Origin: Novosphingobium decolorationis | GTDB taxonomy: Bacteria > Pseudomonadota > Alphaproteobacteria > Sphingomonadales > Sphingomonadaceae | Assembly: GCF_018417475.1 (NCBI RefSeq) | Contig: NZ_CP054856.1 | Location: forward strand, 2,449,001 to 2,513,000 | Length of the DNA stretch: 64,000 nt | Direction of reading: 5' to 3' | Shown: positions 1 to 64,000 of the stretch, piece after piece | Layout of the letters: every line of letters starts with the position of its first letter | How positions within the stretch are numbered: the first letter of the stretch is position 1 | The notes under the pieces: generated by a model | Seen by the model: the letters and a program-made list of their open reading frames with translations, nothing else | Databases searched by the model: none | Told to the model about the DNA's origin: nothing | Translations under genes and position numbers: made by a program

Positions 1-711
1 CGCGATCTTGGCGATGCGCTTGTTGGTGGCGAGCGGCTTGCCCGCCTCGACGCCAAAGCCGTTGACGATGTTGAGGACGCCCGCGGGCAGGATGTCGGCG
101 ATCATCTCGGCGAGCACGAGGATCGACATCGGGGTCTGCTCGGCGGGCTTGAGCACCACGCAATTGCCTGCCGCCAGCGCCGGAGCAAGCTTCCAGGCCG
201 CCATCAGCAGCGGGAAGTTCCACGGGATGATCTGGCCCACGACGCCCAGCGGCTCGTGGAAGTGATAGGCCACGGTGTCGTGGTCGATCTCGCCGATGGA
301 GCCTTCCTGCGCGCGCACGCAGGCCGCGAAGTAGCGGAAGTGGTCGATCGCCAGCGGCACGTCGGCCGCGGTCGTCTCGCGGATCGGCTTGCCGTTGTCG
401 ATGGTCTCGACCAGCGCGAGCTTGTCGAGGTTGGCTTCCAGCCGGTCGGCGATTTTCAGCAGCGTGTTGGAGCGCTCGGTCGAGGAGGCTTTCCCCCAGG
501 CGTCCTTCGCCGCGTGCGCGGCATCGAGCGCGAGCTCGATGTCCTCGGCCGTACCGCGCGCCACCTGGCACACCACCTGTCCGGTGACGGGCGAGACATT
601 GTCGAAGTACTGCCCCTTCACGGGCGCGACCCATTTGCCGCCGATGAAATTGTCGAACTTGTCCCGGATCAGCGATTCACCCGAGAACTTGCTCATGGCC
701 TGCTCCAGCAT
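1..711 (-). CDS. NAD-dependent aldehyde dehydrogenase (acetaldehyde dehydrogenase type), N-terminal part, cut by window edge
   Basis: The frame stays open on the minus strand from about 711 to the window edge, giving 237 residues of a family that usually has about 506. It matches the ExaC/AcoD-type aldehyde dehydrogenases, which oxidise acetaldehyde and similar aldehydes to acids with NAD. Visible hallmarks are [20 protein letters not shown] near the N-terminus, IIPWNFPL (with the conserved oxyanion-hole Asn) and KPAEQTP. The catalytic Cys and Glu lie beyond the edge. The start is uncertain: in-frame ATGs occur at 717, 711 and 696. A GGAG lies 8 bases before 711, and another lies 6 bases before 696. 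The gene is divergent from the ATPase that starts at 961. Family assignment is firm; the substrate is inferred. Confidence 0.88.
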
Positions 712-960
712 CCCCATATCTCCAAACGTGACCACATCGCTCTTGCGCGATTTTTGGAAGGCCACATTGGGCCGCAGGGCCGCCAGAGCCAATTGTACCA
801 TGGGACGATAGACCTTGGTCGGGGATCGGAGGGTCCGGCGAACCAATGGATCCAATTTCATGTCGAAACAAATCCTCGCCCGCAAGAAACCGCCGCTCTT
901 CTGGAAAACCGGACAAGCGCCCCTTGCCTCCCCCCACCCGCATTTGCCAATAGGGCTCCC

Positions 961-2427
961 GTGAGCGCGAATATCGTCATCGGCGACGGGCCACACGGCC
1001 AGCCGACAGAGATCGACATCAAGGAACTTCTGGCGACCCGCCTGCTGGTGCAGGGCAATTCCGGGTCCGGGAAGTCGCATCTGCTGCGCCGCCTGCTCGA
1101 AGAGAGCGCCAGCCTTGTCCAGCAGATCGTGATCGACCCCGAAGGCGACTTCGTCAGCCTGGCCGAGGAATTCGGCCACGTCGTGATCGACGGCGCGGCC
1201 TATGGCGAGGCCGAGATCGTCAAGCTCGGCGCACGCATCCGCCAGCACCGCGCCTCGGTCGTGCTCGCGCTCGACGAGCTGGAAATCGACAGCCAGATGA
1301 AGTGCGCGGCCCAGTTCCTCAACGCCCTGTTCGATGCCCCGCGCGACCAGTGGTACCCCGCGCTCGTCGTCGTCGACGAGGCGCAGATGTTCGCCCCCGC
1401 CGCGGCGGGCGAAGTCTCCGAAGAGGCGCGCCGCATTTCGCTCGGTGCCATGACCAACCTCATGTGCCGTGGGCGCAAGCGCGGCCTGGCCGGCGTCATC
1501 GCGACGCAGCGCCTTGCCAAGCTCGCCAAGAACGTGGCCGCCGAGGCTTCCAACTTCCTGATGGGCCGCACCTTCCTCGACATCGACATGGCCCGCGCGG
1601 CGGACCTGCTGGGCATGGAGCGCCGCCAGGCCGAGGAAATCCGAGACCTGGGACGCGGCCAGTTCCTCGGGCTTGGCCCTGCGATCTCGCGCCGCCCGGT
1701 CAAGACGCAGATCGGTTCGGTCAAGACCGGTGCCAAGTCGGTGACGCCCGGCCTCATGCCGCTCCCTGAAGCCTCCACCGAGGACATGCGCGAGCTGCTC
1801 CACGACAACCTGCACGTCGAGCCGGAAAAGCCCGACTTCGTGCGGCCCGTACGCCGCCGCATGGAAATGGAGGAGCTCGACCAGAGCATCGCATCGGGCC
1901 CCGCCGCCGAGGCCCTGCCCCCGCGCCCCGAACGCCCCGAGCCCGAGCCCGAGGAAAACCGCGCCGCCATGCTCGAGATCCTGAACGCGATGGCGCGCGA
2001 CGAGGACAGCCTGTTCCAGTCCTCGACCACGCTGTTCCAGGACTTCACGATCCGCTGCCGGATGAAGGGCATCTCGGTGCGCAGCCTTGATGCAACGATG
2101 TTCCGCCGGGGCTTTGCCGCCGCCGTCGCGGGAATCGAGGACCCTGAGGACGAACGCTGGTTCGACCTTGTGAACCTGGCCAAGCACGTCCCCGACGACG
2201 CGCTTGCCCCGTTCTACGTCATCGCCCGCGCGGCGATGGACAACGAGCCGTGCCCGGACGATGACCGGCTCGCCAAGATCTACGGCACCAGTTCGCCGCG
2301 CCGCATCCAGCGTCTGCTCGATTACCTCGAAAAGGACGGGCTGATCGTGGTGCGCACCGACTTTGCGGGCAAGCGCTCGGTCGGCGTGCCCGATCTGGGC
2401 GTGACAACCGCCGCCGTCGAGGCGTAA
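961..2427 (+). CDS. HerA/DUF87-type P-loop ATPase of unknown role
   Basis: A 488-residue protein beginning at a GTG; the frame is open further upstream, but that part reads as antisense of the divergent dehydrogenase and non-coding DNA. The Walker A is GNSGSGKS (residues 32-39) and the Walker B is VVVDE (136-140). A later stretch, [16 protein letters not shown], matches the HerA/FtsK-like DUF87/DUF853 ATPase core. The C-terminal 50 residues look like a winged helix ([20 protein letters not shown]). Relatives of HerA move or process double-stranded DNA as hexamers. No nuclease partner such as NurA is adjacent, so the role here is unknown. Two small genes follow within 12 bases and probably form one transcript with it. 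Confidence 0.85.
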
Positions 2428-2438
2428 AAGCCCTCCAC

Positions 2439-2624
2439 ATGGCCGAGATCGTCAACCTTCGCATGGCCCGCAAGGCGAAGGCCCGCGCCGATGCCCGCGC
2501 GCAGGCCGAGGAAGCGCGCGCCCGTCATGGCGCCACCAAGGCAACGCGCGAGAAGACATCGGCGGAGATCGCCCGGCTGGAGCGCACTGTCGAGGGCGCC
2601 CGCCGCAAAAAGGACACCGACTGA
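2439..2624 (+). CDS. DUF4169 family small basic protein
   Basis: A 61-residue, strongly charged, probably all-helical protein starting MAEIVNLR. It matches the DUF4169 family, small alphaproteobacterial proteins of unknown function. Lys and Arg are spread throughout, and alanine-rich heptads suggest a coiled coil. It starts 11 bases after the ATPase stop and overlaps the next start by one base (TGATG), so the three genes are very likely co-transcribed. Function is unknown. The linkage to the ATPase is the only clue. Confidence 0.8.
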
Positions 2625-2827
2625 TGCGATCGACCTATCTGGAGGCGACCGTGCGCCTCTACCACCTGAGCGATGCGATGGAGGGCGGCGCGGCCGAAAC
2701 GCTGTTCTACGGCACTTTGACCGAGGCCATGCAGATCGCCGCGCAGCAGGACGAGGCGACGCAGGAAGGCCTGTTCATCGCGACCGACAACGATGTCGTT
2801 GCCTATCTCGACCTGCTGGAAGGTTGA
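2624..2827 (+). CDS. Small hypothetical protein, third gene of the ATPase operon
   Basis: A 67-residue acidic protein (…EGGAAETLFYGTLTEAMQIA…, ending DLLEG) with no membrane segment or signal peptide. I do not recognise a named family. Its one-base overlap with the DUF4169 gene shows translational coupling. It contrasts in charge with its basic neighbour, which could suit a partner, but that is speculation. A hairpin-ended repeat begins 9 bases after its stop and may end the transcript. Confidence 0.65.
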   Translation: MRSTYLEATVRLYHLSDAMEGGAAETLFYGTLTEAMQIAAQQDEATQEGLFIATDNDVVAYLDLLEG

Positions 2828-2835
2828 ACGATATT

Positions 2836-2949
2836 TCAAGGGGCCATCGCCCCTTGACCCCAGAATCGGGAACCTCACCATTCTCAACCAACGCCGCGCG
2901 CGAAAGGTGGGGTAGACAGTTCGGGGAGCCCGAGGGCGATGGCCCTCGG
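2836..2949 (+). repeat. Hairpin-ended intergenic repeat, copy 1
   Basis: The first palindrome is CAAGGGGCCATCGCCCCTTG at 2837-2856 (8-bp stem, loop CATC). The last is CCGAGGGCGATGGCCCTCGG at 2930-2949 (8-bp stem, loop GATG). The interior carries AACCTCACC and GGTGGGGT, a weakened form of the inner stem seen in other copies. It lies between two convergent genes, so it could terminate both. Seven related copies occur elsewhere in the window. Confidence 0.9.
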
Positions 2950-3052
2950 AAACCTTTCTTCTACCTGCCCCACCCCGCAGGTGCCTCGGTGGCCGTACGC
3001 GGTGGGACAGGCAGTTCGCAAGGACCGGCGATTGCCGATCCCTATCGGATCC

Positions 3053-3541
3053 TTAGAAGCGCGCCTGCAGGCCGCCTGCGACATAGCCGTCGCCCACGTT
3101 CACCTTGGCATCGAGCATCGGCATGACCGGCATCGAGGCGGTGCCGTAAGCGCGCACCGAATCGCCCATGTAGCGCGCGCCCACGCCCAGCGTGACCATC
3201 GGCAGGCTGTAGCTGGCTTCCACGCGGCCATAAGCCTTGAGGCCGGTGCCGTCGCAATGGTCGTCGTTCACCGCGACATCGTCGATGCGGCGGTAGCACA
3301 CGCCATCGTCCGAGGTGTAGCGCGGGTGGTCCTTGTCGTAGATGAAGGCGCCGACCGAGGGCGTCACGGCGAAGCCGCCGTCGCGCAGGATCGGGTAGCC
3401 CACACCCAGTTCGCCGCCCCACTGGCCCTTCCACTTGGCGACATTCGCCTCGGCGGTGACCTGCGCCGCAGCGGGCGAGGCGGCCAGCAGCGATCCGCCC
3501 AGGGCTGCAGCGGCTAGGGCGAGGATGTGGCGGTGCGACAT
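3053..3541 (-). CDS. Secreted protein, probable small outer-membrane beta-barrel
   Basis: A 162-residue product starting MSHRHILALAAAALGG, a typical Sec signal peptide with cleavage after ASPAAA. An upstream in-frame extension exists, but this ATG sits next to the hydrophobic segment and has AAGGAT in front. The mature part has short alternating strands (GGELGVGYPI, GVGARYMG, VAGGLQARF) and ends in Phe, as outer-membrane barrels recognised by BamA often do. Two Cys residues may form a disulfide. No specific family was recognised. Transport or adhesion roles are not supported by anything visible. Confidence 0.7.
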   Translation of the reverse strand: MSHRHILALAAAALGGSLLAASPAAAQVTAEANVAKWKGQWGGELGVGYPILRDGGFAVTPSVGAFIYDKDHPRYTSDDGVCYRRIDDVAVNDDHCDGTGLKAYGRVEASYSLPMVTLGVGARYMGDSVRAYGTASMPVMPMLDAKVNVGDGYVAGGLQARF

Positions 3542-3735
3542 GGTTCGTATCCTTTTCGGGTATGCACAAAGAGGCACACACGGCCTCCCCCGCGCATGCA
3601 GACGGCCCTGTTGCGCATAGCGCCCCGCAGCGACAAGCAGGGCGCACGCAGCCCGTCCCGCCACCCCGTCACCTCACCGCTATCCCGTACAAGAAACGCG
3701 CCGGACCGTGGGTTTAGGTAGGGGCAAAGCCCTGG

Positions 3736-4383
3736 TCAGGCCATTGCGTCGAGCGCGTCGCCCACCGGCGTATCGCCATCGGTCAATTCCAGGATCACGC
3801 GCGAGAGCTGCGGGCGCTCCAGAATCCCGGCCAGAACCTGCGCCACGTGATCGCGCGACACATTGCCATAGGGCAGCGCGAGGCCCAGCGCGACCTTGCC
3901 ATCGCCGCCCTCGGAACTGAGCGTGCCCGGGCGCACGATCACCCAGTCGAGATCGCTCTGCGAGAGGTGCGCGTCGGTCAGCTTCTTGATCCGCATGTAG
4001 TTCTCAAGCCCTTCCTTGGGCTCGGCATCGCGCCCTGCCTCGGGAAAGGCCGAGACGAGGAGGAAGCGCGTGGCCCCCGCCTTGCGCGCGGCTGCGACGG
4101 CCTTGACCAGCCCGTCACCATCGACCGCCTGGGTGAGGTCGTAGCCCGCCCCGCCCGCGCCGGCCGAGAAGACCACCGCATCGGCGCTCTCCATAAGCTC
4201 GGCCAGCTCATCGACGGTAAGCGCGGTGATGTCGCCCGCCACCGGCTTGGCACCCTTGTCGGCGAGGATCTGCGCCTGTTCGCTCTTGCGGTGCATGGCC
4301 AGCGGCACATGGCCCGCATCGGCCAGCAGGGGGACGAGACGCGAGCCGACCTTGCCAGCGGCACCGATGATGAAGACGTTCAT
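3736..4383 (-). CDS. NAD(P)-binding Rossmann-fold reductase (atypical SDR, NmrA/YwnB-like)
   Basis: A 215-residue protein starting MNVFIIGAAGKVGSRLV, which contains the dinucleotide-binding glycine motif GAAGKVG at residues 7-13. VSAFPEAG and DWVIVRPGTL are typical of the atypical SDR group that includes YwnB and NmrA-like proteins. These bind NAD(P) and act as small reductases or redox sensors. The canonical SDR catalytic YxxxK is not evident in the usual place, although YMRIKK near residue 140 could substitute. It is divergent from bioF across 216 bases. Substrate unknown. Confidence 0.8.
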   Translation of the reverse strand: MNVFIIGAAGKVGSRLVPLLADAGHVPLAMHRKSEQAQILADKGAKPVAGDITALTVDELAELMESADAVVFSAGAGGAGYDLTQAVDGDGLVKAVAAARKAGATRFLLVSAFPEAGRDAEPKEGLENYMRIKKLTDAHLSQSDLDWVIVRPGTLSSEGGDGKVALGLALPYGNVSRDHVAQVLAGILERPQLSRVILELTDGDTPVGDALDAMA

Positions 4384-4599
4384 GGTATTCGTTCCTGTTC
4401 TGGTGCGACAGGCAGGCGCAGCACGCCTGCCTTTTTCCGTATCCTTGCCAACCCATGTCGGAACGCGGTGTTCCGATGACAACCATCTGGGGCGACGCGA
4501 TTTCCCGGCGCCTGCCAGGCCGCGATGCCTGAGCGCGCAACAGGAAGTTCCCCCCGCGCCATTGTCTCTTGGGCCCGCTTGCCATAACCGGCACCGAGA

Positions 4600-5763
4600 A
4601 TGACACGGCTCGACCCCTTTCTGACCCAGGCCCTCGCGCGGATCGACACGGCCGGGCAGCGCCGCACCTTGCGCCCCGCCCATCTCGAAGGCGCAGGCCG
4701 GATCGTGCGCGCGGGGCGCACTCTCGTCGACTTCTCCAGCAACGACTACCTCGGCCTCGCCCGCCACCCCGAACTGCGCGCGCGCGCCATCGCCTGGACC
4801 CAGCGCTTCGGCACCGGATCGGGCGCCTCGCGCCTCGTCACGGGCACCAGCGCCGGGCAGCTGGCGCTGGAGGCGCGGATTGCCCGCTTCAAGCACACCG
4901 AGGCCGCACTGGTCTTTGCGAGCGGCTGGCAGGCCAATGCCACCGTCATCCCCGCGCTGCTGGCCGCCGTGCCGGACTGCGTGGTCTTCACCGACCGGCT
5001 GATCCACGCCTCGATGCACGCAGGGCTGGCGAGCGCGGGCGTGCGCCAGGTGCGCTTTCGCCACAACGATCTCGACCACCTCGAAACGCTGCTGGAAAGC
5101 AAGGGCCGCGAGGCACCCGCACGCCTGATCCTGACCGAGAGCGTGTTCTCGATGGACGGCGACCGCGCCGACCTTGCTCGCCTCGCCGACATCGCGCAGC
5201 GCCACGAGGCCGCGCTCTACGTCGACGAGGCCCACGCGACCGGCGTCCTGGGACCGGGCGGCACCGGCCTCACAGGCGAGGTGCCCGGGCGCATCGATCT
5301 CGTCATGGGGACCTTCAGCAAGGCGCTCGGCGGCTTTGGCGCTTATGTCGCAGGCTCGCGTGTCCTCATCGACTACCTCGTCAACGCGGCGAGCGGCTTC
5401 ATCTTCACCACCGCGCCGCCGCCTGCGGTGCTCGGCGCCATCGACGCCGCGCTCGATCTCGTGCCCTCCCTGGACGCCGAGCGCGCGCATCTGGCCGCTC
5501 TGGGCGACCGGCTGCGCGAAGGGCTCGGCGCGCTCGGGCTCGACTGCGGTGCCTCCAGCACGCAGATCGTACCGGCCGTGATCGGCCCGGAAGGCGAGAC
5601 CCTCGCGCTCTCGGCGCGGCTCGATACGGCCGGGTTCCTCGTCTCGGCGATCCGCCCGCCCACCGTTCCCCCCGGGTCCAGCCGTCTGCGCATCGCGCTG
5701 CGCGCCGCCCATTCTTTTGACGACATCGACGCGCTGCTGACAGCGCTCAAGGACGCCTTGTGA
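4600..5763 (+). CDS. bioF: 8-amino-7-oxononanoate synthase
   Basis: A 387-residue PLP enzyme that condenses pimeloyl-ACP with L-alanine to give KAPA, the first step of biotin ring assembly. Fold-type I alpha-oxoamine synthase motifs are clear: SSNDYLGLA near 46, GSGASRLVTGT near 73, VDEAHATGVLG near 208, and the PLP lysine in GTFSKALGG (Lys241). Length is normal for BioF. It is the first gene of bioF-esterase-bioC-bioD-bioA, and its stop overlaps the next start (GTGA). Start context is plain ATG. Confidence 0.96.
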   Translation: MTRLDPFLTQALARIDTAGQRRTLRPAHLEGAGRIVRAGRTLVDFSSNDYLGLARHPELRARAIAWTQRFGTGSGASRLVTGTSAGQLALEARIARFKHTEAALVFASGWQANATVIPALLAAVPDCVVFTDRLIHASMHAGLASAGVRQVRFRHNDLDHLETLLESKGREAPARLILTESVFSMDGDRADLARLADIAQRHEAALYVDEAHATGVLGPGGTGLTGEVPGRIDLVMGTFSKALGGFGAYVAGSRVLIDYLVNAASGFIFTTAPPPAVLGAIDAALDLVPSLDAERAHLAALGDRLREGLGALGLDCGASSTQIVPAVIGPEGETLALSARLDTAGFLVSAIRPPTVPPGSSRLRIALRAAHSFDDIDALLTALKDAL

Positions 5764-6380
5764 ACCTTCTCTTCGCCCACGGCTGGGGCTTTGATGCCGC
5801 CTTCTGGGAGCCGCTCGCCGCCCTCCTGCCCGAGCACGCGCACGTGTTCGACGACCGCGGCTATTTCGGCGCGCCCACCCCGGCGGAAATCGAAGGCCCC
5901 TGCCTTGCCGTGACGCACAGCTTCGGCACCATGCGCGTTCTTTCCGATCCGCCGCCGGGCCTTGTCGGCATCGTCGCCTTCAACGGCTTCGACCGCTTCA
6001 GCGCGCGCACCGGACGCGCCGGGGTCCCTGTTCGCGTGATCGACCGCATGCTGCGCCGCTTCATCCAGAGCCCCGAGACCGTGCTTGCCGAATTTCGCGC
6101 GACCTGCGGCGATACGGCGCCGGTGCCCACGCCCGTCCCTGATCCCCTGCGCGAAGACCTGCTGCGTCTGCGCGACGGCGAATGCCCGACGCCTGCCGTC
6201 CCGCTCACGTCGGTTCAGGGCCGCGCCGATCCGCTCCTTGCGCGCGAGATGCGTGAGAGCGTCTTTCCACGCGGCGAAGTGCGCCGGGTGAGCCATGCAG
6301 GCGGCCATCTCCTCCCGGTCGAGGACCCGGCCTTCTGCGCCGAGACGGTGCGCGCCATGGTCGGCGCGCTGGTCGCCTGA
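5760..6380 (+). CDS. Alpha/beta hydrolase, probable pimeloyl-ACP methyl ester esterase (BioH/BioG-like)
   Basis: A 206-residue hydrolase starting at GTG inside the bioF stop. The opening LLFAHGWGFDAAFW resembles the oxyanion region of BioH and BioG. The likely triad is Ser54 (in THSFGT), Asp157 (GRADPLL) and His183 (HAGGHLLP). The nucleophile elbow is H-S-F-G rather than the usual G-x-S-x-G. Position between bioF and bioC strongly suggests it removes the methyl group that BioC adds to the pimeloyl precursor. At 206 residues it is shorter than E. coli BioH (about 256) and nearer BioG in size. The role is inferred from operon context. Confidence 0.8.
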   Translation: MNLLFAHGWGFDAAFWEPLAALLPEHAHVFDDRGYFGAPTPAEIEGPCLAVTHSFGTMRVLSDPPPGLVGIVAFNGFDRFSARTGRAGVPVRVIDRMLRRFIQSPETVLAEFRATCGDTAPVPTPVPDPLREDLLRLRDGECPTPAVPLTSVQGRADPLLAREMRESVFPRGEVRRVSHAGGHLLPVEDPAFCAETVRAMVGALVA

Positions 6381-6388
6381 GGCCGGCC

Positions 6389-7156
6389 TTGCGCGTCCGC
6401 CGCGACCAGATCGCCCGCGCCTTTTCGGGCGCCCACGGCTACGAGGCCCACGCGCCGGTCCAGCGCGAGGTCGCCCGCGCATTGGCCGCCCGCATCGCCG
6501 CGCTGGATCTGCCCTGTGACCTTCGCGGCCTGGAAATCGGCTGTGGCACCGGCTTCCTGACCCGCGAACTGCAGGCCGCCCACGTCACCGGGGACTGGCT
6601 CGTCACCGACCTTTCGCCCGACATGCTCGCACGCTGCCGCGCGGCCCTGGGCGAGAGCTCCGGCCACCGTTTCGCCCCGCTCGACGGTGAGACCGGAACC
6701 CCCGAGGGCGGCCCCTTCGACCTTCTCTGCTCCAGTCTGGCCCTGCAGTGGTTTACCGATGCGCCCGCAGCGCTTGCCCGGATGGCCCGATGGCTGGCGC
6801 CGGGCGGCCATCTTGTCGTCACCACGCTGGGGCCCGCGACATTTGCCGAGTGGCGCGCCGCGCACGAAGCGCTCGGCCTCACGCCTGGCACCCCCGCCTT
6901 TCTCCCGCCCGAAGCTTATACGCAGCTTCCCGGAGCCGACGTCACCGTCACGCACCACGTCCAGCGCAGCGCGGACGCGCGCGCCTTCCTGCGCAGCGTC
7001 AAGGCGATCGGTGCAGGCACCGCGCATGCCGCCCACACGCCGCTCACCCCTACGCAACTTCGCGAGGTCATGGCGCAATTCGACATTAACGGATCCACGG
7101 CCACCTACGAAGTCGTGACGATCCACCTGACCCGCCCCCCGATCCGGACAAGGTGA
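6389..7156 (+). CDS. bioC: Malonyl-ACP O-methyltransferase
   Basis: A 255-residue class I SAM-dependent methyltransferase. BioC methylates the free carboxyl of malonyl-ACP so that fatty acid synthesis can extend it to pimeloyl-ACP methyl ester. The SAM-binding motif LEIGCGTGF is near residue 49, the acidic motif is DLSPDML, and SSLALQWF is typical of BioC. Translation appears to start at TTG at 6389, eight bases past the previous stop. No ATG is available upstream of the conserved RRDQIARAF. The stop overlaps an in-frame GTG at the head of bioD. Confidence 0.92.
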
Positions 7157-7164
7157 TTGTACCG

Positions 7165-7827
7165 ATGACCGACCTGCCTTCCGCCCGCCACACCCTGATC
7201 GTCACCGGCACCGACACCGAAATCGGCAAGACGGTCTTTGCCGCCGCGCTGGCAGGCGCCCTTGGTGCGCACTACTGGAAGCCGGTGCAGGCCGGCGTCG
7301 AGCCCGAAGACGCCTTTGGCGAAACCGACGCGCTGCGCGTCGCAGGGCTGGCCCGGCTGGCGCGCGAAAAGATCCTGCCCGAGGCCTATCGCCTGGCCAC
7401 CCCCTGCTCGCCCCACCTCGCCGCCGAGATCGACGGGGTGGAGATCGACCCGGCGCGTCTGGCGCTCCCCGCCGTGTCCGGCCCGCTGGTGGTCGAGGGC
7501 GCGGGCGGCGTCCACGTCCCCATCTCGCGGCGCGAAACCTACGCCGACCAGTTCGTGCGCTGGCGCGCGCCGGTGATCCTGGTCGCCCGCACGCAGCTGG
7601 GCACGATCAACCACACGCTACTCTCGCTCGAAGCGCTGCGCGCCCGCGCTATCCCTGTGCTCGGGGTTGCCTTCGTGGGCGAGGAAGTGAAGGACAGCGA
7701 GGACATCATCTGCGCCATGAGCGGCGCGAAGCGGCTGGGCCGCCTGCCGCGCCTCGATCCGCTCAGCCCCGAGGCGCTGGCCGCCGCCTTCGCCGCGAAC
7801 TTCAACCTGGAGGACTTCGCCCCATGA
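7165..7827 (+). CDS. bioD: Dethiobiotin synthetase
   Basis: A P-loop enzyme that closes the ureido ring of dethiobiotin from DAPA, CO2 and ATP. Visible motifs are [10 protein letters not shown] (P-loop), KPVQAG (catalytic Lys), [10 protein letters not shown] and [14 protein letters not shown]. The ATG at 7165 is chosen because AAGGTG precedes it. A GTG at 7153 overlapping the bioC stop would add four residues and is an equally tight arrangement. Length of about 220 residues is normal. The stop overlaps the bioA start as ATGA. Confidence 0.95.
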
Positions 7828-9089
7828 GCACGCCCCCCGCATCGTCGATCTGGCACCCCTTCACCCAGCACGGCCTGGGCGAGCCGATCCCCGAAGTCAC
7901 CCGCGCGCAGGGTGCGGTCCTACACCTTGCCGACGGGCGCTCCATGATCGATGCGATCTCATCCTGGTGGGTGACGACGCACGGGCACTGCAATCCCAGG
8001 ATCATGGCCGCGATCGCCGAGCAGGCGGGCAAGCTCGACCAGATGATCTTTGCAGGCTGGACCCACGGCCCCGCCGAGGAGGTCGCCCGAGGTCTTCGCG
8101 CGATCATGCCCGAGAGCCTGACGCGCGTGTTCTTCTCCGATTCCGGATCGACCAGCGTCGAGGTCGCCCTCAAGATGGCCCTCGGCTACTGGCACTGGCA
8201 AGGCGAGGCGCGCTCGCGCATCCTCGTCATGGAACACTCCTACCACGGCGACACCATCGGGGCGATGTCGGTGGGCGAACGCGGCGTGTTCAACCAGCCC
8301 TACGACCCGCTGCTCTTCGATGTCGGGCGCATTCCCTTCCCGGCCACAGGCTGCGAAGACGCCACGCTCGAAGCGCTCGAACGCTACTGCGCGATGGGCG
8401 ACACCGCCGCGCTGATCGTCGAGCCGCTGGTACTGGGGGCTGGCGGCATGCTGTTCTACAGCGCCGACGTGCTGGCCCAGATGCGCGCGATCTGCGCACG
8501 GCACGGCGTTCTCTTCATCGCCGACGAGGTCATGACCGGATGGGGCCGCACCGGCACGCTGCTGGCCTGCGAACAGGCAGGTATCGAACCCGACATCCTG
8601 TGCCTCTCCAAGGGCCTGACGGGGGGCGCGGTGCCGCTCGCGGTGACGATGGCGAGCGAGGCGATCTACGAGGCGCACCTCTCCACCGACCGCGCGCGCA
8701 TGTTCTTCCACTCCTCCAGCTACACCGCCAATCCGCTCGCCTGCGCCGCAGCTGCCGCGAACCTGGCGATCTGGCGCGAGGAACCGGTGCGCGAACGCAT
8801 CACGCAGCTGAGCGCCAGCCAGGCATCCTGGCTCGACAAGCTGGGGCAGGTCTACCACTTCGACAACGCACGAAGCCTTGGCACGATTGCCGCGCTCGAC
8901 CTCAAGAGCGACGGGGCAACGGGCTACATGAACGACCTGGCGCCCCGGCTCATGGCCTTCTTCCGCGAACGCAGCGTGCTGCTGCGCCCGCTCGGGAACA
9001 CGGTCTACGTGATGCCGCCCTATGGCATCACCGACGAGGAACTTGCCACCGTGTGGGACGCCATCGGTGAGGCCGTCCTGAGCTTCTGA
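7824..9089 (+). CDS. bioA: Adenosylmethionine-8-amino-7-oxononanoate aminotransferase
   Basis: A 421-residue class III aminotransferase that converts KAPA to DAPA with SAM as amino donor. Diagnostic features are WHPFTQH near the start, [13 protein letters not shown] near 46, [26 protein letters not shown] and the PLP lysine in LSKGLTGG (Lys263). It closes the biotin operon. bioB, needed for the last step, is absent from the window and must be elsewhere if the organism makes biotin. Forty bases downstream lies a hairpin-ended repeat, which may serve as the operon terminator. Confidence 0.96.
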
Positions 9090-9129
9090 AGCCTGGAAAT
9101 CGGGCCGCGGGACAAGAAGAAGGATGATT

Positions 9130-9243
9130 CCGAGGGCCATCGCCCTCGGGCTCCCCATAATGTCGACCTCACCTCCCGCGCGCGGCCCTCGCTGAGAATG
9201 GTGAGGTCGCTGATTTTGGGGTCAAGGGGCGATGGCCCCTTGA
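9130..9243 (-). repeat. Hairpin-ended intergenic repeat, copy 2 (inverted)
   Basis: The outer palindromes are CCGAGGGCCATCGCCCTCGG (9130-9149) and CAAGGGGCGATGGCCCCTTG (9223-9242). Inside, GACCTCACC and GGTGAGGTC form a perfect 9-bp inverted repeat around a GC-rich loop, giving a three-stem layout. It lies between convergent bioA and the fasciclin gene. Confidence 0.9.
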
Positions 9244-9271
9244 AAAAGACTTCCTTCTTGCCCCTTGGTCT

Positions 9272-9868
9272 TCAGCTCTCCGCCTGACGTAGCAGGCCCG
9301 ATACGGGGATCGCGACGCTCGCGCCGCCCGCAAGAGCCTCGCCCTTGAAGGTGGCTTCCGCGCCATCAGGTGACGTCACGGTGATCGCATCGCCGTTGCG
9401 GCGGAAGGTCAGGTCCTCACCGGCCAGGCTGGTGATCGTGACCGAACCCTCATCGCTGCGCCCGATTGCCCCTTCGATGTCACGGGGCGTGAGATAGCCG
9501 GGAAGCAGGTGCTGCTTGAGGAGCGCGGCCATGGCCGCTTCGTCCTCGCCCTCCATGAGGGCCTTGCCCCCTTCGCCCATCGCGGCGAAGCTGGCGTCGT
9601 CGGGCGCCAGCAGGGTGTAGCTGGCGTTGCCCTCGAAGATACCCGCAAGGCCGGTATCGTCCAGCGCGTCGGCCACGGTCTCCATGCCGTCCGTATCGTC
9701 CAGGAGTTCGGGCACGGGATCCGAAGCGGGCTCGGCCAGCACGGCCGCACCGGTTTCATCGGACGCCGGGGTCTCGCCCGAGCAGCCGGCCAAAGCGAGC
9801 CCGCAGGCCCCGATCAGCGTGAGCGTCCCGGCCCGAAGGCCGGAGGCGCGGTGCAAAATCTGTGTCAT
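9272..9868 (-). CDS. Fasciclin-domain lipoprotein
   Basis: A 198-residue protein with an N-terminal lipoprotein signal (LALAGC lipobox, Cys near 28) followed by a low-complexity acidic linker and one fasciclin (FAS1) domain. The FAS1 signature is visible as TVADALDDTG, the H1-box-like YTLLAPDDASFAAM and the HLLPGYLT segment. FAS1 domains mediate adhesion or matrix contact; in bacteria the ligand is usually unknown. It follows the frameshifted glycine-rich gene by 22 bases and probably shares its transcript. The start at 9868 is fixed by the signal peptide. Confidence 0.85.
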   Translation of the reverse strand: MTQILHRASGLRAGTLTLIGACGLALAGCSGETPASDETGAAVLAEPASDPVPELLDDTDGMETVADALDDTGLAGIFEGNASYTLLAPDDASFAAMGEGGKALMEGEDEAAMAALLKQHLLPGYLTPRDIEGAIGRSDEGSVTITSLAGEDLTFRRNGDAITVTSPDGAEATFKGEALAGGASVAIPVSGLLRQAES

Positions 9869-9890
9869 CTTGGGGTCTCTCCTGGGGGTC

Positions 9891-11064
9891 TCAGACGAGC
9901 AGTTCGATGGCGGCCTGGACCAGGCGCGAGGTCGGATCGAGCTGGTAGATGTAGCCGTCGCTGTAGCGGTAGAGCGCGTCGGGCGTGTCGTAATACTGGT
10001 CGCGATAGCCGTAGGGGACGTTGTAGACGTCATAGCCGCGCGGCATCGGCTGGCCGACCGCGATGTCGCTGCCCATCAGCAGCCCCGCGATCGAATCGAT
10101 GCGCGAGGAACCTGGGTTCACGCGGTAGAGCGTGTCGTCATAGTAGCGGTACGAATTGCCGCCCCCCAGGCCGTAGTAGCTGTTGTAGTAGTCCGGCATC
10201 GCCACGCTGTCGTAGGACCCCGGCCAGACGTTGCCGATCGCCAGCGCGCCCGCGAGCAGCGGGATGTAGTCGAGGATCGACGAACCCGATCCCGTGCGCA
10301 CCATGTAACCATCAAGGTAGCGGTAGTTGCCGCCCCGGTTGAAGCCGCTCCAGTACCAGTCGGGGCGCGACCACGAATAGCGCGGTCCCCGGTCGAGCCC
10401 GGGCGGGGTGCAGCCGTTGTACTTCTTGGCGAGGCCGGGCGGGCAGCCGTCGTAGACCCGGCGCCGGTCGATCCGGCCCCAGTCGATTGTGCGATCCCGC
10501 GTCAGCACGCGCACACGATCGTTGGTGGGCACGATGAAATCGCGTCCGCCCGGCCCGCTGTAGCTGACGCGGCGGATGTCGCCGCGCTCGGGCCGATGGA
10601 CCACGTTGGAAGGGTGGGCATTGCCGCGCAGCCGCGCGTTGCTGTTGCCGATACCCGGCGCACCAGCCATGGGCGGGGCCTTCCCGTTGCCCCCGCCGTT
10701 GCCATTGCCGTTACCATTCCCGGCCCCGCGCGCAGGGCCATTGCCCGGTCCCTTTGCGACCGCGCTGCCATTGCCGGGGCCGTTGCCACCGCCTTTACCG
10801 TTGCCTGCGCCGCGGTCGGGACCGCCGCCCCCGGTTCTGGGCCTTGGCCGGACCTCCGCCCTTGTTGCCGCCCCTGTTGCCGCCCTTGTTGCCGGGGCCG
10901 CCGCCGCCGTTACCCCGTTCCTGCGCGGCAGGAGGGCCACCGCCGTTGCCGCCGTTGTTGCCCTTCCCGTTGCCGTTGCCATTCCCGGGCTGGGCGAGCG
11001 CCGCGCCCGCCACGAGGGCGAACCCCGCAACCGTTCCGGCCAAAATCGTTTGCGCCTGCCGCAT
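9891..11064 (-). pseudogene. Glycine/asparagine-rich secreted protein interrupted by a one-base frameshift
   Basis: From ATG 11064 (GGAG eight bases upstream) the product has a Sec signal peptide and a Gly/Asn-rich low-complexity region. It then meets a run of five C's on the plus strand at 10828-10832 (GGGGG in the coding sense). In the starting frame it soon ends at 10795. Removing one G restores a continuous frame to 9891, giving about 390 residues. The distal part has the pattern CPPGLAKKYNGCTPPG and a Tyr-rich C-terminus. The repetitive coding style continues across the junction, so the break is recent, a sequencing error, or a slippage site. No named family recognised. Confidence 0.75.
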
Positions 11065-11173
11065 CGAAAATCTCCTTTCGGGGCCTTTCAACGCGGCAAT
11101 CGGCGTGCCTGTTCCCCGCAAGGTCGCGATGCACGCTCGCCCGCGGCCCTCTCCCTGCCCCGAAACGGCATGC

Positions 11174-11205
11174 AAAAAGGGCGCCCGGATTGCTCCAGGC
11201 GCCCC
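11174..11205 (-). terminator. Rho-independent terminator of glnA
   Basis: Read on the minus strand, a 10-bp GC-rich stem (GGGCGCCTGG / CCGGGCGCCC, one G-T wobble, six-base loop) is followed by TTTTTG. It lies about 50 bases past the glnA stop. A second strong hairpin (CCCTCCCC/GGGGAGGG, 11225-11245) sits between, without a T tract. Confidence 0.8.
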
Positions 11206-11255
11206 ACTCGGCGAACCGATTTGCCCCTCCCCGCGAAGGGGAGGGAAATGCGCGA

Positions 11256-12665
11256 TCAGGCGCTGTAGTACATGTCGAACTCGACCGCCGAGGGCGTGGT
11301 TTCCCAGCGCAGCACTTCGGGCCACTTGAGTTCGAGGTAGGCTTCGACCTGGTCGGCGGTGAACACGTCGCCTTCGAGCAGGAACGCGTAGTCGGCCTGC
11401 AGGGCTTCGAGAGCCTCACGCAGCGAGCCGCACACGGTCGGAACTTCGGCGAGCTCTGCCGGCGGCAGGTCGTAGAGGTTCTTGTCCATGGCTTCGCCGG
11501 GGTGGATCTTGTTCTTGATGCCGTCGAGGCCGGCCATCAGCAGCGCCGAGTAGCACAGGTAGGGGTTGGCCATCGCGTCGGGGAAACGGAATTCCACGCG
11601 CTTCGACTTGGTGCCCGCACCGTAGGGGATGCGGCACGAGGCCGAACGGTTGCGCGCCGAGTAGGCGAGCAGAACCGGAGCTTCGTAACCCGGGACCAGG
11701 CGCTTGTAGCTGTTGGTGGTCGGGTTGGTGAAGGCGTTGAGCGCCTTGGCGTGCTTCACGACACCGCCGATGAAGTACAGGCAGGTCTCCGAGAGGCCAG
11801 CGTAGCCATTGCCCGCGAAGGTGTTGTCGCCGTCGTTCCAGATCGAGATGTGCGTGTGCATGCCCGAACCGTTGTCGGTCTGGATCGGCTTGGGCATGAA
11901 GGTGGCCGACTTGCCGTAGGCCTGCGCAACCATCTGCACGACATACTTGTAGATCTGCATGCGGTCAGCGGTGGTGGTCAGCGTGCCGAAGGTCAGGCCG
12001 AGCTCGTGCTGGGCAGCCGCCACTTCGTGGTGGTGCTTGTCGCAGGGCAGGCCCATTTCGAGCATGGTGGTGACCATCTCGGCGCGGATGTCCGAGCAGC
12101 TGTCGACCGGAGCGACGGGGAAGTAGCCGCCCTTGGCGCGCGGACGGTGGCCCAGGTTGCCGGTGTCGTAGTCGCGGCCGGTGTTGGTCGGCAGCTCGAC
12201 GTCGTCGATCTTGAAGCCGTTGCCGTCGTAGCCGTCGTAGAACTTCACGTCGTCGAACATGAAGAACTCGGCCTCGGGGCCGACGAACACGGTGTCGCCG
12301 AAACCGGCCGACTTGACGAAGGCTTCCGCGCGCTTCGCGGTCGAGCGCGGGTCACGGGCGTAGAGTTCGCCGTTCGAGGGCTCGACGATGTCGCAGAACA
12401 CGATCAGCATCGGGCTGGCCGAGAACGGGTCGGTGTAGACGGCTTCGAGGTCGGGCTTGAGGATCATGTCCGACTCGTTGATCGTCTTCCAGCCCTCGAT
12501 TGAGGAACCGTCGAACATCAGGCCGTCTTCGAGCTCGTCTTCACCCAGGACGCCCGCACACATCGTCAGGTGCTGCCACTTGCCCTTGGGATCGGTGAAG
12601 CGCAGATCAACCCATTCGATCTCCTCGTCCTTGATCTTGGCAAGGACGTCCTTTGCAGTAGCCAT
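11256..12665 (-). CDS. glnA: Type I glutamine synthetase
   Basis: A 469-residue enzyme that makes glutamine from glutamate, ammonia and ATP as a cytoplasmic dodecamer. Signatures are FDGSSIEGW near 51, the Glu-rich metal site [10 protein letters not shown] near 129, and the PNGSGMH-type segment DNGSGMHTH near 264. The adenylylation site is Tyr398 in KNLYDLPP, so activity is probably tuned by GlnE. It lies downstream of glnB with a 175-base gap on the same strand and is probably transcribed from the sigma-54 promoter in front of glnB, perhaps with a second promoter in the gap. A strong terminator follows. Confidence 0.98.
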
Positions 12666-12840
12666 ATGTGTGGTTCTCCAATCTTACTTTTCCGCCTCGG
12701 GAAAAGGCATAGGGGTGGATGCGCTGTCCGGGAACGCGCCGGGCCCCCTGCCGGTAGCTTTCCCGAGTATCCGACCGGCGAACCGGCCCAGAATGGTTAT
12801 GCCCGGAGCCAGATGGCTCGGACGGTGTGGTTCGTGGCGC
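12666..12840 (-). promoter_or_regulatory. glnB-glnA intergenic leader with two hairpins
   Basis: This 175-base gap is long for an operon junction. Read on the minus strand it holds GAGCCATCTGGCTC, a perfect 6-bp stem, and then GGCCGGTTCGCCGGTC, a UUCG-loop stem, before the glnA ribosome site (GGAGAACC). It may set relative glnB/glnA expression through processing or partial termination, or contain a second glnA promoter. No T tract follows the hairpins. Function is inferred only. Confidence 0.4.
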
Positions 12841-13218
<378 letters not shown>

Positions 13219-13262
13219 TCACGAGGATCCCGTCCGGGACCCAGATTCCTCGCTGCCGATCC
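13219..13262 (-). other. 5' leader region of glnB
   Basis: If transcription starts about 12 bases after the sigma-54 element, the leader runs from about 13252 to the glnB start. It contains GGGATCC shortly before the alternative ATG at 13218. No clear riboswitch structure is visible. Confidence 0.35.
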
Positions 13263-13279
13263 TAACAAGAATCGTGCCA
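13263..13279 (-). promoter_or_regulatory. Sigma-54 (RpoN) promoter for glnB-glnA
   Basis: Read on the minus strand, the element is TGGCACGATTCTTGTT. It fits the -24/-12 consensus TGGCACG-N4-TTGC at every position except the last (T for C), with exact spacing. It lies about 45 bases before the 13218 ATG and about 85 before the preferred GTG. NtrC with RpoN drives glnBA in other alphaproteobacteria, so nitrogen-limitation induction is expected. A clear NtrC site was not found, though a palindrome TGTGCAATCGCACA lies upstream at 13429-13442. Confidence 0.82.
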
Positions 13280-13428
13280 TTGGATATCATACAGTCGTAG
13301 GACAACTGCGCAGGCGCGAAAAGACCGGATTTGCATGATTTGCCCCGCAAGGGTGGCTTTTTCGCAAAGTTTTAACAGCAAGGCCCGCAAGAGTGTGTGC
13401 AAGTTTCGGGCAATCGCTGCCTGAAAAT

Positions 13429-13442
13429 TGTGCAATCGCACA
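13429..13442. promoter_or_regulatory. 14-bp palindrome upstream of the glnB promoter
   Basis: TGTGC-AATC-GCACA is a perfect 5-bp inverted repeat with a four-base centre, about 150 bases upstream of the sigma-54 element. This is a normal distance for an enhancer-binding protein. It does not match the usual NtrC spacing, so the binding factor is unknown. Confidence 0.35.
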
Positions 13443-13554
13443 TCGTCGCAAAGAGAGGGGCGCTCGGCGCACGCACGTGCCCCCGGCACCAGCGCGTACG
13501 AAGGTTAACGCGCAGAGCCTTGTCGGCCCGCACGAGATGCTCTTTTTTTCGGAA

Positions 13555-13568
13555 AGTCCCGAAGGACC
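13555..13568 (-). terminator. Possible 3' hairpin of argC
   Basis: Just after the argC stop, the minus strand reads GTCCTTCGGGAC, a 4-bp stem with a stable UUCG loop. No T tract follows, so it is at most a weak or Rho-assisted end. The rest of the 13219-13579 gap holds the glnB promoter region and no gene. Confidence 0.35.
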
Positions 13569-13579
13569 CGGCGCCGATG

Positions 13580-14503
13580 TCAGAGACGCAAGGCCGCGGT
13601 CTCGTCGAGACCGGCCATGATGTTGAGGTTCTGCACCGCAGCCCCGCTCGCCCCCTTGCCCAGGTTGTCGAGCATGGCGGCCATGCGTGCCTGGCTGCCA
13701 TCCGCCGAACCGAAGACACGCAGGGTGAGCGCGTCGCTCGGCTCCATCGCGCTGCGCAGGAGCAGTTCGCCCGGCTCTTCGTCGAGCACCGAGACGACCG
13801 GGCTACCAGCGTAGAAGTCGGCCAGCGCGGCGCGCAGGGTATCGGCGCTCCCCGCCTTGTCCATCATCGCAAGGTGCAGCGGCACTTCGACCAGCATGCC
13901 CCGGTGCGCAGGCACCACGGCGGGCGCGAAGACGGGATCGTGCGCGATGCCCGAGTGCGCCTTCATCTCGGGCAGGTGCTTGTGGCCCATGGCCAGGCCA
14001 TAGGCGCGAAAGGCAATGTCGCCCTCGTCCTCGAAGCGCGCGATGAGCGCCTTGCCTCCGCCCGAATAGCCCGAGACCGCATGGCAGACATAGGGCCAGT
14101 CGGCGGGCAGCAGGCCTGCGCGCACGAGCGGCGCGACGAGGCTGAGGAAGCCGGTGGGGTAACAGCCCGGGTTGCTGACGAAGCGCGCGCCCGCGATCGT
14201 CTCATGCCCGACAAGCTCAGGAAAGCCGTAGGCCCAGCCGGGTGCGGTGCGGTGCGCCGAAGAGGCGTCGATCACGCGCGTGGTGTCGTTGCGGATCATC
14301 GCAACGGCGGCCTTTGCGGCCTCGTCGGGCAGGCACAGGATCACGAAGTCCGCATCGTTGAGCGCCTCGGCGCGCGCGGCATCGTCCTTGCGGCGCGCAT
14401 CATCGAGAATGACCAGCTCGAACTCCGGGCGGGCGCCCAGACGATCGGCGATCTCAAGGCCCGTGGTTCCGGCCGCGCCGTCGATGAAGACCGTCTGTGC
14501 CAT
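13580..14503 (-). CDS. argC: N-acetyl-gamma-glutamyl-phosphate reductase, short (type 2) form
   Basis: A 307-residue NADPH enzyme of arginine synthesis that reduces N-acetylglutamyl phosphate to the semialdehyde. The Rossmann motif is DGAAGTTGLEI near residue 8, and the catalytic Cys114 lies in VSNPGCYPTG. AMGHKHLPEM carries the conserved His. It is about 35 residues shorter than E. coli ArgC, which is normal for the type 2 group. It starts seven bases after the SH3-like gene stop, so the two are co-transcribed. No other arg genes are nearby. Confidence 0.95.
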   Translation of the reverse strand: MAQTVFIDGAAGTTGLEIADRLGARPEFELVILDDARRKDDAARAEALNDADFVILCLPDEAAKAAVAMIRNDTTRVIDASSAHRTAPGWAYGFPELVGHETIAGARFVSNPGCYPTGFLSLVAPLVRAGLLPADWPYVCHAVSGYSGGGKALIARFEDEGDIAFRAYGLAMGHKHLPEMKAHSGIAHDPVFAPAVVPAHRGMLVEVPLHLAMMDKAGSADTLRAALADFYAGSPVVSVLDEEPGELLLRSAMEPSDALTLRVFGSADGSQARMAAMLDNLGKGASGAAVQNLNIMAGLDETAALRL

Positions 14504-14509
14504 CTGCGC

Positions 14510-14920
14510 TTATTCTCCTGCCTGCGGCGCTTCGATCTGGTCGAGCGCCACGTAACCGACAAGGCCGTCCTCACCGATCTGGCCCCAGCTCCAGACGCCT
14601 GCAATGTCGAGCACGTTGAAGACCGCGCCTTCGTCCAGCGCAGCCAGAACCTCGCCCGTCGTGGTGGGCGCCGAGACCAGCTGCGCGCCCGCCTTCGCGG
14701 TGTAGGCCACCGGCACCGCGTAGTGCGGCACGAAGCACAGACCCGCGAGCTTGATGTGTGCAAGATCGCCGCGCACCGGCAGACAGCCCGGTTCGGCGGT
14801 TACCGAAGGGCCGGTCATCGCCAGCATGCCGTCAAGCGGGAGGGTGCGTGTATAAGTGTCGTGTTCGGTCACGTTGAGGCCATCGGTGAAACGGAAGATT
14901 GGGGCGCTTATCCCGCTCAT
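14510..14920 (-). CDS. SH3-like domain protein upstream of argC
   Basis: A protein of about 136 residues resembling the bacterial SH3 domain seen in dipeptidyl-peptidase/NlpC-type proteins (…CLPVRGDLAHIKLAGLCFVPHYAVP… and GAVFNVLDIAGVWSWGQ). No signal peptide or catalytic domain is present. The ATG at 14920 is the best start by homology-like content, but no ribosome site precedes it; a TTG at 14956 would add 12 residues with three Cys. Linkage to argC may be incidental. Binding target unknown. Confidence 0.65.
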   Translation of the reverse strand: MSGISAPIFRFTDGLNVTEHDTYTRTLPLDGMLAMTGPSVTAEPGCLPVRGDLAHIKLAGLCFVPHYAVPVAYTAKAGAQLVSAPTTTGEVLAALDEGAVFNVLDIAGVWSWGQIGEDGLVGYVALDQIEAPQAGE

Positions 14921-15115
14921 CGCAAATACGCAAGTTTCACAGGGTCCGCAGGGCAAATCGCCCCATGCCGGGCTTTACTACGGAGGCGATCGGACATGGG
15001 GTTCTGCTCTCCTTCGTTGCGCGAGGTCACACGCCTGATTGAAAAGAAGATGGTGCGGCCAACACCCCGAAGGCGCAAACCCGAAAAGGGCAAGAACGGA
15101 AGAAAGAGGCCTTTC
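14921..15115. other. Gene-free stretch before repeat copy 3
   Basis: The whole 14921-15378 gap is 458 bases. This first part contains a T/A-richer segment (around 15035-15060) that may hold the SH3-argC promoter. No conserved ORF, tRNA or riboswitch was recognised here. Confidence 0.5.
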
Positions 15116-15228
15116 CAAGGGGCCATCGCCCCTTGACCCCGGAACTGGTGACCTCACCGGTCTCGGCAAGCTCGGCGCGAGAGCCTTGAGGTTTCGGGTA
15201 TGGGGAGCCCGAGGGCGATGGCCCTCGG
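15116..15228 (+). repeat. Hairpin-ended intergenic repeat, copy 3
   Basis: The palindromes are CAAGGGGCCATCGCCCCTTG (15116-15135) and CCGAGGGCGATGGCCCTCGG (15209-15228), both perfect. The interior has GACCTCA and TGAGGTT. It lies downstream of the Roadblock gene and upstream of the SH3-argC pair, both on the minus strand. Confidence 0.9.
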
Positions 15229-15378
15229 ATACATCATTCTTGGAATACTATGCTTTTCCAAGCACCCCCGGAAACCACGCACAAGTCGGGGGCCACATGT
15301 CCAGTCATGCGGCCCCCTCCCTCACGCAGGGACGCGTGGCCCGGCGCTTTCGAAGAGCGCCGGGCGGTTCGGTCAGGT

Positions 15379-15750
15379 TCAGATCGCGAGTTCGGCTTCG
15401 ACCGAGCGCAGCTTGATACGGGCAAGCGCGAGGTTGGCCTGCTTGCGGTCGAGCAGCAGGTAGGCGAACAGGCCCGCGCCCGAATCGTCGGTCAGCGGGC
15501 GGATCAGCTGGTAGTGCTCGCCCAGCGTGATGAGCATGTCCTCGACGGGATCGTTGAGCTTGAGCAGGTCCTGCACGTTCATCTGCGCGCGCATCACCTC
15601 GCTGCTGCCCGCCGCGGCAAGGTCGAGGTCCCCGCCGTCGCGCATTTCGCCAACGGTCGCGATGGTCATGCCGCTCGCGCTGTCGACGAGGGCGGCGGCG
15701 ATGGCGCCGTTGATGGTCATGAGTTCGGCGAGCTTGGCTTCGAAATCCAT
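15379..15750 (-). CDS. Roadblock/LC7-like domain protein
   Basis: A 123-residue single-domain protein starting MDFEAKLAELMTINGAIAAALVD, with AAAGSSEVMRAQMNVQDLLKL and EHYQLIRPL. This resembles the Roadblock/LC7 (MglB-like) fold, whose bacterial members bind or regulate small GTPases or form signalling scaffolds. AAGGA lies nine bases before the start. It follows a PAS protein by 106 bases on the same strand. No MglA-type GTPase gene is visible in the window. The role is inferred only as signalling or cell-pole related. Confidence 0.75.
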   Translation of the reverse strand: MDFEAKLAELMTINGAIAAALVDSASGMTIATVGEMRDGGDLDLAAAGSSEVMRAQMNVQDLLKLNDPVEDMLITLGEHYQLIRPLTDDSGAGLFAYLLLDRKQANLALARIKLRSVEAELAI

Positions 15751-15856
15751 GGTGTAAATCCTTGAAAGCTGTGTCTCGGCCCGGCTGCGCGCACTCTCAG
15801 GGGCAGCGCTCGGCGCGAGAGGTGTATCGATAGGGAAAAGGTCGGGCCCGAGCGTC

Positions 15857-17206
15857 TCAGGCGGCAACCGTGTTGAGCGAGAGAATCGTATCGAGGCTGC
15901 GCTGGAGTTCGGCGCTCTCGAAAGCCACCACGCCGCCTGCGAAGGCTTCGGCGGTATCGTGAAGCCCCGCCAGTTCGTCGACAAGACCCGCCAGCGCGTC
16001 GTCGAGGACCGGGAGAAGGGCTTCCATTTCATGGCGAATGTCCGACTTCTCGATCAGGCTGCGCCACTTGCGCAGCAACAGGGTAGTGACCTTGAGCGTG
16101 CTCTCGGTGGCCTTGATCTGCGCCGCCATGTGCCGGGCCTGGTCGCGGTCATCGTCGAGGCTGGTGTGCATCGAATCGATCCCGTTCTCGAGCGCCTGGA
16201 CCAGCGTCTGGGTGGCCGCGCTCGAGGTTTCCAGGTCCTCGCGCCCGTCGATCGTGTCGGCGGCGAAGCGGCAGACCGATTCGGCCTGAAGCTGCGCAAT
16301 GCTGACAGAGGCGCGCAGGCCGTGGCGCTGGACGCAGGTCTGATCAACCGCATCGAGCACGCCCTGCATGGTTGCCGCGACCTTGTGGCACTGGTCCTCC
16401 AGCGCCGGGGCGGCCTTGGCGACGTGCGGCTCAACCTTGGCATTGCCGGTGACGACGAAGCGCGCGTTGGCAACCGCCTCCTCCAGCCGTCCCAGGCTAT
16501 GGACTGCCTTGGCGACCCGCGCGTCGAGCGCTTCAGCCAGATGGTCGGCGTTGGCGAGTGCGTCTGCCAGCGTACGCACCTGCCCCTCGATCGCGGCCCC
16601 CGCGTCGAGCAGCGCGCGCGCGCCGCCGGTCGCGGACGGGCGGGTCGGAATGGTGACGCCGGCCTGGAAGCGCAGCTCCAGCTCGCGCGGGAGAAAGGCG
16701 TTCTGGAACGCCTCGTAGCTTGGGTACCCCAGCTTCTCGAGTTCGGCGAGGATCACCTCTTCGCCGATGCGCGCTGCGCGGCCCGCGCTCTCGCCCTGCG
16801 CCATGGCTTGGACCTCCGCCTCGCGGGCGGTTTCGTAGACGGTGTGGACCGCATCGCGAATGCCCAGGTCGATCGGGCGCGCGCGCACCGAGATATAGCC
16901 CTTGCCCAGCGGCGAAACGGTCGCCAGCGCCCAGTAGCTGCTGCCGTCGCCCGCCAGGTTGAAGACGTAGCCGCTGAACGCGCGGCGGGCCCCGATCGTC
17001 TCCCACATCAGGCGGAAGACACCGCCCGGCATGTCGGGATGGCGGATGAGGTTGTGCGGCGCGCCGATCAGATCTTTGCGATCGAGACGCGCCATTTCGA
17101 CGAACACCTGGTTCGCCTGCTCGATGACCCCCTTGGAATCGGTCGTCGAGAAGAACAGGTCATCGAGGGCGACCTCGTGGAATGCTCCTGTCGGTTCGAA
17201 TGTCAT
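15857..17206 (-). CDS. Aer-type PAS sensor protein lacking a methyl-accepting domain
   Basis: A 449-residue soluble protein. Residues 10-110 form an Aer-like PAS domain (IGAPHNLIRHPDMPGGVFRLMWETI is the Aer signature; GDGSSYWALATVSPL follows). The rest is long predicted helices with no transmembrane segment, no HAMP domain and no MCP hairpin tip. It could sense redox state or a flavin-linked signal and pass it through its helical part. The Roadblock gene lies immediately downstream. It may be a cytoplasmic degenerate chemoreceptor; output unknown. Confidence 0.78.
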   Translation of the reverse strand: MTFEPTGAFHEVALDDLFFSTTDSKGVIEQANQVFVEMARLDRKDLIGAPHNLIRHPDMPGGVFRLMWETIGARRAFSGYVFNLAGDGSSYWALATVSPLGKGYISVRARPIDLGIRDAVHTVYETAREAEVQAMAQGESAGRAARIGEEVILAELEKLGYPSYEAFQNAFLPRELELRFQAGVTIPTRPSATGGARALLDAGAAIEGQVRTLADALANADHLAEALDARVAKAVHSLGRLEEAVANARFVVTGNAKVEPHVAKAAPALEDQCHKVAATMQGVLDAVDQTCVQRHGLRASVSIAQLQAESVCRFAADTIDGREDLETSSAATQTLVQALENGIDSMHTSLDDDRDQARHMAAQIKATESTLKVTTLLLRKWRSLIEKSDIRHEMEALLPVLDDALAGLVDELAGLHDTAEAFAGGVVAFESAELQRSLDTILSLNTVAA

Positions 17207-17340
17207 GGATGGCTCCTTGTCCCTGCGTGTTGGACACGCGGGGACTAATCCGAATCGCCATCCCCTGACTTTGATCTCACATAACTAACGATGCGGTAAC
17301 CACGTCTGGAAACATCTGATAAACAGAGAGTTACACGCCG

Positions 17341-18735
17341 TTAACCGGCCTCCTCATAGCGGTTGCGGAGCATTTTCCAGGCCGCGCGAAGACCCAGCGC
17401 CGCGCCGCCCTTGCTGCGGCCGGGCTTGGCCGAAGGGCGCCATGCGAAGGTGTCGAAGTGGACCCAGTCCACGCCCTTGGGCACGAAACGGTCGAGGAAC
17501 AGCGCGGCCGTGGTGGAACCTGCAAAGCCCCCGCCGGAACCTGCGTTGTTGATATCGGCAATGTCCGACTTCATGTACTCGCGGTACCCTTCGTGAAGCG
17601 GCAGGCGCCAGCAGGCATCGTCGGTGGCGATTCCCGCTTCAAGCAGGGCATTGGCCGTGGCATCCTCGCGCGCGAAGAGCGCGGGCAGGTCCGGGCCCAG
17701 CGCCACGCGTGCAGCCCCCGTCAGCGTCGCAAAATCGATCACCAGTTCGGGCTCGTTCTCGCCCGCGCGTGCCAGCGCATCGCCCAGGACAAGGCGCCCT
17801 TCCGCGTCGGTGTTGCCGATCTCGACCGAGATCCCCGCGCGCGACTTCAGGATATCGCCCGGTCGGAAGCTGTTGCCTGCAATCGCGTTCTCGACCGCCG
17901 GGACCAGCAGATGCAGACGGACCGGCAGCTGGGCCTGCATGATGAGGCGCGCCAGAGCGAGGGCGTGGGCCGCCCCGCCCATGTCCTTCTTCATCAGCAG
18001 CATGCCCGCACTCGGCTTCACGTCGAGACCACCCGAATCGAAGCACACGCCCTTGCCCACGATGGCAATGCGCGGGTGCCTGGGGTTGCCCCATTCCAGC
18101 TCGATCATGCGCGGTGCATGGCTGCGCGCCGCGGCACGCCCCACCGCGTGGACCATCGGAAAATCATGTTCGAGCATATCGCCCCGGGTCACGCGGATCT
18201 CGGCGCGGTAGGCCTTGTGCAGGTTCTCCGCCTCGGCCTCGAGCTGGGCAGGTCCCATGTCCTCGGCGGGCGTGTTGACAAGGTCGCGCACCAGCATGAC
18301 CGCCTCGGCTTCGGCGAGGATCGGCTCGATCGCCTTGACCTCGCTCGTGAGGAGCACGCGCGGGCCCTCTTCCTTGGGTTCGGAGACGTAACGGTCGAAG
18401 CGGTACTGGCCCGTGACCCAGCCGAACATCGCCGCGCCCGGCTCGCCGCCGATGCGGCGGTAGGTGCCTGCGGGCAGCGTCTCGGCCAGCCTGGCCATGC
18501 ACCAGCTGGAAAGCTTGCCGGCATCGGCGACACCAGCAACGGCCATCCAGCCCTCGCCGTCGGGAAGGATAGCATGGCTGCCCGCATCGCCCTCGAAGCG
18601 CTGCGCCTCGAGCGCGGTGCGCTGGGCGGCGTTGAGCCCCTTGCGGAAGGCGTCGAGACCGTTCTTGTCGACGAGGTGGAGGGAAACCGCGTTCTGGCCG
18701 CGGTCAGGCTGGATCAATGCGTTCTTGTCGCTCAT
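17341..18735 (-). CDS. Leucyl aminopeptidase family (M17) metallopeptidase
   Basis: A 464-residue cytoplasmic enzyme that removes N-terminal residues from peptides. The C-terminal catalytic domain has GKGVCFDSGGLDVKPS, MKKDMGGAA and the family signature NTDAEGRLVLGDAL with metal-binding Asp and Glu. The N-terminal domain is divergent. Length suits the M17 family (PepA/PepB branch). It is a single gene with its own ATG. The downstream 134-base gap has an A/T-rich segment that may carry the promoter of the PAS gene. Confidence 0.93.
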   Translation of the reverse strand: MSDKNALIQPDRGQNAVSLHLVDKNGLDAFRKGLNAAQRTALEAQRFEGDAGSHAILPDGEGWMAVAGVADAGKLSSWCMARLAETLPAGTYRRIGGEPGAAMFGWVTGQYRFDRYVSEPKEEGPRVLLTSEVKAIEPILAEAEAVMLVRDLVNTPAEDMGPAQLEAEAENLHKAYRAEIRVTRGDMLEHDFPMVHAVGRAAARSHAPRMIELEWGNPRHPRIAIVGKGVCFDSGGLDVKPSAGMLLMKKDMGGAAHALALARLIMQAQLPVRLHLLVPAVENAIAGNSFRPGDILKSRAGISVEIGNTDAEGRLVLGDALARAGENEPELVIDFATLTGAARVALGPDLPALFAREDATANALLEAGIATDDACWRLPLHEGYREYMKSDIADINNAGSGGGFAGSTTAALFLDRFVPKGVDWVHFDTFAWRPSAKPGRSKGGAALGLRAAWKMLRNRYEEAG

Positions 18736-18940
18736 GGCGCTTATCTAGACCGCAGGTCCGGCAAAGGGCAATTGCCCAATGCGCGCCCGGCCGTGCGGAG
18801 TCCCCCCCAACCCCCACTTCGCAGGCGCGCGTGGTTCGCCGCGCGCCAACGCTCAGGCTGGATTCAGGTCGCCGCGTGCTTCATGGTCCCTCTTCAGCGC
18901 CTTACGGGGCACTACGAACACCGGACAGGGATTAAGGACG

Positions 18941-19798
18941 ATGCGCGCGAAGCTGGCACTGGGATGCGCCGGAGCACTGGCACTGATGGCCGGCGGATGC
19001 AGCGGGGCCGCGGCCCCGGACGCAGGTGGAACGGCAAGCCCGCCCACGGCCTCGGACACCGCGGCCCCGTCCGCGCCGCAGGACGAGGCCAGCGCCTCCG
19101 CGCCCGAGGTGGACGATCCCGCCGTCGATGTCGCGGACCTCAACCTCGAGGAAGACACCGACTCGTACGAATTCCAGTTCTCCTACCCGGCGAAGGCCGC
19201 GGCCATCCCCGAACTCAGGTCCTGGTTCGAGGCGCGCCGCAGCGCGGCACGGGCCGAGCTTGCAAGCGCGTCCAGGCGCGACCGCGAGGAGGCGGAGAAA
19301 AGCGGCTATCCATTTCACCCCCACAGCTTCGGGGCGAACTGGCAGGTGGTCACCGACCTGCCCGACTGGCTCTCGCTTTCCTCCGAGTTCTACACTTTTA
19401 CCGGCGGCGCCCACGGCATGAGCGGCTTCGATGCCCGTGTCTGGAACCGCAAGACCGCAACGCTCCAGCGCGCGACCGACCTCTTCACCAGCCCCGAGGC
19501 GCTTTCGGGCGCCCTGCGCACGCGCTTCTGCAAGGCGCTCGATGACAAGCGCATCGAGAGGCGCGGCGGCCCGCTCGACCCCGAGGGCACCTTCAGCGAG
19601 TGCATCGATCCCGTGCGCCAGACGGTGCTGCTCGGCTCCTCCAACGGCGCCACCTTCGACCGCATCGGCTTCCAGATCGCGCCTTACGAGGCCGGCCCCT
19701 ACGCCGAGGGCAGCTACGAGATCACCCTGCCCGTCGACGGCGCCGTGATGCGCGCGCTCAAACCGCAGTACCGCGCCAGTTTTTCGATACCGGACTGA
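18941..19798 (+). CDS. DUF3298/DUF4163-like lipoprotein
   Basis: A 285-residue protein with a lipoprotein signal (LMAGGCSG, Cys near 20), a Pro/Ala/Ser linker and a globular domain. The segment SLSSEFYTFTGGAHGMSG is the hallmark of the DUF3298/DUF4163 group (RsiV-like, PdaC-like). In Gram-positives such domains bind lysozyme or peptidoglycan. In this setting the function is unknown, probably envelope related. I start at ATG 18941, which gives the lipobox immediately. It lies 42 bases upstream of map. Confidence 0.8.
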   Translation: MRAKLALGCAGALALMAGGCSGAAAPDAGGTASPPTASDTAAPSAPQDEASASAPEVDDPAVDVADLNLEEDTDSYEFQFSYPAKAAAIPELRSWFEARRSAARAELASASRRDREEAEKSGYPFHPHSFGANWQVVTDLPDWLSLSSEFYTFTGGAHGMSGFDARVWNRKTATLQRATDLFTSPEALSGALRTRFCKALDDKRIERRGGPLDPEGTFSECIDPVRQTVLLGSSNGATFDRIGFQIAPYEAGPYAEGSYEITLPVDGAVMRALKPQYRASFSIPD

Positions 19799-19840
19799 GA
19801 TCTTCTCGCATTTCGCGCCCCCTCCCGCTATGGGAGGGGC

Positions 19841-20671
19841 ATGACCGAATACCAGACTGTGGAACCTGACGACCAGGCCGTCCTTCGCGACGGCACCATC
19901 AAGCTGCATGGCGCAGAAGCGTTCGAAGGCATGCGCAAGGCCGGACGACTCGCCGCCGAGATCCTCGACGAGATCGCCGACATGGTGCAGCCGGGCGTGA
20001 CGACCGCCGCGATCGACGACAAGGTGCGCGAGATGACCCTCGATGCGGGCGCCGTTCCCGCAACGCTCGGCTACCGCGGCTACCAGCATTCGTGCTGCAT
20101 CTCGATCAACCACGTGGTGTGCCACGGCATCCCGTCGGACAAGACGCTCAAGGACGGCGACATCCTCAACATCGACGTGACCCCGCTGCTCGACGGCTGG
20201 CACGGCGATTCCAGCCGCATGTACTTCTCGGGTGAGCCCTCGCTCAAGGCGCGCCGCCTGGTCGAGATAACCTACGAGTGCCTGATGATCGGCATCGAAC
20301 AGGCCAAGCCGGGCAACCACATCGGCGACATCGGCGCGGCCATCCAGCAGTACGCCGAATCGCACCGCTACGGTGTCGTGCGCGAATTCTGCGGGCATGG
20401 CCTGGGCCGTCTGTTCCACGACGCGCCCGAAGTCGTCCACGCCGCGCGCGCGGGCACCGGCGCGGAAATCCGCCCGGGCATGCTCTTCACCATCGAGCCG
20501 ATGATCAACCTGGGCAAACCGGCGGTGAAGCTTCTCAACGACGGCTGGACCGCGGTGACCCGCGACAAGTCGCTCTCGGCCCAGTTCGAGCACTCGATCG
20601 GCATTACCGAGGATGGCTGCGAGATCTTCACGCTGAGCCCGGGCGAACGCCACAAGCCGCCTTACGTCTGA
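19841..20671 (+). CDS. map: Methionine aminopeptidase, type I
   Basis: A 276-residue metalloenzyme that trims the initiator Met from new proteins. Metal ligands are recognisable: Asp in NIDVTPLLDGWHGDSSRM (two Asp), His in EFCGHGLGR, Glu in FTIEPMI and Glu in FEHSIGI. The substrate His is in YQHSCCISINH. A GGGAGGGG stretch precedes the start. Length is 10-25 residues above E. coli Map because of an N-terminal extension, common in alphaproteobacteria. Confidence 0.97.
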   Translation: MTEYQTVEPDDQAVLRDGTIKLHGAEAFEGMRKAGRLAAEILDEIADMVQPGVTTAAIDDKVREMTLDAGAVPATLGYRGYQHSCCISINHVVCHGIPSDKTLKDGDILNIDVTPLLDGWHGDSSRMYFSGEPSLKARRLVEITYECLMIGIEQAKPGNHIGDIGAAIQQYAESHRYGVVREFCGHGLGRLFHDAPEVVHAARAGTGAEIRPGMLFTIEPMINLGKPAVKLLNDGWTAVTRDKSLSAQFEHSIGITEDGCEIFTLSPGERHKPPYV

Positions 20672-21429
20672 GGCGGGCCTTCGGCGGCCTGTGCGCCGCC
20701 GACCAGGAACACCACGTAGCCGCGAAACCCCGCCCCGGCCTCCAGGCCGGGTGGGGCGCGCCACGCGCCGCCCTCGACCAGCCCGATGCGGTAGGGCAGG
20801 CGAAGGCGCTCGAGCGAGGACAGATAGCGCTCGTAGCCGGGAATCGTCGCGCGCCCCTGGTAAGTCTGCACCACGATCTCATCGACGCAGTCGGCGAGGC
20901 TGGAAAGCGCATCCGCCGCACCTCCCGCGCTCCAGTCCATCAACCCGGTGATCCCCAGCTTGAAGCGCACGGGCAGTCGCGCGCGCAGGCCTTCGAGAAA
21001 CTGCGCGTATCCGGCGAGCCCGTGCGTCGCAGCATCGAAATCGATCTGCAGGCCCTCCACCGCATTGCCCGCCGCGGCCCAGCGGGTGAGCTGGCCCAGC
21101 ACCCCCGCGTAGAGCCTCTCCTCCCAGTCGAGCCGCTCGACCCGCACGCTCATCCACACGCGCGGCCCCGTCACACGGGGAACCGCGCGCAAGGGGACGT
21201 AACCGCTGAGGCGTGTGGCGCGTACTTCGCCCGCCAGCAGATAGACCCGCGACGCCTCCCCCAGCCAGGGCGGAGGTGCGACGCCCGCCCACAGGAAGAA
21301 GGCGTCGTAGTCGCGCGCGCGGACAGGGCCTTCCCGGCGTGTCCCGCAGGCCACCAGCGCGAACGCCGCCACGCCAGCGCCCAGCAGCGCGCGGCGGCTT
21401 ACCAGTAGAACTTGAGCTTGGTCGCCCAT
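20662..21429 (-). CDS. DUF3142 lipoprotein
   Basis: A 255-residue protein that matches the DUF3142 family of unknown function. A short hydrophobic N-terminus with RRALLGAGVAAFALVACG gives a probable lipobox. The body resembles a TIM-barrel-like hydrolase fold (VEGLQIDFDAATHGLAGYAQFLEGLR, VQTYQGRATIPGYERYL), but no catalytic assignment is possible. It overlaps the upstream TPR gene by 31 bases, showing translational coupling, and overlaps the 3' end of map on the other strand by 10 bases. The start is the only ATG near the signal. Confidence 0.78.
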   Translation of the reverse strand: MGDQAQVLLVSRRALLGAGVAAFALVACGTRREGPVRARDYDAFFLWAGVAPPPWLGEASRVYLLAGEVRATRLSGYVPLRAVPRVTGPRVWMSVRVERLDWEERLYAGVLGQLTRWAAAGNAVEGLQIDFDAATHGLAGYAQFLEGLRARLPVRFKLGITGLMDWSAGGAADALSSLADCVDEIVVQTYQGRATIPGYERYLSSLERLRLPYRIGLVEGGAWRAPPGLEAGAGFRGYVVFLVGGAQAAEGPPQT

Positions 21430-23525
21430 CGGCTCTTGGGATACTCGCGCTTGAGACGCTGGAACCAGGCCTTGCGCTGGCTTTCCGGGACATCGGTTGT
21501 GCTGCACGAATTGTTGCCCGAGGGCGCGTAGCACATGACCGAGCGGTAGAGCGCATAGGCGCGCTCGTCCGCACTTGCGCGCGAACCCGCCAGCACCTGC
21601 GCATAGATCGCCGCGCGGTCCGTCATTTCGCCTGCAAAGCGCGACGGCGTGCCGCCCAGTTCCTCGCGCCCGCGCCAGCGCTCACCCGCCATGTAGCTGT
21701 CGAAATCGTTGAGCCGGTAGAAGTCGCCAAGACACAGAAGTGCGCCCGGATCGGACGCATCGCGCGCCAGGTCCTGCGCCGTTTCGGCCAGCGCCGGGCA
21801 GGCGAAATCCTGCTGCCAGCGCCCGTGCGTGAAGCTGCCGAGCGGCACTGCGCGGGCCGCATCGCGCAGCCATCCGCCGATCCAGCCCTCGCGCGCAGCA
21901 CCTTGCGGCACCAGCGCCCGGTCGCGCCCAAAGTCAGCAAAGTGCCCGCGCGTCAGGTCCTTGTAGAGGAGCGTCATCGCTGCGACCTCGCGTTCCAGCC
22001 TACTCGTGCCTGCCTTCGCCTGCGCGCGCAGGATCGCCCCGTCCGCGACATGTTCCAGGAGAATGGCCCGGATCTCGGGCACTTGCACGGGGCTCTTCGC
22101 GGCAAAGACCTTCGCCAGTTCGCCGCTGCGCTCCCAGTGGTGGGCAAGCGCAAGTTCGACCGCCGGACGCTGGAAACGCGGGTCCGCGCCCTTCGCCAGT
22201 TGCTCCCAGAAGCCCACCGCGTTGGCATCGCCCAAGGCCTCCAGCGCAAGCCCGCGCAGCATCTGCGCGCTGAAGGCCAGCGGCGTGTACTGCCCCTTGC
22301 GCGCATCGTCGGGCAGGAGCTTCAGGACGGCGGCATAGTCGCGCTGAACATGGAAGGCCTGCGCGGCCTGGAGATAGGTGTAGAGCTTGGGATGCCCGGC
22401 AAAGTGCGGCGCCTGCGCAGCAAGTTCCGCCGCCTCCAGACGCGCAGTGCGGCGTTCGGACATCACCGGCTCACTCGCACGCAAGCGCAAAAGGTCCCAG
22501 GTCGCGAGGCTCAGCGCGCTGTCGATGTCCCCGTCCCCGGCCGCCTCGAAGAAGAGCTTGGTGTCGATTTCCTCGATCAGGTGGGCCGCTGCCGGATCCG
22601 CTGCGCTCTCCCGCTCCAGCAGCGCACCATAGGCGCGGGACAGCTCGGGCCGCTGGCCGCGCAGCCAGAAGGCCCGGCGCGTGAGCCCCCGCGCGGAGGC
22701 CGCGTAGCGCCCTTCGGGATAGCTGCGCAGGTAATCTTCAAGCGCGGCCTGTCCTTGCGCGGCCAGCGCGGCATCGGTCTTCGTGTTGTCGTACCAGCCC
22801 CATTCGTCGATGGCGGGCACCTGCGCGGCGGCGAGCGCGGTGCGCGCCTGCATGTAGCGCGCGGTCTCGGCCACCCAGTCCTGCCCGCTGTCTTCGAGAC
22901 CCGCGAAAGTGGCCCGCGCAGAGCCGAAGTCCTCGGCGTAGAAGGCCCGCGCGCCCTTCAGGTAGGCCAGATAATCGCGCCCTGCCGGGCTGGTGACGGA
23001 GGCCGGCCAGGAGGGCTCCTCCCGCGTCCCGTCACACGCCGCCTTCAGGTTGGTGCGCGCGCTGACAAGCGCCCCGCGTTCGGCCTCGGGAATGGATCGC
23101 GTGTTTGCCAGGGCGGCCGCGAAAGCCTCGCCACCACTCGCCAGGGTCTGGCACAAGGTGCCGCTGTAGGCGGGCAGTGGCCAGGTCTCTTCCTCGGCCT
23201 GCACGCCGGGCCAGAAAGCGCTGCGCATGGCGTCCCAGGTCAGGAAGACATGGCCGAGCGGCGCGGTTTCCCAGGAGTTCACGGGCGTGCCGGCCTGCTT
23301 CGGGATACCGCCCCCTGCCTCCATCATCAGCCAGGCCAGGTTGGTACGGGTATCGTTGCGGGCCGAGAGGAAGGGAACGCCGGCGCATTCGTAATCGGAG
23401 AGGCCCAGACGCCAGCTTGGCGTGCAGCCGAAGTCCCCGCTTGCCCCCGCCCCGCTCGCCAACCCCAGCGCCAGTGCCATCCCGGTGGCCATTGCCAGGG
23501 CCCAGCGCCCACTCGATCCCCGCAT
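21399..23525 (-). CDS. Large secreted tetratricopeptide-repeat protein
   Basis: A 708-residue protein with a Sec signal peptide (ALAMATGMALALGLASGAGA), then mostly alpha-helical repeats of TPR/Sel1 type, for example ALEDYLRSYPEGRYAASARGL, which resembles YfiO/BamD-like TPRs. About eight Cys in the mature part suggest disulfides and periplasmic location. It ends in the next gene (31-base overlap with the DUF3142 lipoprotein), so the two products probably act together in the envelope. The start at 23525 is the ATG before the signal; an upstream frame extends into the intron tail and is not coding. Function unknown. Confidence 0.78.
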   Translation of the reverse strand: MRGSSGRWALAMATGMALALGLASGAGASGDFGCTPSWRLGLSDYECAGVPFLSARNDTRTNLAWLMMEAGGGIPKQAGTPVNSWETAPLGHVFLTWDAMRSAFWPGVQAEEETWPLPAYSGTLCQTLASGGEAFAAALANTRSIPEAERGALVSARTNLKAACDGTREEPSWPASVTSPAGRDYLAYLKGARAFYAEDFGSARATFAGLEDSGQDWVAETARYMQARTALAAAQVPAIDEWGWYDNTKTDAALAAQGQAALEDYLRSYPEGRYAASARGLTRRAFWLRGQRPELSRAYGALLERESAADPAAAHLIEEIDTKLFFEAAGDGDIDSALSLATWDLLRLRASEPVMSERRTARLEAAELAAQAPHFAGHPKLYTYLQAAQAFHVQRDYAAVLKLLPDDARKGQYTPLAFSAQMLRGLALEALGDANAVGFWEQLAKGADPRFQRPAVELALAHHWERSGELAKVFAAKSPVQVPEIRAILLEHVADGAILRAQAKAGTSRLEREVAAMTLLYKDLTRGHFADFGRDRALVPQGAAREGWIGGWLRDAARAVPLGSFTHGRWQQDFACPALAETAQDLARDASDPGALLCLGDFYRLNDFDSYMAGERWRGREELGGTPSRFAGEMTDRAAIYAQVLAGSRASADERAYALYRSVMCYAPSGNNSCSTTDVPESQRKAWFQRLKREYPKSRWATKLKFYW

Positions 23526-23618
23526 GGTATTCTTGCCCCTACCTGCCTGCCTGGTGTCCCCACTCGTGCAGATACCCTGCCCGGAGCCCCCCTCACAAGT
23601 CCATAGGACAATCGAGTA

Positions 23619-23642
23619 GGGGGGCGCCTCACGGCGCCCCCC
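23619..23642 (-). ncRNA. Intron domain VI hairpin
   Basis: GGGGGGCGCC, loop GTGA, GGCGCCCCCC: a perfect 10-bp stem just after the maturase stop. A branch-point adenosine is expected in TACTCGAT, 7-8 bases from the 3' splice site. Confidence 0.7.
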
Positions 23643-23644
23643 TC

Positions 23645-25108
23645 TCACACCACCGGACGTACGTACTGCGTATCACGGCGGTTTCCGGTACGGTTTAAGG
23701 CGGCATGTTGGAGAGCGAGGCTTGAGAGACCTGCCTGATCGAACCATGCGTTGGGCATGCCGTGGGCGGCCTGAGGGCTGCCCGACAGGCGCCACCAGCC
23801 CTTTCCCGAGAGCGCGAAGATCCAAGCCTGCCATTCTGGGACGCCGTTTTCCCTTAAGAAAGTGGCGATCGTCATGGTGCGCTTGCACTGTTTGAGCCGG
23901 ACGCAGCGAAGCTTGCGCCGGAGCCAGCTGTCGATCTCGCGCAAAACCGTCTGAGCCCGGGCGTGTCGGTAGTAGGTGACCCACCCTGTAGTGAAGGCAT
24001 TGGTCTGTGCGATCATCGCCGCGAGGCTGATGCCTCGGTTGCGGCGCGTAATCGCCCTGAGCCGCTCCTTCAGCCGCGTGAGACTTTTGTTCGCTATGCT
24101 CAAAAAGCCTCCCGCTGTCAGACGGTGGCCGAGGAAGGTACGTTCCCGGACGTGTGCAACCGCGCTCTTGGCCTGATTGACGCGGAGTCGGAGCTTGCCT
24201 TCCAGCAAGGCGGTAACCGAAGCCATGACGCGCTCCCCCGCTGCCTGTGACCGTACATAGATGTTACAGTCGTCGGCGTAGCGGCAGAACCGGTGGCCCC
24301 GGCGTTCGAGCTCCTTGTCGAGGTCATCCAGAATGAGGTTAGCGATCAGCGGCGAGAGAGGGCCGCCTTGCGGGGTCCCCTCCTGCCGTTCGACGTGCAC
24401 ACCACCCGACAGCATCCCGGCCTGTAGAAACCGGCGGATGATGACGAGCAGGCGTGGGTCGGCGATGTGCCGGGCCAGACGGGCCATGACGATGTCGTGG
24501 TTCACCCGATCAAAGAATTTCTCCAGGTCGAGGTCTACGACGATCGCATAGCCGTCCCGCACATAGTCCCGGGCCTGACGCAGCGCATCGTGTGCGCCGC
24601 GTCCGGGGCGGAACCCAAAACTCGATGCCGAGAATGTCGGATCAAGGACGGGATCCAGGACTTGCAGTATCGCCTGTTGTACCAGCCGGTCGACAGCCGT
24701 CGGAATGCCCAGCTGGCGCACTCCTTTCCCGCCGGGTTTGGGAATTTCAACTCCGCGCACCAGGCTTGGACGGTAAGTACCGTCGAGTAACGAGGCGATC
24801 AGCCTCTCACGGTTTCCTGCAATCCAGTCACGCAGGTCGGGGACGGTCATCCCGTCCACGCCCGGCGCCCCCTTGTTCGCTTTCACCCGCTTGTAGGCTT
24901 GGTTCAGGTTGGCCGAGCTGGCCACCTCCTCCATCACGTAACGCGTCAAGGCGAGGGGCTCGGCCCATGCCGTGGGTGATTGCCGCTCCTCGATCGTCCC
25001 AGCGCCAGTTCCGCCTTTGCCGGTGACGTCGTGGCCAAGCGATGCCTTCAGGGCTTCATCGAAGAAGTCCTGCTGCTTCCCGCTACCTTGCTGCCGCTCC
25101 ACACCCAT
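23645..25108 (-). CDS. ltrA: Group II intron reverse transcriptase/maturase
   Basis: A 487-residue intron-encoded protein that helps splicing and copies the intron RNA into DNA at the target. RT motifs are in order: KANKGAPGVDGMT (RT0/1), IPKPGGKGVRQLGIPTAVDR (RT2), FGFRPGRGAHDAL (RT3), VDLDLEKFFDRVNHD (RT4), GTPQGGPLSPLIAN (RT5) and the catalytic RYADDCNIY. The maturase X region follows (AFTTGWVTYYRHA). There is no HNH endonuclease at the C-terminus, consistent with class C. Its final codons overlap domain V. The frame is intact, so the element may be active. Confidence 0.93.
   Translation of the reverse strand: MGVERQQGSGKQQDFFDEALKASLGHDVTGKGGTGAGTIEERQSPTAWAEPLALTRYVMEEVASSANLNQAYKRVKANKGAPGVDGMTVPDLRDWIAGNRERLIASLLDGTYRPSLVRGVEIPKPGGKGVRQLGIPTAVDRLVQQAILQVLDPVLDPTFSASSFGFRPGRGAHDALRQARDYVRDGYAIVVDLDLEKFFDRVNHDIVMARLARHIADPRLLVIIRRFLQAGMLSGGVHVERQEGTPQGGPLSPLIANLILDDLDKELERRGHRFCRYADDCNIYVRSQAAGERVMASVTALLEGKLRLRVNQAKSAVAHVRERTFLGHRLTAGGFLSIANKSLTRLKERLRAITRRNRGISLAAMIAQTNAFTTGWVTYYRHARAQTVLREIDSWLRRKLRCVRLKQCKRTMTIATFLRENGVPEWQAWIFALSGKGWWRLSGSPQAAHGMPNAWFDQAGLSSLALQHAALNRTGNRRDTQYVRPVV
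23649..23682 (-). ncRNA. Intron domain V-like catalytic hairpin
   Basis: On the minus strand a 34-base segment pairs ACCGCCG with CGGTGGT and TACG with CGTA around a short loop, with a bulge on the 3' side. Length and layout match group II domain V, including a possible CGC triad near the base. It overlaps the last codons of the maturase. Confidence 0.65.
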
Positions 25109-25523
25109 CGAATGTGCCCAGTCTTGCTCCTTGGGTACCGAATTTGGTCCTTCGCCGGCTTGCGCCCGCTACTATGACCGCTGCTGACTTCTCCGGGCCC
25201 ATCCAGCAACATCACTGCCGCTGTTCTCCGGATCGTCCGGAGAGGCCAGGAGATCTCCCGGGGTAAGACGTTGATCCTTCACTCGGTCGCTGCCGGATTT
25301 ACCAATGCGCGCGTCTGTCTGGCTATCGGACATCCCCATCCATTGCTGGGTTATCCCGCCGCACCGGCCTTCTATCCGATTCCTGTTCGTCAGCTCCGAG
25401 CTTTGCCTCCGGCTTCCTCCCCACCCCGCCTCGCGGCGACGCAGTTGCCTTCAGCTAGCAGTTCCCACCAGCAGGCCTGCAAAGGACTTACACCTCCTGC
25501 ATCAACGCCGTGCCCGGCACACA

Positions 25524-25553
25524 AAGAAAAGGCCCCGCTTTCGCAGGGCCTTT
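25524..25553 (-). terminator. Rho-independent terminator of pnp, the intron target
   Basis: On the minus strand AAAGGCCCTGC, loop GAAA, GCGGGGCCTTT forms an 11-bp stem with one wobble, followed by TTTTCTTT. It lies about 32 bases past the pnp stop. The group II intron starts directly after the T tract. Confidence 0.88.
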
Positions 25554-25585
25554 CCAGGTTTGTTCGGACAGCTCCGAGGTGCTGA

Positions 25586-27859
25586 TCAGTCTTCCTTGAG
25601 GAAGGCGGGCATGTGGCCCGGATCGCCACCTTCGTTGCCACCGCGCGGACCGCGGTCGCGGCCACCGTCACGGCCACCACGGCGCGGGCCACGGCGATCG
25701 CCGCCACGGCCACCGCCGTCACGATCACCGCGCGGCGCCTTGGGCGGACGGGTGTCTTCCAGCTCTTCGCCGGTTTCCTGGTCGACGACGCGCATCGAGA
25801 GGCGGACCTTGCCACGGTTGTCGATCTCGAGGACCTTGACCTTGACCTCCTGGCCTTCCTTGACGACGTCGGTCGGCTTTTCGACGCGCTCGTTCTTCAT
25901 TTCGGAGACGTGGACGAGGCCGTCCTTGCCACCCATGAAGTTCACGAAGGCACCGAAGTCGACGATGTTGACGACCTTGCCGTTGTAGATCTTGCCGACT
26001 TCGGCTTCCTCGACGATGCCCTGGATCCAGGCCTTGGCGGCCTCGATCTGGTTGATGTCCGAGGAGGAGATCTTGATCACGCCTTCATCGTCGATGTCGA
26101 CCTTGGCGCCGGTCTCGGCGACGATCTCGCGGATGACCTTGCCGCCGGTGCCGATGACGTCACGGATCTTCGACTTGTCGATCTGGATCGTCTCGATGCG
26201 CGGCGCGTGGGCCGAAAGCTCGGTGCGGGCCGAACCCAGAGCCTTGGTCATCTCACCCAGGATGTGCGCGCGGCCGGCCTTGGCCTGCTCGAGCGCCTTG
26301 CCCATGATTTCCTTGGTGATGCCGGCGATCTTGATGTCCATCTGCATCGTGGTGATGCCGTTCTCGGTGCCTGCGACCTTGAAGTCCATGTCGCCGAGGT
26401 GATCCTCGTCGCCCAGGATGTCCGAAAGAACCGCGAAGTCATCGCCTTCGAGGATCAGGCCCATGGCGATGCCCGAAACCGGACGTGCCAGCGGAACGCC
26501 CGCGTCCATCATCGAGAGGCAGCCGCCGCAGATCGTCGCCATCGAGGACGAACCGTTCGACTCGGTGATGTCCGAGAGGATGCGGATGGTGTAGGGGAAG
26601 TCTTCCTTGGCGGGCAGCACCGGGTGCAGCGCGCGCCATGCCAGCTTGCCGTGGCCGATTTCGCGGCGGCCCGGCGCGCCGAAGCGGCCCACTTCACCGA
26701 CCGAGTAGGGCGGGAAGTTGTAGTGCAGCATGAACGACGAATACGACAGGCCTTCGAGGCCGTCGATCATCTGCTCGGCGTCCTTGGTGCCCAGCGTCGT
26801 GGTGCAGATCGCCTGCGTTTCACCGCGGGTGAACAGCGCCGAACCGTGGGTGCGCGGCAGGAAGCCGACCATCGATTCGATCGGGCGGACCTGGTCGAGC
26901 TTGCGGCCGTCGATACGGGTGCCGTCCTTGAGGATGGCGCCGCGAACGATCTCGGCTTCGAGCTTCTTCATGGTCTTGATGGCGACCATCTGGGTCTGCG
27001 CCGATTCCTCGCCGAAAGCTTCCTTGGCCTTGGCGCGCGCCGCGTTGAGCGCGTTCGAACGGGCCGACTTGTCGGTCAGCTTGTAGGCGGCGGCAACGTC
27101 CTTGCCGACGGCCTTCTTGAGCTTCGCCTTGATGTCGGCGGTGTTGTCCGACAGGTCGATTTCCCAAGGCTCCTTGGCGGCCTGCTCGGCAAGGTCGATG
27201 ACCAGGTCGACGACCTTCTTGCACTCGTCATGCGCGAACATGACGGCGCCCAGCATCTCGTCCTCGGTCAGCTCCTTGGCTTCCGATTCGACCATCATCA
27301 CGGCGTTGCCGGTGGCGGCGACGACGAGGTCGAGGCGGCCGTTCTCGAGCGCGGCGGTCTGCTTGGGGTTGAGCGTGTATTCGCCATCCTCGAAGCCGAC
27401 GCGGCACGCGCCGATCGGGCCCATGAAGGGCACGCCCGAGATGGTGAGCGCAGCCGAAGCGGCGATCATCGCGACGATGTCGGCCTCGGTTTCGCCGTCA
27501 TAGCTCAGGACCTGGCAGATGACGTTGATTTCGTTGTAGAAACCTTCGGGGAACAGCGGGCGCACCGGACGGTCGATCAGGCGGCTGGTCAGCGTTTCCT
27601 TTTCGGTCGCGCCGCGCTCACGCTTGAAGAAGCCGCCGGGGATACGGCCCGCCGACGAGAACTTTTCCTGGTAGTGCACGGTCAGCGGGAAGAAGTCCTG
27701 GCCTTCCTTCACCGACTTGGCGGCGGTCACCGCGCAGAGCACCACGGTTTCGCCGTAGGTGGCGAGAACGGCACCGTCCGCCTGGCGGGCGATGCGGCCG
27801 GTTTCGAGAGTGAGGGTCTTGCCGCCCCACTCCATCGATACGGTCTTGACGTCGAACAT
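25586..27859 (-). CDS. pnp: Polyribonucleotide nucleotidyltransferase
   Basis: A 757-residue phosphorolytic 3'-5' exoribonuclease, trimeric, central to mRNA decay and the degradosome. Two RNase PH domains (the second with [14 protein letters not shown] and [10 protein letters not shown]), a KH domain ([15 protein letters not shown]) and an S1 domain ([19 protein letters not shown]) are in the usual order. The C-terminal 50 residues are Arg/Gly-rich ([17 protein letters not shown]), an RGG-like tail seen in alphaproteobacterial PNPases, which may bind RNA or RNase E. It follows rpsO as usual. PNPase commonly represses its own leader. Confidence 0.97.
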
Positions 27860-28118
27860 AGAATATTCCTCAGCCCGCCGGCCCTATTGCCTGCGGGATT
27901 TACTGCCGGGGATGCCGTCCCGGTCCGGTACGGGGCCTGTCATGCCCCGAAGGCCCCTCGCCGGATTGCGAGGATACCTGTCTATTTCGGTGCCCGGGCC
28001 GGCCATCCGGCCCCGGCGGAGTCTTCCTTAGCACAACGGGGAACGCAGGTGGATAGGTCCCGTACGCTGGCCGGAAATATGAAACGGCCCGCCAGAGGCG
28101 GGCCGAAACATTTGGCTG
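27860..28118 (-). promoter_or_regulatory. rpsO-pnp intergenic region
   Basis: A 259-base gap with the rpsO 3' hairpin at its far end and the pnp leader at the near end. GAGGAATATTCT precedes the pnp start. In other bacteria this region holds a pnp promoter and the RNase III/PNPase autoregulatory hairpin. I see GC-rich inverted segments (CCGGCGAGGGGCC region) but cannot define that structure by eye. Confidence 0.4.
28086..28104 (-). terminator. 3' hairpin after rpsO
   Basis: GGCCCGCC, loop TCT, GGCGGGCC, then GTTTCATATTT on the minus strand. The short T-rich tail suggests partial termination between rpsO and pnp. Confidence 0.55.
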
Positions 28119-28388
28119 TTACTTACGCAGACCCAGCTTCTGGATCAGGTCGTTGTAACGCTGCACGTCCTTCTTCTTGAGGTAGGCCAGCAGCGAACGA
28201 CGCTTGTTGACCATGGCGAGAAGACCGCGACGCGAGTGGTTGTCCTTGTGGTGAGCCTTGAAGTGCTCGGTCAGGTTGCGGATACGCTCGGTGAGGATCG
28301 CGACCTGAACTTCCGGAGATCCGGTGTCACCCGAAACGCGGGCGTTGTCCGTAATGATTTCCGTCTTCTTTTCGGCAGTAACCGTCAT
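28119..28388 (-). CDS. rpsO: Ribosomal protein S15
   Basis: An 89-residue small-subunit protein that binds 16S rRNA and nucleates the platform. The sequence carries [47 protein letters not shown] and the C-terminal LGLRK. Start ATG 28388 has GGAG eight bases upstream and gives the exact E. coli length; a GTG at 28397 is less likely. It lies five bases after truB and upstream of pnp, the classic truB-rpsO-pnp order. Confidence 0.98.
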
Positions 28389-28393
28389 GTCAT

Positions 28394-29311
28394 TCACTCC
28401 GCGACATCTGTGAGGTTGAACCCCCGGACCACGCGGACTTCGCCGTGTGAAAGCTCCACCAGCGCGACCGGAATGGTTTCCAGCCGTGCCCAGTAGAGCC
28501 CGTCATCCTGGGGCATCCCGGTCAGAACGCGGCCCTGTCGGACCGCCCTTGCCTGCTCCGGGTCGAGGTCGATGGCCGGGATGTCGTCCAGCCCCGCCTC
28601 CAGCGGCAAGAGTAACTGCTCAAGAGGCGCGCCCTTACCGACTTCGTTCAATTTGTCCAGCGAAATCGCCCCCGAGAGGTCGAAGGGCCCGGCCTTGATC
28701 CGGCGCAGCATCGTCACCGTGCCGCAGCTTCCCAGCGCGTGCGCGATGTCCCGCGCGAGGCTGCGGATATAGGTCCCCTTGGAGACCTGCGCCTGCAAGG
28801 TCACCCCGTCACTGGCATCGAAGCCATGGATCTCAAGGGCATGGATCGTCACCTCGCGCGACTTAAGGGTGACTTCCTCGCCCGCGCGCGCCAGATCATA
28901 GGCGCGCTTGCCGTCGACCTTGAGCGCGGAATAGGCGGGCGGGACCTGGGTGATGGGGCCTGTGAACTGCGGCAGGACCACCGCCAGCTCCTCGGCGCTG
29001 GGCAAGACATCGCTCGTCGCGATCACCTTGCCCTCGGCATCGAGGGTGTCGGTCTCCTCGCCGAAGCGCAGGGTGAAGAGGTAGGTCTTGTCCGCATCGA
29101 GCATCCGGCCCGTCAGCTTGGTCGCCTCGCCCAGCGCAATGGGAAGAACGCCGGAGGCCAGCGGATCGAGCGTGCCGCCATGGCCGACCTTGACCCCGCC
29201 CTTGAGCTTCACGTTGAAGCCCGCCTCGCGCAAGTTGCGCTTGACCGCGGCGACGGCCTGCGTGGAGCCCAGCTCCACCGGCTTGTCGAGAATGATCCAG
29301 CCATGGGGCAT
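28394..29311 (-). CDS. truB: tRNA pseudouridine(55) synthase
   Basis: A 305-residue enzyme that makes pseudouridine 55 in the T-loop of tRNAs. The catalytic Asp49 lies in [20 protein letters not shown]. Other TruB motifs are [29 protein letters not shown] and [12 protein letters not shown]. It heads the truB-rpsO-pnp cluster. The usual upstream rbfA and infB are not in the window; instead a 156-base gap and an unrelated membrane protein gene lie upstream. Confidence 0.97.
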
Positions 29312-29467
29312 CAGCGCACCTTACCAAGGAGAAGTCGGGAGTTGGTCGTCATGGCGCCCCAAGAGGCAATGCACGCGGGCTTGTCAACACGGGCGGACGG
29401 CCACGCCAAGCCCGACTGGCTACGCATTGGCGTGGTCCGCAGGGATCTGACCCGAACAGCGCGGCGC

Positions 29468-30082
29468 CTAGCTATCGCCCGATGTCCGCCGGGTATCTGG
29501 AAAGTTGAGGCTGCGCGTGTCCCGTATCGCGCCCGTGTGCGCATCAACGATGACAAAGCGCGCGTCCTCGACGCTGTCCCAGATAATCGCACTGAAAAGA
29601 GAATCGTCCAGTTTCTGCACGGTGTCGAGCGCGTCCACGGACTTCGCGATCACATGCCTGTCCAGCTTGGGAACAGCGATGAAGACGATGTCGAAGACGG
29701 GCCTGTCCTGGCGCATCCCGGTCTTGACCAGAGCCACGCGCCCGAGTTCGCCAACACCCCTTTCACCATAGACAGACGCGTTCGTATCGTCTGTGATCCT
29801 AGCGATCTTGCCCGAAGACATGGCCACGTACCGGACGTTTCGGACCGCTTCGGGATCATCTGGCGATCTGGACTTGTAGACGGTGATTGTCCCTTGGGAA
29901 GTTTCGAGCTCTTCTCCGGCGGGCGGTGTCGCGCTCGCCGTGTCCCAGGGCTCCTCAATCAACTCCCCTTGCGTCGAATTCCACCATGCGACAGCAATCG
30001 CGCCAAGAAAAACCAGGCCGCATGTGAGGAAAACGGCCAGTGCAACCTGGTTGTAAATCTGGAGAAAGTGGTTCGCTCTCAT
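29468..30082 (-). CDS. Single-pass membrane protein of unknown function
   Basis: A 204-residue product starting MRANHFLQIYNQ with one strong transmembrane helix at about 14-35 and an extracytoplasmic domain. The domain has beta-rich segments (VRYVAMSSGKIARI, RPVFDIVFIAVPKLDR, FVIVDAHTGAIRDTR). I recognise no family. The base composition is slightly less GC-rich than neighbours, which could mark transfer, but this is not measured. An upstream TTG/ATG extension to 30142 is less likely because it lacks a hydrophobic start. Confidence 0.6.
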   Translation of the reverse strand: MRANHFLQIYNQVALAVFLTCGLVFLGAIAVAWWNSTQGELIEEPWDTASATPPAGEELETSQGTITVYKSRSPDDPEAVRNVRYVAMSSGKIARITDDTNASVYGERGVGELGRVALVKTGMRQDRPVFDIVFIAVPKLDRHVIAKSVDALDTVQKLDDSLFSAIIWDSVEDARFVIVDAHTGAIRDTRSLNFPDTRRTSGDS

Positions 30083-30277
30083 CGCCTGTCCATTCCAAGA
30101 TGACCGGAATGAACTTGTGACCCACTGCCCAAATGACGGCAAGGGGTCGGCACCGTACCTTCAAGTTCTTCTGCGCAGGCAGAAGTCAAACGTGCAGATA
30201 CAGTGGGCCACGGACGATCGCGCCAGGATTCGCGCCCTTCAATCCCGCAATTCTTCGCAAAACCCCGAACCGACGCC

Positions 30278-31117
30278 TCAGTCGCGCGAAATGGCGGTCA
30301 TCCCGTCCTTGCCCATCGTGGTGCCGAGGCCCTCTTCCTTGCGGGGATTGGCAACCGCATCGGCGATGAGGCGGTCCTGGTCTTCAGGAGCCATGCGCTC
30401 CCACCCGGCGCGGCCCAGCTTTTCAAGCGGGCGGTAGCGCACCTTGTACTGCATGCGCGCAGAGCCTTCGACCCAGTAACCGAGGTAGACATAACCCAGC
30501 CCCATCTCCACCGAGCGGCGGATGTGGTCGAGGATGATGAAGTTGCCCAGTCCCTTGCGCGGGCTTTGCGGGTCATAGAAGCTGTAGATCATCGACAGCC
30601 CGTCGCACTGGCGGTCGGTCAGGCAGGCGCCGACAAGGCGGCCCGGCGTCACCCCGTCCTCGGACGGTTCGCGGTATTCGACCACGTAGCTGGTGACAGG
30701 GGTATGCTCGACCATGTCGGCGTAGTCGATCTCGTCCATCGCGGTCATCCCGCCTTCGGGGTGGCGTTCGGCGAGATAGGCCTGAAGCAGTTCGAACTGC
30801 TCGCTGGTGGACCAGGGGCGGCAGACGGTGACGACCAGATCGTCGTTCGCCTTGAGCGCGCGCTTCTGCGAAGAGGAGGCGGCGAATTCGCTGGCGACCA
30901 CGCGCACCGAGATGCAGGCGCTGCAGTCGATGCAGGAGGGACGATAGGCAACGGTCTGGCTGCGGCGAAAGCCGATGCGGCTGAGCGCATCGTTGAGCGA
31001 ATCCGCGTGCGGCCCCTTGAGCTCCGTGAACACCTTGCGCTCGCTCCGGCCCGGCAGATAGGGGCACGGCGCGGGGCTGGTCACGAAGAAGCGGGGAAAT
31101 CGAACCGGTGCCGTCAC
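30278..31117 (-). CDS. bpt: Aspartate/glutamate leucyltransferase
   Basis: A 279-residue member of the ATE1/Bpt family, which adds leucine from Leu-tRNA to proteins with N-terminal Asp or Glu and so feeds the ClpS/ClpAP N-degron pathway. The N-terminal cluster PCPYLPG plus [12 protein letters not shown] is typical of the family and may bind metal. [22 protein letters not shown] and [15 protein letters not shown] form the GNAT-like catalytic part. The start is GTG at 31117. It appears to be a single gene. Confidence 0.92.
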
Positions 31118-31248
31118 GGGGGCGCTGCGTCCTCTTGTTTCTTACCTGCGTGGTCGATCAAGGCACCACGGCGGCCCCTTGTTCCGGCAAATATGCCCAA
31201 GCGTATCCGCCGTTGAAAGTGTTTTAACCACAAAAGTGGCGCAAGCGC

Positions 31249-31283
31249 CTCCGGGATCGCGCGAAATTCACGCCATCCCGGAG
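31249..31283. terminator. 9-bp inverted repeat between bpt and ilvA
   Basis: CTCCGGGAT and ATCCCGGAG flank a 17-base loop in the 264-base gap. It lies about 100 bases past the ilvA stop on the minus strand. There is no clear T tract, so it is only a possible 3' structure. Confidence 0.4.
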
Positions 31284-31381
31284 CCTTGTCCCGGATCGGG
31301 CCGGGTATCACCCCAAGTATTCACACCCAGGTGGCCGTGCGAGGCCAGGCGTTCACCCCGGCGGAAGTCCGGACGCGAAGT

Positions 31382-32635
31382 TCAGTCGGTCTCGACCCGG
31401 CGCACTTCGTAGCCCTCGCGGTGGAGCGCGGCGATCAGCGCGTCGAGCTGCGCCGAATCGCGCGCCTCGCACTCGATCTCGGTCACCAGCCCCTTGGCGG
31501 GAAGATGCGTGAAGATGCGCTGGTGGAAGACCTCGATGATGTTCACGTTCTGCTCGTGGAACACCTTGGCGACCTTGAACAGCGCGCCCGCGCGGTCCTG
31601 CAGGCCGATGCGCAGGCGAGCGAGGCGCCCCGAACGGGCCAGGTCGCGCAGCAGCACGTTGGCGAGCAGGCGCGTGTCGATGTTGCCGCCCGACAGCACG
31701 ATGCCGACCTTGCGGCCCTTGAACAGGTCGCGGTTGTCCATGAGTGCGGCCAGGCCACAGGCGCCCGCGCCCTCGACCAGCGTCTTCTCGATCTGGAGAA
31801 GCAGCGCCAGCGCGCTCTCGATCTTGGGCTCGCTCACCAGCAGGATGTCGTCGAGCAGGCCCTTCAGGGTGCGCGAGGTGAACGCGCCGGGCGAAAACAC
31901 CGCGATGCCCTCGGCCAGCGTGTCGCCGCCGATCGGCAGGTTCATGCCCTTGAGGGCGTTGTACATCGAGGGGTAGAGCTGCGCCTCGACGCCGTAGATC
32001 TTCATCTCGGGCCTCAGCGCGCGCGCGGCCGTGCCCATCCCGGAACTGAGGCCGCCCCCGCCGATCGGCACGACCAGCGTGTCGAGATCGGGCACGTCTT
32101 CCAGCATCTCCAGCGCCACGGTGCCCTGCCCGGCCGCGACATGCGGATCGTCGAAGGGGTGGACGAAGGTGTAGCCGTGCTCGGCCTCCAGCTTGCGCGC
32201 GTGGGCATAGGCGTCGTCGAAACTCTCGCCTTCCAGCACCACCTTGCCGCCCACGCTCTCGGTCTGCATGACTTTCACGAGCGGAGTCGTGCGCGGCATG
32301 ACGATGGTGACCGGGATGCCCAGGCGCGTGCCGTGATAGCTCAGCCCCTGCGCGTGGTTGCCGGCCGAGGCCGCGATCACGCCGCGGCTCTTGCGCTCCT
32401 CGCTCAGCTGCATGAGCGCGTTGAGCGCGCCGCGCTCCTTGTAAGATGCGGTAAACTGGTGATTTTCGAACTTGAGCCAAATATCGGCGCCGGTAATCTC
32501 GCTGAGCGTCTGGCTGCGCATCGTGGGCGTACGGACAATATTGCCCGAAATGCGCCCCGATGCCGCGCGGACATCATCGAGGGTCAGGACCGCGTCTGCG
32601 GCCGTTTCGGCAGGCTTCGATACAGGCTGTTCCAT
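31382..32635 (-). CDS. ilvA: Threonine ammonia-lyase with ACT domain
   Basis: A 417-residue PLP enzyme that turns threonine into 2-oxobutyrate for isoleucine synthesis. PLP binds Lys66 (FTASYKERGAL), and the phosphate loop is GGGGLSSG near 180. A C-terminal ACT domain (RLRIGLQDRAGALFKVAKVF onward, about residue 335) suggests allosteric control. The size resembles the shorter TdcB-like/ACT form rather than the 514-residue E. coli IlvA. I start at ATG 32635; the frame continues upstream but lacks conserved sequence. It diverges from the dehydrogenase gene. Confidence 0.94.
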   Translation of the reverse strand: MEQPVSKPAETAADAVLTLDDVRAASGRISGNIVRTPTMRSQTLSEITGADIWLKFENHQFTASYKERGALNALMQLSEERKSRGVIAASAGNHAQGLSYHGTRLGIPVTIVMPRTTPLVKVMQTESVGGKVVLEGESFDDAYAHARKLEAEHGYTFVHPFDDPHVAAGQGTVALEMLEDVPDLDTLVVPIGGGGLSSGMGTAARALRPEMKIYGVEAQLYPSMYNALKGMNLPIGGDTLAEGIAVFSPGAFTSRTLKGLLDDILLVSEPKIESALALLLQIEKTLVEGAGACGLAALMDNRDLFKGRKVGIVLSGGNIDTRLLANVLLRDLARSGRLARLRIGLQDRAGALFKVAKVFHEQNVNIIEVFHQRIFTHLPAKGLVTEIECEARDSAQLDALIAALHREGYEVRRVETD

Positions 32636-32760
32636 CCGGGGGCGCCTAAAGGAATTACCGGGGAATTGAAAGGCGGCAAAGGGCCGCCTATCCTCTCGAC
32701 TGGGCGCAGCGCCGTCGCACGACGGTTTGCATTTGGCCAAAACACGTTAAGGACAAGGCC
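32636..32760. promoter_or_regulatory. Divergent promoter region, ilvA and dehydrogenase
   Basis: A 125-base gap between opposite starts. TTGCATTTGGCCAAAACACGTTAAGGACAAG on the plus side includes AAGGAC next to the 32761 start. No operator or attenuator is evident. Confidence 0.4.
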
Positions 32761-33729
32761 ATGACCGAACAGATGAGTGATGCACACGCCGAGGAGCCGC
32801 AGACCGGCGCGGAGACCACGCCGGAGCGGCCTCCCGTGGACCCGCGCAAGGTCTCCTTCATCGGCCTTGGGGTGATGGGCGGCGAAATCGCGCGGCACAT
32901 TGCCGAAGCGGGCCATGAACTGACGATCTACAACCGCTCCCCCGACCGGCTCAAGCGCTGGCAGGAGGAGAACCCGGGCCTCGCCTCGCGCGTCGCGGCC
33001 AACCCCGCGCACGCCGCGCTCGACGCCGATGTGGTGATCACCTGCGTGGGCAACGACGATGATCTGGCCGACGTCGTGCTCGGCCCCAATGGCGCCTTTC
33101 GCACGATGCGCAAGGGCTCGACCTTCATCGACCACACCACGGTCTCGGCGCGCATCGCCCGCCAGATCTCGGTGGAAGCGCGCGACCTCCAGATCCAGTG
33201 TGTCGACGCGCCGATGACCGGCTCGCAGATCGGCGCCGAACAGGGCACGCTCACGCTCATGTGCGGCGGGCGCGATGCGGCCATCGAGGCCGCCCGTCCT
33301 GTCATGGAGGCCTACTCCAGCCGTATCGTCCACGTCGGCAAGGCGGGCGCGGGGCAGACCGCGAAGATGGCTTGCCAGATCTGCATCGCGGGCAACATCG
33401 CGGCCCTTGCCGAAGCGGTCCGCTTCGCGCAGGCCTCCCACCTCGACATGGACAAGGTCTACGAGGCGATCTCGGGCGGCGCAGCGCAGTCTTGGCAGAT
33501 GGACAACCGCTGGTCCTCGATGGACGCCGACGAATTCGACTTCGGCTTCGCCATCGACTGGATGCGCAAGGACCTGGGGCTCAGCCTTGAGGAAGGCCGG
33601 GGCCTGGGCGTCTCGCTCCCCGTCGCGGGCCTCGTTGACCAGTTCTTCGCCGAGATCCAGGCGATGGGCGGGGGACGTCTCGACACCAGTGCCATCGTCA
33701 AGCGGCTGCCGAGGAAAAGCCGTCCGTGA
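32761..33729 (+). CDS. NAD(P)-dependent beta-hydroxyacid dehydrogenase (3-hydroxyisobutyrate dehydrogenase family)
   Basis: A 322-residue enzyme with an N-terminal acidic extension of about 30 residues, then the Rossmann motif FIGLGVMGGEIARHI. Conserved substrate-binding DAPMTGSQIGAEQGTLT and the catalytic Lys in GQTAKMACQ identify the family (MmsB/GarR/GlxR). These oxidise 3-hydroxyisobutyrate or related acids. The exact substrate cannot be told from sequence. Its stop overlaps the start of the amidohydrolase (GTGA), so the pair is one unit. Confidence 0.88.
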   Translation: MTEQMSDAHAEEPQTGAETTPERPPVDPRKVSFIGLGVMGGEIARHIAEAGHELTIYNRSPDRLKRWQEENPGLASRVAANPAHAALDADVVITCVGNDDDLADVVLGPNGAFRTMRKGSTFIDHTTVSARIARQISVEARDLQIQCVDAPMTGSQIGAEQGTLTLMCGGRDAAIEAARPVMEAYSSRIVHVGKAGAGQTAKMACQICIAGNIAALAEAVRFAQASHLDMDKVYEAISGGAAQSWQMDNRWSSMDADEFDFGFAIDWMRKDLGLSLEEGRGLGVSLPVAGLVDQFFAEIQAMGGGRLDTSAIVKRLPRKSRP

Positions 33730-35489
33730 CATTCGCTCGCCGTGCGGTTCTGACCGCGATGCTGGGAACGGCGCTTGTCGCCGTGCCCGCCGAAGCCCGC
33801 AAGAAGAAGAAGGCCGAGGAGGTCGAGAAGCCGGTCCCCGGCACGCTCATCGACAACATCAAAGGGCTCTCGCCCGACGGCAAGGGCGGGATCGAGCACT
33901 TCGACGGCTTCCTGATCGCGCCGGACGGCCACGTCGCTGAGGTCTACCACGAGGGCGAGAAGCGCCCCAAATACGCCGACTACCGCCTCGATGGCGAGGG
34001 CCAGGTGGTGGTCCCGGGCATGATCGACGCGCACACGCACGTCATGATGCTGGGCTTTTCCAAGCTGACGCTCGACCTGTCCTCCACCCACTCGCTCGAC
34101 GAGGCGCTCGCCCGCATCGCGGCCTGGACCGCCGCCCACCCCGAGGCGCCCTGGATCCTGGGCACGGGCTGGAACGAGGTCGAGTGGGGCCTGGGCCGTC
34201 TACCTACCGCCGCCGAACTCGACCGCGTGACCGGCGGCAAGCCTGCCTGGCTGACCCGCATCGATGCGCACGGAGGCTGGGCCAACACCGCCGCGCTCGA
34301 AGCGGCAGGCATCACCGCCAAGACCAAGGACCCCAAGGGCGGGCGCATCGTACGCACCGCTTCGGGCGCGCCCGAGGGCGTCCTTGTCGATGCGGCGGCC
34401 AAACTGGTCGCGGCCAAGCTCCCCGCTCCGCGCCCGGAGGACCGCGACGCCGCGCTCGCCGAAGCCCAGCTCGATTTCCTCAAGAACGGGGTCACGGCGG
34501 TTGCCGACATGGGCACCAGCATCGAGGACTGGCAGGCGTTCCGCCGCGCGGGCGATACCGGGCGGCTGCGCGTGCGCATCGTCTCCTACGCCGATTCGAT
34601 TGCCAACATGGAGCTGATCGGCGGGCCCGGCCCCTCGGCCTGGGTCTACGACGACCGCCTGCGCCTCAGCGGCGTGAAGCTGTTCCTCGATGGTGCGCTC
34701 GGCTCGCGCGGGGCCTGGCTCAAGCAGCCCTACGCCGACGATCCCGAAACACGCGGCCTGCCGCTCCTCTCGCAGACCCAGCTTTCCAACATGATGAGCC
34801 GCGCCGCGCTCGACCACTTCCAGGTCGCGGTCCACGCCATTGGCGACGAGGCCAACGCGGTCGTGCTCGACGCGCTCGAGGAACTGTCCTCGACCTACAC
34901 CGGCGACCGGCGCTGGCGCATCGAACACGCGCAGATCCTCGATCCCGCCGACATCGCGCGCTTTGCCGCGCACGGCACCATTGCCTCAATGCAGCCCCAG
35001 CACGAGGCGAGCGACCGCACCATGGCCGAAGCGCGCCTGGGCCCTGCGCGCCTGTCCGGAGCCTATGCCTGGAAGTCGCTGGCGAACGCCGGGGCCACGC
35101 TCGCCTTTGGATCGGACACCCCGGTCGAACCCGCGCGCCCCTTCACCGGCATGGCGGTTGCCGTGACCCGGCAGGGCGCGGACGGCCAGCCCTTGGTCGG
35201 CTGGCAACCGCAGGAGACGATCTCACGCGAAGCCGCGCTCACCGCCTACACCACAGGCGCGGCCTACGCGATGTTCGCCGAGGATCGCCTGGGGCGCATC
35301 GCCAAGGGCTACCGCGCGGACTTCCTGTTCGTGGACAAGGACCCGATGACGGTCAGCCCCGAAGCCCTGCGTGACCTCACGGTCAAGGAAACCTGGATCG
35401 GCGGCCAGCAGGCCTGGGCGGCGGAAGAAAGCGCAAAGAGCGAAGAAGCGCTGCGGCCCGAAGAAGAAGACGGCCAGGAAGGGCGGTAA
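33726..35489 (+). CDS. Secreted YtcJ-like amidohydrolase
   Basis: A 587-residue metal-dependent amidohydrolase starting at GTG inside the previous stop. A Sec signal peptide (AMLGTALVAVPAEA) is followed by a Lys-rich patch. Metal ligands are visible in GMIDAHTHVMM and in the later VHAIGDEAN, EHAQIL and FGSDTPVEP. This is the YtcJ/exoenzyme-regulatory amidohydrolase group, which hydrolyses amide bonds of small molecules. The C-terminus ends in a charged tail (ESAKSEEALRPEEEDGQ) not typical of the family. Substrate unknown. Confidence 0.87.
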   Translation: MTFARRAVLTAMLGTALVAVPAEARKKKKAEEVEKPVPGTLIDNIKGLSPDGKGGIEHFDGFLIAPDGHVAEVYHEGEKRPKYADYRLDGEGQVVVPGMIDAHTHVMMLGFSKLTLDLSSTHSLDEALARIAAWTAAHPEAPWILGTGWNEVEWGLGRLPTAAELDRVTGGKPAWLTRIDAHGGWANTAALEAAGITAKTKDPKGGRIVRTASGAPEGVLVDAAAKLVAAKLPAPRPEDRDAALAEAQLDFLKNGVTAVADMGTSIEDWQAFRRAGDTGRLRVRIVSYADSIANMELIGGPGPSAWVYDDRLRLSGVKLFLDGALGSRGAWLKQPYADDPETRGLPLLSQTQLSNMMSRAALDHFQVAVHAIGDEANAVVLDALEELSSTYTGDRRWRIEHAQILDPADIARFAAHGTIASMQPQHEASDRTMAEARLGPARLSGAYAWKSLANAGATLAFGSDTPVEPARPFTGMAVAVTRQGADGQPLVGWQPQETISREAALTAYTTGAAYAMFAEDRLGRIAKGYRADFLFVDKDPMTVSPEALRDLTVKETWIGGQQAWAAEESAKSEEALRPEEEDGQEGR

Positions 35490-35497
35490 AAGCGAAT

Positions 35498-35611
35498 CCG
35501 AGGGCCATCGCCCTCGGGCTCCCCAAACCGTCGACCTCAAGGCTCCCACGCTTTCGTAGCCGAGAACGGTGAGGTCGCCCATTTTGGGGTCAAGGGGCGA
35601 TGGCCCCTTGA
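35498..35611 (-). repeat. Hairpin-ended intergenic repeat, copy 4 (inverted)
   Basis: The outer palindromes are at 35498-35517 (CCGAGGGC…, loop CATC) and 35591-35610 (CAAGGGGC…, loop GATG). The inner pair is GACCTCA (35533-35539) and TGAGGTC (35570-35576). CCCATTTTGGGG beside the last palindrome is a small extra inverted repeat. It fills the gap between convergent genes, 8 and 9 bases from the two stops. Confidence 0.92.
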
Positions 35612-35620
35612 ATCATTCTC

Positions 35621-36418
35621 CTACTCCGCCGCAGCCTCGACCGGATCATCTTGCGCGACCTTCGCATCGCGGCGTTCGGTGAACCACATGAGCAGCAGCG
35701 TGCCTTCGAAGAGGAGCAGCAGCGGCACCGCGAGGAGGACCTGCGAGATCACGTCGGGCGGGGTCGCGATCGCGGCGACCACGAAGATCCCGACGATGAC
35801 GTAGCGGCGTGCGGCCACGGCCTGGACGCGGCTGACGATCCCGGCGCGGTTGAGCAGCATCAGCAGCACGGGCAGCAGGAAGCTGATGCCGAAGGCGAGG
35901 ATGAACTGCATCACGAGCGAGAGGTAGTCGCCCGTCCCAGGGAGCGCCTCGAGCTTGAGCCCGCCTGCACTGCCCTGGAAGCCCAGGAAGAAGTGGAAGG
36001 CGGTGGGCATCACCACGTAGTAGGCCAGCGCCGCGCCCATCGTGAACAGGATCGGGGTGGCGATCAGGAACGGCAGGAAGGCCTTCTTTTCCTTGGCGTA
36101 GAGGCCCGGTGCGATGAAGGCCCAGATCTGGTTGGCGATCACCGGGAAGCTGAAGAAGAAGGCGGCGAAGACCGCGATCTTCACTTCCACGAAAAAGGCT
36201 TCGTAGAGCTTGGTGTAGATCAGCTTGCCCTCGCCCGCCGGGAAGGCGGCGGTCAGCGGGCGGACCAGGAAGCCGAAGATGTCGTCGGCAAAATAGAAGC
36301 AGATGCCGAAGGCAACGCCAAAGGCCAGGAACGCGCGCACCAGGCGCGCGCGCAGTTCGACGAGGTGATCGAGCAGGGGAGCCTGCGAATCGTCGATGTC
36401 GGAAATCTTGAAGGCCAT
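35621..36418 (-). CDS. tatC: Sec-independent protein translocase TatC
   Basis: A 265-residue six-helix inner-membrane protein that binds twin-arginine signal peptides and nucleates the Tat pore. The N-terminal DSQAPLLDHLVELRARLVRAFLAF is the TatC signature with the signal-peptide-contacting Glu. It lies 15 bases after tatB. Its acidic C-terminus is a little longer than E. coli TatC. The order on this strand is tatA-tatB-tatC, downstream of scpA-scpB. Confidence 0.97.
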   Translation of the reverse strand: MAFKISDIDDSQAPLLDHLVELRARLVRAFLAFGVAFGICFYFADDIFGFLVRPLTAAFPAGEGKLIYTKLYEAFFVEVKIAVFAAFFFSFPVIANQIWAFIAPGLYAKEKKAFLPFLIATPILFTMGAALAYYVVMPTAFHFFLGFQGSAGGLKLEALPGTGDYLSLVMQFILAFGISFLLPVLLMLLNRAGIVSRVQAVAARRYVIVGIFVVAAIATPPDVISQVLLAVPLLLLFEGTLLLMWFTERRDAKVAQDDPVEAAAE

Positions 36419-36433
36419 GGCGCGAATGCTCGA

Positions 36434-36880
36434 TCAGGACGCGGGGCGGGCCGGGTCGGAGGCCGGCACGGGTTGGGGCTCGGACGTGGTTTCCGGCGCA
36501 GAGACTTCGCCAGAGGGCGTGGAGGCCGGCTCGGGCGCGGGCAGCGCCTCGGGCTCTGCCGGGGCGTCACCCTCGACGTTGTTCGCCTTTTCCGCGTCGG
36601 TCTTGGCCTTGCGCGGCGCTTCCATGTCCTCGGCGGTCGGCAGCTTGGGGGCCGCCTTCATGATCGCCTCGTTCTGTTCGCGCCACTTCTGCTCCATCTC
36701 CTCGAGCTCGGCTTCGCGTACCATCGCGTCGATCCCGGCGCGGAAGTGCCCCGTAACCTTGCGCAACTTGCCGATCCAGCGGCCAGCCGTGCGCATCGCC
36801 AGGGGCATGTCCTTGGGCCCGATGACGACGACCGCCACGATGACGACCATCAGGAGTTCCGTGGCTCCGATATCCAGCAT
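36434..36880 (-). CDS. tatB: Sec-independent protein translocase TatB
   Basis: A 148-residue protein with one N-terminal helix (LLMVVIVAVVVIGPKDMPLAMR), the conserved GP hinge, an amphipathic helix and a long Glu/Pro/Ala-rich disordered tail. It forms the substrate receptor with TatC. The tail is low complexity and not conserved. It is 21 bases downstream of tatA. Confidence 0.93.
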   Translation of the reverse strand: MLDIGATELLMVVIVAVVVIGPKDMPLAMRTAGRWIGKLRKVTGHFRAGIDAMVREAELEEMEQKWREQNEAIMKAAPKLPTAEDMEAPRKAKTDAEKANNVEGDAPAEPEALPAPEPASTPSGEVSAPETTSEPQPVPASDPARPAS

Positions 36881-36901
36881 AGCCGTATCCGGCCGTCAGG
36901 C

Positions 36902-37144
36902 TCAGGCCTGGTCGCTCTTGGTGGTTTCGCTCGCGCTGGGCGCGGGGTCGGCCGAGGTGATCTGCGCGGGCTTGGCGTCCGACTTGGCGGGCTTGGCCTC
37001 GTCCTCGTCCTCGTTCATGCCCTGCTTGAAGCTCTTGATGCCCTTGCCGAAGTCACCCATGATTTCGGAGACCTTGCCGCGACCGAACAGCACGAGCACG
37101 ATCACCAGGACAATCAGCCAGTGCCAGATCGAGAAGCTACCCAT
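36902..37144 (-). CDS. tatA: Sec-independent protein translocase TatA
   Basis: An 80-residue pore subunit with the helix [20 protein letters not shown], the FGRGKV hinge and an amphipathic segment ([23 protein letters not shown]). The start at 37144 is the family start; a longer frame to 37195 lacks conserved residues. A 66-base gap separates it from scpB, which may contain a promoter. Confidence 0.95.
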
Positions 37145-37210
37145 TATCCCAACTCCAAAAATACGTGCGACCGATTCCGGCCCTTCACGGGTCATCTAGG
37201 CGTTTTCCAA

Positions 37211-37861
37211 CTAAGTTGAAAGCCTGTCATCGTTTAGACCCGGTTCGGTCGCAGGACGGTCACCTTCTTGGGTTTCCGCTGAAATTCCGGGTCGCAATGC
37301 GTCCTCTACCATAGCATCATCGACCGCTTCGAGCAGCCCCGCGGCGCGTAATTCGTCAAGTCCGGGCAATTCCTTGCGCGACGACAGTCCGAAATGCGCC
37401 AGGAATGCGTCGGTCGTGGCGTAGATCACGGGCCGGCCGGGCACTTCGCGGCGCCCCGCCGTGCGCACCCAGCCCGCCTCGATCAGCACGTCGAGCGTCC
37501 CCTTGGCGGTCTGCACGCCGCGGATCGCCTCGATCTCGGCGCGGCTGACGGGCTCATGGTAGGCCACGATGGCCAGGACCTCGGTTGCCGCGCGCGAGAG
37601 GCGGCGCACCTCCTCCTTCTCGCGGCGCAGGAGGTGGGCCAGGTCGGGTGCGGTCTCGAAGTGCCAGTGGCGCCCCCGCTCGACGAGCTGGATGCCGCGC
37701 CCCTGATAATGCGCCTGGAGCGCCCTAAGCGCCGGACGCACCTCGCCATCGCCCAAGTGCCGGGAGATCTGCTCGGCCGTCATCGGCGCCTCGGCGGCGA
37801 ACAGGGTCGCCTCGACCGCGCGTTCCATATCGTCGGGCACAGGACTATCCGGCGCGCTCAT
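37211..37861 (-). CDS. scpB: Segregation and condensation protein B
   Basis: A 216-residue winged-helix protein, the kite subunit that with ScpA and SMC forms condensin. Motifs include EATLFAAEAPMTAEQISRHL, YHEPVSRAEIEAIRGVQT and the winged-helix core PGRPVIYATTDAFLAHFGL. It starts inside the scpA stop (ATGA). Its partner smc starts at 62442 in this same window, so all three subunit genes are within 25 kb. Confidence 0.95.
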   Translation of the reverse strand: MSAPDSPVPDDMERAVEATLFAAEAPMTAEQISRHLGDGEVRPALRALQAHYQGRGIQLVERGRHWHFETAPDLAHLLRREKEEVRRLSRAATEVLAIVAYHEPVSRAEIEAIRGVQTAKGTLDVLIEAGWVRTAGRREVPGRPVIYATTDAFLAHFGLSSRKELPGLDELRAAGLLEAVDDAMVEDALRPGISAETQEGDRPATEPGLNDDRLST

Positions 37862-38733
37862 GTCGACAGCGCCCGCACCTGGAGCGGCCCGAAGACGCTC
37901 TCCTGCACCAGTTCGACCTTGCCCGCCTTGGCCAGTTCGAGCGCGGCGACGAAGCTGGAGGCGAGCGCGGACTTGCGCAGCTGCGGATCGGCCCAGTCCT
38001 CCTTGCAAGGGGGCACGAATTCGCGCAGTTCCATCCAGTCGAGGGCAACGCCCACCATCGCCGAGACCCGCGCAATCGCGCTGTCGAGGCTCATCACCAT
38101 GCGCTCGCGCACGAGATGGACGGCGGGCTGCGCGCGCAGCTTCACATCGCCATAGGCCCGCACGAGGTCGAGCCAGGAACACTGCCAGGCGTTGCGTTTT
38201 TCCACGCGCAGCCCCTCGGGCGCACCGCGCGGGAAAACGTCGCGCCCCAACCGGTCACGCCCCATCAGCCGGGCCGCCGCCTCGCGCATGGCGCCCAGGC
38301 GCTGGAGACGCAGTTGCAGGCGCATCGCCAGTTCCTCGGGGCTGGGATCGGGCTGTTCCTCCTTGGGGAGCAGCAAGGACGACTTGAGATAGGCGAGCCA
38401 GGCCGCCATCACGAGGTAATCCGCCGCGATTTCCAGACGCATCTCGCCCGCTGTGTCGATGTAATCGAGATAGGCATCGACGAGTTCGAGGATGGAAATG
38501 CGGCGCAGATCCACCTTCTGGCGCCGCGCGAGATCGAGCAGCAGGTCCAGCGGCCCTTCCCAGCCCTCGATCTCGATGTAGAGCGCCTGGCGCCGCTGCT
38601 CGGCGGGCGAGACCGCGTCCCACACCGCCTCGGCTTCGCCCAGCGCGATGCCGGGGTCACGTCCGACCGGTTCACGCGGGCCCGATCCGCGGGGCTCGCC
38701 GCGCGAAGGCGCAGGTTCGCCGTCCCCGGCCAC
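37858..38733 (-). CDS. scpA: Segregation and condensation protein A
   Basis: A 291-residue kleisin that bridges SMC heads. The core EGWEGPLDLLLDLARRQKVDLRRISILELVDAYLDYI-type region is diagnostic (seen in shorter pieces as GPLDLLLDLARRQKVDL). An N-terminal extension of about 45 residues precedes it. The start is GTG at 38733, three bases after nagZ; conserved sequence begins near residue 50, so the true start could be later. It overlaps scpB by four bases. Confidence 0.93.
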   Translation of the reverse strand: MAGDGEPAPSRGEPRGSGPREPVGRDPGIALGEAEAVWDAVSPAEQRRQALYIEIEGWEGPLDLLLDLARRQKVDLRRISILELVDAYLDYIDTAGEMRLEIAADYLVMAAWLAYLKSSLLLPKEEQPDPSPEELAMRLQLRLQRLGAMREAAARLMGRDRLGRDVFPRGAPEGLRVEKRNAWQCSWLDLVRAYGDVKLRAQPAVHLVRERMVMSLDSAIARVSAMVGVALDWMELREFVPPCKEDWADPQLRKSALASSFVAALELAKAGKVELVQESVFGPLQVRALST

Positions 38734-38736
38734 GTC

Positions 38737-39750
38737 TCAGGCGACGCCCTGCGCCAAAAGCGCCTCGCGCCGGGCAACGAGCGCGGCGTGATCGCCAGTG
38801 CCTGCCCCTTCGGGGCAGGAGGCCATGGCTCTCTCCAGCCGCGCACGGGCTTCGGGCGTGATTGCAGGCAGTGCCTTCGCGATCCCCACCATGTCGTCCA
38901 TCTTCGCCCAGCAGTTGAGCGCGATGTCGCAGCCCGCTGCAATGGCGCGCGCCGCGCGTTCGGGCACCGAGCCCGAAAGCGCCTCCATGTCGAGATCGTC
39001 GGTCAGGAGCAGCCCATCGAAGCCGATGCGCCCACGAATGATCTCCTGCACCACGAAGGGTGAGAGCGTGCCCGGATTGTCCGCGTCCCAGGCGGTGTAG
39101 CGCACGTGCGCGGTCATGCCGATGGGCGCGTGCGCCAGCGTGCGGAAGGGGCGCAGGTCCGTCTCCAGCTCCTCTGCGCTGGCGGTCACCGTGGGCAGTT
39201 CCTTGTGGCTGTCGGCCAGAGCGCGTCCGTGGCCGGGAATGTGCTTGATGCAGCCCACCACGCCCGCGCGCGCCAAGCCGTCAAGCGTCGCGCGGCCGAG
39301 CGCGGCCACGCGCATCGGATCGTGGCCGAAGGCGCGGTCACCGATGACATCGTGTGCGCCCGTCTGGCGCACGTCGAGCGAGGGGTGGCAGTCGACCGTG
39401 ATGCCCGCTTGCGCAAGATCGAGCCCGAGCGCTTCGCCGTTGGCCCGCGCGGCCTCGATGGCGCTGGCGGGTGCGTGATCGTACACGCGGTCGAACACCT
39501 CGCCCGGCGGATAGGCAGGCCAGACCGGCGGCTTCATGCGCGCGACACGTCCGCCTTCCTGGTCGATGCAGATGAAGAGGTCGGCCCGTCCGTGGAGGTC
39601 GCGCAGCGCGTCGGTCAGCGCGCGCAGCTGGGCGCGGTCGGCGACATTGCGCCCGAAGAGGATGTAGCCGGCCGGATCGGCGTCGCGGAAGAAGGCGGCT
39701 TCATCCGCCGTGAGGACGTGCCCCGAAAGGCCGAAAATCGCAGGAACCAT
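38737..39750 (-). CDS. nagZ: Beta-N-acetylhexosaminidase (GH3), peptidoglycan recycling
   Basis: A 337-residue cytoplasmic glycosidase that frees GlcNAc from 1,6-anhydro-muropeptides during cell-wall recycling. The diagnostic KHIPGHGRALADSH supplies the His/Asp dyad, and the nucleophile Asp lies in LLTDDLDMEAL. CIDQEGGRVARM and the GYILFGRN start are typical NagZ. It lies between the SPOR gene (105-base gap) and scpA in an operon common in alphaproteobacteria. Confidence 0.96.
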   Translation of the reverse strand: MVPAIFGLSGHVLTADEAAFFRDADPAGYILFGRNVADRAQLRALTDALRDLHGRADLFICIDQEGGRVARMKPPVWPAYPPGEVFDRVYDHAPASAIEAARANGEALGLDLAQAGITVDCHPSLDVRQTGAHDVIGDRAFGHDPMRVAALGRATLDGLARAGVVGCIKHIPGHGRALADSHKELPTVTASAEELETDLRPFRTLAHAPIGMTAHVRYTAWDADNPGTLSPFVVQEIIRGRIGFDGLLLTDDLDMEALSGSVPERAARAIAAGCDIALNCWAKMDDMVGIAKALPAITPEARARLERAMASCPEGAGTGDHAALVARREALLAQGVA

Positions 39751-39855
39751 GCCGATTTATCGCCCAATCCGCGCGCGCAGGCAAGCAAGGCCCACGCACG
39801 ATGTGTGGACGAGCGCGAGGCGGATACGCCGCCCCCGCCCGCCGCGATGCTCCGC

Positions 39856-40833
39856 TCAGTTCTTGACCTGGCAGGCCAGACCTGCGCCGCGCATGTTCGC
39901 GCAGAGCGCCCTGGCCGCCTTGAGATCGCCCGGAACCGCCTGGAGACGGTAGACCGTGCCGATGTCGGCCTGGCCCTGCACCACACGGTGGTTCATCTCG
40001 CCAAAGGGCGCGTACTGGCCTTTCAGCGTCTGCCAGCCCTTCTCCGCCCCTTCGCGCGAGGTGTAGGCGCCGACCTGGACACCCACGCCGCTCGGTGCGG
40101 CGGGCTCTTCGGCCTTGGCGGCAGGCGCGGGCTTGGGATTGGACTTGGACTGGGGCTGGGCCGCGGCGGCACTGGGCTCTTCGTCCTCCAGGCCACCGAA
40201 GCCGGGCTGCGGAAGTTCCTCCTCGGCGATCTGGGGGGTGCGCGACTCGCCTTCGGCCACCGCGAAGCTGGTGTCGCCGGTACCGCTCACGACTTCGCCG
40301 CCGGGATTCTCGGGACGGGTCTTGTAGGGTTCCTCGGGCGCCTCGATCACGCCGCCATCGGCGACGAGCTCCTCGTCCGAACGCCCGGCGAGCGCCCACA
40401 GGATACCGCCGCCCAGAAGCGCAATCGCCACGAGCGCGGCCAGCAGCAGGATCGTGGTCTGCCCCATCCCGCCGCGTTCGTCCTCATAGTCCTCATCGTC
40501 GCCTTCGAGCCAGGGCAGGCGCATCTCGCCATCGCCCAGGTCCAGCTCGCCAGCGTTCTCGGACGCAGCGGGAGCGGCCGTGCCGAAACTCGCCGCCACA
40601 CCTGCAGCCGGGGCGGCGCCGGGCATGGGGAAGGGATCGTGCTCCTCGCCGAAAGTATCCGGAGCGAAGGGATCCGGACCGAAGGGGTCGGGCTCGGCAC
40701 CGGGCGTCTGGGGATCGGTGCCCAGGCCATTGGCCGAGGTCCAGGCCCCTCCCGCACCTGCGCCCGGACCCAGGCCAGATCCATTTGCCGCGGACATGCC
40801 GTCCTCAGTCCTGTCCGAAGCCCCATGCGTCAT
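39856..40833 (-). CDS. Single-pass SPOR-domain protein
   Basis: A 325-residue inner-membrane protein: a Pro/Asp-rich cytoplasmic part (about 1-120), one transmembrane helix (ILLLAALVAIALLGGGILWAL), an acidic periplasmic linker, and a C-terminal SPOR domain from about 250 (GVQVGAYTSREGAEKGWQTL). SPOR domains bind denuded glycan at the septum, so a role in cell division, as with FtsN or DedD, is likely. It starts three bases after argS. Confidence 0.9.
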   Translation of the reverse strand: MTHGASDRTEDGMSAANGSGLGPGAGAGGAWTSANGLGTDPQTPGAEPDPFGPDPFAPDTFGEEHDPFPMPGAAPAAGVAASFGTAAPAASENAGELDLGDGEMRLPWLEGDDEDYEDERGGMGQTTILLLAALVAIALLGGGILWALAGRSDEELVADGGVIEAPEEPYKTRPENPGGEVVSGTGDTSFAVAEGESRTPQIAEEELPQPGFGGLEDEEPSAAAAQPQSKSNPKPAPAAKAEEPAAPSGVGVQVGAYTSREGAEKGWQTLKGQYAPFGEMNHRVVQGQADIGTVYRLQAVPGDLKAARALCANMRGAGLACQVKN

Positions 40834-40836
40834 AAA

Positions 40837-42585
40837 TCACATTTCCTCCACGGCCTCGACGCCCAGAAGCGCCAGGCCGTTGCGAATGATCTGCCCCACC
40901 TGCACGGCCAGGAACAGCCGCGCGGATGTAAGGTTAACGTCCGATGCGTTAACAATCCGCTTTTCCGGACTATCGTTACCCAGGTTATAATACCCATGGA
41001 ACGCGGCGGCCAGATCGTGGAGGTAGAACGCCACGCGGTGCGGTTCACGCGCGGTGGCAGCCGCCTCGATCACGCGCGGGAACTGCGCGAGCAGCTTGGC
41101 CAGCTCCAGATCGTCCTCGCCCAGCAGCGCGACGTGCTCGGCCGAAGCGACGGTGTCGAGATCGGCCTTGGCCTTGCGCAGGATCGACTGGATGCGCGCG
41201 TGGGCGTACTGGACGTAGAAGACCGGGTTGTCCTTGCTCGTCTCCACCACCTTGGCGAAGTCGAAGTCCATCTGCGCGTCGGGCTTGCGGGTGAGCATGG
41301 TGAAGCGCACCACGTCCTTGCCCACTTCCTCGACCATGTCGGCGATGGTGATGAAGTTGCCCGAACGCTTGGACATCTTGACCGGCTCGCCGTCGCGCAG
41401 CAGCTGGACCATCTGCACCAGCTTGATCTCGAAGGGAGTCGCCTCGCCTTCTGCCCCCGTCATCGCCTTGACCGCGGCCTTGATGCGCTTGACCGTCCCT
41501 GCGTGGTCCGCGCCCCAGATGTCGACGAGCGCGTCGGCACTCTGCGCCTTCTGGAAGTGATAGGCGAGGTCGGCGCCAAAGTAGGTCCAGGTCCCGTCCG
41601 ACTTCTTGATCGGGCGGTCCTGATCGTCGCCGAACTGGGTCGACTTGAACAGCGGCAGCTCGACCGGCTCCCAGTCCTCGGGCGTCTTGCCCTTGGGCGC
41701 TTCGAGAACGCCGTCGTAGACAAGGCCCTTGGAACGCAGCCACGCCTCGGCCTCGTCGGGCTTGCCGCTCGCCTGCAGCTCGGCTTCCGAGCTGAACACA
41801 TCGTGGCGGATGCCCAGCTGGGCAAGGTCGGCGCGGATCATGTCCATCATCGCAGCGACCGCCTTGACGCGGAACAGGGCCAGCCATTCGGCCTCGGGCG
41901 CCTCGGCGTACTGGTCGCCGAACTCTTCGGCGAGCTTCGCACCGACGGGCTTGAGGTAATCCCCCGGGTAGAGCCCCTCGGGGATCACCGCCTCGCCAAG
42001 GCCGAGCGCCTCGCGGTAGCGGATGTGCGCCGAACGGGCGAGGACCTGCACCTGCGCGCCCGCGTCGTTGACGTAGTATTCCTTGATGACCTTGTGGCCC
42101 GCGTATTCGAGCAGGGTCGCCAGCGCATCGCCGACCACCGCGCCGCGGCAGTGGCCCATGTGCATGGGGCCGGTCGGGTTGGCCGAGACGTACTCGACGT
42201 TGACCGTGCTGCCCCCGCCCAGGGTCGAGCGGCCGTAGTCGGCGCCCAGCGCGGCCATCGCGCCCAGCTCATCGATCCACGCGGCAGGTGCCAGGCGCAG
42301 GTTGATGAAGCCCGGTCCCGCGATCTCGGCAGAGGTCACCGCATCGAGCTTCGAAAGCTCGGCGACGAGCGCCTCGGCAAGGTCGCGCGGCTTCATCTTG
42401 GCAGGCTTGGCCAGGACCATCGCCGCGTTGGTGGCGAGGTCCCCGTGGGAGGGATCACGCGGCGGCTCGACCGTGATCGCGCTTCGCTTCAGTTCGCCCG
42501 GCAAGGTTCCGGCGGCTTCCAGCGCGTCGAGTGCGGTCGAAAGGTGGCCTGCAAAGGCGGCGTAAAGGGTCTGGATCGTGGTCAT
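40837..42585 (-). CDS. argS: Arginyl-tRNA synthetase
   Basis: A 582-residue class I aminoacyl-tRNA synthetase. The signature sequences are NPTGPMHMGHCRGAVVGD (HIGH equivalent HMGH) and KMSKRSGNF (KMSKS equivalent). The N-terminal tRNA-contacting domain and C-terminal anticodon-binding domain (DNPVFYVQYAHARIQSIL onward) are present. The start is ATG 42585. It is first in the argS-SPOR-nagZ-scpA-scpB-tat run, whose genes are separated by 0-105 bases. Confidence 0.97.
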   Translation of the reverse strand: MTTIQTLYAAFAGHLSTALDALEAAGTLPGELKRSAITVEPPRDPSHGDLATNAAMVLAKPAKMKPRDLAEALVAELSKLDAVTSAEIAGPGFINLRLAPAAWIDELGAMAALGADYGRSTLGGGSTVNVEYVSANPTGPMHMGHCRGAVVGDALATLLEYAGHKVIKEYYVNDAGAQVQVLARSAHIRYREALGLGEAVIPEGLYPGDYLKPVGAKLAEEFGDQYAEAPEAEWLALFRVKAVAAMMDMIRADLAQLGIRHDVFSSEAELQASGKPDEAEAWLRSKGLVYDGVLEAPKGKTPEDWEPVELPLFKSTQFGDDQDRPIKKSDGTWTYFGADLAYHFQKAQSADALVDIWGADHAGTVKRIKAAVKAMTGAEGEATPFEIKLVQMVQLLRDGEPVKMSKRSGNFITIADMVEEVGKDVVRFTMLTRKPDAQMDFDFAKVVETSKDNPVFYVQYAHARIQSILRKAKADLDTVASAEHVALLGEDDLELAKLLAQFPRVIEAAATAREPHRVAFYLHDLAAAFHGYYNLGNDSPEKRIVNASDVNLTSARLFLAVQVGQIIRNGLALLGVEAVEEM

Positions 42586-42666
42586 GATGGCGCGCGGATA
42601 GCCCAAGTTTGCGAAAAGGGGAACAGGCCGTAGCGCCCCCGATCCGCGCGCAGCCGCCCATCCCAC

Positions 42667-42700
42667 GAAAAAAGGCAGGCATCCCGGAGGACGCCTGCCT
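42667..42700 (-). terminator. Rho-independent terminator of the DUF4168 gene
   Basis: On the minus strand, AGGCAGGC, a 12-base loop, GCCTGCCT, then TTTTTCG. It lies about 120 bases past the DUF4168 stop and 80 bases upstream of argS, so it isolates argS from the gene before it. Confidence 0.8.
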
Positions 42701-42818
42701 GTTCCCTGTCTCCCGACCCGCCGGAATCAGAGGGGCAAAGGCGGGGAGAGACAGCCGGGAGACGCAGCGGCCTCCCGGTCCATGCGGCCCGGCAGGGCCG
42801 CAACAACGCATCACGCCA

Positions 42819-43175
42819 TCACGGATTGCCGGTTGCGGCCGACTGGATGCGCTGCATGAGGGTCGTGTCGCTGCGCGAGGCGACCGCGATCTGGTTGAAC
42901 TTCTCAGGGGACAGGCCCGAGCTCTGGACGGCGCCAGCCATCTTGGTCTGCTTTTCCTCGGCCGAGACCGCGGTGTCCTTCTGGATGTTCTGGATGCTGA
43001 CCGCGGCGGTGGCGAACTGCTTCACCTCCTGGTCGCTGAAATCCGCGCTCGAGGCCGCTGCGCCGGGGGCCTGCTGGGGGGCAGATTGCGGTGCGCTCTG
43101 GGCCTGGACGGCACCGCCGGTTGCGACGGCGCCAAGGGCTGCGGTGCCCGCGAGGGCAAGCTTCATGCGGTTCAT
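42819..43175 (-). CDS. DUF4168 secreted protein
   Basis: A 118-residue protein with a Sec signal peptide and a Gln/Pro-rich linker, then the small helical DUF4168 domain (SDQEVKQFATAAVSIQNI, SPEKFNQIAVASRSDTTLMQRI). GGAG lies seven bases before the ATG. The family is periplasmic and of unknown function. It is a single gene with its own terminator. Confidence 0.85.
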   Translation of the reverse strand: MNRMKLALAGTAALGAVATGGAVQAQSAPQSAPQQAPGAAASSADFSDQEVKQFATAAVSIQNIQKDTAVSAEEKQTKMAGAVQSSGLSPEKFNQIAVASRSDTTLMQRIQSAATGNP

Positions 43176-43360
43176 GTCGTTCTCCGATCGTTTTCGTCAC
43201 GTTCGAGCCTCAATCTCGGCACGCGGGCCCTCGATGCAAGCGCGCACCTGACGCCGCGTGGCTCTCCAGAGACAAAACGAAGCCGTTGACAAACAGGCAA
43301 CAAATTGCGCTGGCAGGCCGTTCTCCAGCCGCGACGAAAGCAGGCAGGACAAGACTCGTT

Positions 43361-43473
43361 CAAGGAGCCATCGCCCCGTGACCCCAGAATCGGCAACCTC
43401 CTGCGTCCCAGCAAAGGATGGGCGCGAAAGGTGAGCCAGATAGTATGGGGAGTCCGAGGGTGATAGCCCTCGG
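43361..43473 (+). repeat. Hairpin-ended intergenic repeat, copy 5 (decayed)
   Basis: The left palindrome is mutated (CAAGGAGCCATCGCCCCGTG, 43361-43380), and the right one is changed to CCGAGGGTGATAGCCCTCGG (43454-43473). The middle keeps CCCAGAATCGG and AAGGTG. It lies upstream of two divergent genes, the only copy not at a 3' end. The rest of the 43176-43543 gap shows nothing recognisable beyond likely promoters. Confidence 0.82.
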
Positions 43474-43543
43474 AACTCTCCTTCGGATTGGCTAAGGCGT
43501 CCGTTCCCGGCGCGACTCGCGCCCCATCCAGAGCCCTGCCCCG

Positions 43544-44443
43544 ATGATCGTACGCAACACCCCCAGCTTCCGCGATGTATTGATCGCCACACGCGGCTCG
43601 ATCCTGCCGCAGATCCTGCGTCCGCTCCTGGTGGTTCTGGCGGCCTCGCTGATAGCCGTGCTGATCGGACAGGCCGCGCCGTCCTGGCTGGCCCCGCTCC
43701 ACGCGATGCCCTTCACGCTGATCGGCCTTTCGCTCTCCATCTTCATGAGCTTTCGCAACACGGTGTGCTACAACCGCTGGTGGGAAGGCCGCCAGCTGTG
43801 GGGCCGCCTGATCGTCGCCGCGCGCAGTTTCGCGCGCCAGACCGCGACGCTGGAGCGCGCGCACGCCGCCCCGCTGCTCGAAACGCTGGCGGGCTTCACC
43901 GCCGGGCTGGCCGCACGCCTGCGCGAGGAGGACGAGGTCGCCGCCATTGCCCGCCACGCCGCGCGCGACGCGGAGTGGACGGGCGCGCCCAACCCCACAG
44001 ACGCCGTCCTGCGCGCGGTCGGCATGGGCTGCCGCGCACTGGCGGACGCGCGCGCGATCGATGCGATCCACTACTCGGTCCTCGAAACGCAACTGAGCGA
44101 GATGGCCTCGGTCCAGGGCGGGTGCGAGCGGATCAAGGCGACGCCGGTGCCCTTTTCCTATTCGCTGCTGCTCCACCGCACGGCCTATGCCTTCTGCCTG
44201 CTGCTGCCCTTCGCGCTGGTCCCGCAGCTGGGCCTATGGGCGCCCTTCCCGGCCTTCCTCGTCGCCTATGCCTTCTTCGGTCTCGATGCGCTGGGTGACC
44301 AGCTCAGCGACCCCTTCGGCCGCGACGAGAACGACCTGCCGCTTGCCGCCATGGTCCGCACCATCGAGCGCGACCTCCTCCACGCCGCCGGCCACCGCGA
44401 CCTGCCCCCTGTCCTCGAACCGGACGGCTATGTGCTGACCTGA
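43544..44443 (+). CDS. Bestrophin-family membrane protein
   Basis: A 299-residue protein of the RFP-TM/bestrophin family, pentameric anion channels in eukaryotes and probably ion channels in bacteria. Two N-terminal helices flank HAMPFTLIGLSLSIFMSFRNTVCYNRWWEGRQLWG, where SFRNTVCYNRWWEGR is the family signature. Later helices include AYAFCLLLPFALV, and DALGDQLSDPFGRDENDLPL is the conserved acidic loop. No signal peptide. Ion specificity unknown. Confidence 0.92.
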   Translation: MIVRNTPSFRDVLIATRGSILPQILRPLLVVLAASLIAVLIGQAAPSWLAPLHAMPFTLIGLSLSIFMSFRNTVCYNRWWEGRQLWGRLIVAARSFARQTATLERAHAAPLLETLAGFTAGLAARLREEDEVAAIARHAARDAEWTGAPNPTDAVLRAVGMGCRALADARAIDAIHYSVLETQLSEMASVQGGCERIKATPVPFSYSLLLHRTAYAFCLLLPFALVPQLGLWAPFPAFLVAYAFFGLDALGDQLSDPFGRDENDLPLAAMVRTIERDLLHAAGHRDLPPVLEPDGYVLT

Positions 44444-44593
44444 GCGCCCTGCCCACCTGGTGCATCCTTTCGGCCACCCCCCGGCAAAAGAAATTGTGAT
44501 GAAAATCGATTAACTACTCTTTTGCCGAGACGACGCCATAGCCCGACCACGAAGATCTCATGTCGAGATTTTCCTGAATCGGGGGCTCTTCGA

Positions 44594-45202
44594 TTGAAAC
44601 GCATCGCAACGACTTTCTTCCTGGCTTCGGTATTGGCCTCCACGGCGCACGCCCAGGACACCGATATGGGGGATGCCTCCAGGTCACCCCTGGCAACGCA
44701 GGCCGCACCTGCCCTCCTTCCTGCGACCCCGGCGACGCGCAACGCCGTCCTTCGCGCGGGAACCCCCATCCAGCTCCGCCTGCTTGAAGAGATCACCACC
44801 AAGAAGAAGGTCGCCAAGGTCGGGCAGCGCTTCCAGCTGGAGGTTGCCGCCCCCGTCGAGGTCAATGGCGTCCAGGTCATTCCGGCGGGGTCTCCCGCGT
44901 GGGGCGAACTCACGAGCGTGCGGAACAAGGGCATGTGGGGCAAGTCGGGCAAGCTGGAAGCCCGGCTCCTGTACTTGCGCGTCGACGGGCGCCAGATCCG
45001 CCTGACCGGGAACTTCGATGACAAGGGCGTCACCGGAACGGCCGGGGTGGTCGGGGCCATCGCGCTCGTGCCCGTGGCCGGTTTCTTCATGACCGGGACC
45101 AGCGCCGTTCTTCCCATGGGCGGCCAGGTGGGCGGCTTCATCGACGAAGACGTCGAACTTGCCTTCGCCGCGCAGCCTGTCGCCCCCTCCAGGTTCCCAT
45201 GA
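44594..45202 (+). CDS. Secreted protein of unknown function
   Basis: A 202-residue product beginning at TTG 44594, placing a signal peptide (ATTFFLASVLASTAHA) at the N-terminus; an open frame upstream to 44522 has no such feature. The mature part has strands around LRAGTPIQLRLLEEITTKKK and VNGVQVIPAGSPAWGELT, then a Gly/Val-rich hydrophobic stretch that could span or coat a membrane (GTAGVVGAIALVPVAGFF). Reminiscent of small VirB10-like C-terminal domains but too weak to assign. Function unknown. Confidence 0.6.
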   Translation: MKRIATTFFLASVLASTAHAQDTDMGDASRSPLATQAAPALLPATPATRNAVLRAGTPIQLRLLEEITTKKKVAKVGQRFQLEVAAPVEVNGVQVIPAGSPAWGELTSVRNKGMWGKSGKLEARLLYLRVDGRQIRLTGNFDDKGVTGTAGVVGAIALVPVAGFFMTGTSAVLPMGGQVGGFIDEDVELAFAAQPVAPSRFP

Positions 45203-45278
45203 CCCAGGGCGGCGAGACAGGTGCTGACGAACCGGCCCTGGACGCTGCGGCAGCCTCCGTCTCCTGAAACCTTTGCCC

Positions 45279-45309
45279 GCCGGGAGCGCCCTTGCGCGTC
45301 GCTCCCGGC
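45279..45309 (+). terminator. Stem-loop before miaB
   Basis: GCCGGGAGCG and CGCTCCCGGC form a perfect 10-bp stem with an 11-base loop, followed by ACCTCCCCCTCTTC. Probably ends the preceding gene; the pyrimidine-rich tail is not a strong T tract. Confidence 0.55.
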
Positions 45310-45355
45310 ACCTCCCCCTCTTCAAAACCCGCGCAAAGGCGTGTAACGGCGCGCC

Positions 45356-46702
45356 ATGTCCCATTCCGCGCCCCCACCTGCGAATCCGAAGACCTACCGG
45401 GTCAAGAGCTTTGGCTGCCAGATGAACGTCTACGACGGCGATCGCATGGCCGAACTCCTGGCCGAGCAGGGGATCACCCCCGCGCCCGAGGGCGAGGACG
45501 CCGACCTCGTCGTCCTCAACACCTGCCACATCCGTGAAAAGGCCGCCGAAAAGGTCTATTCGGACATCGGCCGCCTGCGCCGTGAGGATGGCTCCTCGCC
45601 GCTGATCGCGGTCGCGGGCTGCGTCGCGCAGGCCGAGGGCGAAGAGATCATGGCGCGCGCCCCTGCCGTGAAGATGGTCGTCGGCCCGCAGGCCTACCAC
45701 CGCCTCCCCGACATGGTGAAGGCGGCCTCAGAAGGTCGGCGCATGACCGATACGGACATGCCCGCCGAGACCAAGTTCGACGCGCTGCCCAAGCGCCGCC
45801 GCTCCGGGCCCACCGCATTCCTCACCGTGCAGGAAGGATGCGACAAGTTCTGCACCTACTGCGTGGTGCCCTATACCCGCGGCGCGGAAATCTCGCGCCC
45901 GCACGCCGACCTCATCGAGGAGGCCAAGCGCCTTGTCGAGGCCGGCGCGCGCGAGATCACGCTCCTGGGCCAGAACGTCAACGCCTGGACCGGCGCAAAC
46001 GCGAAGGGGCAGAGCGTCGGGCTCGACGGCCTCATCCGCGAGCTGGCCGAGATCCCCGATCTGGCCCGCATCCGCTACACCACCAGCCACCCCAACGACA
46101 TGACCCAGGGCCTGATCGAGGCGCACGGCGATGTCGCCAAGCTCATGCCCTTCCTGCACCTTCCCGTGCAGTCGGGCAGCGACCGCGTGCTCAAAGCGAT
46201 GAACCGCGCGCACCAGGTCGAGAAATACCTCACGATCCTGGAAGAGGTGCGCAAGGCACGTCCCGACATCGCGCTTTCGGGCGACTTCATCGTCGGCTTC
46301 CCCGGCGAGACCGACGCCGAGTTCGAGGAAACGCTCGGGCTGGTCGATACGGTCGGCTACGCGCAGTGCTTCAGCTTCAAGTATTCGCCGCGCCCGGGCA
46401 CCCCGGCCGCGACGATGGGCGAGCAGGTTCCCATGGCCGTCATGGACGAGCGCCTGAAGCGCCTGCAGACAGCGCTCAACCGCGACCAGTACGCCTTCAA
46501 CACCGCCTCTGTCGGCAAGACCTGCGAGGTCCTGGTCGAGCGGCGTGGCAAGCACCCCGGCCAATGGCTGGGCAAGTCGCCTTGGCTGCAGTCGGTCCAC
46601 TTCACGGGCGATGTCGCCGTGGGCGATGTCGTCACCGTCGAACTGGTCGAAGCCGGGCCCAACTCGATCGCGGGTGCGCTGAAGGTCCCGGCCTCGGCCT
46701 GA
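45356..46702 (+). CDS. miaB: tRNA-2-methylthio-N6-dimethylallyladenosine synthase
   Basis: A 448-residue radical SAM methylthiotransferase that modifies A37 of tRNAs reading UNN codons. Two Fe-S clusters are supported: Cys21, Cys57 and Cys89 in the N-terminal domain, and Cys162, Cys166 and Cys169 in [11 protein letters not shown]-terminal TRAM domain is present ([12 protein letters not shown]). In many alphaproteobacteria miaB is directly followed by phoH; here 2.6 kb of other genes intervene. Confidence 0.97.
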
Positions 46703-46712
46703 CGCTGCGACC

Positions 46713-47429
46713 ATGACCGACATGCCGAGGGGCGCCGACGCGCGCCAGCCGCTCGTGCTCGTCCCGGGCCTGTCGTGCGACGAGACCTTGTGGGCCGCGC
46801 AGGTCGAGGGGCTTGCCGATGTCGCCGCACCCATGATCGGCGACACGCTGCACGACGACACCCTGCCCGCGATGGCACGCCGAATCCTCGCCGCGGCTCC
46901 GCCGCGCTTCGCGCTCGCAGGGTTCTCGATGGGCGGCTACGTGGCGATGGAAATCTGGCGCCAGGCCCCCGAACGGATCAGCCGGATCGCCTTTCTCGAC
47001 ACCAGCGCGGGCGCGGACGATGCCGACGCCGCGCGGCTGCGCCAGGCCGCGATCACCACCGCGCGCAAGCGCAGCCTGGAGGCGGTGCTGCGCGGCAGCC
47101 TGCGACGGCTCGTCCATCCCGACACGGCGCGCGCCACGGCCGAAGCGGTCGTCGCAATGGCGCTTGGCGTCGGACTGGAGACCTACGCCAACCAGCAGCG
47201 CGCGATCATGGCTCGCCCCGATTCGCGCGCCGACCTTGCCCGGATCAATGTTCCAGCCCTGGTGCTGGCGGGCGCGCAGGACAAGCTGACACCGCCCGAG
47301 CGCGCGCGCGACATTGCCGCCCACACGCCCGGTGCGCGGCTCGAACTCGTGGAGCAATGCGGCCACATGGCGCCGATGGAAAAGGGCGCGGCGGTCACCG
47401 CGCACCTGCGCGACTGGCTCGCCGCCTGA
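46713..47429 (+). CDS. Alpha/beta hydrolase
   Basis: A 238-residue serine hydrolase. VLVPGLSCDETLW forms the oxyanion loop, GFSMGG contains the nucleophile Ser, GAQDKLTPP has the acid Asp, and the CGHMAPME has the His. It lies 10 bases after miaB, probably co-transcribed. The substrate is not predictable. There is no lid domain of lipase type. Confidence 0.85.
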   Translation: MTDMPRGADARQPLVLVPGLSCDETLWAAQVEGLADVAAPMIGDTLHDDTLPAMARRILAAAPPRFALAGFSMGGYVAMEIWRQAPERISRIAFLDTSAGADDADAARLRQAAITTARKRSLEAVLRGSLRRLVHPDTARATAEAVVAMALGVGLETYANQQRAIMARPDSRADLARINVPALVLAGAQDKLTPPERARDIAAHTPGARLELVEQCGHMAPMEKGAAVTAHLRDWLAA

Positions 47430-47463
47430 CGCGCCAGCTCTGGCCCCGCCTCAGGGCCCCGAT

Positions 47464-48102
47464 TCAGGGCTGCGCGGCGGCGTCCTCGTCCTCGGGCGGA
47501 TTGAGATCGTCGGGCGTGATGAGCACGGTGCCCATGCCTGCCGCCTCATCCACCCCGGCGCTCGTCGGGTTGGAGGCGTAGCGCTCTCCGTCGAACGGAA
47601 CGCGGCGGATACCGGCGGCCATGCCCCCACCGGAAACCGAAACGGCAAGGTCGCGCCAGCCGTTGGTCGTGCTGTCGAGCACACCGACGGGGAGCTGCAC
47701 CACCGAAAGATCGCCCACGATCCGGAAGCTGTCGCCCTCGGGCTTGAGCACGAGCAGGTTGCACCCACCCGTCCCGCACATCATTGCCCCGCTGGCGTAG
47801 GCCAGCACTTCTTCGGTGCCATCGCCATCGAGGTCCATTTTCGCGCTATTGACATGCACCACGCCCAGATCGCCGCCCAGTTCGTCCTCGACGTAGTTCT
47901 GCACGAAGGCCTCGGGATCCGCGACGAGCGCGTCGGACGCCCCCGCACTGGCTGTCGCGCTCGGCTCTCCGGCGGGCGGCGCATCGCCCTTGCAGCCCGC
48001 GAGCGCCAGAGCGAGGGCGAGCGCTGCCACGGGAACACCCTTGCGCGCGAGACCGAGACGAGCCGACGGAGCGGCGGACGAAGCCACGAGAGATTGGTTC
48101 AT
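47464..48102 (-). CDS. Lipoprotein of unknown function with an FG-GAP/VCBS-like repeat
   Basis: A 212-residue protein with a clear lipobox (LALAGCKG). KMDLDGDGTEEVLAYAS is a calcium-binding-like DxDxDG loop as in FG-GAP or VCBS repeats. The rest is beta-rich. It lies on the opposite strand between the hydrolase and the RcnB-like gene. No function assigned. The start at 48102 gives the signal sequence; an extension to 48174 is not supported. Confidence 0.7.
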   Translation of the reverse strand: MNQSLVASSAAPSARLGLARKGVPVAALALALALAGCKGDAPPAGEPSATASAGASDALVADPEAFVQNYVEDELGGDLGVVHVNSAKMDLDGDGTEEVLAYASGAMMCGTGGCNLLVLKPEGDSFRIVGDLSVVQLPVGVLDSTTNGWRDLAVSVSGGGMAAGIRRVPFDGERYASNPTSAGVDEAAGMGTVLITPDDLNPPEDEDAAAQP

Positions 48103-48213
48103 GTAGCTCAGGCTATCGGCCCTGTGCGGCCCGGGCAAGCGCACCCGCGCCGCGCAGGCCCCAACTCGCCGCAAAGGCGCGCCTTTTCGAGGGGGAGAAG
48201 GGAGGCATCATTT

Positions 48214-48326
48214 CAAGGGGCCATCGCCCCTAGCCCCCAGAATGGGCAGCCTCGCCATTCTCGGCCGCGCTAGCGCGTGAAAGGTGCGCTCGACAATTCG
48301 AGGAGCCCGAGGGCGATGGCCCTCGG
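48214..48326 (+). repeat. Hairpin-ended intergenic repeat, copy 6
   Basis: The left palindrome is CAAGGGGCCATCGCCCCTAG (48214-48233, slightly decayed) and the right is CCGAGGGCGATGGCCCTCGG (48307-48326, perfect). The interior keeps CTCGCCATTCTCGG and AAAGGTG. Downstream of the RcnB-like gene on the minus strand. Confidence 0.88.
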
Positions 48327-48380
48327 ATATATCTCTTCTGACGTTTTCGCCCTCTCCCTTTCGCATTCCCCAGATACAAA

Positions 48381-48410
48381 GCGGCCCCGGTGCTTGCTCA
48401 CCGGGGCCGC
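48381..48410 (-). terminator. Terminator of the RcnB-like gene
   Basis: GCGGCCCCGGTG and CACCGGGGCCGC form a perfect 12-bp stem around AGCAAG, followed on the minus strand by TTTGTAT. It lies about 28 bases past the stop. Confidence 0.7.
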
Positions 48411-48438
48411 CGTAGGGGACTCGCTGGAAGGGGGCAAC

Positions 48439-48930
48439 TTACCAGAAGAAGCCGTTGTAGACGGTGAGAACACGTCCATTGCGGACGTTCACCAGGACCA
48501 CGTCGTTGTTGTAGCGCACCCAGCGCGCACCGGCGCGGGGCGCCGGGAGACGATAGCGGGCGTAGTCGTTCACCCAGTAACGGCTGCCGTAATAGGCGGG
48601 CTGGAAGCGGTGCCCCACCGCAACCGGGCTGTAGCGATAGCCCGAGGGACCGCGGTAGGCCGAGCGGTGGTAGACGTTGCGGTGGCTGCGGCGGTAGTCG
48701 CGCCAGTCCTCACGCGCCTCGCGGCTCGCGCTGCGCACGTCGCGGCGCGCCTCGCGGACATCGCGGCGGTCGCCATGGCGCTCGGCCTGGCGCAGGTCAC
48801 GGCGCGCCTCGCGCAGGTCGCGCTGGCTTTCGCGCGCCTCGCGGTAGCTCTGGGCCGAGGCCATCGTCGGCACCGCCAGGGTGGGAACGGCAACGCTGGC
48901 GGCAAGGGCCATCAGGATGAACTTACGCAT
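48439..48930 (-). CDS. RcnB-family periplasmic protein
   Basis: A 163-residue protein with a Sec signal peptide, a coiled-coil rich in Arg/Glu heptads (REARRDLRQAERHGDRRDVR and following), and a C-terminal RcnB domain (GARWVRYNNDVVLVNVRNGRVLTVY). RcnB in E. coli is a periplasmic factor in nickel and cobalt homeostasis, but sphingomonads carry many RcnB-like proteins, so the metal role here is uncertain. AAGGAG lies seven bases before the ATG. Confidence 0.85.
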   Translation of the reverse strand: MRKFILMALAASVAVPTLAVPTMASAQSYREARESQRDLREARRDLRQAERHGDRRDVREARRDVRSASREAREDWRDYRRSHRNVYHRSAYRGPSGYRYSPVAVGHRFQPAYYGSRYWVNDYARYRLPAPRAGARWVRYNNDVVLVNVRNGRVLTVYNGFFW

Positions 48931-49291
48931 GAAAAAACTCCTTCAACATGCAGCCGGGGTGGCGGTCTGTGCATTCAGGTTTTACCCACCCTAAATGAAC
49001 GAAGCAGGAGCGCGCCGTACACCTCCCGCTCAGCAGTGTCGCAGCGCTGCGACAGGTCCCGGGAAACCCGCGCAAATGCGTGGGATCGCCCGCCAGATTG
49101 AAACAGCAACCCTCTGAAAATAATTCCAGTATCCGATAGATTGCACGGCTTGGGCGATGCCCCGTGCGGGCTTTCCGGGCCGATTCTTTTCCACCGCCAA
49201 CGCCCCTGCGATCCACCCCCCTCTTGCAAGCGGGCGCGCACAGGGCCATCTTTCGCCTTGGAAGCAAACCATCCTCATCAGAAAGGAACGC
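48931..49291. other. Divergent gap between RcnB-like gene and phoH
   Basis: A 361-base gap with divergent starts at both ends. A/T-rich sequence around 49090-49135 (GAAACAGCAACCCTCTGAAAATAATTC region) probably carries promoters. No gene or RNA motif recognised. Confidence 0.5.
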
Positions 49292-50344
49292 ATGGCCCGT
49301 AAAGCAGCCCGCGCCGACAACGATACGGTGCACCTGAGGCCCGACACCCACCGTCGCGCCCGTGTCGAAGTGGAATTCGACGAACCCACGCTGCTGGGGG
49401 CCTTGTTCGGACAGTTCGATTCCAATCTCGTGCAGGTGGAGAACCGCCTCGGCGTCTACATCGCCGCGCGCGGCAACAAGATCCAGATCGAGGGCCCCGA
49501 AGACGCCGTCGCCCGCGCGCGCGAAACGGTGACGGGCATGTACCGGCAGCTTGAACAGGGCCACCAGGAGCTTGATTCGGGCGCGATCGAGGCGCTCATC
49601 TCGATGTCGGCCGAACCCACTCTCGATGGCATCATCACCGGCGATGCCGACAACGGCGGCAAGGGCCCGCCGATCATGATCCGCACCCGGCGCAAGACCA
49701 TCGTGCCGCGCTCGACCACCCAGATCGAGTACATGCGCGCGCTCGCCAAGTCGGACGTCATCTTCGCGCTCGGCCCGGCGGGCACGGGCAAGACGTACCT
49801 CGCGGTCGCGCAGGCCGTCTCGCAGCTGATGACCGGCTCGGTCCAGCGCCTGATCCTCTCGCGCCCCGCGGTCGAGGCGGGCGAGAAGCTGGGCTTCCTG
49901 CCCGGCGACATGAAGGACAAGGTCGATCCCTACCTGCGCCCGCTCTACGACGCGCTCTATGACTGCATGCCGCCCGAGCAGGTGGAACGCCGCCTCGCCA
50001 GCGGCGAGATCGAGATCGCGCCGATCGCCTTCATGCGCGGACGCACGCTGGCCGATGCCTTCGTCATCCTCGACGAGGCGCAGAACACCACGCGCGAACA
50101 GATGAAGATGTTCCTCACCCGCTTCGGCCAGAACAGCCGGATGGTGGTGTGCGGTGACCCCAAGCAGGTCGACATTCCCGGTGGCGACCGCATGTCGGGC
50201 CTTGCCGATGCCGTGACCAAGCTCGAAGGCGTGGACGGGATTGCCGTCACCCGCTTCTCCGCCGCCGACGTTGTGCGCCATCCCATCGTGGGCCGCATCG
50301 TCGAAGCCTACGAGGGCCCGCTTTCGCAGTACGACGAGGGCTAA
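49292..50344 (+). CDS. PhoH-like ATPase (YbeZ)
   Basis: A 350-residue P-loop ATPase. The N-terminal KH-like region is followed by the ATPase core: Walker A GPAGTGKT, then [18 protein letters not shown], Walker [10 protein letters not shown]. YbeZ works with YbeY in rRNA maturation. Start ATG 49292 has AAGGA upstream; the open frame before it carries no conserved residues. In many alphaproteobacteria it follows miaB and precedes ybeY; here it has lost contact with miaB, and a repeat lies before ybeY. Confidence 0.92.
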
Positions 50345-50662
50345 GAAGGGAAGGAAGACACGATTCAAGGGGTCATCCCCCTTGACCCCAGAATGGGCGA
50401 CCTCACCGTCCTTCGCCAACGCAGCGCGACAAGGGTGAGCCAGACAGTCTGGGGAGCCCGAGGGCGATGGCCCTCGGAAGGTCTCTTCCTTGCTCCCTGC
50501 CAGGCGCCCTTGCAGTTTGCGCACAGACCTTTCGGCCTGGATTATTGCCTTGCGCTTTGTGACCTCAACGTGACGCGCGCCCTGCAATATCGATTGCAAA
50601 AAGGGCCGAATTCCCGCTTTTCCCCGCTCGACCCGGACGCATTGGAGCGCTAAGGGGCGGCG
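50345..50662. other. Gap between phoH and ybeY
   Basis: A 318-base gap, unusually long for this gene pair. It contains repeat copy 7 (50366-50477) and 185 bases beyond it with no recognised motif, probably including a separate ybeY promoter. Confidence 0.6.
50366..50477 (+). repeat. Hairpin-ended intergenic repeat, copy 7
   Basis: The left palindrome CAAGGGGTCATCCCCCTTG (50366-50384) has lost one base compared with others. The right is perfect (50458-50477). The interior has GACCTCACC and AGGGTGAG. It separates phoH and ybeY, co-directional genes normally adjacent. Confidence 0.88.
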
Positions 50663-51154
50663 ATGGAACTCGAGATCGACATCGAAGCCCCCTGGCCCGG
50701 CGACACCGATTGGGTGGACCTGGCCGAACGGGCGCTCGAGGCGCTCGTCCAGGTGGCTCCCGAACTGGGGCACGAACGGCTGCTTACCAGCGTTCTGTTC
50801 ACCTCGGATTCGCAGGTGCACACGCTCAACCGCGAGTGGCGCGCCAAGGACAAGCCCACCAACGTTCTTTCCTTCCCCATGCTGGAACGTGTCGAACTGT
50901 TGAATTTACAGCAAGACGGCCCGCCCGAAATGCTGGGTGACATCGCTCTCGCCGCGGAGACCTGCGCGCGCGAAGCAAGCGAGAAAAACGTTTCTATTCA
51001 GGAACATGCAACACACCTCCTGATCCACGGCCTGCTGCACCTGGCGGGCCTCGACCATGAGATTTCCGACGCCGATGCCGAGGCCATGGAGGCGCTCGAA
51101 ACAAAGGCACTTGCGATTCTTGCCATTGCCGACCCATATGGGGACCGCAACTAA
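50663..51154 (+). CDS. ybeY: Endoribonuclease YbeY (rRNA maturation)
   Basis: A 163-residue zinc RNase needed for 16S rRNA 3' processing and ribosome quality control. The zinc motif HGLLHLAGLDH gives His122, His126 and His132, and the conserved Arg is in NREWRAKDKPTNVLSF. It lies 23 bases before corC. Confidence 0.94.
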   Translation: MELEIDIEAPWPGDTDWVDLAERALEALVQVAPELGHERLLTSVLFTSDSQVHTLNREWRAKDKPTNVLSFPMLERVELLNLQQDGPPEMLGDIALAAETCAREASEKNVSIQEHATHLLIHGLLHLAGLDHEISDADAEAMEALETKALAILAIADPYGDRN

Positions 51155-51177
51155 CCTTCGAGGGATACCCAATCACG

Positions 51178-52095
51178 ATGGCCGAAAATGGCCGCCACAC
51201 CGACCCAGGAGACGGGGACAGTACCGGCACGCTCTGGCGTGCATTCCGCAAACTGTTCCAGGGGGACGCCGACCAGTCGCTGCGCGCGCAGCTGGAAGAC
51301 GTCATCAACAACCATGAGGGCGAGACCGACGCAAACGGAGCGCCCAGCGGCGACCTGTCGCCGCTCGAGCGCCAGATGCTGCGCAACCTCCTCCACTTTT
51401 CCGAGCACGATGCCGACGACATCGCGATCCCGCGCGGCGAGATCGTGGCGATTGCCGCCTCGGCCAGCTTTGACGAAGTGGTCGAGGCCTTTGCCGAGCA
51501 CGGCCATTCGCGCCTGCCGGTCTATGGCGAATCGCTCGATGACGTGAAGGGCATGATCCACATCAAGGACGTGTTCCCGATCCTCGCGCGCGGGGAGCCG
51601 GCCCCGGCCGACTGGACCAGCCTGCTGCGCCGGCCGCTGTTCGTGCCCCAGTCGCGCGGCGCGCTCGACGTGCTGGCCGACATGCGCGCCCAGCGCGTGC
51701 ACCTCGCCGTCGTCATCGACGAGTACACCGGCACCGACGGCATCATCACCATCGAGGACCTCGTCGAGGAAATCGTCGGCGATATCGAGGACGAGCACGA
51801 CGAGGCCGCCGAGGAGTGGCTGGTGCCGCTCGAGAACGGGGTCTGGGACGCAGATTCGCGCGCCGAGCTTGAGGATGTGGCCGAGCGCATCGACCCGCGC
51901 CTTGCCGAGATCGAGGAAGCCGTGGATACTCTGGGCGGCCTGGCTTTCGTCCTCGCCGAGCAGGTCCCCCAGGTCGGCACGATCCTGGAGCACGACAGCG
52001 GCTGGCGCATAGAAATTACCGACGGCAACGAGCGGCACGTCACGAGGCTTCGCCTCCACCCGCCTCTCGAAGAGCCCGTCCGAGAGGAAGACTGA
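51178..52095 (+). CDS. CorC/HlyC-type CBS-domain protein
   Basis: A 305-residue soluble protein with a pair of CBS domains (ILHFSEHDADDIAIPRGEIVAI…, SRLPVYGESLDDVKGMIHIKDV, VIDEYTGTDGIITIEDLVEEIVGDI) and a C-terminal transporter-associated domain. It lacks the membrane DUF21 domain, so it is the CorC form, linked to magnesium/cobalt homeostasis. In many relatives lnt comes next; here a LysR gene follows and no lnt is seen. Confidence 0.9.
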   Translation: MAENGRHTDPGDGDSTGTLWRAFRKLFQGDADQSLRAQLEDVINNHEGETDANGAPSGDLSPLERQMLRNLLHFSEHDADDIAIPRGEIVAIAASASFDEVVEAFAEHGHSRLPVYGESLDDVKGMIHIKDVFPILARGEPAPADWTSLLRRPLFVPQSRGALDVLADMRAQRVHLAVVIDEYTGTDGIITIEDLVEEIVGDIEDEHDEAAEEWLVPLENGVWDADSRAELEDVAERIDPRLAEIEEAVDTLGGLAFVLAEQVPQVGTILEHDSGWRIEITDGNERHVTRLRLHPPLEEPVREED

Positions 52096-52158
52096 GAGTA
52101 CCCATGCACACCGGCGCACTCCCGCGCGCGGTGAACCGAAGCGAAAAGACCAGAGACA

Positions 52159-53043
52159 TTGCCCGTACGTCGACTTCCCCCACTGCGCGCGCTTGAAGCG
52201 TTCGTCCGCGTCGTCCGCCTAGGTTCCGCCAAGGCCGCCGCGAACGAGCTCGCGCTCAGTCCGTCCGCCCTCTCCCGCCGTGTCGCCGCTCTCGAGGACT
52301 TCACCGGCAAGCGTTTGTTCACCCGTCAGCACCAGGCTATGAAGCTGACCGACGAAGGCCAGGCCTTCTACAACGTCGTCGGCCCCAAGCTCGAGGAGCT
52401 GGCCGAGGCGGTGGAATCGCAGATCGACCGCGGCCAGGTCCTGCGCCTGCACCTGGGCGTCCCCTCGCTGTTCGGTGGCCAGCGCCTGTTCCCGCGCCTG
52501 CCCGAGCTGCGCAAGCTGCACCCGCGCCTGCACATCGACATCGACACCGGCACGCACCTCGAAGCGCGCGTGGGCGACACGCTCGACGCCGCGGTGATCT
52601 TGGCCAAGGAACCCGACCCGGCCTTCTACCGTGTCCAGCTTGACCACAACAAGGTCTATGGCATCGTCTCGCGCGAGATGGCCAACGACCTGGGACCGCG
52701 CCCGGACAAGGACAAGCTCTCCAAACAGACCTTCCTGATCCACCAGGATCTGCCCGACAGCCTCGATGCGTGGAAGAAGGCGATCGGCCTGCCCGATCTG
52801 GAGCCCGCCTCGGTCGACAAGTTCGACTCCGGCCAGCTCGTGCTCGAAGCCGCCGCGCAGGGGCTGGGCATCGCGATCATGCACGATGATCACTTCCGCC
52901 GCTCGAACGACGGCCGCCTCGCGCGCCTCTACGACATCGACGTGGAAAGCCCCTACCGCTACTGGTTCGTGTGCCGCCCCAAGGCGCTCGAAACGCGTCC
53001 CGTGCGCATGTTCCACGAGTGGCTGCAGCAGGCTGGCCTCTAA
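52159..53043 (+). CDS. LysR-family transcriptional regulator (GcvA-like)
   Basis: A 294-residue regulator with an N-terminal winged HTH (PPLRALEAFVRVVRLGSAKAAANELALSPSALSRRVAALE, pieces typical of GcvA-like LTTRs) and a C-terminal effector domain. It starts at TTG 52159, the only good option; no in-frame ATG or GTG upstream. It lies 63 bases after corC. Its target is unknown; LTTRs often regulate a divergent neighbour, but here none is divergent. Confidence 0.88.
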   Translation: MPVRRLPPLRALEAFVRVVRLGSAKAAANELALSPSALSRRVAALEDFTGKRLFTRQHQAMKLTDEGQAFYNVVGPKLEELAEAVESQIDRGQVLRLHLGVPSLFGGQRLFPRLPELRKLHPRLHIDIDTGTHLEARVGDTLDAAVILAKEPDPAFYRVQLDHNKVYGIVSREMANDLGPRPDKDKLSKQTFLIHQDLPDSLDAWKKAIGLPDLEPASVDKFDSGQLVLEAAAQGLGIAIMHDDHFRRSNDGRLARLYDIDVESPYRYWFVCRPKALETRPVRMFHEWLQQAGL

Positions 53044-53094
53044 GACTTCCGGGCCAAGGCCCGAACACCGCAAGCCCCCCCCTTACGTCCGTCA

Positions 53095-53117
53095 GGCCGG
53101 ATCAGCGCGATCCGGCC
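53095..53117. terminator. Bidirectional hairpin between LysR and rhomboid genes
   Basis: GGCCGGATC, loop AGCGC, GATCCGGCC: a perfect 9-bp stem in the 81-base convergent gap. Probably ends both transcripts, though no T tract is visible. Confidence 0.5.
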
Positions 53118-53124
53118 CGTCGGT

Positions 53125-53841
53125 CTATCCCTCGCCGCAAGCGCCCGTCTTGCCCAGCGCGCCCAGCGCCACCAGAGCCGGGGCAAGCAGGAACCCGGTG
53201 ACAAATCCGCCCAGATGGGCCTCCCAGGCGAGCCCCGAGGCGGCCTCGAAGAGCACCGGCACCCCGCCCAGCGCGCAGACCGCCCAGAACTGGGTCCGCG
53301 CCATGGCCAGCACCTCGCGCCCCATCGCCACCGAGCAGACCTCGCCCACGCCCGCGGTCATCGCCTTGTGCCGGGCGAGAAAGCCGATCAGCCCGAACAC
53401 CACGCCCGAGGCCCCCAGCAGGCCCTCGCCTCCCGCGCGGTGGAGCGCAAGATAGGCCAGCCCCCCGGCCAGCCCGCTGGCCTCGAACAGCAGGCCAAGG
53501 CGCAGCCAGGCGCACAGCCCCCCGCCCAGCCGGTGCACCGCCAGCGCGGCCAGCGGCACGAAGGCAAAGGCCGTGATCGCAAGGTGCAGCGCGGAGGCAT
53601 GGGCGAACATGTGCATCTGCAGCGTGGCGAGGTGCCCCTCCCCGAGCGCCTCGCGCGAGACCCGCCAGGCCAGCATCCGGTCGGTGTCGAACAGGCGTAC
53701 GACGAAGACGTAAGCCATGAAGCCCAGCAGCGCCCAACCGGGCGCATAGTCCTGCCAGGGAATCACGGGACCAGGGCGCTCCTCCCGCCCGGCCCCGCAA
53801 TCCTCTGCGCGTATGTGCACCGCCACCCGTTCGCTGCTCAT
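53125..53841 (-). CDS. Rhomboid-family intramembrane serine protease
   Basis: A 238-residue membrane protein. Catalytic residues are present: Ser145 in GASGVVFG and His209 in EAHLGGFVTG. The usual HxxxN oxyanion side is represented by HMFAHASALHLAIT. At least six helices. The start at ATG 53841 is chosen; the frame extends to 53886. Substrates unknown. The gene is 58 bases short of the cyclophilin terminator upstream and probably has its own promoter. Confidence 0.87.
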   Translation of the reverse strand: MSSERVAVHIRAEDCGAGREERPGPVIPWQDYAPGWALLGFMAYVFVVRLFDTDRMLAWRVSREALGEGHLATLQMHMFAHASALHLAITAFAFVPLAALAVHRLGGGLCAWLRLGLLFEASGLAGGLAYLALHRAGGEGLLGASGVVFGLIGFLARHKAMTAGVGEVCSVAMGREVLAMARTQFWAVCALGGVPVLFEAASGLAWEAHLGGFVTGFLLAPALVALGALGKTGACGEG

Positions 53842-53912
53842 CACACCCTCCATCAAGGGGCGAGGATACCAAGCGATTCGCCGCAAGGGGTGTGTTCTGG
53901 ATCACGCCCACG

Positions 53913-53950
53913 AAAAAAGGGCGCCCCCTCAAGAGGAAGCGCCCTTTTTC
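53913..53950 (-). terminator. Terminator of the cyclophilin gene
   Basis: An 11-bp stem AAAAAGGGCGC/GCGCCCTTTTT with a 14-base loop. On the minus strand it follows the cyclophilin stop by 45 bases. The A/T flanks make it work in both directions. Confidence 0.8.
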
Positions 53951-53994
53951 AGCGTATCCGCCCCCCACATGGGGCGCGGATGCGGCCCGCACTC

Positions 53995-54459
53995 TTACGA
54001 GAGCGCGGCCTTCACGATCTTGCCCGGCTCGCGCGGCGGCTCGCCCTTGGGCAGCGCGTCGACGTGATCCATGCCTTCGACCACTTCACCCCAGACGGTG
54101 TACTGCTTGTCGAGGAAGCGCGCATCGTCGAAGCAGATGAAGAACTGGCTGTTGGCCGAGTGCGGGTAGCTGGTGCGGGCCATCGAGCACACGCCGCGCA
54201 CGTGCGGTTCGGCGCTGAATTCCGCCTGCAGGTCGGGCTTGTCCGAACCGCCCATGCCGGTGCCGTTGGGGCAGCCGCCCTGCGCCATGAAGCCGGGGAT
54301 CACGCGGTGGAAGAGGATACCGTCGTAGAAACCTTCCGAGGTCAGCTCCTTGATGCGCTCGACGTGACCGGGGGCCAGGTCGGGGCGCAGCTTGATCTTG
54401 ACGTCGCCGCCTTCGCCGTTGCCGGTGTCGAGCGTGAAGGTGAGAAATTCATCAGCCAT
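53995..54459 (-). CDS. Cyclophilin-type peptidyl-prolyl isomerase
   Basis: A 154-residue cytoplasmic cyclophilin, one domain. It has FYDGILFHRVIPGFMAQGG (active Arg and Phe), SMARTSYPHSANSQFFI and YTVWGEVVEGMDHVD. No signal peptide, so it is the PpiB-like cytoplasmic form. It catalyses proline cis-trans isomerisation in protein folding. Confidence 0.94.
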   Translation of the reverse strand: MADEFLTFTLDTGNGEGGDVKIKLRPDLAPGHVERIKELTSEGFYDGILFHRVIPGFMAQGGCPNGTGMGGSDKPDLQAEFSAEPHVRGVCSMARTSYPHSANSQFFICFDDARFLDKQYTVWGEVVEGMDHVDALPKGEPPREPGKIVKAALS

Positions 54460-54655
54460 CGAAAACTCCTGTCGCCGCGCGGATGCGGGCCGTTAGGTGG
54501 GCTGGCAGGCCGCGCGGGGGCGGGCGCCATGTGAACCGGCCCCCGATATAGGCGATGGTGCGCCGTTGTCACGTTCCGCGCGGCCAGCGTGCACGAAATT
54601 CATCCGCGCCGGGGGGAACTGTTGCAATTGCGAAATTGCCGCGTAGACCCGCCCC

Positions 54656-56131
54656 ATGAGCGATACGGATCTCAAGGACGAACGCATCGAGGACGCGGAT
54701 CTGCGCGACGAGAGCCTTGCTGCGTCCGAATTTCCCGAGGATCCGGACGGTGAGCCTGAAACCGAGAGCGAAAGCCTCGACGAGGACAACCGCCTCAAGG
54801 CCGATTACGTCCGCGCGGTCAAGGACGCCTTGTGGGAGGAAGACTTCGACCGCGTCTACGAACTGGTCGAACCGCTCCACCCCGCCGACATCGCCGACCT
54901 GTTCGAGCTGGTCGATGCCGACGAGCGCCCGGTGCTGGCGCGCTCGATCCGCGACCTCATGGGCGTGGAGGTCATCGCCGAGCTGAACGACTGGGTGCGC
55001 GAGCTCCTCGTCGAGACGCTGCCCGCCGAAGTGGTCGCGGGCTTTGCCGGCGAGCTCGACACCGACGATGCCGTCGCGATGCTGGAGGACCTCGACGAGG
55101 ACAACCAGCGCGCGGTCCTGGCCGAGATGGAGCCGGAAGACCGCGCGGCCATCGAATCGGCGCTGTCCTACCCCGACGAATCCGCCGGGCGCATGATGAG
55201 CCGCGAGTTCGTGGCCGTGCCCGAGACGATGACGGTGGGCGACCTCATCGATTTCCTGCGCGAACACCGCGAACTGCCGACCGAGTTCTGGGAAGTGTTC
55301 ATCGTCGATCCGATGCACCGCCCGATCGGCACCTGCGTCCTGTCCTGGATCCTGCGCTGCCCGCGCAACATCCCGCTCTACGACGTGATGAAGCGCGAGC
55401 AGACGCTGATCCCGGTCGACATGGACCAGGAAGAGGTCGCGCTGCGCTTCCAGAAGTACGCGCTGATCTCGGCCGCGGTGGTCGACACCTCGGGCCGCCT
55501 GATCGGCCAGATCACGGTCGACGACGTGGTCCACATCATTTCCGAGGAAGCGGGCGAGGACGCCCTGCTCCTCTCCGGCGCGGGCGACGGCGACATCAAC
55601 GAGCCGATCCGCGATGCCTGGTCGGGGCGCGTGCGCTGGCTGATCGCGAACCTGCTCACCGCCACGCTCGCCTCGGCGGTCATCGCCATGTTCGAGGACA
55701 CCATCGCGGCCATGGTCGCGCTCGCCACGCTCATGCCGATCGTGGCGGGGCTGGGTGGCAACGCAGGCACGCAGACGCTGGCCGTCACCGTGCGCGCGCT
55801 CGCGATGAACCAGCTTACCCCGAGTAACGCCTGGCGCGCGGTCCGGCGCGAGATGTCCATCGCGCTTCTGAATGGCGGCACGGTCGCCGTCATCATCGGC
55901 CTCGCGGTCTCGCTGATCTTCGGCAATCCTATGCTGGGCGGAGTGATCGCCGCGGCCATGATGACCAACATCGTGATCGCGGGAATGGCGGGCGTGCTGA
56001 TCCCGCTCGCGCTCGAACGCCTCAACGCCGACCCGGCGATCTCGTCCTCGGTCTTCGTGACGATGACGACCGATTCGATGGGCTTCCTCGTCTTCCTGGG
56101 CCTGGCCACGATGTCCGGGCTGGTGGGCTGA
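54656..56131 (+). CDS. mgtE: Magnesium transporter MgtE
   Basis: A 491-residue protein with an acidic N-terminal MgtE domain (helices with EPLHPADIADLFELV), a CBS-domain pair (EEVALRFQKYALISAAVVDTSGRLIGQITVDDVVHII) and a five-helix channel domain from about 325. The channel signature LMPIVAGLGGNAGTQTL and MTTDSMGFLVFLG is present. The cytosolic domains sense Mg and gate the pore. Single gene; no M-box riboswitch seen upstream. Confidence 0.95.
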   Translation: MSDTDLKDERIEDADLRDESLAASEFPEDPDGEPETESESLDEDNRLKADYVRAVKDALWEEDFDRVYELVEPLHPADIADLFELVDADERPVLARSIRDLMGVEVIAELNDWVRELLVETLPAEVVAGFAGELDTDDAVAMLEDLDEDNQRAVLAEMEPEDRAAIESALSYPDESAGRMMSREFVAVPETMTVGDLIDFLREHRELPTEFWEVFIVDPMHRPIGTCVLSWILRCPRNIPLYDVMKREQTLIPVDMDQEEVALRFQKYALISAAVVDTSGRLIGQITVDDVVHIISEEAGEDALLLSGAGDGDINEPIRDAWSGRVRWLIANLLTATLASAVIAMFEDTIAAMVALATLMPIVAGLGGNAGTQTLAVTVRALAMNQLTPSNAWRAVRREMSIALLNGGTVAVIIGLAVSLIFGNPMLGGVIAAAMMTNIVIAGMAGVLIPLALERLNADPAISSSVFVTMTTDSMGFLVFLGLATMSGLVG

Positions 56132-56187
56132 GCGCACACGCAAGAACCGTGTTGGCGTTCGCGCCCATCCTCCCTATCTAGCCTGTG

Positions 56188-56592
56188 ATGCCGCTGCACA
56201 TGACGAAGATTGCCTTTGCCGCCCAGAGCCCCGCCGACCTGCGCGCCTGGCTGGAAAGCCACGCGCCCTTCGGCGAGGCGCGCCTCACCACCCGCTACGT
56301 GCCCAAGCGGCAGGAGGAGATGGTGGGCGGATCGCTCTACTGGATCTTCGAGCACGCGCTCATCGGACGCTCGCCGATCCTGGGCTTTGAACAACGCGAG
56401 AGCGACGGGCGCTGGCACATCCGCCTCGAACCGCGCCTGATCCCGGTCGTCACCAAGCCCAAGCGCGCCCACCAGGGCTGGCGCTACCTCAAGGACGAGG
56501 ACGCCCCGCGCGACCTCACCGACGGCGAGGACAGCGGCGACATCATGCCCCCCAAGCTGGCGCGCGAGCTGATGAAGTTGGGGCTGGTTTAA
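56188..56592 (+). CDS. DUF1489 family protein
   Basis: A 134-residue cytoplasmic protein. LTTRYVPKRQEEMVGGSLYWIFEHALIGRSPILGF (in pieces) is typical of DUF1489, an alphaproteobacterial family of unknown function. ATG 56188 is directly after an in-frame GTG at 56185. It follows mgtE by 56 bases. No catalytic motif is evident. Confidence 0.85.
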   Translation: MPLHMTKIAFAAQSPADLRAWLESHAPFGEARLTTRYVPKRQEEMVGGSLYWIFEHALIGRSPILGFEQRESDGRWHIRLEPRLIPVVTKPKRAHQGWRYLKDEDAPRDLTDGEDSGDIMPPKLARELMKLGLV

Positions 56593-56654
56593 GGCGTCGT
56601 CGAACATCGGAAAGCCGGGTTTCAAGACGAAATGAGGACGTCAGAAGGATGATT

Positions 56655-56768
56655 CCGAGGGCCATTGCCCTCGGGCTCCCCATACCGTCGACCTCACCTC
56701 TCACCAGCTGCGTGGGCCGAGAATGGTGAGGTCGCCCATTTGGGGGTCAAGGGGCGATGGCCCCTTGA
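56655..56768 (-). repeat. Hairpin-ended intergenic repeat, copy 8 (inverted)
   Basis: The palindromes are CCGAGGGCCATTGCCCTCGG (56655-56674, one change) and CAAGGGGCGATGGCCCCTTG (56748-56767, perfect). Inner GACCTCACC and GGTGAGGTC form a perfect 9-bp stem. It lies between convergent DUF1489 and nudC. Confidence 0.9.
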
Positions 56769-56784
56769 ATCATCACTTCTTCCC

Positions 56785-57726
56785 TTACGTCACCGGCCCG
56801 CGATCCAGCCACCACTTGAGCAGGACATAGGCCACCGCGCTCTGCGACGGGGCGTCGAAGGCGAGGCCCGCCTCGCCCCGCTCGGTCTTGGCCGCAACGG
56901 CTTCCTCGACTTCGGCGCGGGTGAACCAGCGCACGTCGTCGAGTTCGGTCTCGTCCATGGTGATGGCATCGTCCTTGGCCACCGCGTGGCAGGCGATCAT
57001 CAGCGAGGACGGGAAGGGCCAGGGCTGGCTGGCGATGTAGGTCACGTCATGGACGCGCACGCCCGCTTCCTCGAAAACCTCGCGGGCAACCGCCTCTTCC
57101 ACTGTCTCGCCCGGCTCCACGAACCCGGCGAGCGCGGAGTAGCGCCCTTCGGGAAAGCGCGGCTGGCGCCCCAGGAGCAGCCGGTCCTCATGCTCGACCG
57201 ACATGATCGTGACCGGATCGACGCGCGGGAAATGGGGCACGCCGCACGTGGCCGAGGTGCAGGTGCGCTGCCAGCCGCCCTTGTCGAGCACGGTTTCGCT
57301 GCCGCACTGCGCGCAGAAGCGGTGCCGCGCGTGCCAGCCGACGAGCGCGCGCGCGCCGCCGTAGATCGCCAGTTCCTCGTGGGAGAGCACCGCCATCGCG
57401 CTCCAGCTGGCGGGCCCGGCGTGCGGGGTCTCGCCCGGCTTGACCACGGGGACGGGCGCGAAGCAGGCGCGGCGCTCCGTGCCTTCACCGTCGAGGCCCA
57501 GAAACACCAGTTCAGCCTCGGGCGACACGGCATCGAGATCGCCCCAGCGCAGCGTGTCCTGCGAGGTCAGCACCGGGTCGAGCCCGTCGAGCAGGAGCAC
57601 CCGCGCGCCGGGCCCACGCAGTTGCGCCAGCGCCTCGGGACTGGTGCGGATGTGATCGGCCCGGTCGAGCGGCGATCCAGCGTAGGAAATCGGCGCGATC
57701 GGGACGGTGGCAGGACGGGCGGGCAT
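56785..57726 (-). CDS. nudC: NAD+ diphosphatase / RNA decapping Nudix hydrolase
   Basis: A 313-residue enzyme that cleaves NAD(H) and removes NAD caps from RNA. Zinc ribbon FCAQCGS and CTSATCG precede the Nudix box GFVEPGETVEEAVAREVFEEAG (residue pattern GX5EX7REVXEEAG). The NudC-specific SQPWPFPSSLM follows. Its start overlaps nothing; the beta-lactamase gene ends one base before. Well supported. Confidence 0.95.
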   Translation of the reverse strand: MPARPATVPIAPISYAGSPLDRADHIRTSPEALAQLRGPGARVLLLDGLDPVLTSQDTLRWGDLDAVSPEAELVFLGLDGEGTERRACFAPVPVVKPGETPHAGPASWSAMAVLSHEELAIYGGARALVGWHARHRFCAQCGSETVLDKGGWQRTCTSATCGVPHFPRVDPVTIMSVEHEDRLLLGRQPRFPEGRYSALAGFVEPGETVEEAVAREVFEEAGVRVHDVTYIASQPWPFPSSLMIACHAVAKDDAITMDETELDDVRWFTRAEVEEAVAAKTERGEAGLAFDAPSQSAVAYVLLKWWLDRGPVT

Positions 57727-57727
57727 G

Positions 57728-59038
57728 TCAGGTTCTCTCCAGGAGCGCGGTCACGTCGGCTTTGAGCGCCGACTGGAATTCGGGAAGCAGGCGGCTGGCC
57801 TCGGGCGGCATGAACTGGACGAAGATCTGCGAGCGCAGCCCCTTGGCCATATCGACCATGGCGACCGTTCCGGCCGCGCCCGACCAGCCGAACATACCGC
57901 TCTCCGGCCCCATCCCCACGCGCCCACCCGCGCCGAAGCTGGACGGCCGCCCTTGCGTGACCGGGCCTGCGACGCCTTCGGGCAGGAGGTTGCGGGTGCC
58001 CGTGCGCACGGCGAGTTCGGAGAGGATGCGCCGCCCGTCCAGCTCGCCGAACTGGGCGAGCAGGCGCAGGAAGCGGTCATAGTCGGCCGGGGTACTGACC
58101 AGCCCGGCACCACCGAAGGGAAAGGGCGGGGGATCGAGGTAGATCGAATCCGCGCCCGTATCGATGGGCACGAGCCCTTGCCCGAGCGCCCCGTAGTTGG
58201 TGGTAAGACGCCCCGCCTCCTCGCGCGGGACCTGGAAGGTGGTGCTCTCCATGCCTGCGGGCGCGAAGATCACCTCGCGCAGGTACCTGTCGAAGGCAAG
58301 GCCCGAGACCACCTCGATGACCCGGCCCAACAGGTCCAGCCCCATCGAGTAGATCCACTTGGTGCCCGGATCGGCCACCAGCGGCACCTGCGCGAGACGC
58401 GAGGCGAAAAGGTCGAGGCTGCCCACCGTCTCGCCATTGAAGATGCCCGGCACCTTCAGGCGGCTGACCTGCCCCGGGATCAGGCCTTTTTGCTCCATCA
58501 GGTCCTTGATCGGCCCCTTCTGGACGATGGTGTAGCCGATCCCGGCGGTGTGGGTGAGGAGATGGCGGATGGTGATCGCGCGGGGCGCGTCGTGCAGCGC
58601 ATCGAGCGAGCCGTCGTAGCGGTCCTGCACCTGCATGTCCGCGTATTCGGGCAGGATTTCGTGCAGCGGCTGGTCGAGGCCGAGCAGGCCATCGGCGATC
58701 AGCTGCATCGCGGCCATGCCGGTGACCGGCTTGGTCATCGAATAGATGCGAAAGAGGCTGTCGGGCCGCATCGCCGAGTCTTCGGTAAAGCTCTGCATGC
58801 CCGAGAGGACATATTCGGGCGCTTGCCCGGGAAGCCCCAGCGTCGCGATCATGCCCGGAAAGCGCCCCGGCCCAGTCCAGCGCGCGAGGACGGCGCGCAC
58901 GCGCGGCAACAGGTCACGGTCCTGCGCAGCAAGCGCCAGCCGGGGCAGCAGTGGCGCGCCCAGCCCCGCCGCGGCGCCCAGCATGAGAAGACGGCGCCGG
59001 TCGAGCGCATGCTGCAAACCCTCGACCTCGCGCGTCAT
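57728..59038 (-). CDS. Beta-lactamase/penicillin-binding-fold serine hydrolase
   Basis: A 436-residue class C beta-lactamase-like hydrolase. The active-site motif SMTK gives Ser100 and Lys103. The Tyr motif is YSMG near 230 rather than YxN. A Tat-like signal (RRRLLMLGAAAG) targets the periplasm, suiting the Tat genes in this window. Related proteins are esterases or D-aminopeptidases; resistance is not implied. It overlaps mutY by four bases, coupling the genes. Confidence 0.88.
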   Translation of the reverse strand: MTREVEGLQHALDRRRLLMLGAAAGLGAPLLPRLALAAQDRDLLPRVRAVLARWTGPGRFPGMIATLGLPGQAPEYVLSGMQSFTEDSAMRPDSLFRIYSMTKPVTGMAAMQLIADGLLGLDQPLHEILPEYADMQVQDRYDGSLDALHDAPRAITIRHLLTHTAGIGYTIVQKGPIKDLMEQKGLIPGQVSRLKVPGIFNGETVGSLDLFASRLAQVPLVADPGTKWIYSMGLDLLGRVIEVVSGLAFDRYLREVIFAPAGMESTTFQVPREEAGRLTTNYGALGQGLVPIDTGADSIYLDPPPFPFGGAGLVSTPADYDRFLRLLAQFGELDGRRILSELAVRTGTRNLLPEGVAGPVTQGRPSSFGAGGRVGMGPESGMFGWSGAAGTVAMVDMAKGLRSQIFVQFMPPEASRLLPEFQSALKADVTALLERT

Positions 59039-60102
59039 GCATCCTCTCCCGTGTGCGCCAGCGCCAGCCGCGCGGCCTTGGCAAAGAGCGTGGGGAGCCC
59101 GGCTTCATCCAGCTTTTCAAGCGGCCACCACTCGCCTTCTCCCAGGTCCTGAGGCGGGCTCGCTCCGGCGTGGATGGCGAGGCGCAAGTCCAGCGCGAAG
59201 TGGCTGAAGACATGGGAAACCCGGCCCGCCGGCTCCCAGGGCCCTTGCGCCAGGTCCTCGCCATGGCCGTCCTGGCGCGCGGCCCAGCCATCGTCGGGAA
59301 GCGCGCGCATCCCGCCCAGCATCCCCTTGCCCGCGCGGCGCACCAGCCAGACATGGTCCTCGCCGGCGATCCGTGTCTCGATCCAGAAGGCCCGGCCCGT
59401 GCGGGTGGGCTTCGCCTTCTTGGGTGCCTTGACCGGCAAACGCGCCGGGTCTCCCGAAGCGCGTGCGGCGCAAGTGTCCGAGAGCGGGCAGAGCAGGCAC
59501 TTGGGCTCACGCACCGTGCAAATACCCGAGCCCAGGTCCATCATCGCCTGGGCAAAGTCACCCGCGCGGGCATCGGGCGTGATTTCCTCGGTGCGCTCGC
59601 GGATCTCGGGACGGCTGGCGGGCAGCGGTATCTCGATCGCGAAAAGGCGCGAGACGACGCGCTCGACATTGGCATCAACCACGACCGCGCGCGCGCCAAA
59701 GGCAATCGCGGCGACCGCGGCAGCGGTATAGGGGCCAAGGCCCGGCAGCGTGCGCAGCTCGGCTTCGGTCTCGGGAAAGGTCCCGCCGCGCGCGGCCACC
59801 TCGCGCGCGCAGGCGAGCAGGTTGCGGGCCCTCGCGTAATAGCCCAGCCCCGCCCAGGCGGCCATGACCTCCTCGTCGGGCGCGGCGGCAAGGTCGGCCA
59901 CACTCGGCCACAGGCGGATGAATTTGGCGAAGTACTCCTTCACCGCAGCCACGGTGGTCTGCTGGAGCATGACCTCGGAAAGCCAGACGCGGTAGGGATC
60001 GGGTGCGGGCGTTCCGGGCGGCGCGCGCCAGGGCAGCGTGCGCGCGTTCACATCGTACCAGTCGAGAAGTCGCTCGGCGGTGGTTTCGCGGCTGGCATCC
60101 AT
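59035..60102 (-). CDS. mutY: A/G-specific adenine DNA glycosylase
   Basis: A 355-residue base-excision enzyme that removes adenine opposite 8-oxoguanine. HhH motif LPGLGPYTAAAVAAIAFG, catalytic Asp in VVDANVERV, and 4Fe-4S ligands C-x6-C-x2-C-x5-C (CTVREPKCLLCPLSDTC) are all present. A C-terminal MutT-like domain senses 8-oxoG. The start is ATG 60102, divergent from the DUF721 gene. Confidence 0.96.
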   Translation of the reverse strand: MDASRETTAERLLDWYDVNARTLPWRAPPGTPAPDPYRVWLSEVMLQQTTVAAVKEYFAKFIRLWPSVADLAAAPDEEVMAAWAGLGYYARARNLLACAREVAARGGTFPETEAELRTLPGLGPYTAAAVAAIAFGARAVVVDANVERVVSRLFAIEIPLPASRPEIRERTEEITPDARAGDFAQAMMDLGSGICTVREPKCLLCPLSDTCAARASGDPARLPVKAPKKAKPTRTGRAFWIETRIAGEDHVWLVRRAGKGMLGGMRALPDDGWAARQDGHGEDLAQGPWEPAGRVSHVFSHFALDLRLAIHAGASPPQDLGEGEWWPLEKLDEAGLPTLFAKAARLALAHTGEDA

Positions 60103-60182
60103 GCGCCCCCTATGGCATTGGAGGCCGCGCAAGGGAACGGCCCAAATCGCGCAAAAGGCACAGCAAGACTCTGGACAGCACC

Positions 60183-60725
60183 GTGGACAAGAAGCCGAGC
60201 AAGACCAAGGGCAAGGCCGCGCCCAAGGCCTTCGAACGCGCGCGCGGCGGACAGGCCCGCGCGATCAGCGACCTCATGCCCAATGTCGGGCGCACCGCCT
60301 TTCGCCGCTTCGGCTTCGTGCAGTCGAGCGTGGTGACGCGCTGGCCCGAGATCGTGGGCGCGCGCCACGCCCGCGTCTGCACGCCCGAGGCGATCCGCTT
60401 CCCGCCCGGAGAGAAGTGCGACGGCATCCTGCAGCTGGTGGTCAAGCCCGCCCACGCCACGCTGATCCAGCACGTGATCCCCGAGATCATGGACCGGGTG
60501 AACCGCTTCTTCGGCTACAAGGCGGTCGCCAAGGTCAAGATCCGGCAAGGCGAGGTTAAGCCACCGCCTGCCACGCAAAGCCGCGCCGCGCCGCCTTCCC
60601 TCAAACCGGTCCCCTACGAACTGGGCGAATCGCTGCGCGACATCGGCGACCCGGAGCTGCGCGCGGTGCTGGAATCGCTGGCCCGCAGCATGGGCGCCAA
60701 AGCCGAACGGAACGACGAGACATGA
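60183..60725 (+). CDS. DUF721/DciA-like protein
   Basis: A protein of about 180 residues with a Lys-rich N-terminus, then the DUF721 core (FRRFGFVQSSVVTRWPEIVG and VKPAHATLIQHVIPEIMDRVN). DciA relatives help load the replicative helicase DnaB; in sphingomonads the role is inferred. The start is taken at GTG 60183; the open frame upstream runs over mutY antisense. It overlaps the next gene by four bases. Confidence 0.8.
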   Translation: MDKKPSKTKGKAAPKAFERARGGQARAISDLMPNVGRTAFRRFGFVQSSVVTRWPEIVGARHARVCTPEAIRFPPGEKCDGILQLVVKPAHATLIQHVIPEIMDRVNRFFGYKAVAKVKIRQGEVKPPPATQSRAAPPSLKPVPYELGESLRDIGDPELRAVLESLARSMGAKAERNDET

Positions 60726-61507
60726 CACCTGCCACCAAGACCCTCTCCCTCCTCGCGCTGGGCGCGGCCGCGCTGGCGGCGGGCAGCCTGACTGCGCCAA
60801 CGCACGCCAGTGCCGCCGAAAGCAAGACCAACCGCAACGGGCAGGTCACGGTGACGGGCAACGGCAGCTACACGCTGGGCAACCCCGCCGCGCCGGTGAA
60901 GGTCACCGAGTACATCAGCTACACCTGCTCGCACTGCGCCGCGCTCCACCGCGAATCCGATCCCGTCCTGCGCACGACCGCGATCCCGCAGGGCAAGGTG
61001 GCGCTCACCGTCTCGAACCTGGTGCGCAACCCGGTCGATATCACCATTGCGCTCCTCACCTCGTGCGGCGATCCCAAGACCTTCTTCGTACGCCACAACG
61101 CCTTCCTCGCCTCGCAGGACACCTGGCTTCCCAAGGCGGCATCGGCCAGCGAAGCGCAGCGCACGCGCTGGGCCGAAGGCGAATTGCCCCAGCGCCTGCG
61201 CGCCATCGCCAGCGACCTCGATTTCTACAAGAAGGTCGAACACTTCGGCATCACCCGCAGCAAGGCCGACCAGTGCCTCGCCGACAAGGCCCAACTCGAC
61301 AAGGTCATGGCGCAGTACGAGGCCGCCTCGCAGCTCAAGCTGACCGGCACGCCCGGGATCGTCATCAACGGCAAGGTCCTCTACGCCACGAAGGACGGCA
61401 AGGTCCTCCAGAGCCCGATGGGCGGCCCGCTCCAGGCGACGCAGTGGAAGGACTTGTCCGCCGCGATCACCAAGGCGCTCGCCGCCAACACCGCCGGGCA
61501 GATCTGA
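60722..61507 (+). CDS. Periplasmic DsbA-family thiol oxidoreductase
   Basis: A 261-residue protein with a signal peptide and a DsbA-like thioredoxin fold. The active site is Cys69-Ser-His-Cys72 and the cis-Pro loop is LTGTPGIVING. The dipeptide is SH rather than the PH of E. coli DsbA, which may alter redox potential. It overlaps the DUF721 gene and lies 127 bases before a second DsbA-type gene. Confidence 0.88.
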   Translation: MTPATKTLSLLALGAAALAAGSLTAPTHASAAESKTNRNGQVTVTGNGSYTLGNPAAPVKVTEYISYTCSHCAALHRESDPVLRTTAIPQGKVALTVSNLVRNPVDITIALLTSCGDPKTFFVRHNAFLASQDTWLPKAASASEAQRTRWAEGELPQRLRAIASDLDFYKKVEHFGITRSKADQCLADKAQLDKVMAQYEAASQLKLTGTPGIVINGKVLYATKDGKVLQSPMGGPLQATQWKDLSAAITKALAANTAGQI

Positions 61508-61634
61508 GCCCGCCTTTTTTCCGCCTCCAACTGTGCCCCCCAACTGTGCAAAGATGGCCATGCGGGGCTGCGCGCCCCTCAACCTTGCGCCCGGTTTCTG
61601 CCAGACTGCTTCATCAACCAAGGATTCGCGACAC

Positions 61635-62396
61635 ATGACTTCCCCTGCCCTGCGCAAGATCGCCCTCGGCCTCTTCGTGGCCCCGCTCGCTCTTGGCCTC
61701 GCGGCCTGCGGCGACAAGGCCGCTGAAAGCGAAGCGCCGGTCGCCAGCGAGGCACTCGCCACCGTCGCGCCGCCCGAGGGCACCGAATGGGCCAGCGTCA
61801 TCAGCAAGACCGAGGACGGCGGCTACCGCATGGGCAACCCCGACGCGCCGATCAAGCTCGTCGAATACGGCGCGCTGTCGTGCTCGCACTGCGCACTGTT
61901 CGCCGAGGAAAGCTTCGCGGACCTGCGCGATAACTACGTTAAGAGCGGCCGCGTCAGCTACGAGATCCGCTTCTTCATGCTCAACCCCTATGACTTCTCG
62001 GCCACGATGCTCGCCACCTGCGGCTCGGACGAGGCGGTAATCCCGCTGGCCGAGCAGTTCTGGGCCTGGCAGCCCAACATGTTCGAGAACCTGCAGAGCG
62101 CGGGCGAGGAAAAGCTCCAGCAGATCGGCGCAATGCCGCGCGACAAGCAGTTCGCCGCGCTTGCCGAGGCCTCGGGCATGACCGACTTCTTCGCCTCGCG
62201 CGGGATCTCCAAGGAGCAGGGCGCACAGTGCCTCGCCAAGACCGAGACCGCGCAGGCCCTCGCGGACCAGACCGATGCGGCCGGCAAGGAAAAGAACATC
62301 ACCGGCACCCCCACCTTCTTCATCAACGGCGCCAACGTCGGATCGATGGAATGGAAGCCGCTTGAAGCCAAGCTGCAGCAGGCCGGCGCGCGCTGA
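61635..62396 (+). CDS. DsbA-family lipoprotein
   Basis: A 253-residue protein with a lipobox (GLAACG, Cys25) and a DsbA-like fold. The active site is Cys83-Ser-His-Cys86, and the cis-Pro loop is ITGTPTFFING. It is a paralogue of the preceding gene, but membrane anchored. The pair could be an oxidant and an isomerase, or have different substrates; sequence does not say which. smc starts 45 bases later. Confidence 0.87.
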   Translation: MTSPALRKIALGLFVAPLALGLAACGDKAAESEAPVASEALATVAPPEGTEWASVISKTEDGGYRMGNPDAPIKLVEYGALSCSHCALFAEESFADLRDNYVKSGRVSYEIRFFMLNPYDFSATMLATCGSDEAVIPLAEQFWAWQPNMFENLQSAGEEKLQQIGAMPRDKQFAALAEASGMTDFFASRGISKEQGAQCLAKTETAQALADQTDAAGKEKNITGTPTFFINGANVGSMEWKPLEAKLQQAGAR

Positions 62397-62441
62397 TGCT
62401 ACGGGCGGTCCTTCCCTGCCCCGAGCGGGCGTAGGACCGCC

Positions 62442-64000
62442 GTGCATTTCCGGCGTCTCAAGCTCACCGGCTTCAAGAGCTTCGTCGAACCTTCCGAACT
62501 GCACATCGAGCCCGGCCTGACAGGCGTCGTGGGCCCCAACGGCTGCGGCAAGTCCAATCTCCTCGAAGCGTTGCGCTGGGTCATGGGCGAAAGCTCGGCC
62601 AAGTCGATGCGCGGCGGCGGCATGGAGGACGTGATCTTCGCAGGCACGTCGGGCCGCCCCGCGCGCGCCTTTGCCGAAGTCGTCCTCCAGGCCCGGACGC
62701 ACGACGACGAAGAGCTCGAGGTCGTGCGCCGGATCGAGCGCGGCGCAGGCTCGGCCTACCGCGTCAACGGGCGCGACGTGCGGGCCAAGGACGTCGCGCT
62801 CATCTTTGCCGATGCCGCCACCGGCGCGCACAGCCCCGCGCTCGTCAGCCAGGGCCGCATCGCGGCGGTCGTCGCGGCCAAGCCTGCCGAGCGCCGCGCC
62901 ATGCTGGAGGATGCCGCGGGGATCTCAGGCCTCCACGTGCGCCGCAAGGACGCCGAGCAGAAGCTGCGCGCGACCGAGACCAACCTTGCCCGGCTCGAGG
63001 ACATCATGGCCGGCCTCGACAAGCAGGTCGCCGGGCTGCGCCGCCAGGCCAAGGCGGCCGAACGCTACAAGCAAATCTCCGAGCAGATCCGCCACGCCGA
63101 GGCGCGCCTCCTCTACGCGCGCTGGCGCGATGCCGCCGCCGCCGCCGAGGCCGCGAAGAAGGAGGCCGAGGCCGCCGACACCCGCGTCGGGGCTGCCCAG
63201 CGCGCCGCCTTCGAGGCACAGAAAGCCCAAGGCGCCGCCGCGCAAGGCCTTGTCACCGCGCGCGATGAGCAGACCGACCGGCGCGACGATGTCCAGGCCC
63301 AAGCGCACCGTTTGTCCACCCTTACCAACCAGTTGGACGCGGCCGAGGAGCGGCGCGCCGACCTCGACCGCCAGAAGGCCCGGCTGGAGGAAGACCGCGA
63401 CCACGCCGACCGCGTCACGCGCGAAGCCGCCGAAGCGCTGGCCAAGCTGGAGACGGACCTTTCCGAGGGCGCCGCGAAGCTGGCCGAGGACGAGGCCCTG
63501 CGCCCGCGCCTCGCCAACGCATTGGAAGGGGTGGAGCGCGCCGCCCGCAGCGCCGAACTCGACCTTGCGCAGGCCACCGCCGCGCAGGCCGGGGTCGACG
63601 CCGAATGGCGCATCGCCGCCGCCGAGCTGGAGCAGGCACAGGGCCGCCTCGACCGGCTCGCCGCCGAAGCTGCAAAACTGGAGCAGCAGCGCGCCGCCCT
63701 CGCCCAGGAGGACGATCCCGACACGGCCCTCGCCGCCGCCCACACCCAGGCCGAAGCGGCCAGCACCGCGCTGGCCAACACGCGCGCCGCGCTCGAAGCG
63801 CTGGGCCAGCGCAAGAGCGCGCTGCAGGCCGAGCGTGACGCCGCCGCCTCCGCGCTGGCGGGCGCCAAGGCCGACCTGACCGGCGTGGAGCGCGAGCACG
63901 CCGCCCTCATGCGCGACCGCGAGGCCCGCGCCAAGGGCGCCAAGGCGGCACATGGCCTCCCCCGCGCGATCGACGCCCTGCGCGCCGAGCCCGGCTACGA
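62442..64000 (+). CDS. smc: Chromosome segregation protein SMC, N-terminal part, cut by window edge
   Basis: A GTG start at 62442 leads to 519 codons that stay open to the edge; the full protein is usually 1,140-1,190 residues. The N-terminal head begins with [18 protein letters not shown] and Walker A GPNGCGKS (31-38). It then enters a long Ala/Glu/Arg-rich coiled coil. The hinge, second coil and Walker B lie beyond the window. With ScpA and ScpB it forms the condensin that organises the chromosome. Confidence 0.95.

Follow-up and report, generated by a model that had tools for sequence, protein, structure and literature searches.

A dispersed REP/REPIN-like palindromic repeat at gene 3' ends in Novosphingobium, with no RAYT detected in its host

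The window, a stretch of 64,000 nucleotides from Novosphingobium decolorationis (NZ_CP054856.1, positions 2,449,001 to 2,513,000), holds eight dispersed copies of a palindromic element on mixed strands, as an earlier note made from the sequence alone had claimed. The core is 113 bp long in seven copies and 112 bp in one. Gene contexts come from our own gene caller, seeded by codon-position GC and independent of any annotation; by these calls no copy overlaps a gene, which agrees with the intergenic placement noted earlier. Convergent genes flank the copies at 2837-2949 (plus strand; hairpins at 2837-2856 and 2930-2949; 9 and 102 nt from the stops), 9130-9242 (minus strand; genes ending at 9089 on the plus and 9272 on the minus strand, stops 39 and 29 nt off), 35498-35610 (minus strand; gene ends at 35489 (+) and 35621 (-), stops 7 and 10 nt off) and 56655-56767 (minus strand; gene ends at 56592 (+) and 56785 (-), stops 61 and 17 nt off). 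The plus-strand copies at 15116-15228 and 48214-48326 each lie between two minus-strand genes, with the nearer stop 149 and 111 nt away, respectively. The copy at 50366-50477 (plus strand) occupies a tandem gap, 21 nt beyond the stop of the plus-strand gene that ends at 50344, and its left palindrome is shortened. The copy at 43361-43473 (plus strand) lies in a divergent gap; its left hairpin is degenerate and both palindromes carry changes.

A standard copy of 113 bp consists of two outward-facing 20-nt hairpin modules flanking a central inverted repeat. Each module comprises an inner tag (GGGAGC or GGGGT), an 8-bp stem, a 4-nt loop, an A/T and a pyrimidine-rich tail. Apart from a few changes in the copies at 50366 and 43361, the end palindromes with their CATC and GATG loops are as first described, and so are the imperfect 20-bp inverted ends, which are also what a MITE's terminal inverted repeats would look like. 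The perfect inner GACCTCACC/GGTGAGGTC stem, said to be present in several copies, is fully perfect in only two of the eight (9130 and 56655). A purine tract precedes the element and a pyrimidine tract follows it, for example at 9110-9129 and 9243-9262 around the copy at 9130; across 135 copies in the host genome, purine content is 76-95% at positions -18 to -9 and pyrimidine content 88-95% at +6 to +12. These 135, out of 149 host copies, are those in which a pattern tolerating two mismatches per arm recovers both hairpins, and they thus show the two palindromes in inverted doublet by which REPINs are recognized. REPIN tags face outward; here, unlike in REPINs, each end has a different tag, placed on its inner side, and the purine and pyrimidine tracts lie outside.

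Is this structure maintained? The fold of one copy (2816-2970) has z scores of -4.1 and -3.3 for the two strands. The central arm is eroded in the host, where the longest unbroken stem has a median of 8 bp. In a sister species (G002) it is near-perfect, with compensatory changes, and the z scores of three folded copies range from -13.5 to -14.3; with the structure drawn from one of the ten aligned rows, 12 of 37 pairs in these elements show two-sided change versus 3.0 in shuffles. Five measures were computed on a cross-species alignment of module stems whose rows were preselected for stems of at least 7 pairs: 99.8% of cells are paired, 92 cells are changed on both sides (22.2 in shuffles) and the covariation score is 0.503 (0.149 in shuffles), while the two weak measures are the count of pairs with two-sided change (5 versus 3.6, reached by 32 of 500 shuffles) and that of further pair types (9 versus 10.0). 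Compensatory changes are seen in both the modules and the sister-species elements. A copy-specific fourth stem formed by the outer purine and pyrimidine tracts was considered and rejected: the duplex energy is -14.39 with a copy's own partner and -14.03 (sd 0.28) with swapped partners, and since swapping barely alters it, the apparent outer stem reflects composition. Against Rfam, the window elements gave no match at gathering scores, and four loci gave none at E values up to 1.

A covariance model built from the eight copies places the element, on both strands, at 149 or more distinct sites in the host genome, a lower bound. The pattern GGGCCATCGCCC gives 112 + 118 matches in this genome and its reversed control 0 + 0. 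By our own gene calls, 88 of the 149 copies lie in convergent gaps; for comparison, 7 of the window's 60 neighboring gene pairs are convergent, as are 5 of its 37 gaps that measure 50 nt or more. A stop codon lies within 60 nt of 117 of the 149 copies, and on both sides of 51; of the 66 flanking 5' ends, just 3 are that close. The many copies at 3' ends that the earlier note named as support are thus borne out, and the element has the general features of REPs: a palindrome of 20-40 nt, high copy number and an extragenic location. Host copies share a mean pairwise identity of 81%. Five pairs are at least 95% identical; three belong to a tandem array that takes in the flanks, one shares a flank and one is 5.7 kb apart. 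The host copies offer little evidence of recent transposition. Their uneven spacing at first suggested a bias toward the terminus, but the GC skew of the fetched stretches flips sign near 2.6 Mb and dnaA lies at 4.00 Mb, and we make no claim of clustering at the terminus.

Across the genus the distribution is patchy. Of 119 Novosphingobium genomes, 61 carry the end module with its compensatory stems, in very uneven numbers; among 63 genera sampled in the Sphingomonadales, no other has it. Plasmid MBES04p1 of Novosphingobium strain MBES04 has three places similar to the element. Among genomes picked from 59 searched, the orthologous gap is empty for the copy at 50366 in all 13 others inspected and for the copy at 56655 in all five. 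The sister species has 11 distinct copies, one of which matches a host copy site at both flanks and one more at a single flank. Pattern counts without a model can mislead, as in one genome (G076) that gave 13 and 10 pattern matches and zero covariance-model matches. An exact pattern did not find the module in the 3' flanks of uvrA (19 named Sphingomonadales loci among 80), and phage records contained no match to the element.

Short intergenic palindromic repeats are familiar from the RIME/ABC mosaic elements of rhizobia and from ERIC, which the present element resembles by description. Likenesses are also found among REPINs and the GTAG-type REP doublets of Pseudomonas and enterobacteria, which, as far as PMC3116915 and PMC2817692 describe them, are also inverted doublets with spacer pairing and compensatory changes. 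The REPINs described in PMC3116915 are likewise extragenic, occur in tandem arrays that include flanks and adopt two alternative folds, and published REPs show the same 3'-end placement in the account of PMC3733652. The foot of such RAYT-linked palindromes bears a GTAG or GTGGGAG-like tag. GTAG is found at none of the 270 hairpin feet; of the 135 right hairpins, 124 carry GGAG no more than 6 nt from the inner foot, and the GGGAGC before this one of the two hairpins resembles the GGAG-like foot of Pseudomonas REPs tabulated in PMC2817692. The CGTC-type REPs of Alphaproteobacteria, among which PMC3733652 lists CGTC-2 of N. aromatocivorans, are, by that list's descriptions, similar in lineage, in lacking a dedicated transposase, in forming dimers and in lying near both convergent 3' ends. 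Such REPs are marked by a CGTC tag, a stem that opens with A-T pairs and a CCA-like tail. Compared by description with the same source, our stems differ in having no initial A-T pairs in the module alignment and our 4-nt loop differs from the 5-nt loop of CGTC-2 to -4; CGTC occurs within 6 nt of only one of the 270 feet, which sets the element apart from these REPs. The element is known in kind and new as a family.

Which machinery spread it? Short intergenic palindromes like these are commonly attributed to RAYT transposases. A linked RAYT, named earlier as support for a BIME/REP family, was not found: no Y1 transposase (PF01797) was detected in the host, while control genomes were positive, and none was detected in the sister species. 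Y1 genes occur in 37 of 119 Novosphingobium genomes, but, with module-rich defined by a threshold of 12 modules that we chose, in only one of 15 module-rich genomes compared with 36 of the remaining 104 (p = 0.035 by Fisher's test, with no correction for kinship). That no Y1 was found in 14 of the 15, the host included, and no GTAG at the feet distinguishes the family from REPIN/RAYT systems. The copies could nevertheless be decaying fossils of a RAYT-driven REPIN family whose Y1 was since lost, surviving only at gene 3' ends, where they are harmless. Their REPIN anatomy, the GGAG at the right feet, the eroded central arms and 81% identity of the host copies and the presence of Y1 elsewhere in the genus would all fit. 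Against this, the left module carries GGGGT, with GGAG near only 2 of 135 feet, Y1 was found in just one module-rich genome, and the sister species lacks it despite near-perfect central arms; we regard this account as unlikely. The BIME/REP reading gains no support from a linked RAYT, and holds for anatomy and placement: inverted palindrome doublets, extragenic 3'-end location, copy number, tandem array and compensatory changes.

What might the element do? Under a relaxed rule (5 or more T within an 8-nt stretch that begins 0-8 nt past the hairpin), a T-rich tail follows 95 of 135 right and 73 of 135 left ends, compared with 2.2% of 3000 random stretches. The strict intrinsic-terminator shape is present at 40 right and 12 left ends of 135 (random, 1.2%); when two stretches of the window were scanned for terminators, none of the seven copies in them was marked. 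The bidirectional intrinsic terminators that PMC7566282 presents for Zymomonas mobilis and E. coli share the enrichment between convergent genes, with A-rich sequence before and U-rich sequence after the hairpin; our element differs in being a dispersed repeat family that has two or three hairpins and a T tract which is displaced and contains C. We favor, as the probable though far from certain explanation, a lineage-amplified REP/REPIN/BIME-like repeat of Novosphingobium without a RAYT, serving as a two-way transcription stop and an mRNA 3' hairpin. A doublet of outward hairpin modules would have multiplied to unequal extents in several Novosphingobium genomes through trans-acting or host machinery, its copies settling at gene 3' ends, chiefly between convergent genes. 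Each module with its pyrimidine tract could terminate transcription arriving from the opposite side, and the hairpins may cap and protect mRNA 3' ends. Judged from sequence features, two-way termination at convergent gene ends probably occurs. In nearly all module-rich genomes sampled the family lacks a RAYT, and it offers a comparative system for two questions: how do repeats multiply without a dedicated transposase, and are they kept for insulating convergent genes from each other?

A DNA-level role, as a cruciform or as a gyrase or nucleoid-protein site of the sort proposed for BIMEs, would make the conservation unrelated to RNA. The stems could form in DNA too, convergent gaps would suit such a role as the meeting point of positive supercoils, and PMC3733652 reports that gyrase targets the REPs of E. 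coli. The purine tract before and T-rich tail after the hairpins are, however, what a two-way terminator needs, and placement tracks stop codons rather than starts, which makes this role improbable. About as doubtful is a transposase-free, self-spreading terminator cassette, whose modules would be copied or perfected by host replication or repair via their own single-stranded folds and could bound, perhaps carry, unrelated genes. Outward module pairs also bound longer stretches: in the host there are five of about 183-200 bp, another of 771 bp and a 966-bp stretch that contains a TonB_C-like frame, and in a further genome (G006) about 1.6 kb beside uvrA holds two frames whose family is unknown; the last two are those to which the cassette idea points. 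A MITE proper, with a transposase recognizing 20-bp imperfect terminal repeats as insertion-sequence ends, is very improbable: the imperfect inverted ends and long stretches would fit, but the 135 two-ended copies show no target duplication (at none of five offsets do 5 bases or more match, and shorter matches stay within the shuffle range), the three frames scanned in two long stretches gave one TonB_C above the Pfam cut-off, two with no family above it and no transposase, and no autonomous partner was seen in a non-systematic search.

Returning to the favored repeat, the loops of the two ends had been proposed to kiss in RNA. They are complementary because the ends are inverted, and the idea is weakened by the sister species, where only one of ten aligned copies has a complementary pair. 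In the host 90 of 103 cores keep the pair, or 75 when only Watson-Crick pairs are counted, and covariation is seen at one loop position (Fisher p = 0.001).

What is the unit of this repeat family? Read outward, both element ends follow one pattern: GGGAGC or GGGGT, then a stem of 8 bp with a loop of 4 nt, then A/T and a T-rich pyrimidine tract. The repeat unit is this 20-nt hairpin module. In forward order, an element comprises a purine tract, hairpin 1 (CAAGGGGC-CATC-GCCCCTTG) and ACCCC, then a central part with GACCTCACC and GGTGAGG, followed by GGGGAGC, hairpin 2 (CCGAGGGC-GATG-GCCCTCGG), A, and a pyrimidine tract. All eight window copies listed by the earlier note were found where it had placed them (starts 2836, 9130, 15116, 35498, 43361, 48214, 50366 and 56655), with cores of 112-113 bp. 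A covariance model built from these copies and run on the host genome, with the best 150 candidates scored, yields at least 149 distinct element places (150 matches listed, one place matched on both strands), and contig 1 is the site of all element places among the matches listed. The count of a 12-base pattern in the host, 112 forward and 118 reverse against 0 and 0 for the control, agrees with that of the covariance model. Both hairpins are kept in 135 of the 149 copies when two mismatches per arm are allowed; a recognisable left hairpin is missing in 10 and a right one in 4.

Sixty-four modules, taken from the host and from several sister species, form a gap-free alignment. Two-sided change occurs in 5 of the 8 stem pairs versus 3.6 in shuffles (32 of 500 shuffles reach 5), 92 cells are changed versus 22.2, and the covariation score is 0.503 versus 0.149 (reached by 0 of 500); further pair types show no excess (9 versus 10.0). 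Rows were preselected for stems of at least 7 pairs, which partly builds in the paired percentage but not the variety of stems (CAAGGGG, CCGAGGG, GCGAGGG, CTGGGG, GCAGGGG, CCGGGGG). Over 103 gap-free host cores, which are the 108 cores of 113 nt less five near-duplicates, covariation is seen at the pair that closes hairpin 1 (CG 73, TA 18, GC 3, non-standard 9). The loops of hairpins 1 and 2 are complementary in 90 of these cores, 75 by Watson-Crick pairs alone. The potential for kissing between them, raised in the earlier note, is not kept in the sister species G002, whose hairpin-1 loops have drifted and are complementary in only 1 of 10 copies. The middle of the central stem is conserved in the host and its outer pairs are not, with little compensation; the longest unbroken stem measures 8 bp at the median over 132 copies. 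In G002 (10 copies) it ranges from 7 to 29 bp, and several copies there form a near-perfect arm. Ten aligned G002 copies show two-sided changes in 12 of the 37 pairs of a structure drawn from one of the aligned rows; shuffles give 3.0 such pairs, and sliding the structure gives 0-1. Folding of three of these copies yields z values between -13.5 and -14.3.

Where do the elements lie? By our own gene calls, from a codon model trained on the window rather than from annotation, convergent gaps hold 88 of the 149 host copies; the remainder are tandem (27 and 23), divergent (8), without a left call (2) or overlapping a call (1). At baseline, 7 of 60 adjacent gene pairs in the window are convergent, and 5 of 37 for gaps of at least 50 nt. 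A stop codon lies within 60 nt in 117 of 149 copies, and on both sides in 51, bearing out the earlier description of the copies as intergenic and mostly at 3' ends. The median distance to a flanking 3' end is 24 nt (230 ends), and only 3 of 66 flanking 5' ends fall within 60 nt. Published REPs share this placement: according to PMC3733652, most convergent REPs of S. wittichii and P. entomophila are no more than 20 bp away from either 3' end.

Beyond each hairpin, reading outward, is a T-rich tract. With 135 ends on each side, a relaxed terminator rule accepts 95 on the right and 73 on the left versus 2.2% of 3000 random stretches, and a strict rule 40 and 12 versus 1.2%. The T-rich part starts about 6 bases beyond the stem, and a strict terminator scanner marked 0 of 7 window copies. 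For Zymomonas, a member of the same order, PMC7566282 describes an enrichment of verified intrinsic terminators with upstream A residues between convergent genes, which account for 34% of matching termination sites, 7.5% of others and 15% of intergenic regions. The elements are likely to act as two-way transcription terminators, as predicted from these features.

Of 119 genomes of the genus, 61 have module matches (at most the best 48 candidates scored per genome), in very uneven numbers, with 12 or more modules in 15. An order-wide draw of 196 genomes, representing 63 genera, gives matches in four, and these four belong to that one genus (at most the best 29 candidates per genome). Within the sampled genomes, the family is restricted to one genus.

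Are the elements mobile? Sites 50366 and 56655 were traced to their orthologous gaps in a selection from 59 genomes searched; the former element is absent from 13 of 13 genomes inspected and the latter from 5 of 5, and the module model returned a single 10-base match (E 0.37) across the 18 gaps. Read by eye, some of these gaps contain a simple hairpin or REP-like doublets of another kind, which look CGTC-like at three loci in relatives (L259, L261, L273). G002 has 11 distinct copies: a single one matches a host copy site on both flanks, and another does so on one flank. The comparison covered host stretches around copies, so for the other G002 copies the locus itself, and not just the copy, may be missing. 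Across 132 copies, mean identity of the host cores is 81%, and only five pairs reach 95% (three within a tandem array, one sharing a flank, one 5.7 kb apart), which argues against recent movement in the host. That array, at C1:1417095, has four copies with a period of 169 bp and resembles the REPIN arrays described in PMC3116915. Of the BIME/REP or MITE family suggested in the earlier note, the REP-like side stands, while MITE-type target duplications were looked for at the elements and none was found. By eye, seemingly orthologous two-module elements in G125 (L300) and G101 (L306) differ by an apparently inverted central stretch, which may reflect in-place inversion or opposite insertion. At uvrA 3' ends in the host (L063), G006 (L034) and G045 (L305), modules appear by eye to keep orientation at differing distances; the closest named locus to the host UvrA C-terminus, among 80 loci kept, is Novosphingobium sp. 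AP12 (93%), which, along with the occurrence of the family on a Novosphingobium plasmid, makes Novosphingobium the probable genus of the host.

A linked RAYT, which the earlier note would have taken as support, did not emerge: a search of the host genome for PF01797 gave no match, while control genomes were positive. It is present in 37 of 119 genus genomes but in only 1 of the 15 module-rich ones (Fisher p = 0.035, ignoring kinship and with a self-chosen 12-module threshold). Such absence is not unique, since CGTC-type REPs are likewise described without a dedicated transposase in PMC3733652. That paper mentions CGTC-2 repeats for N. aromatocivorans, whose features as given in its text do not fit the modules. 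In literature searches on REP, RAYT and MITE elements of Novosphingobium and Sphingomonadales, Novosphingobium RNA motifs, strain MBES04, REPINs, mosaic elements and two-way terminators, we recognised no paper on this family. We conclude that this is a real REPIN-like family of unusual make-up, with no RAYT detected.

Nineteen host stretches were fetched around additional matches to the pattern. Pairs of outward modules in them delimit five intervals of about 183-200 bp and two longer ones, of 771 bp and 966 bp; two of the pattern matches fall inside called genes and the others have no partner by exact pattern. The 966-bp pair encloses a TonB_C-like frame (TonB C-terminal domain; L274 1761-2381, minus strand). 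Beside uvrA in G006, outward modules about 1.6 kb apart flank two reading frames with no Pfam or PADLOC family above cut-off (L034 75-1453, minus strand). Genes inside such long stretches may have been carried along or inserted later.

At C1:1616056-1619070 (in L076), units of about 968 bp are repeated in tandem, each ending with the same right module. Element density along contig 1 is uneven (p = 0.001 against uniform), with copies concentrated around 1.3-1.75 and 2.4-3.1 Mb; GC skew switches sign near 2.6 Mb, and dnaA lies at 4.00 Mb. The family is also present on MBES04p1, a plasmid of Novosphingobium sp. MBES04 (AP026900.1 16187-16311, L324; three places listed, one fetched). Elsewhere in the window, group II intron domains RF02001 and RF01998 score above the Rfam gathering score at 25147-25440 on the minus strand.
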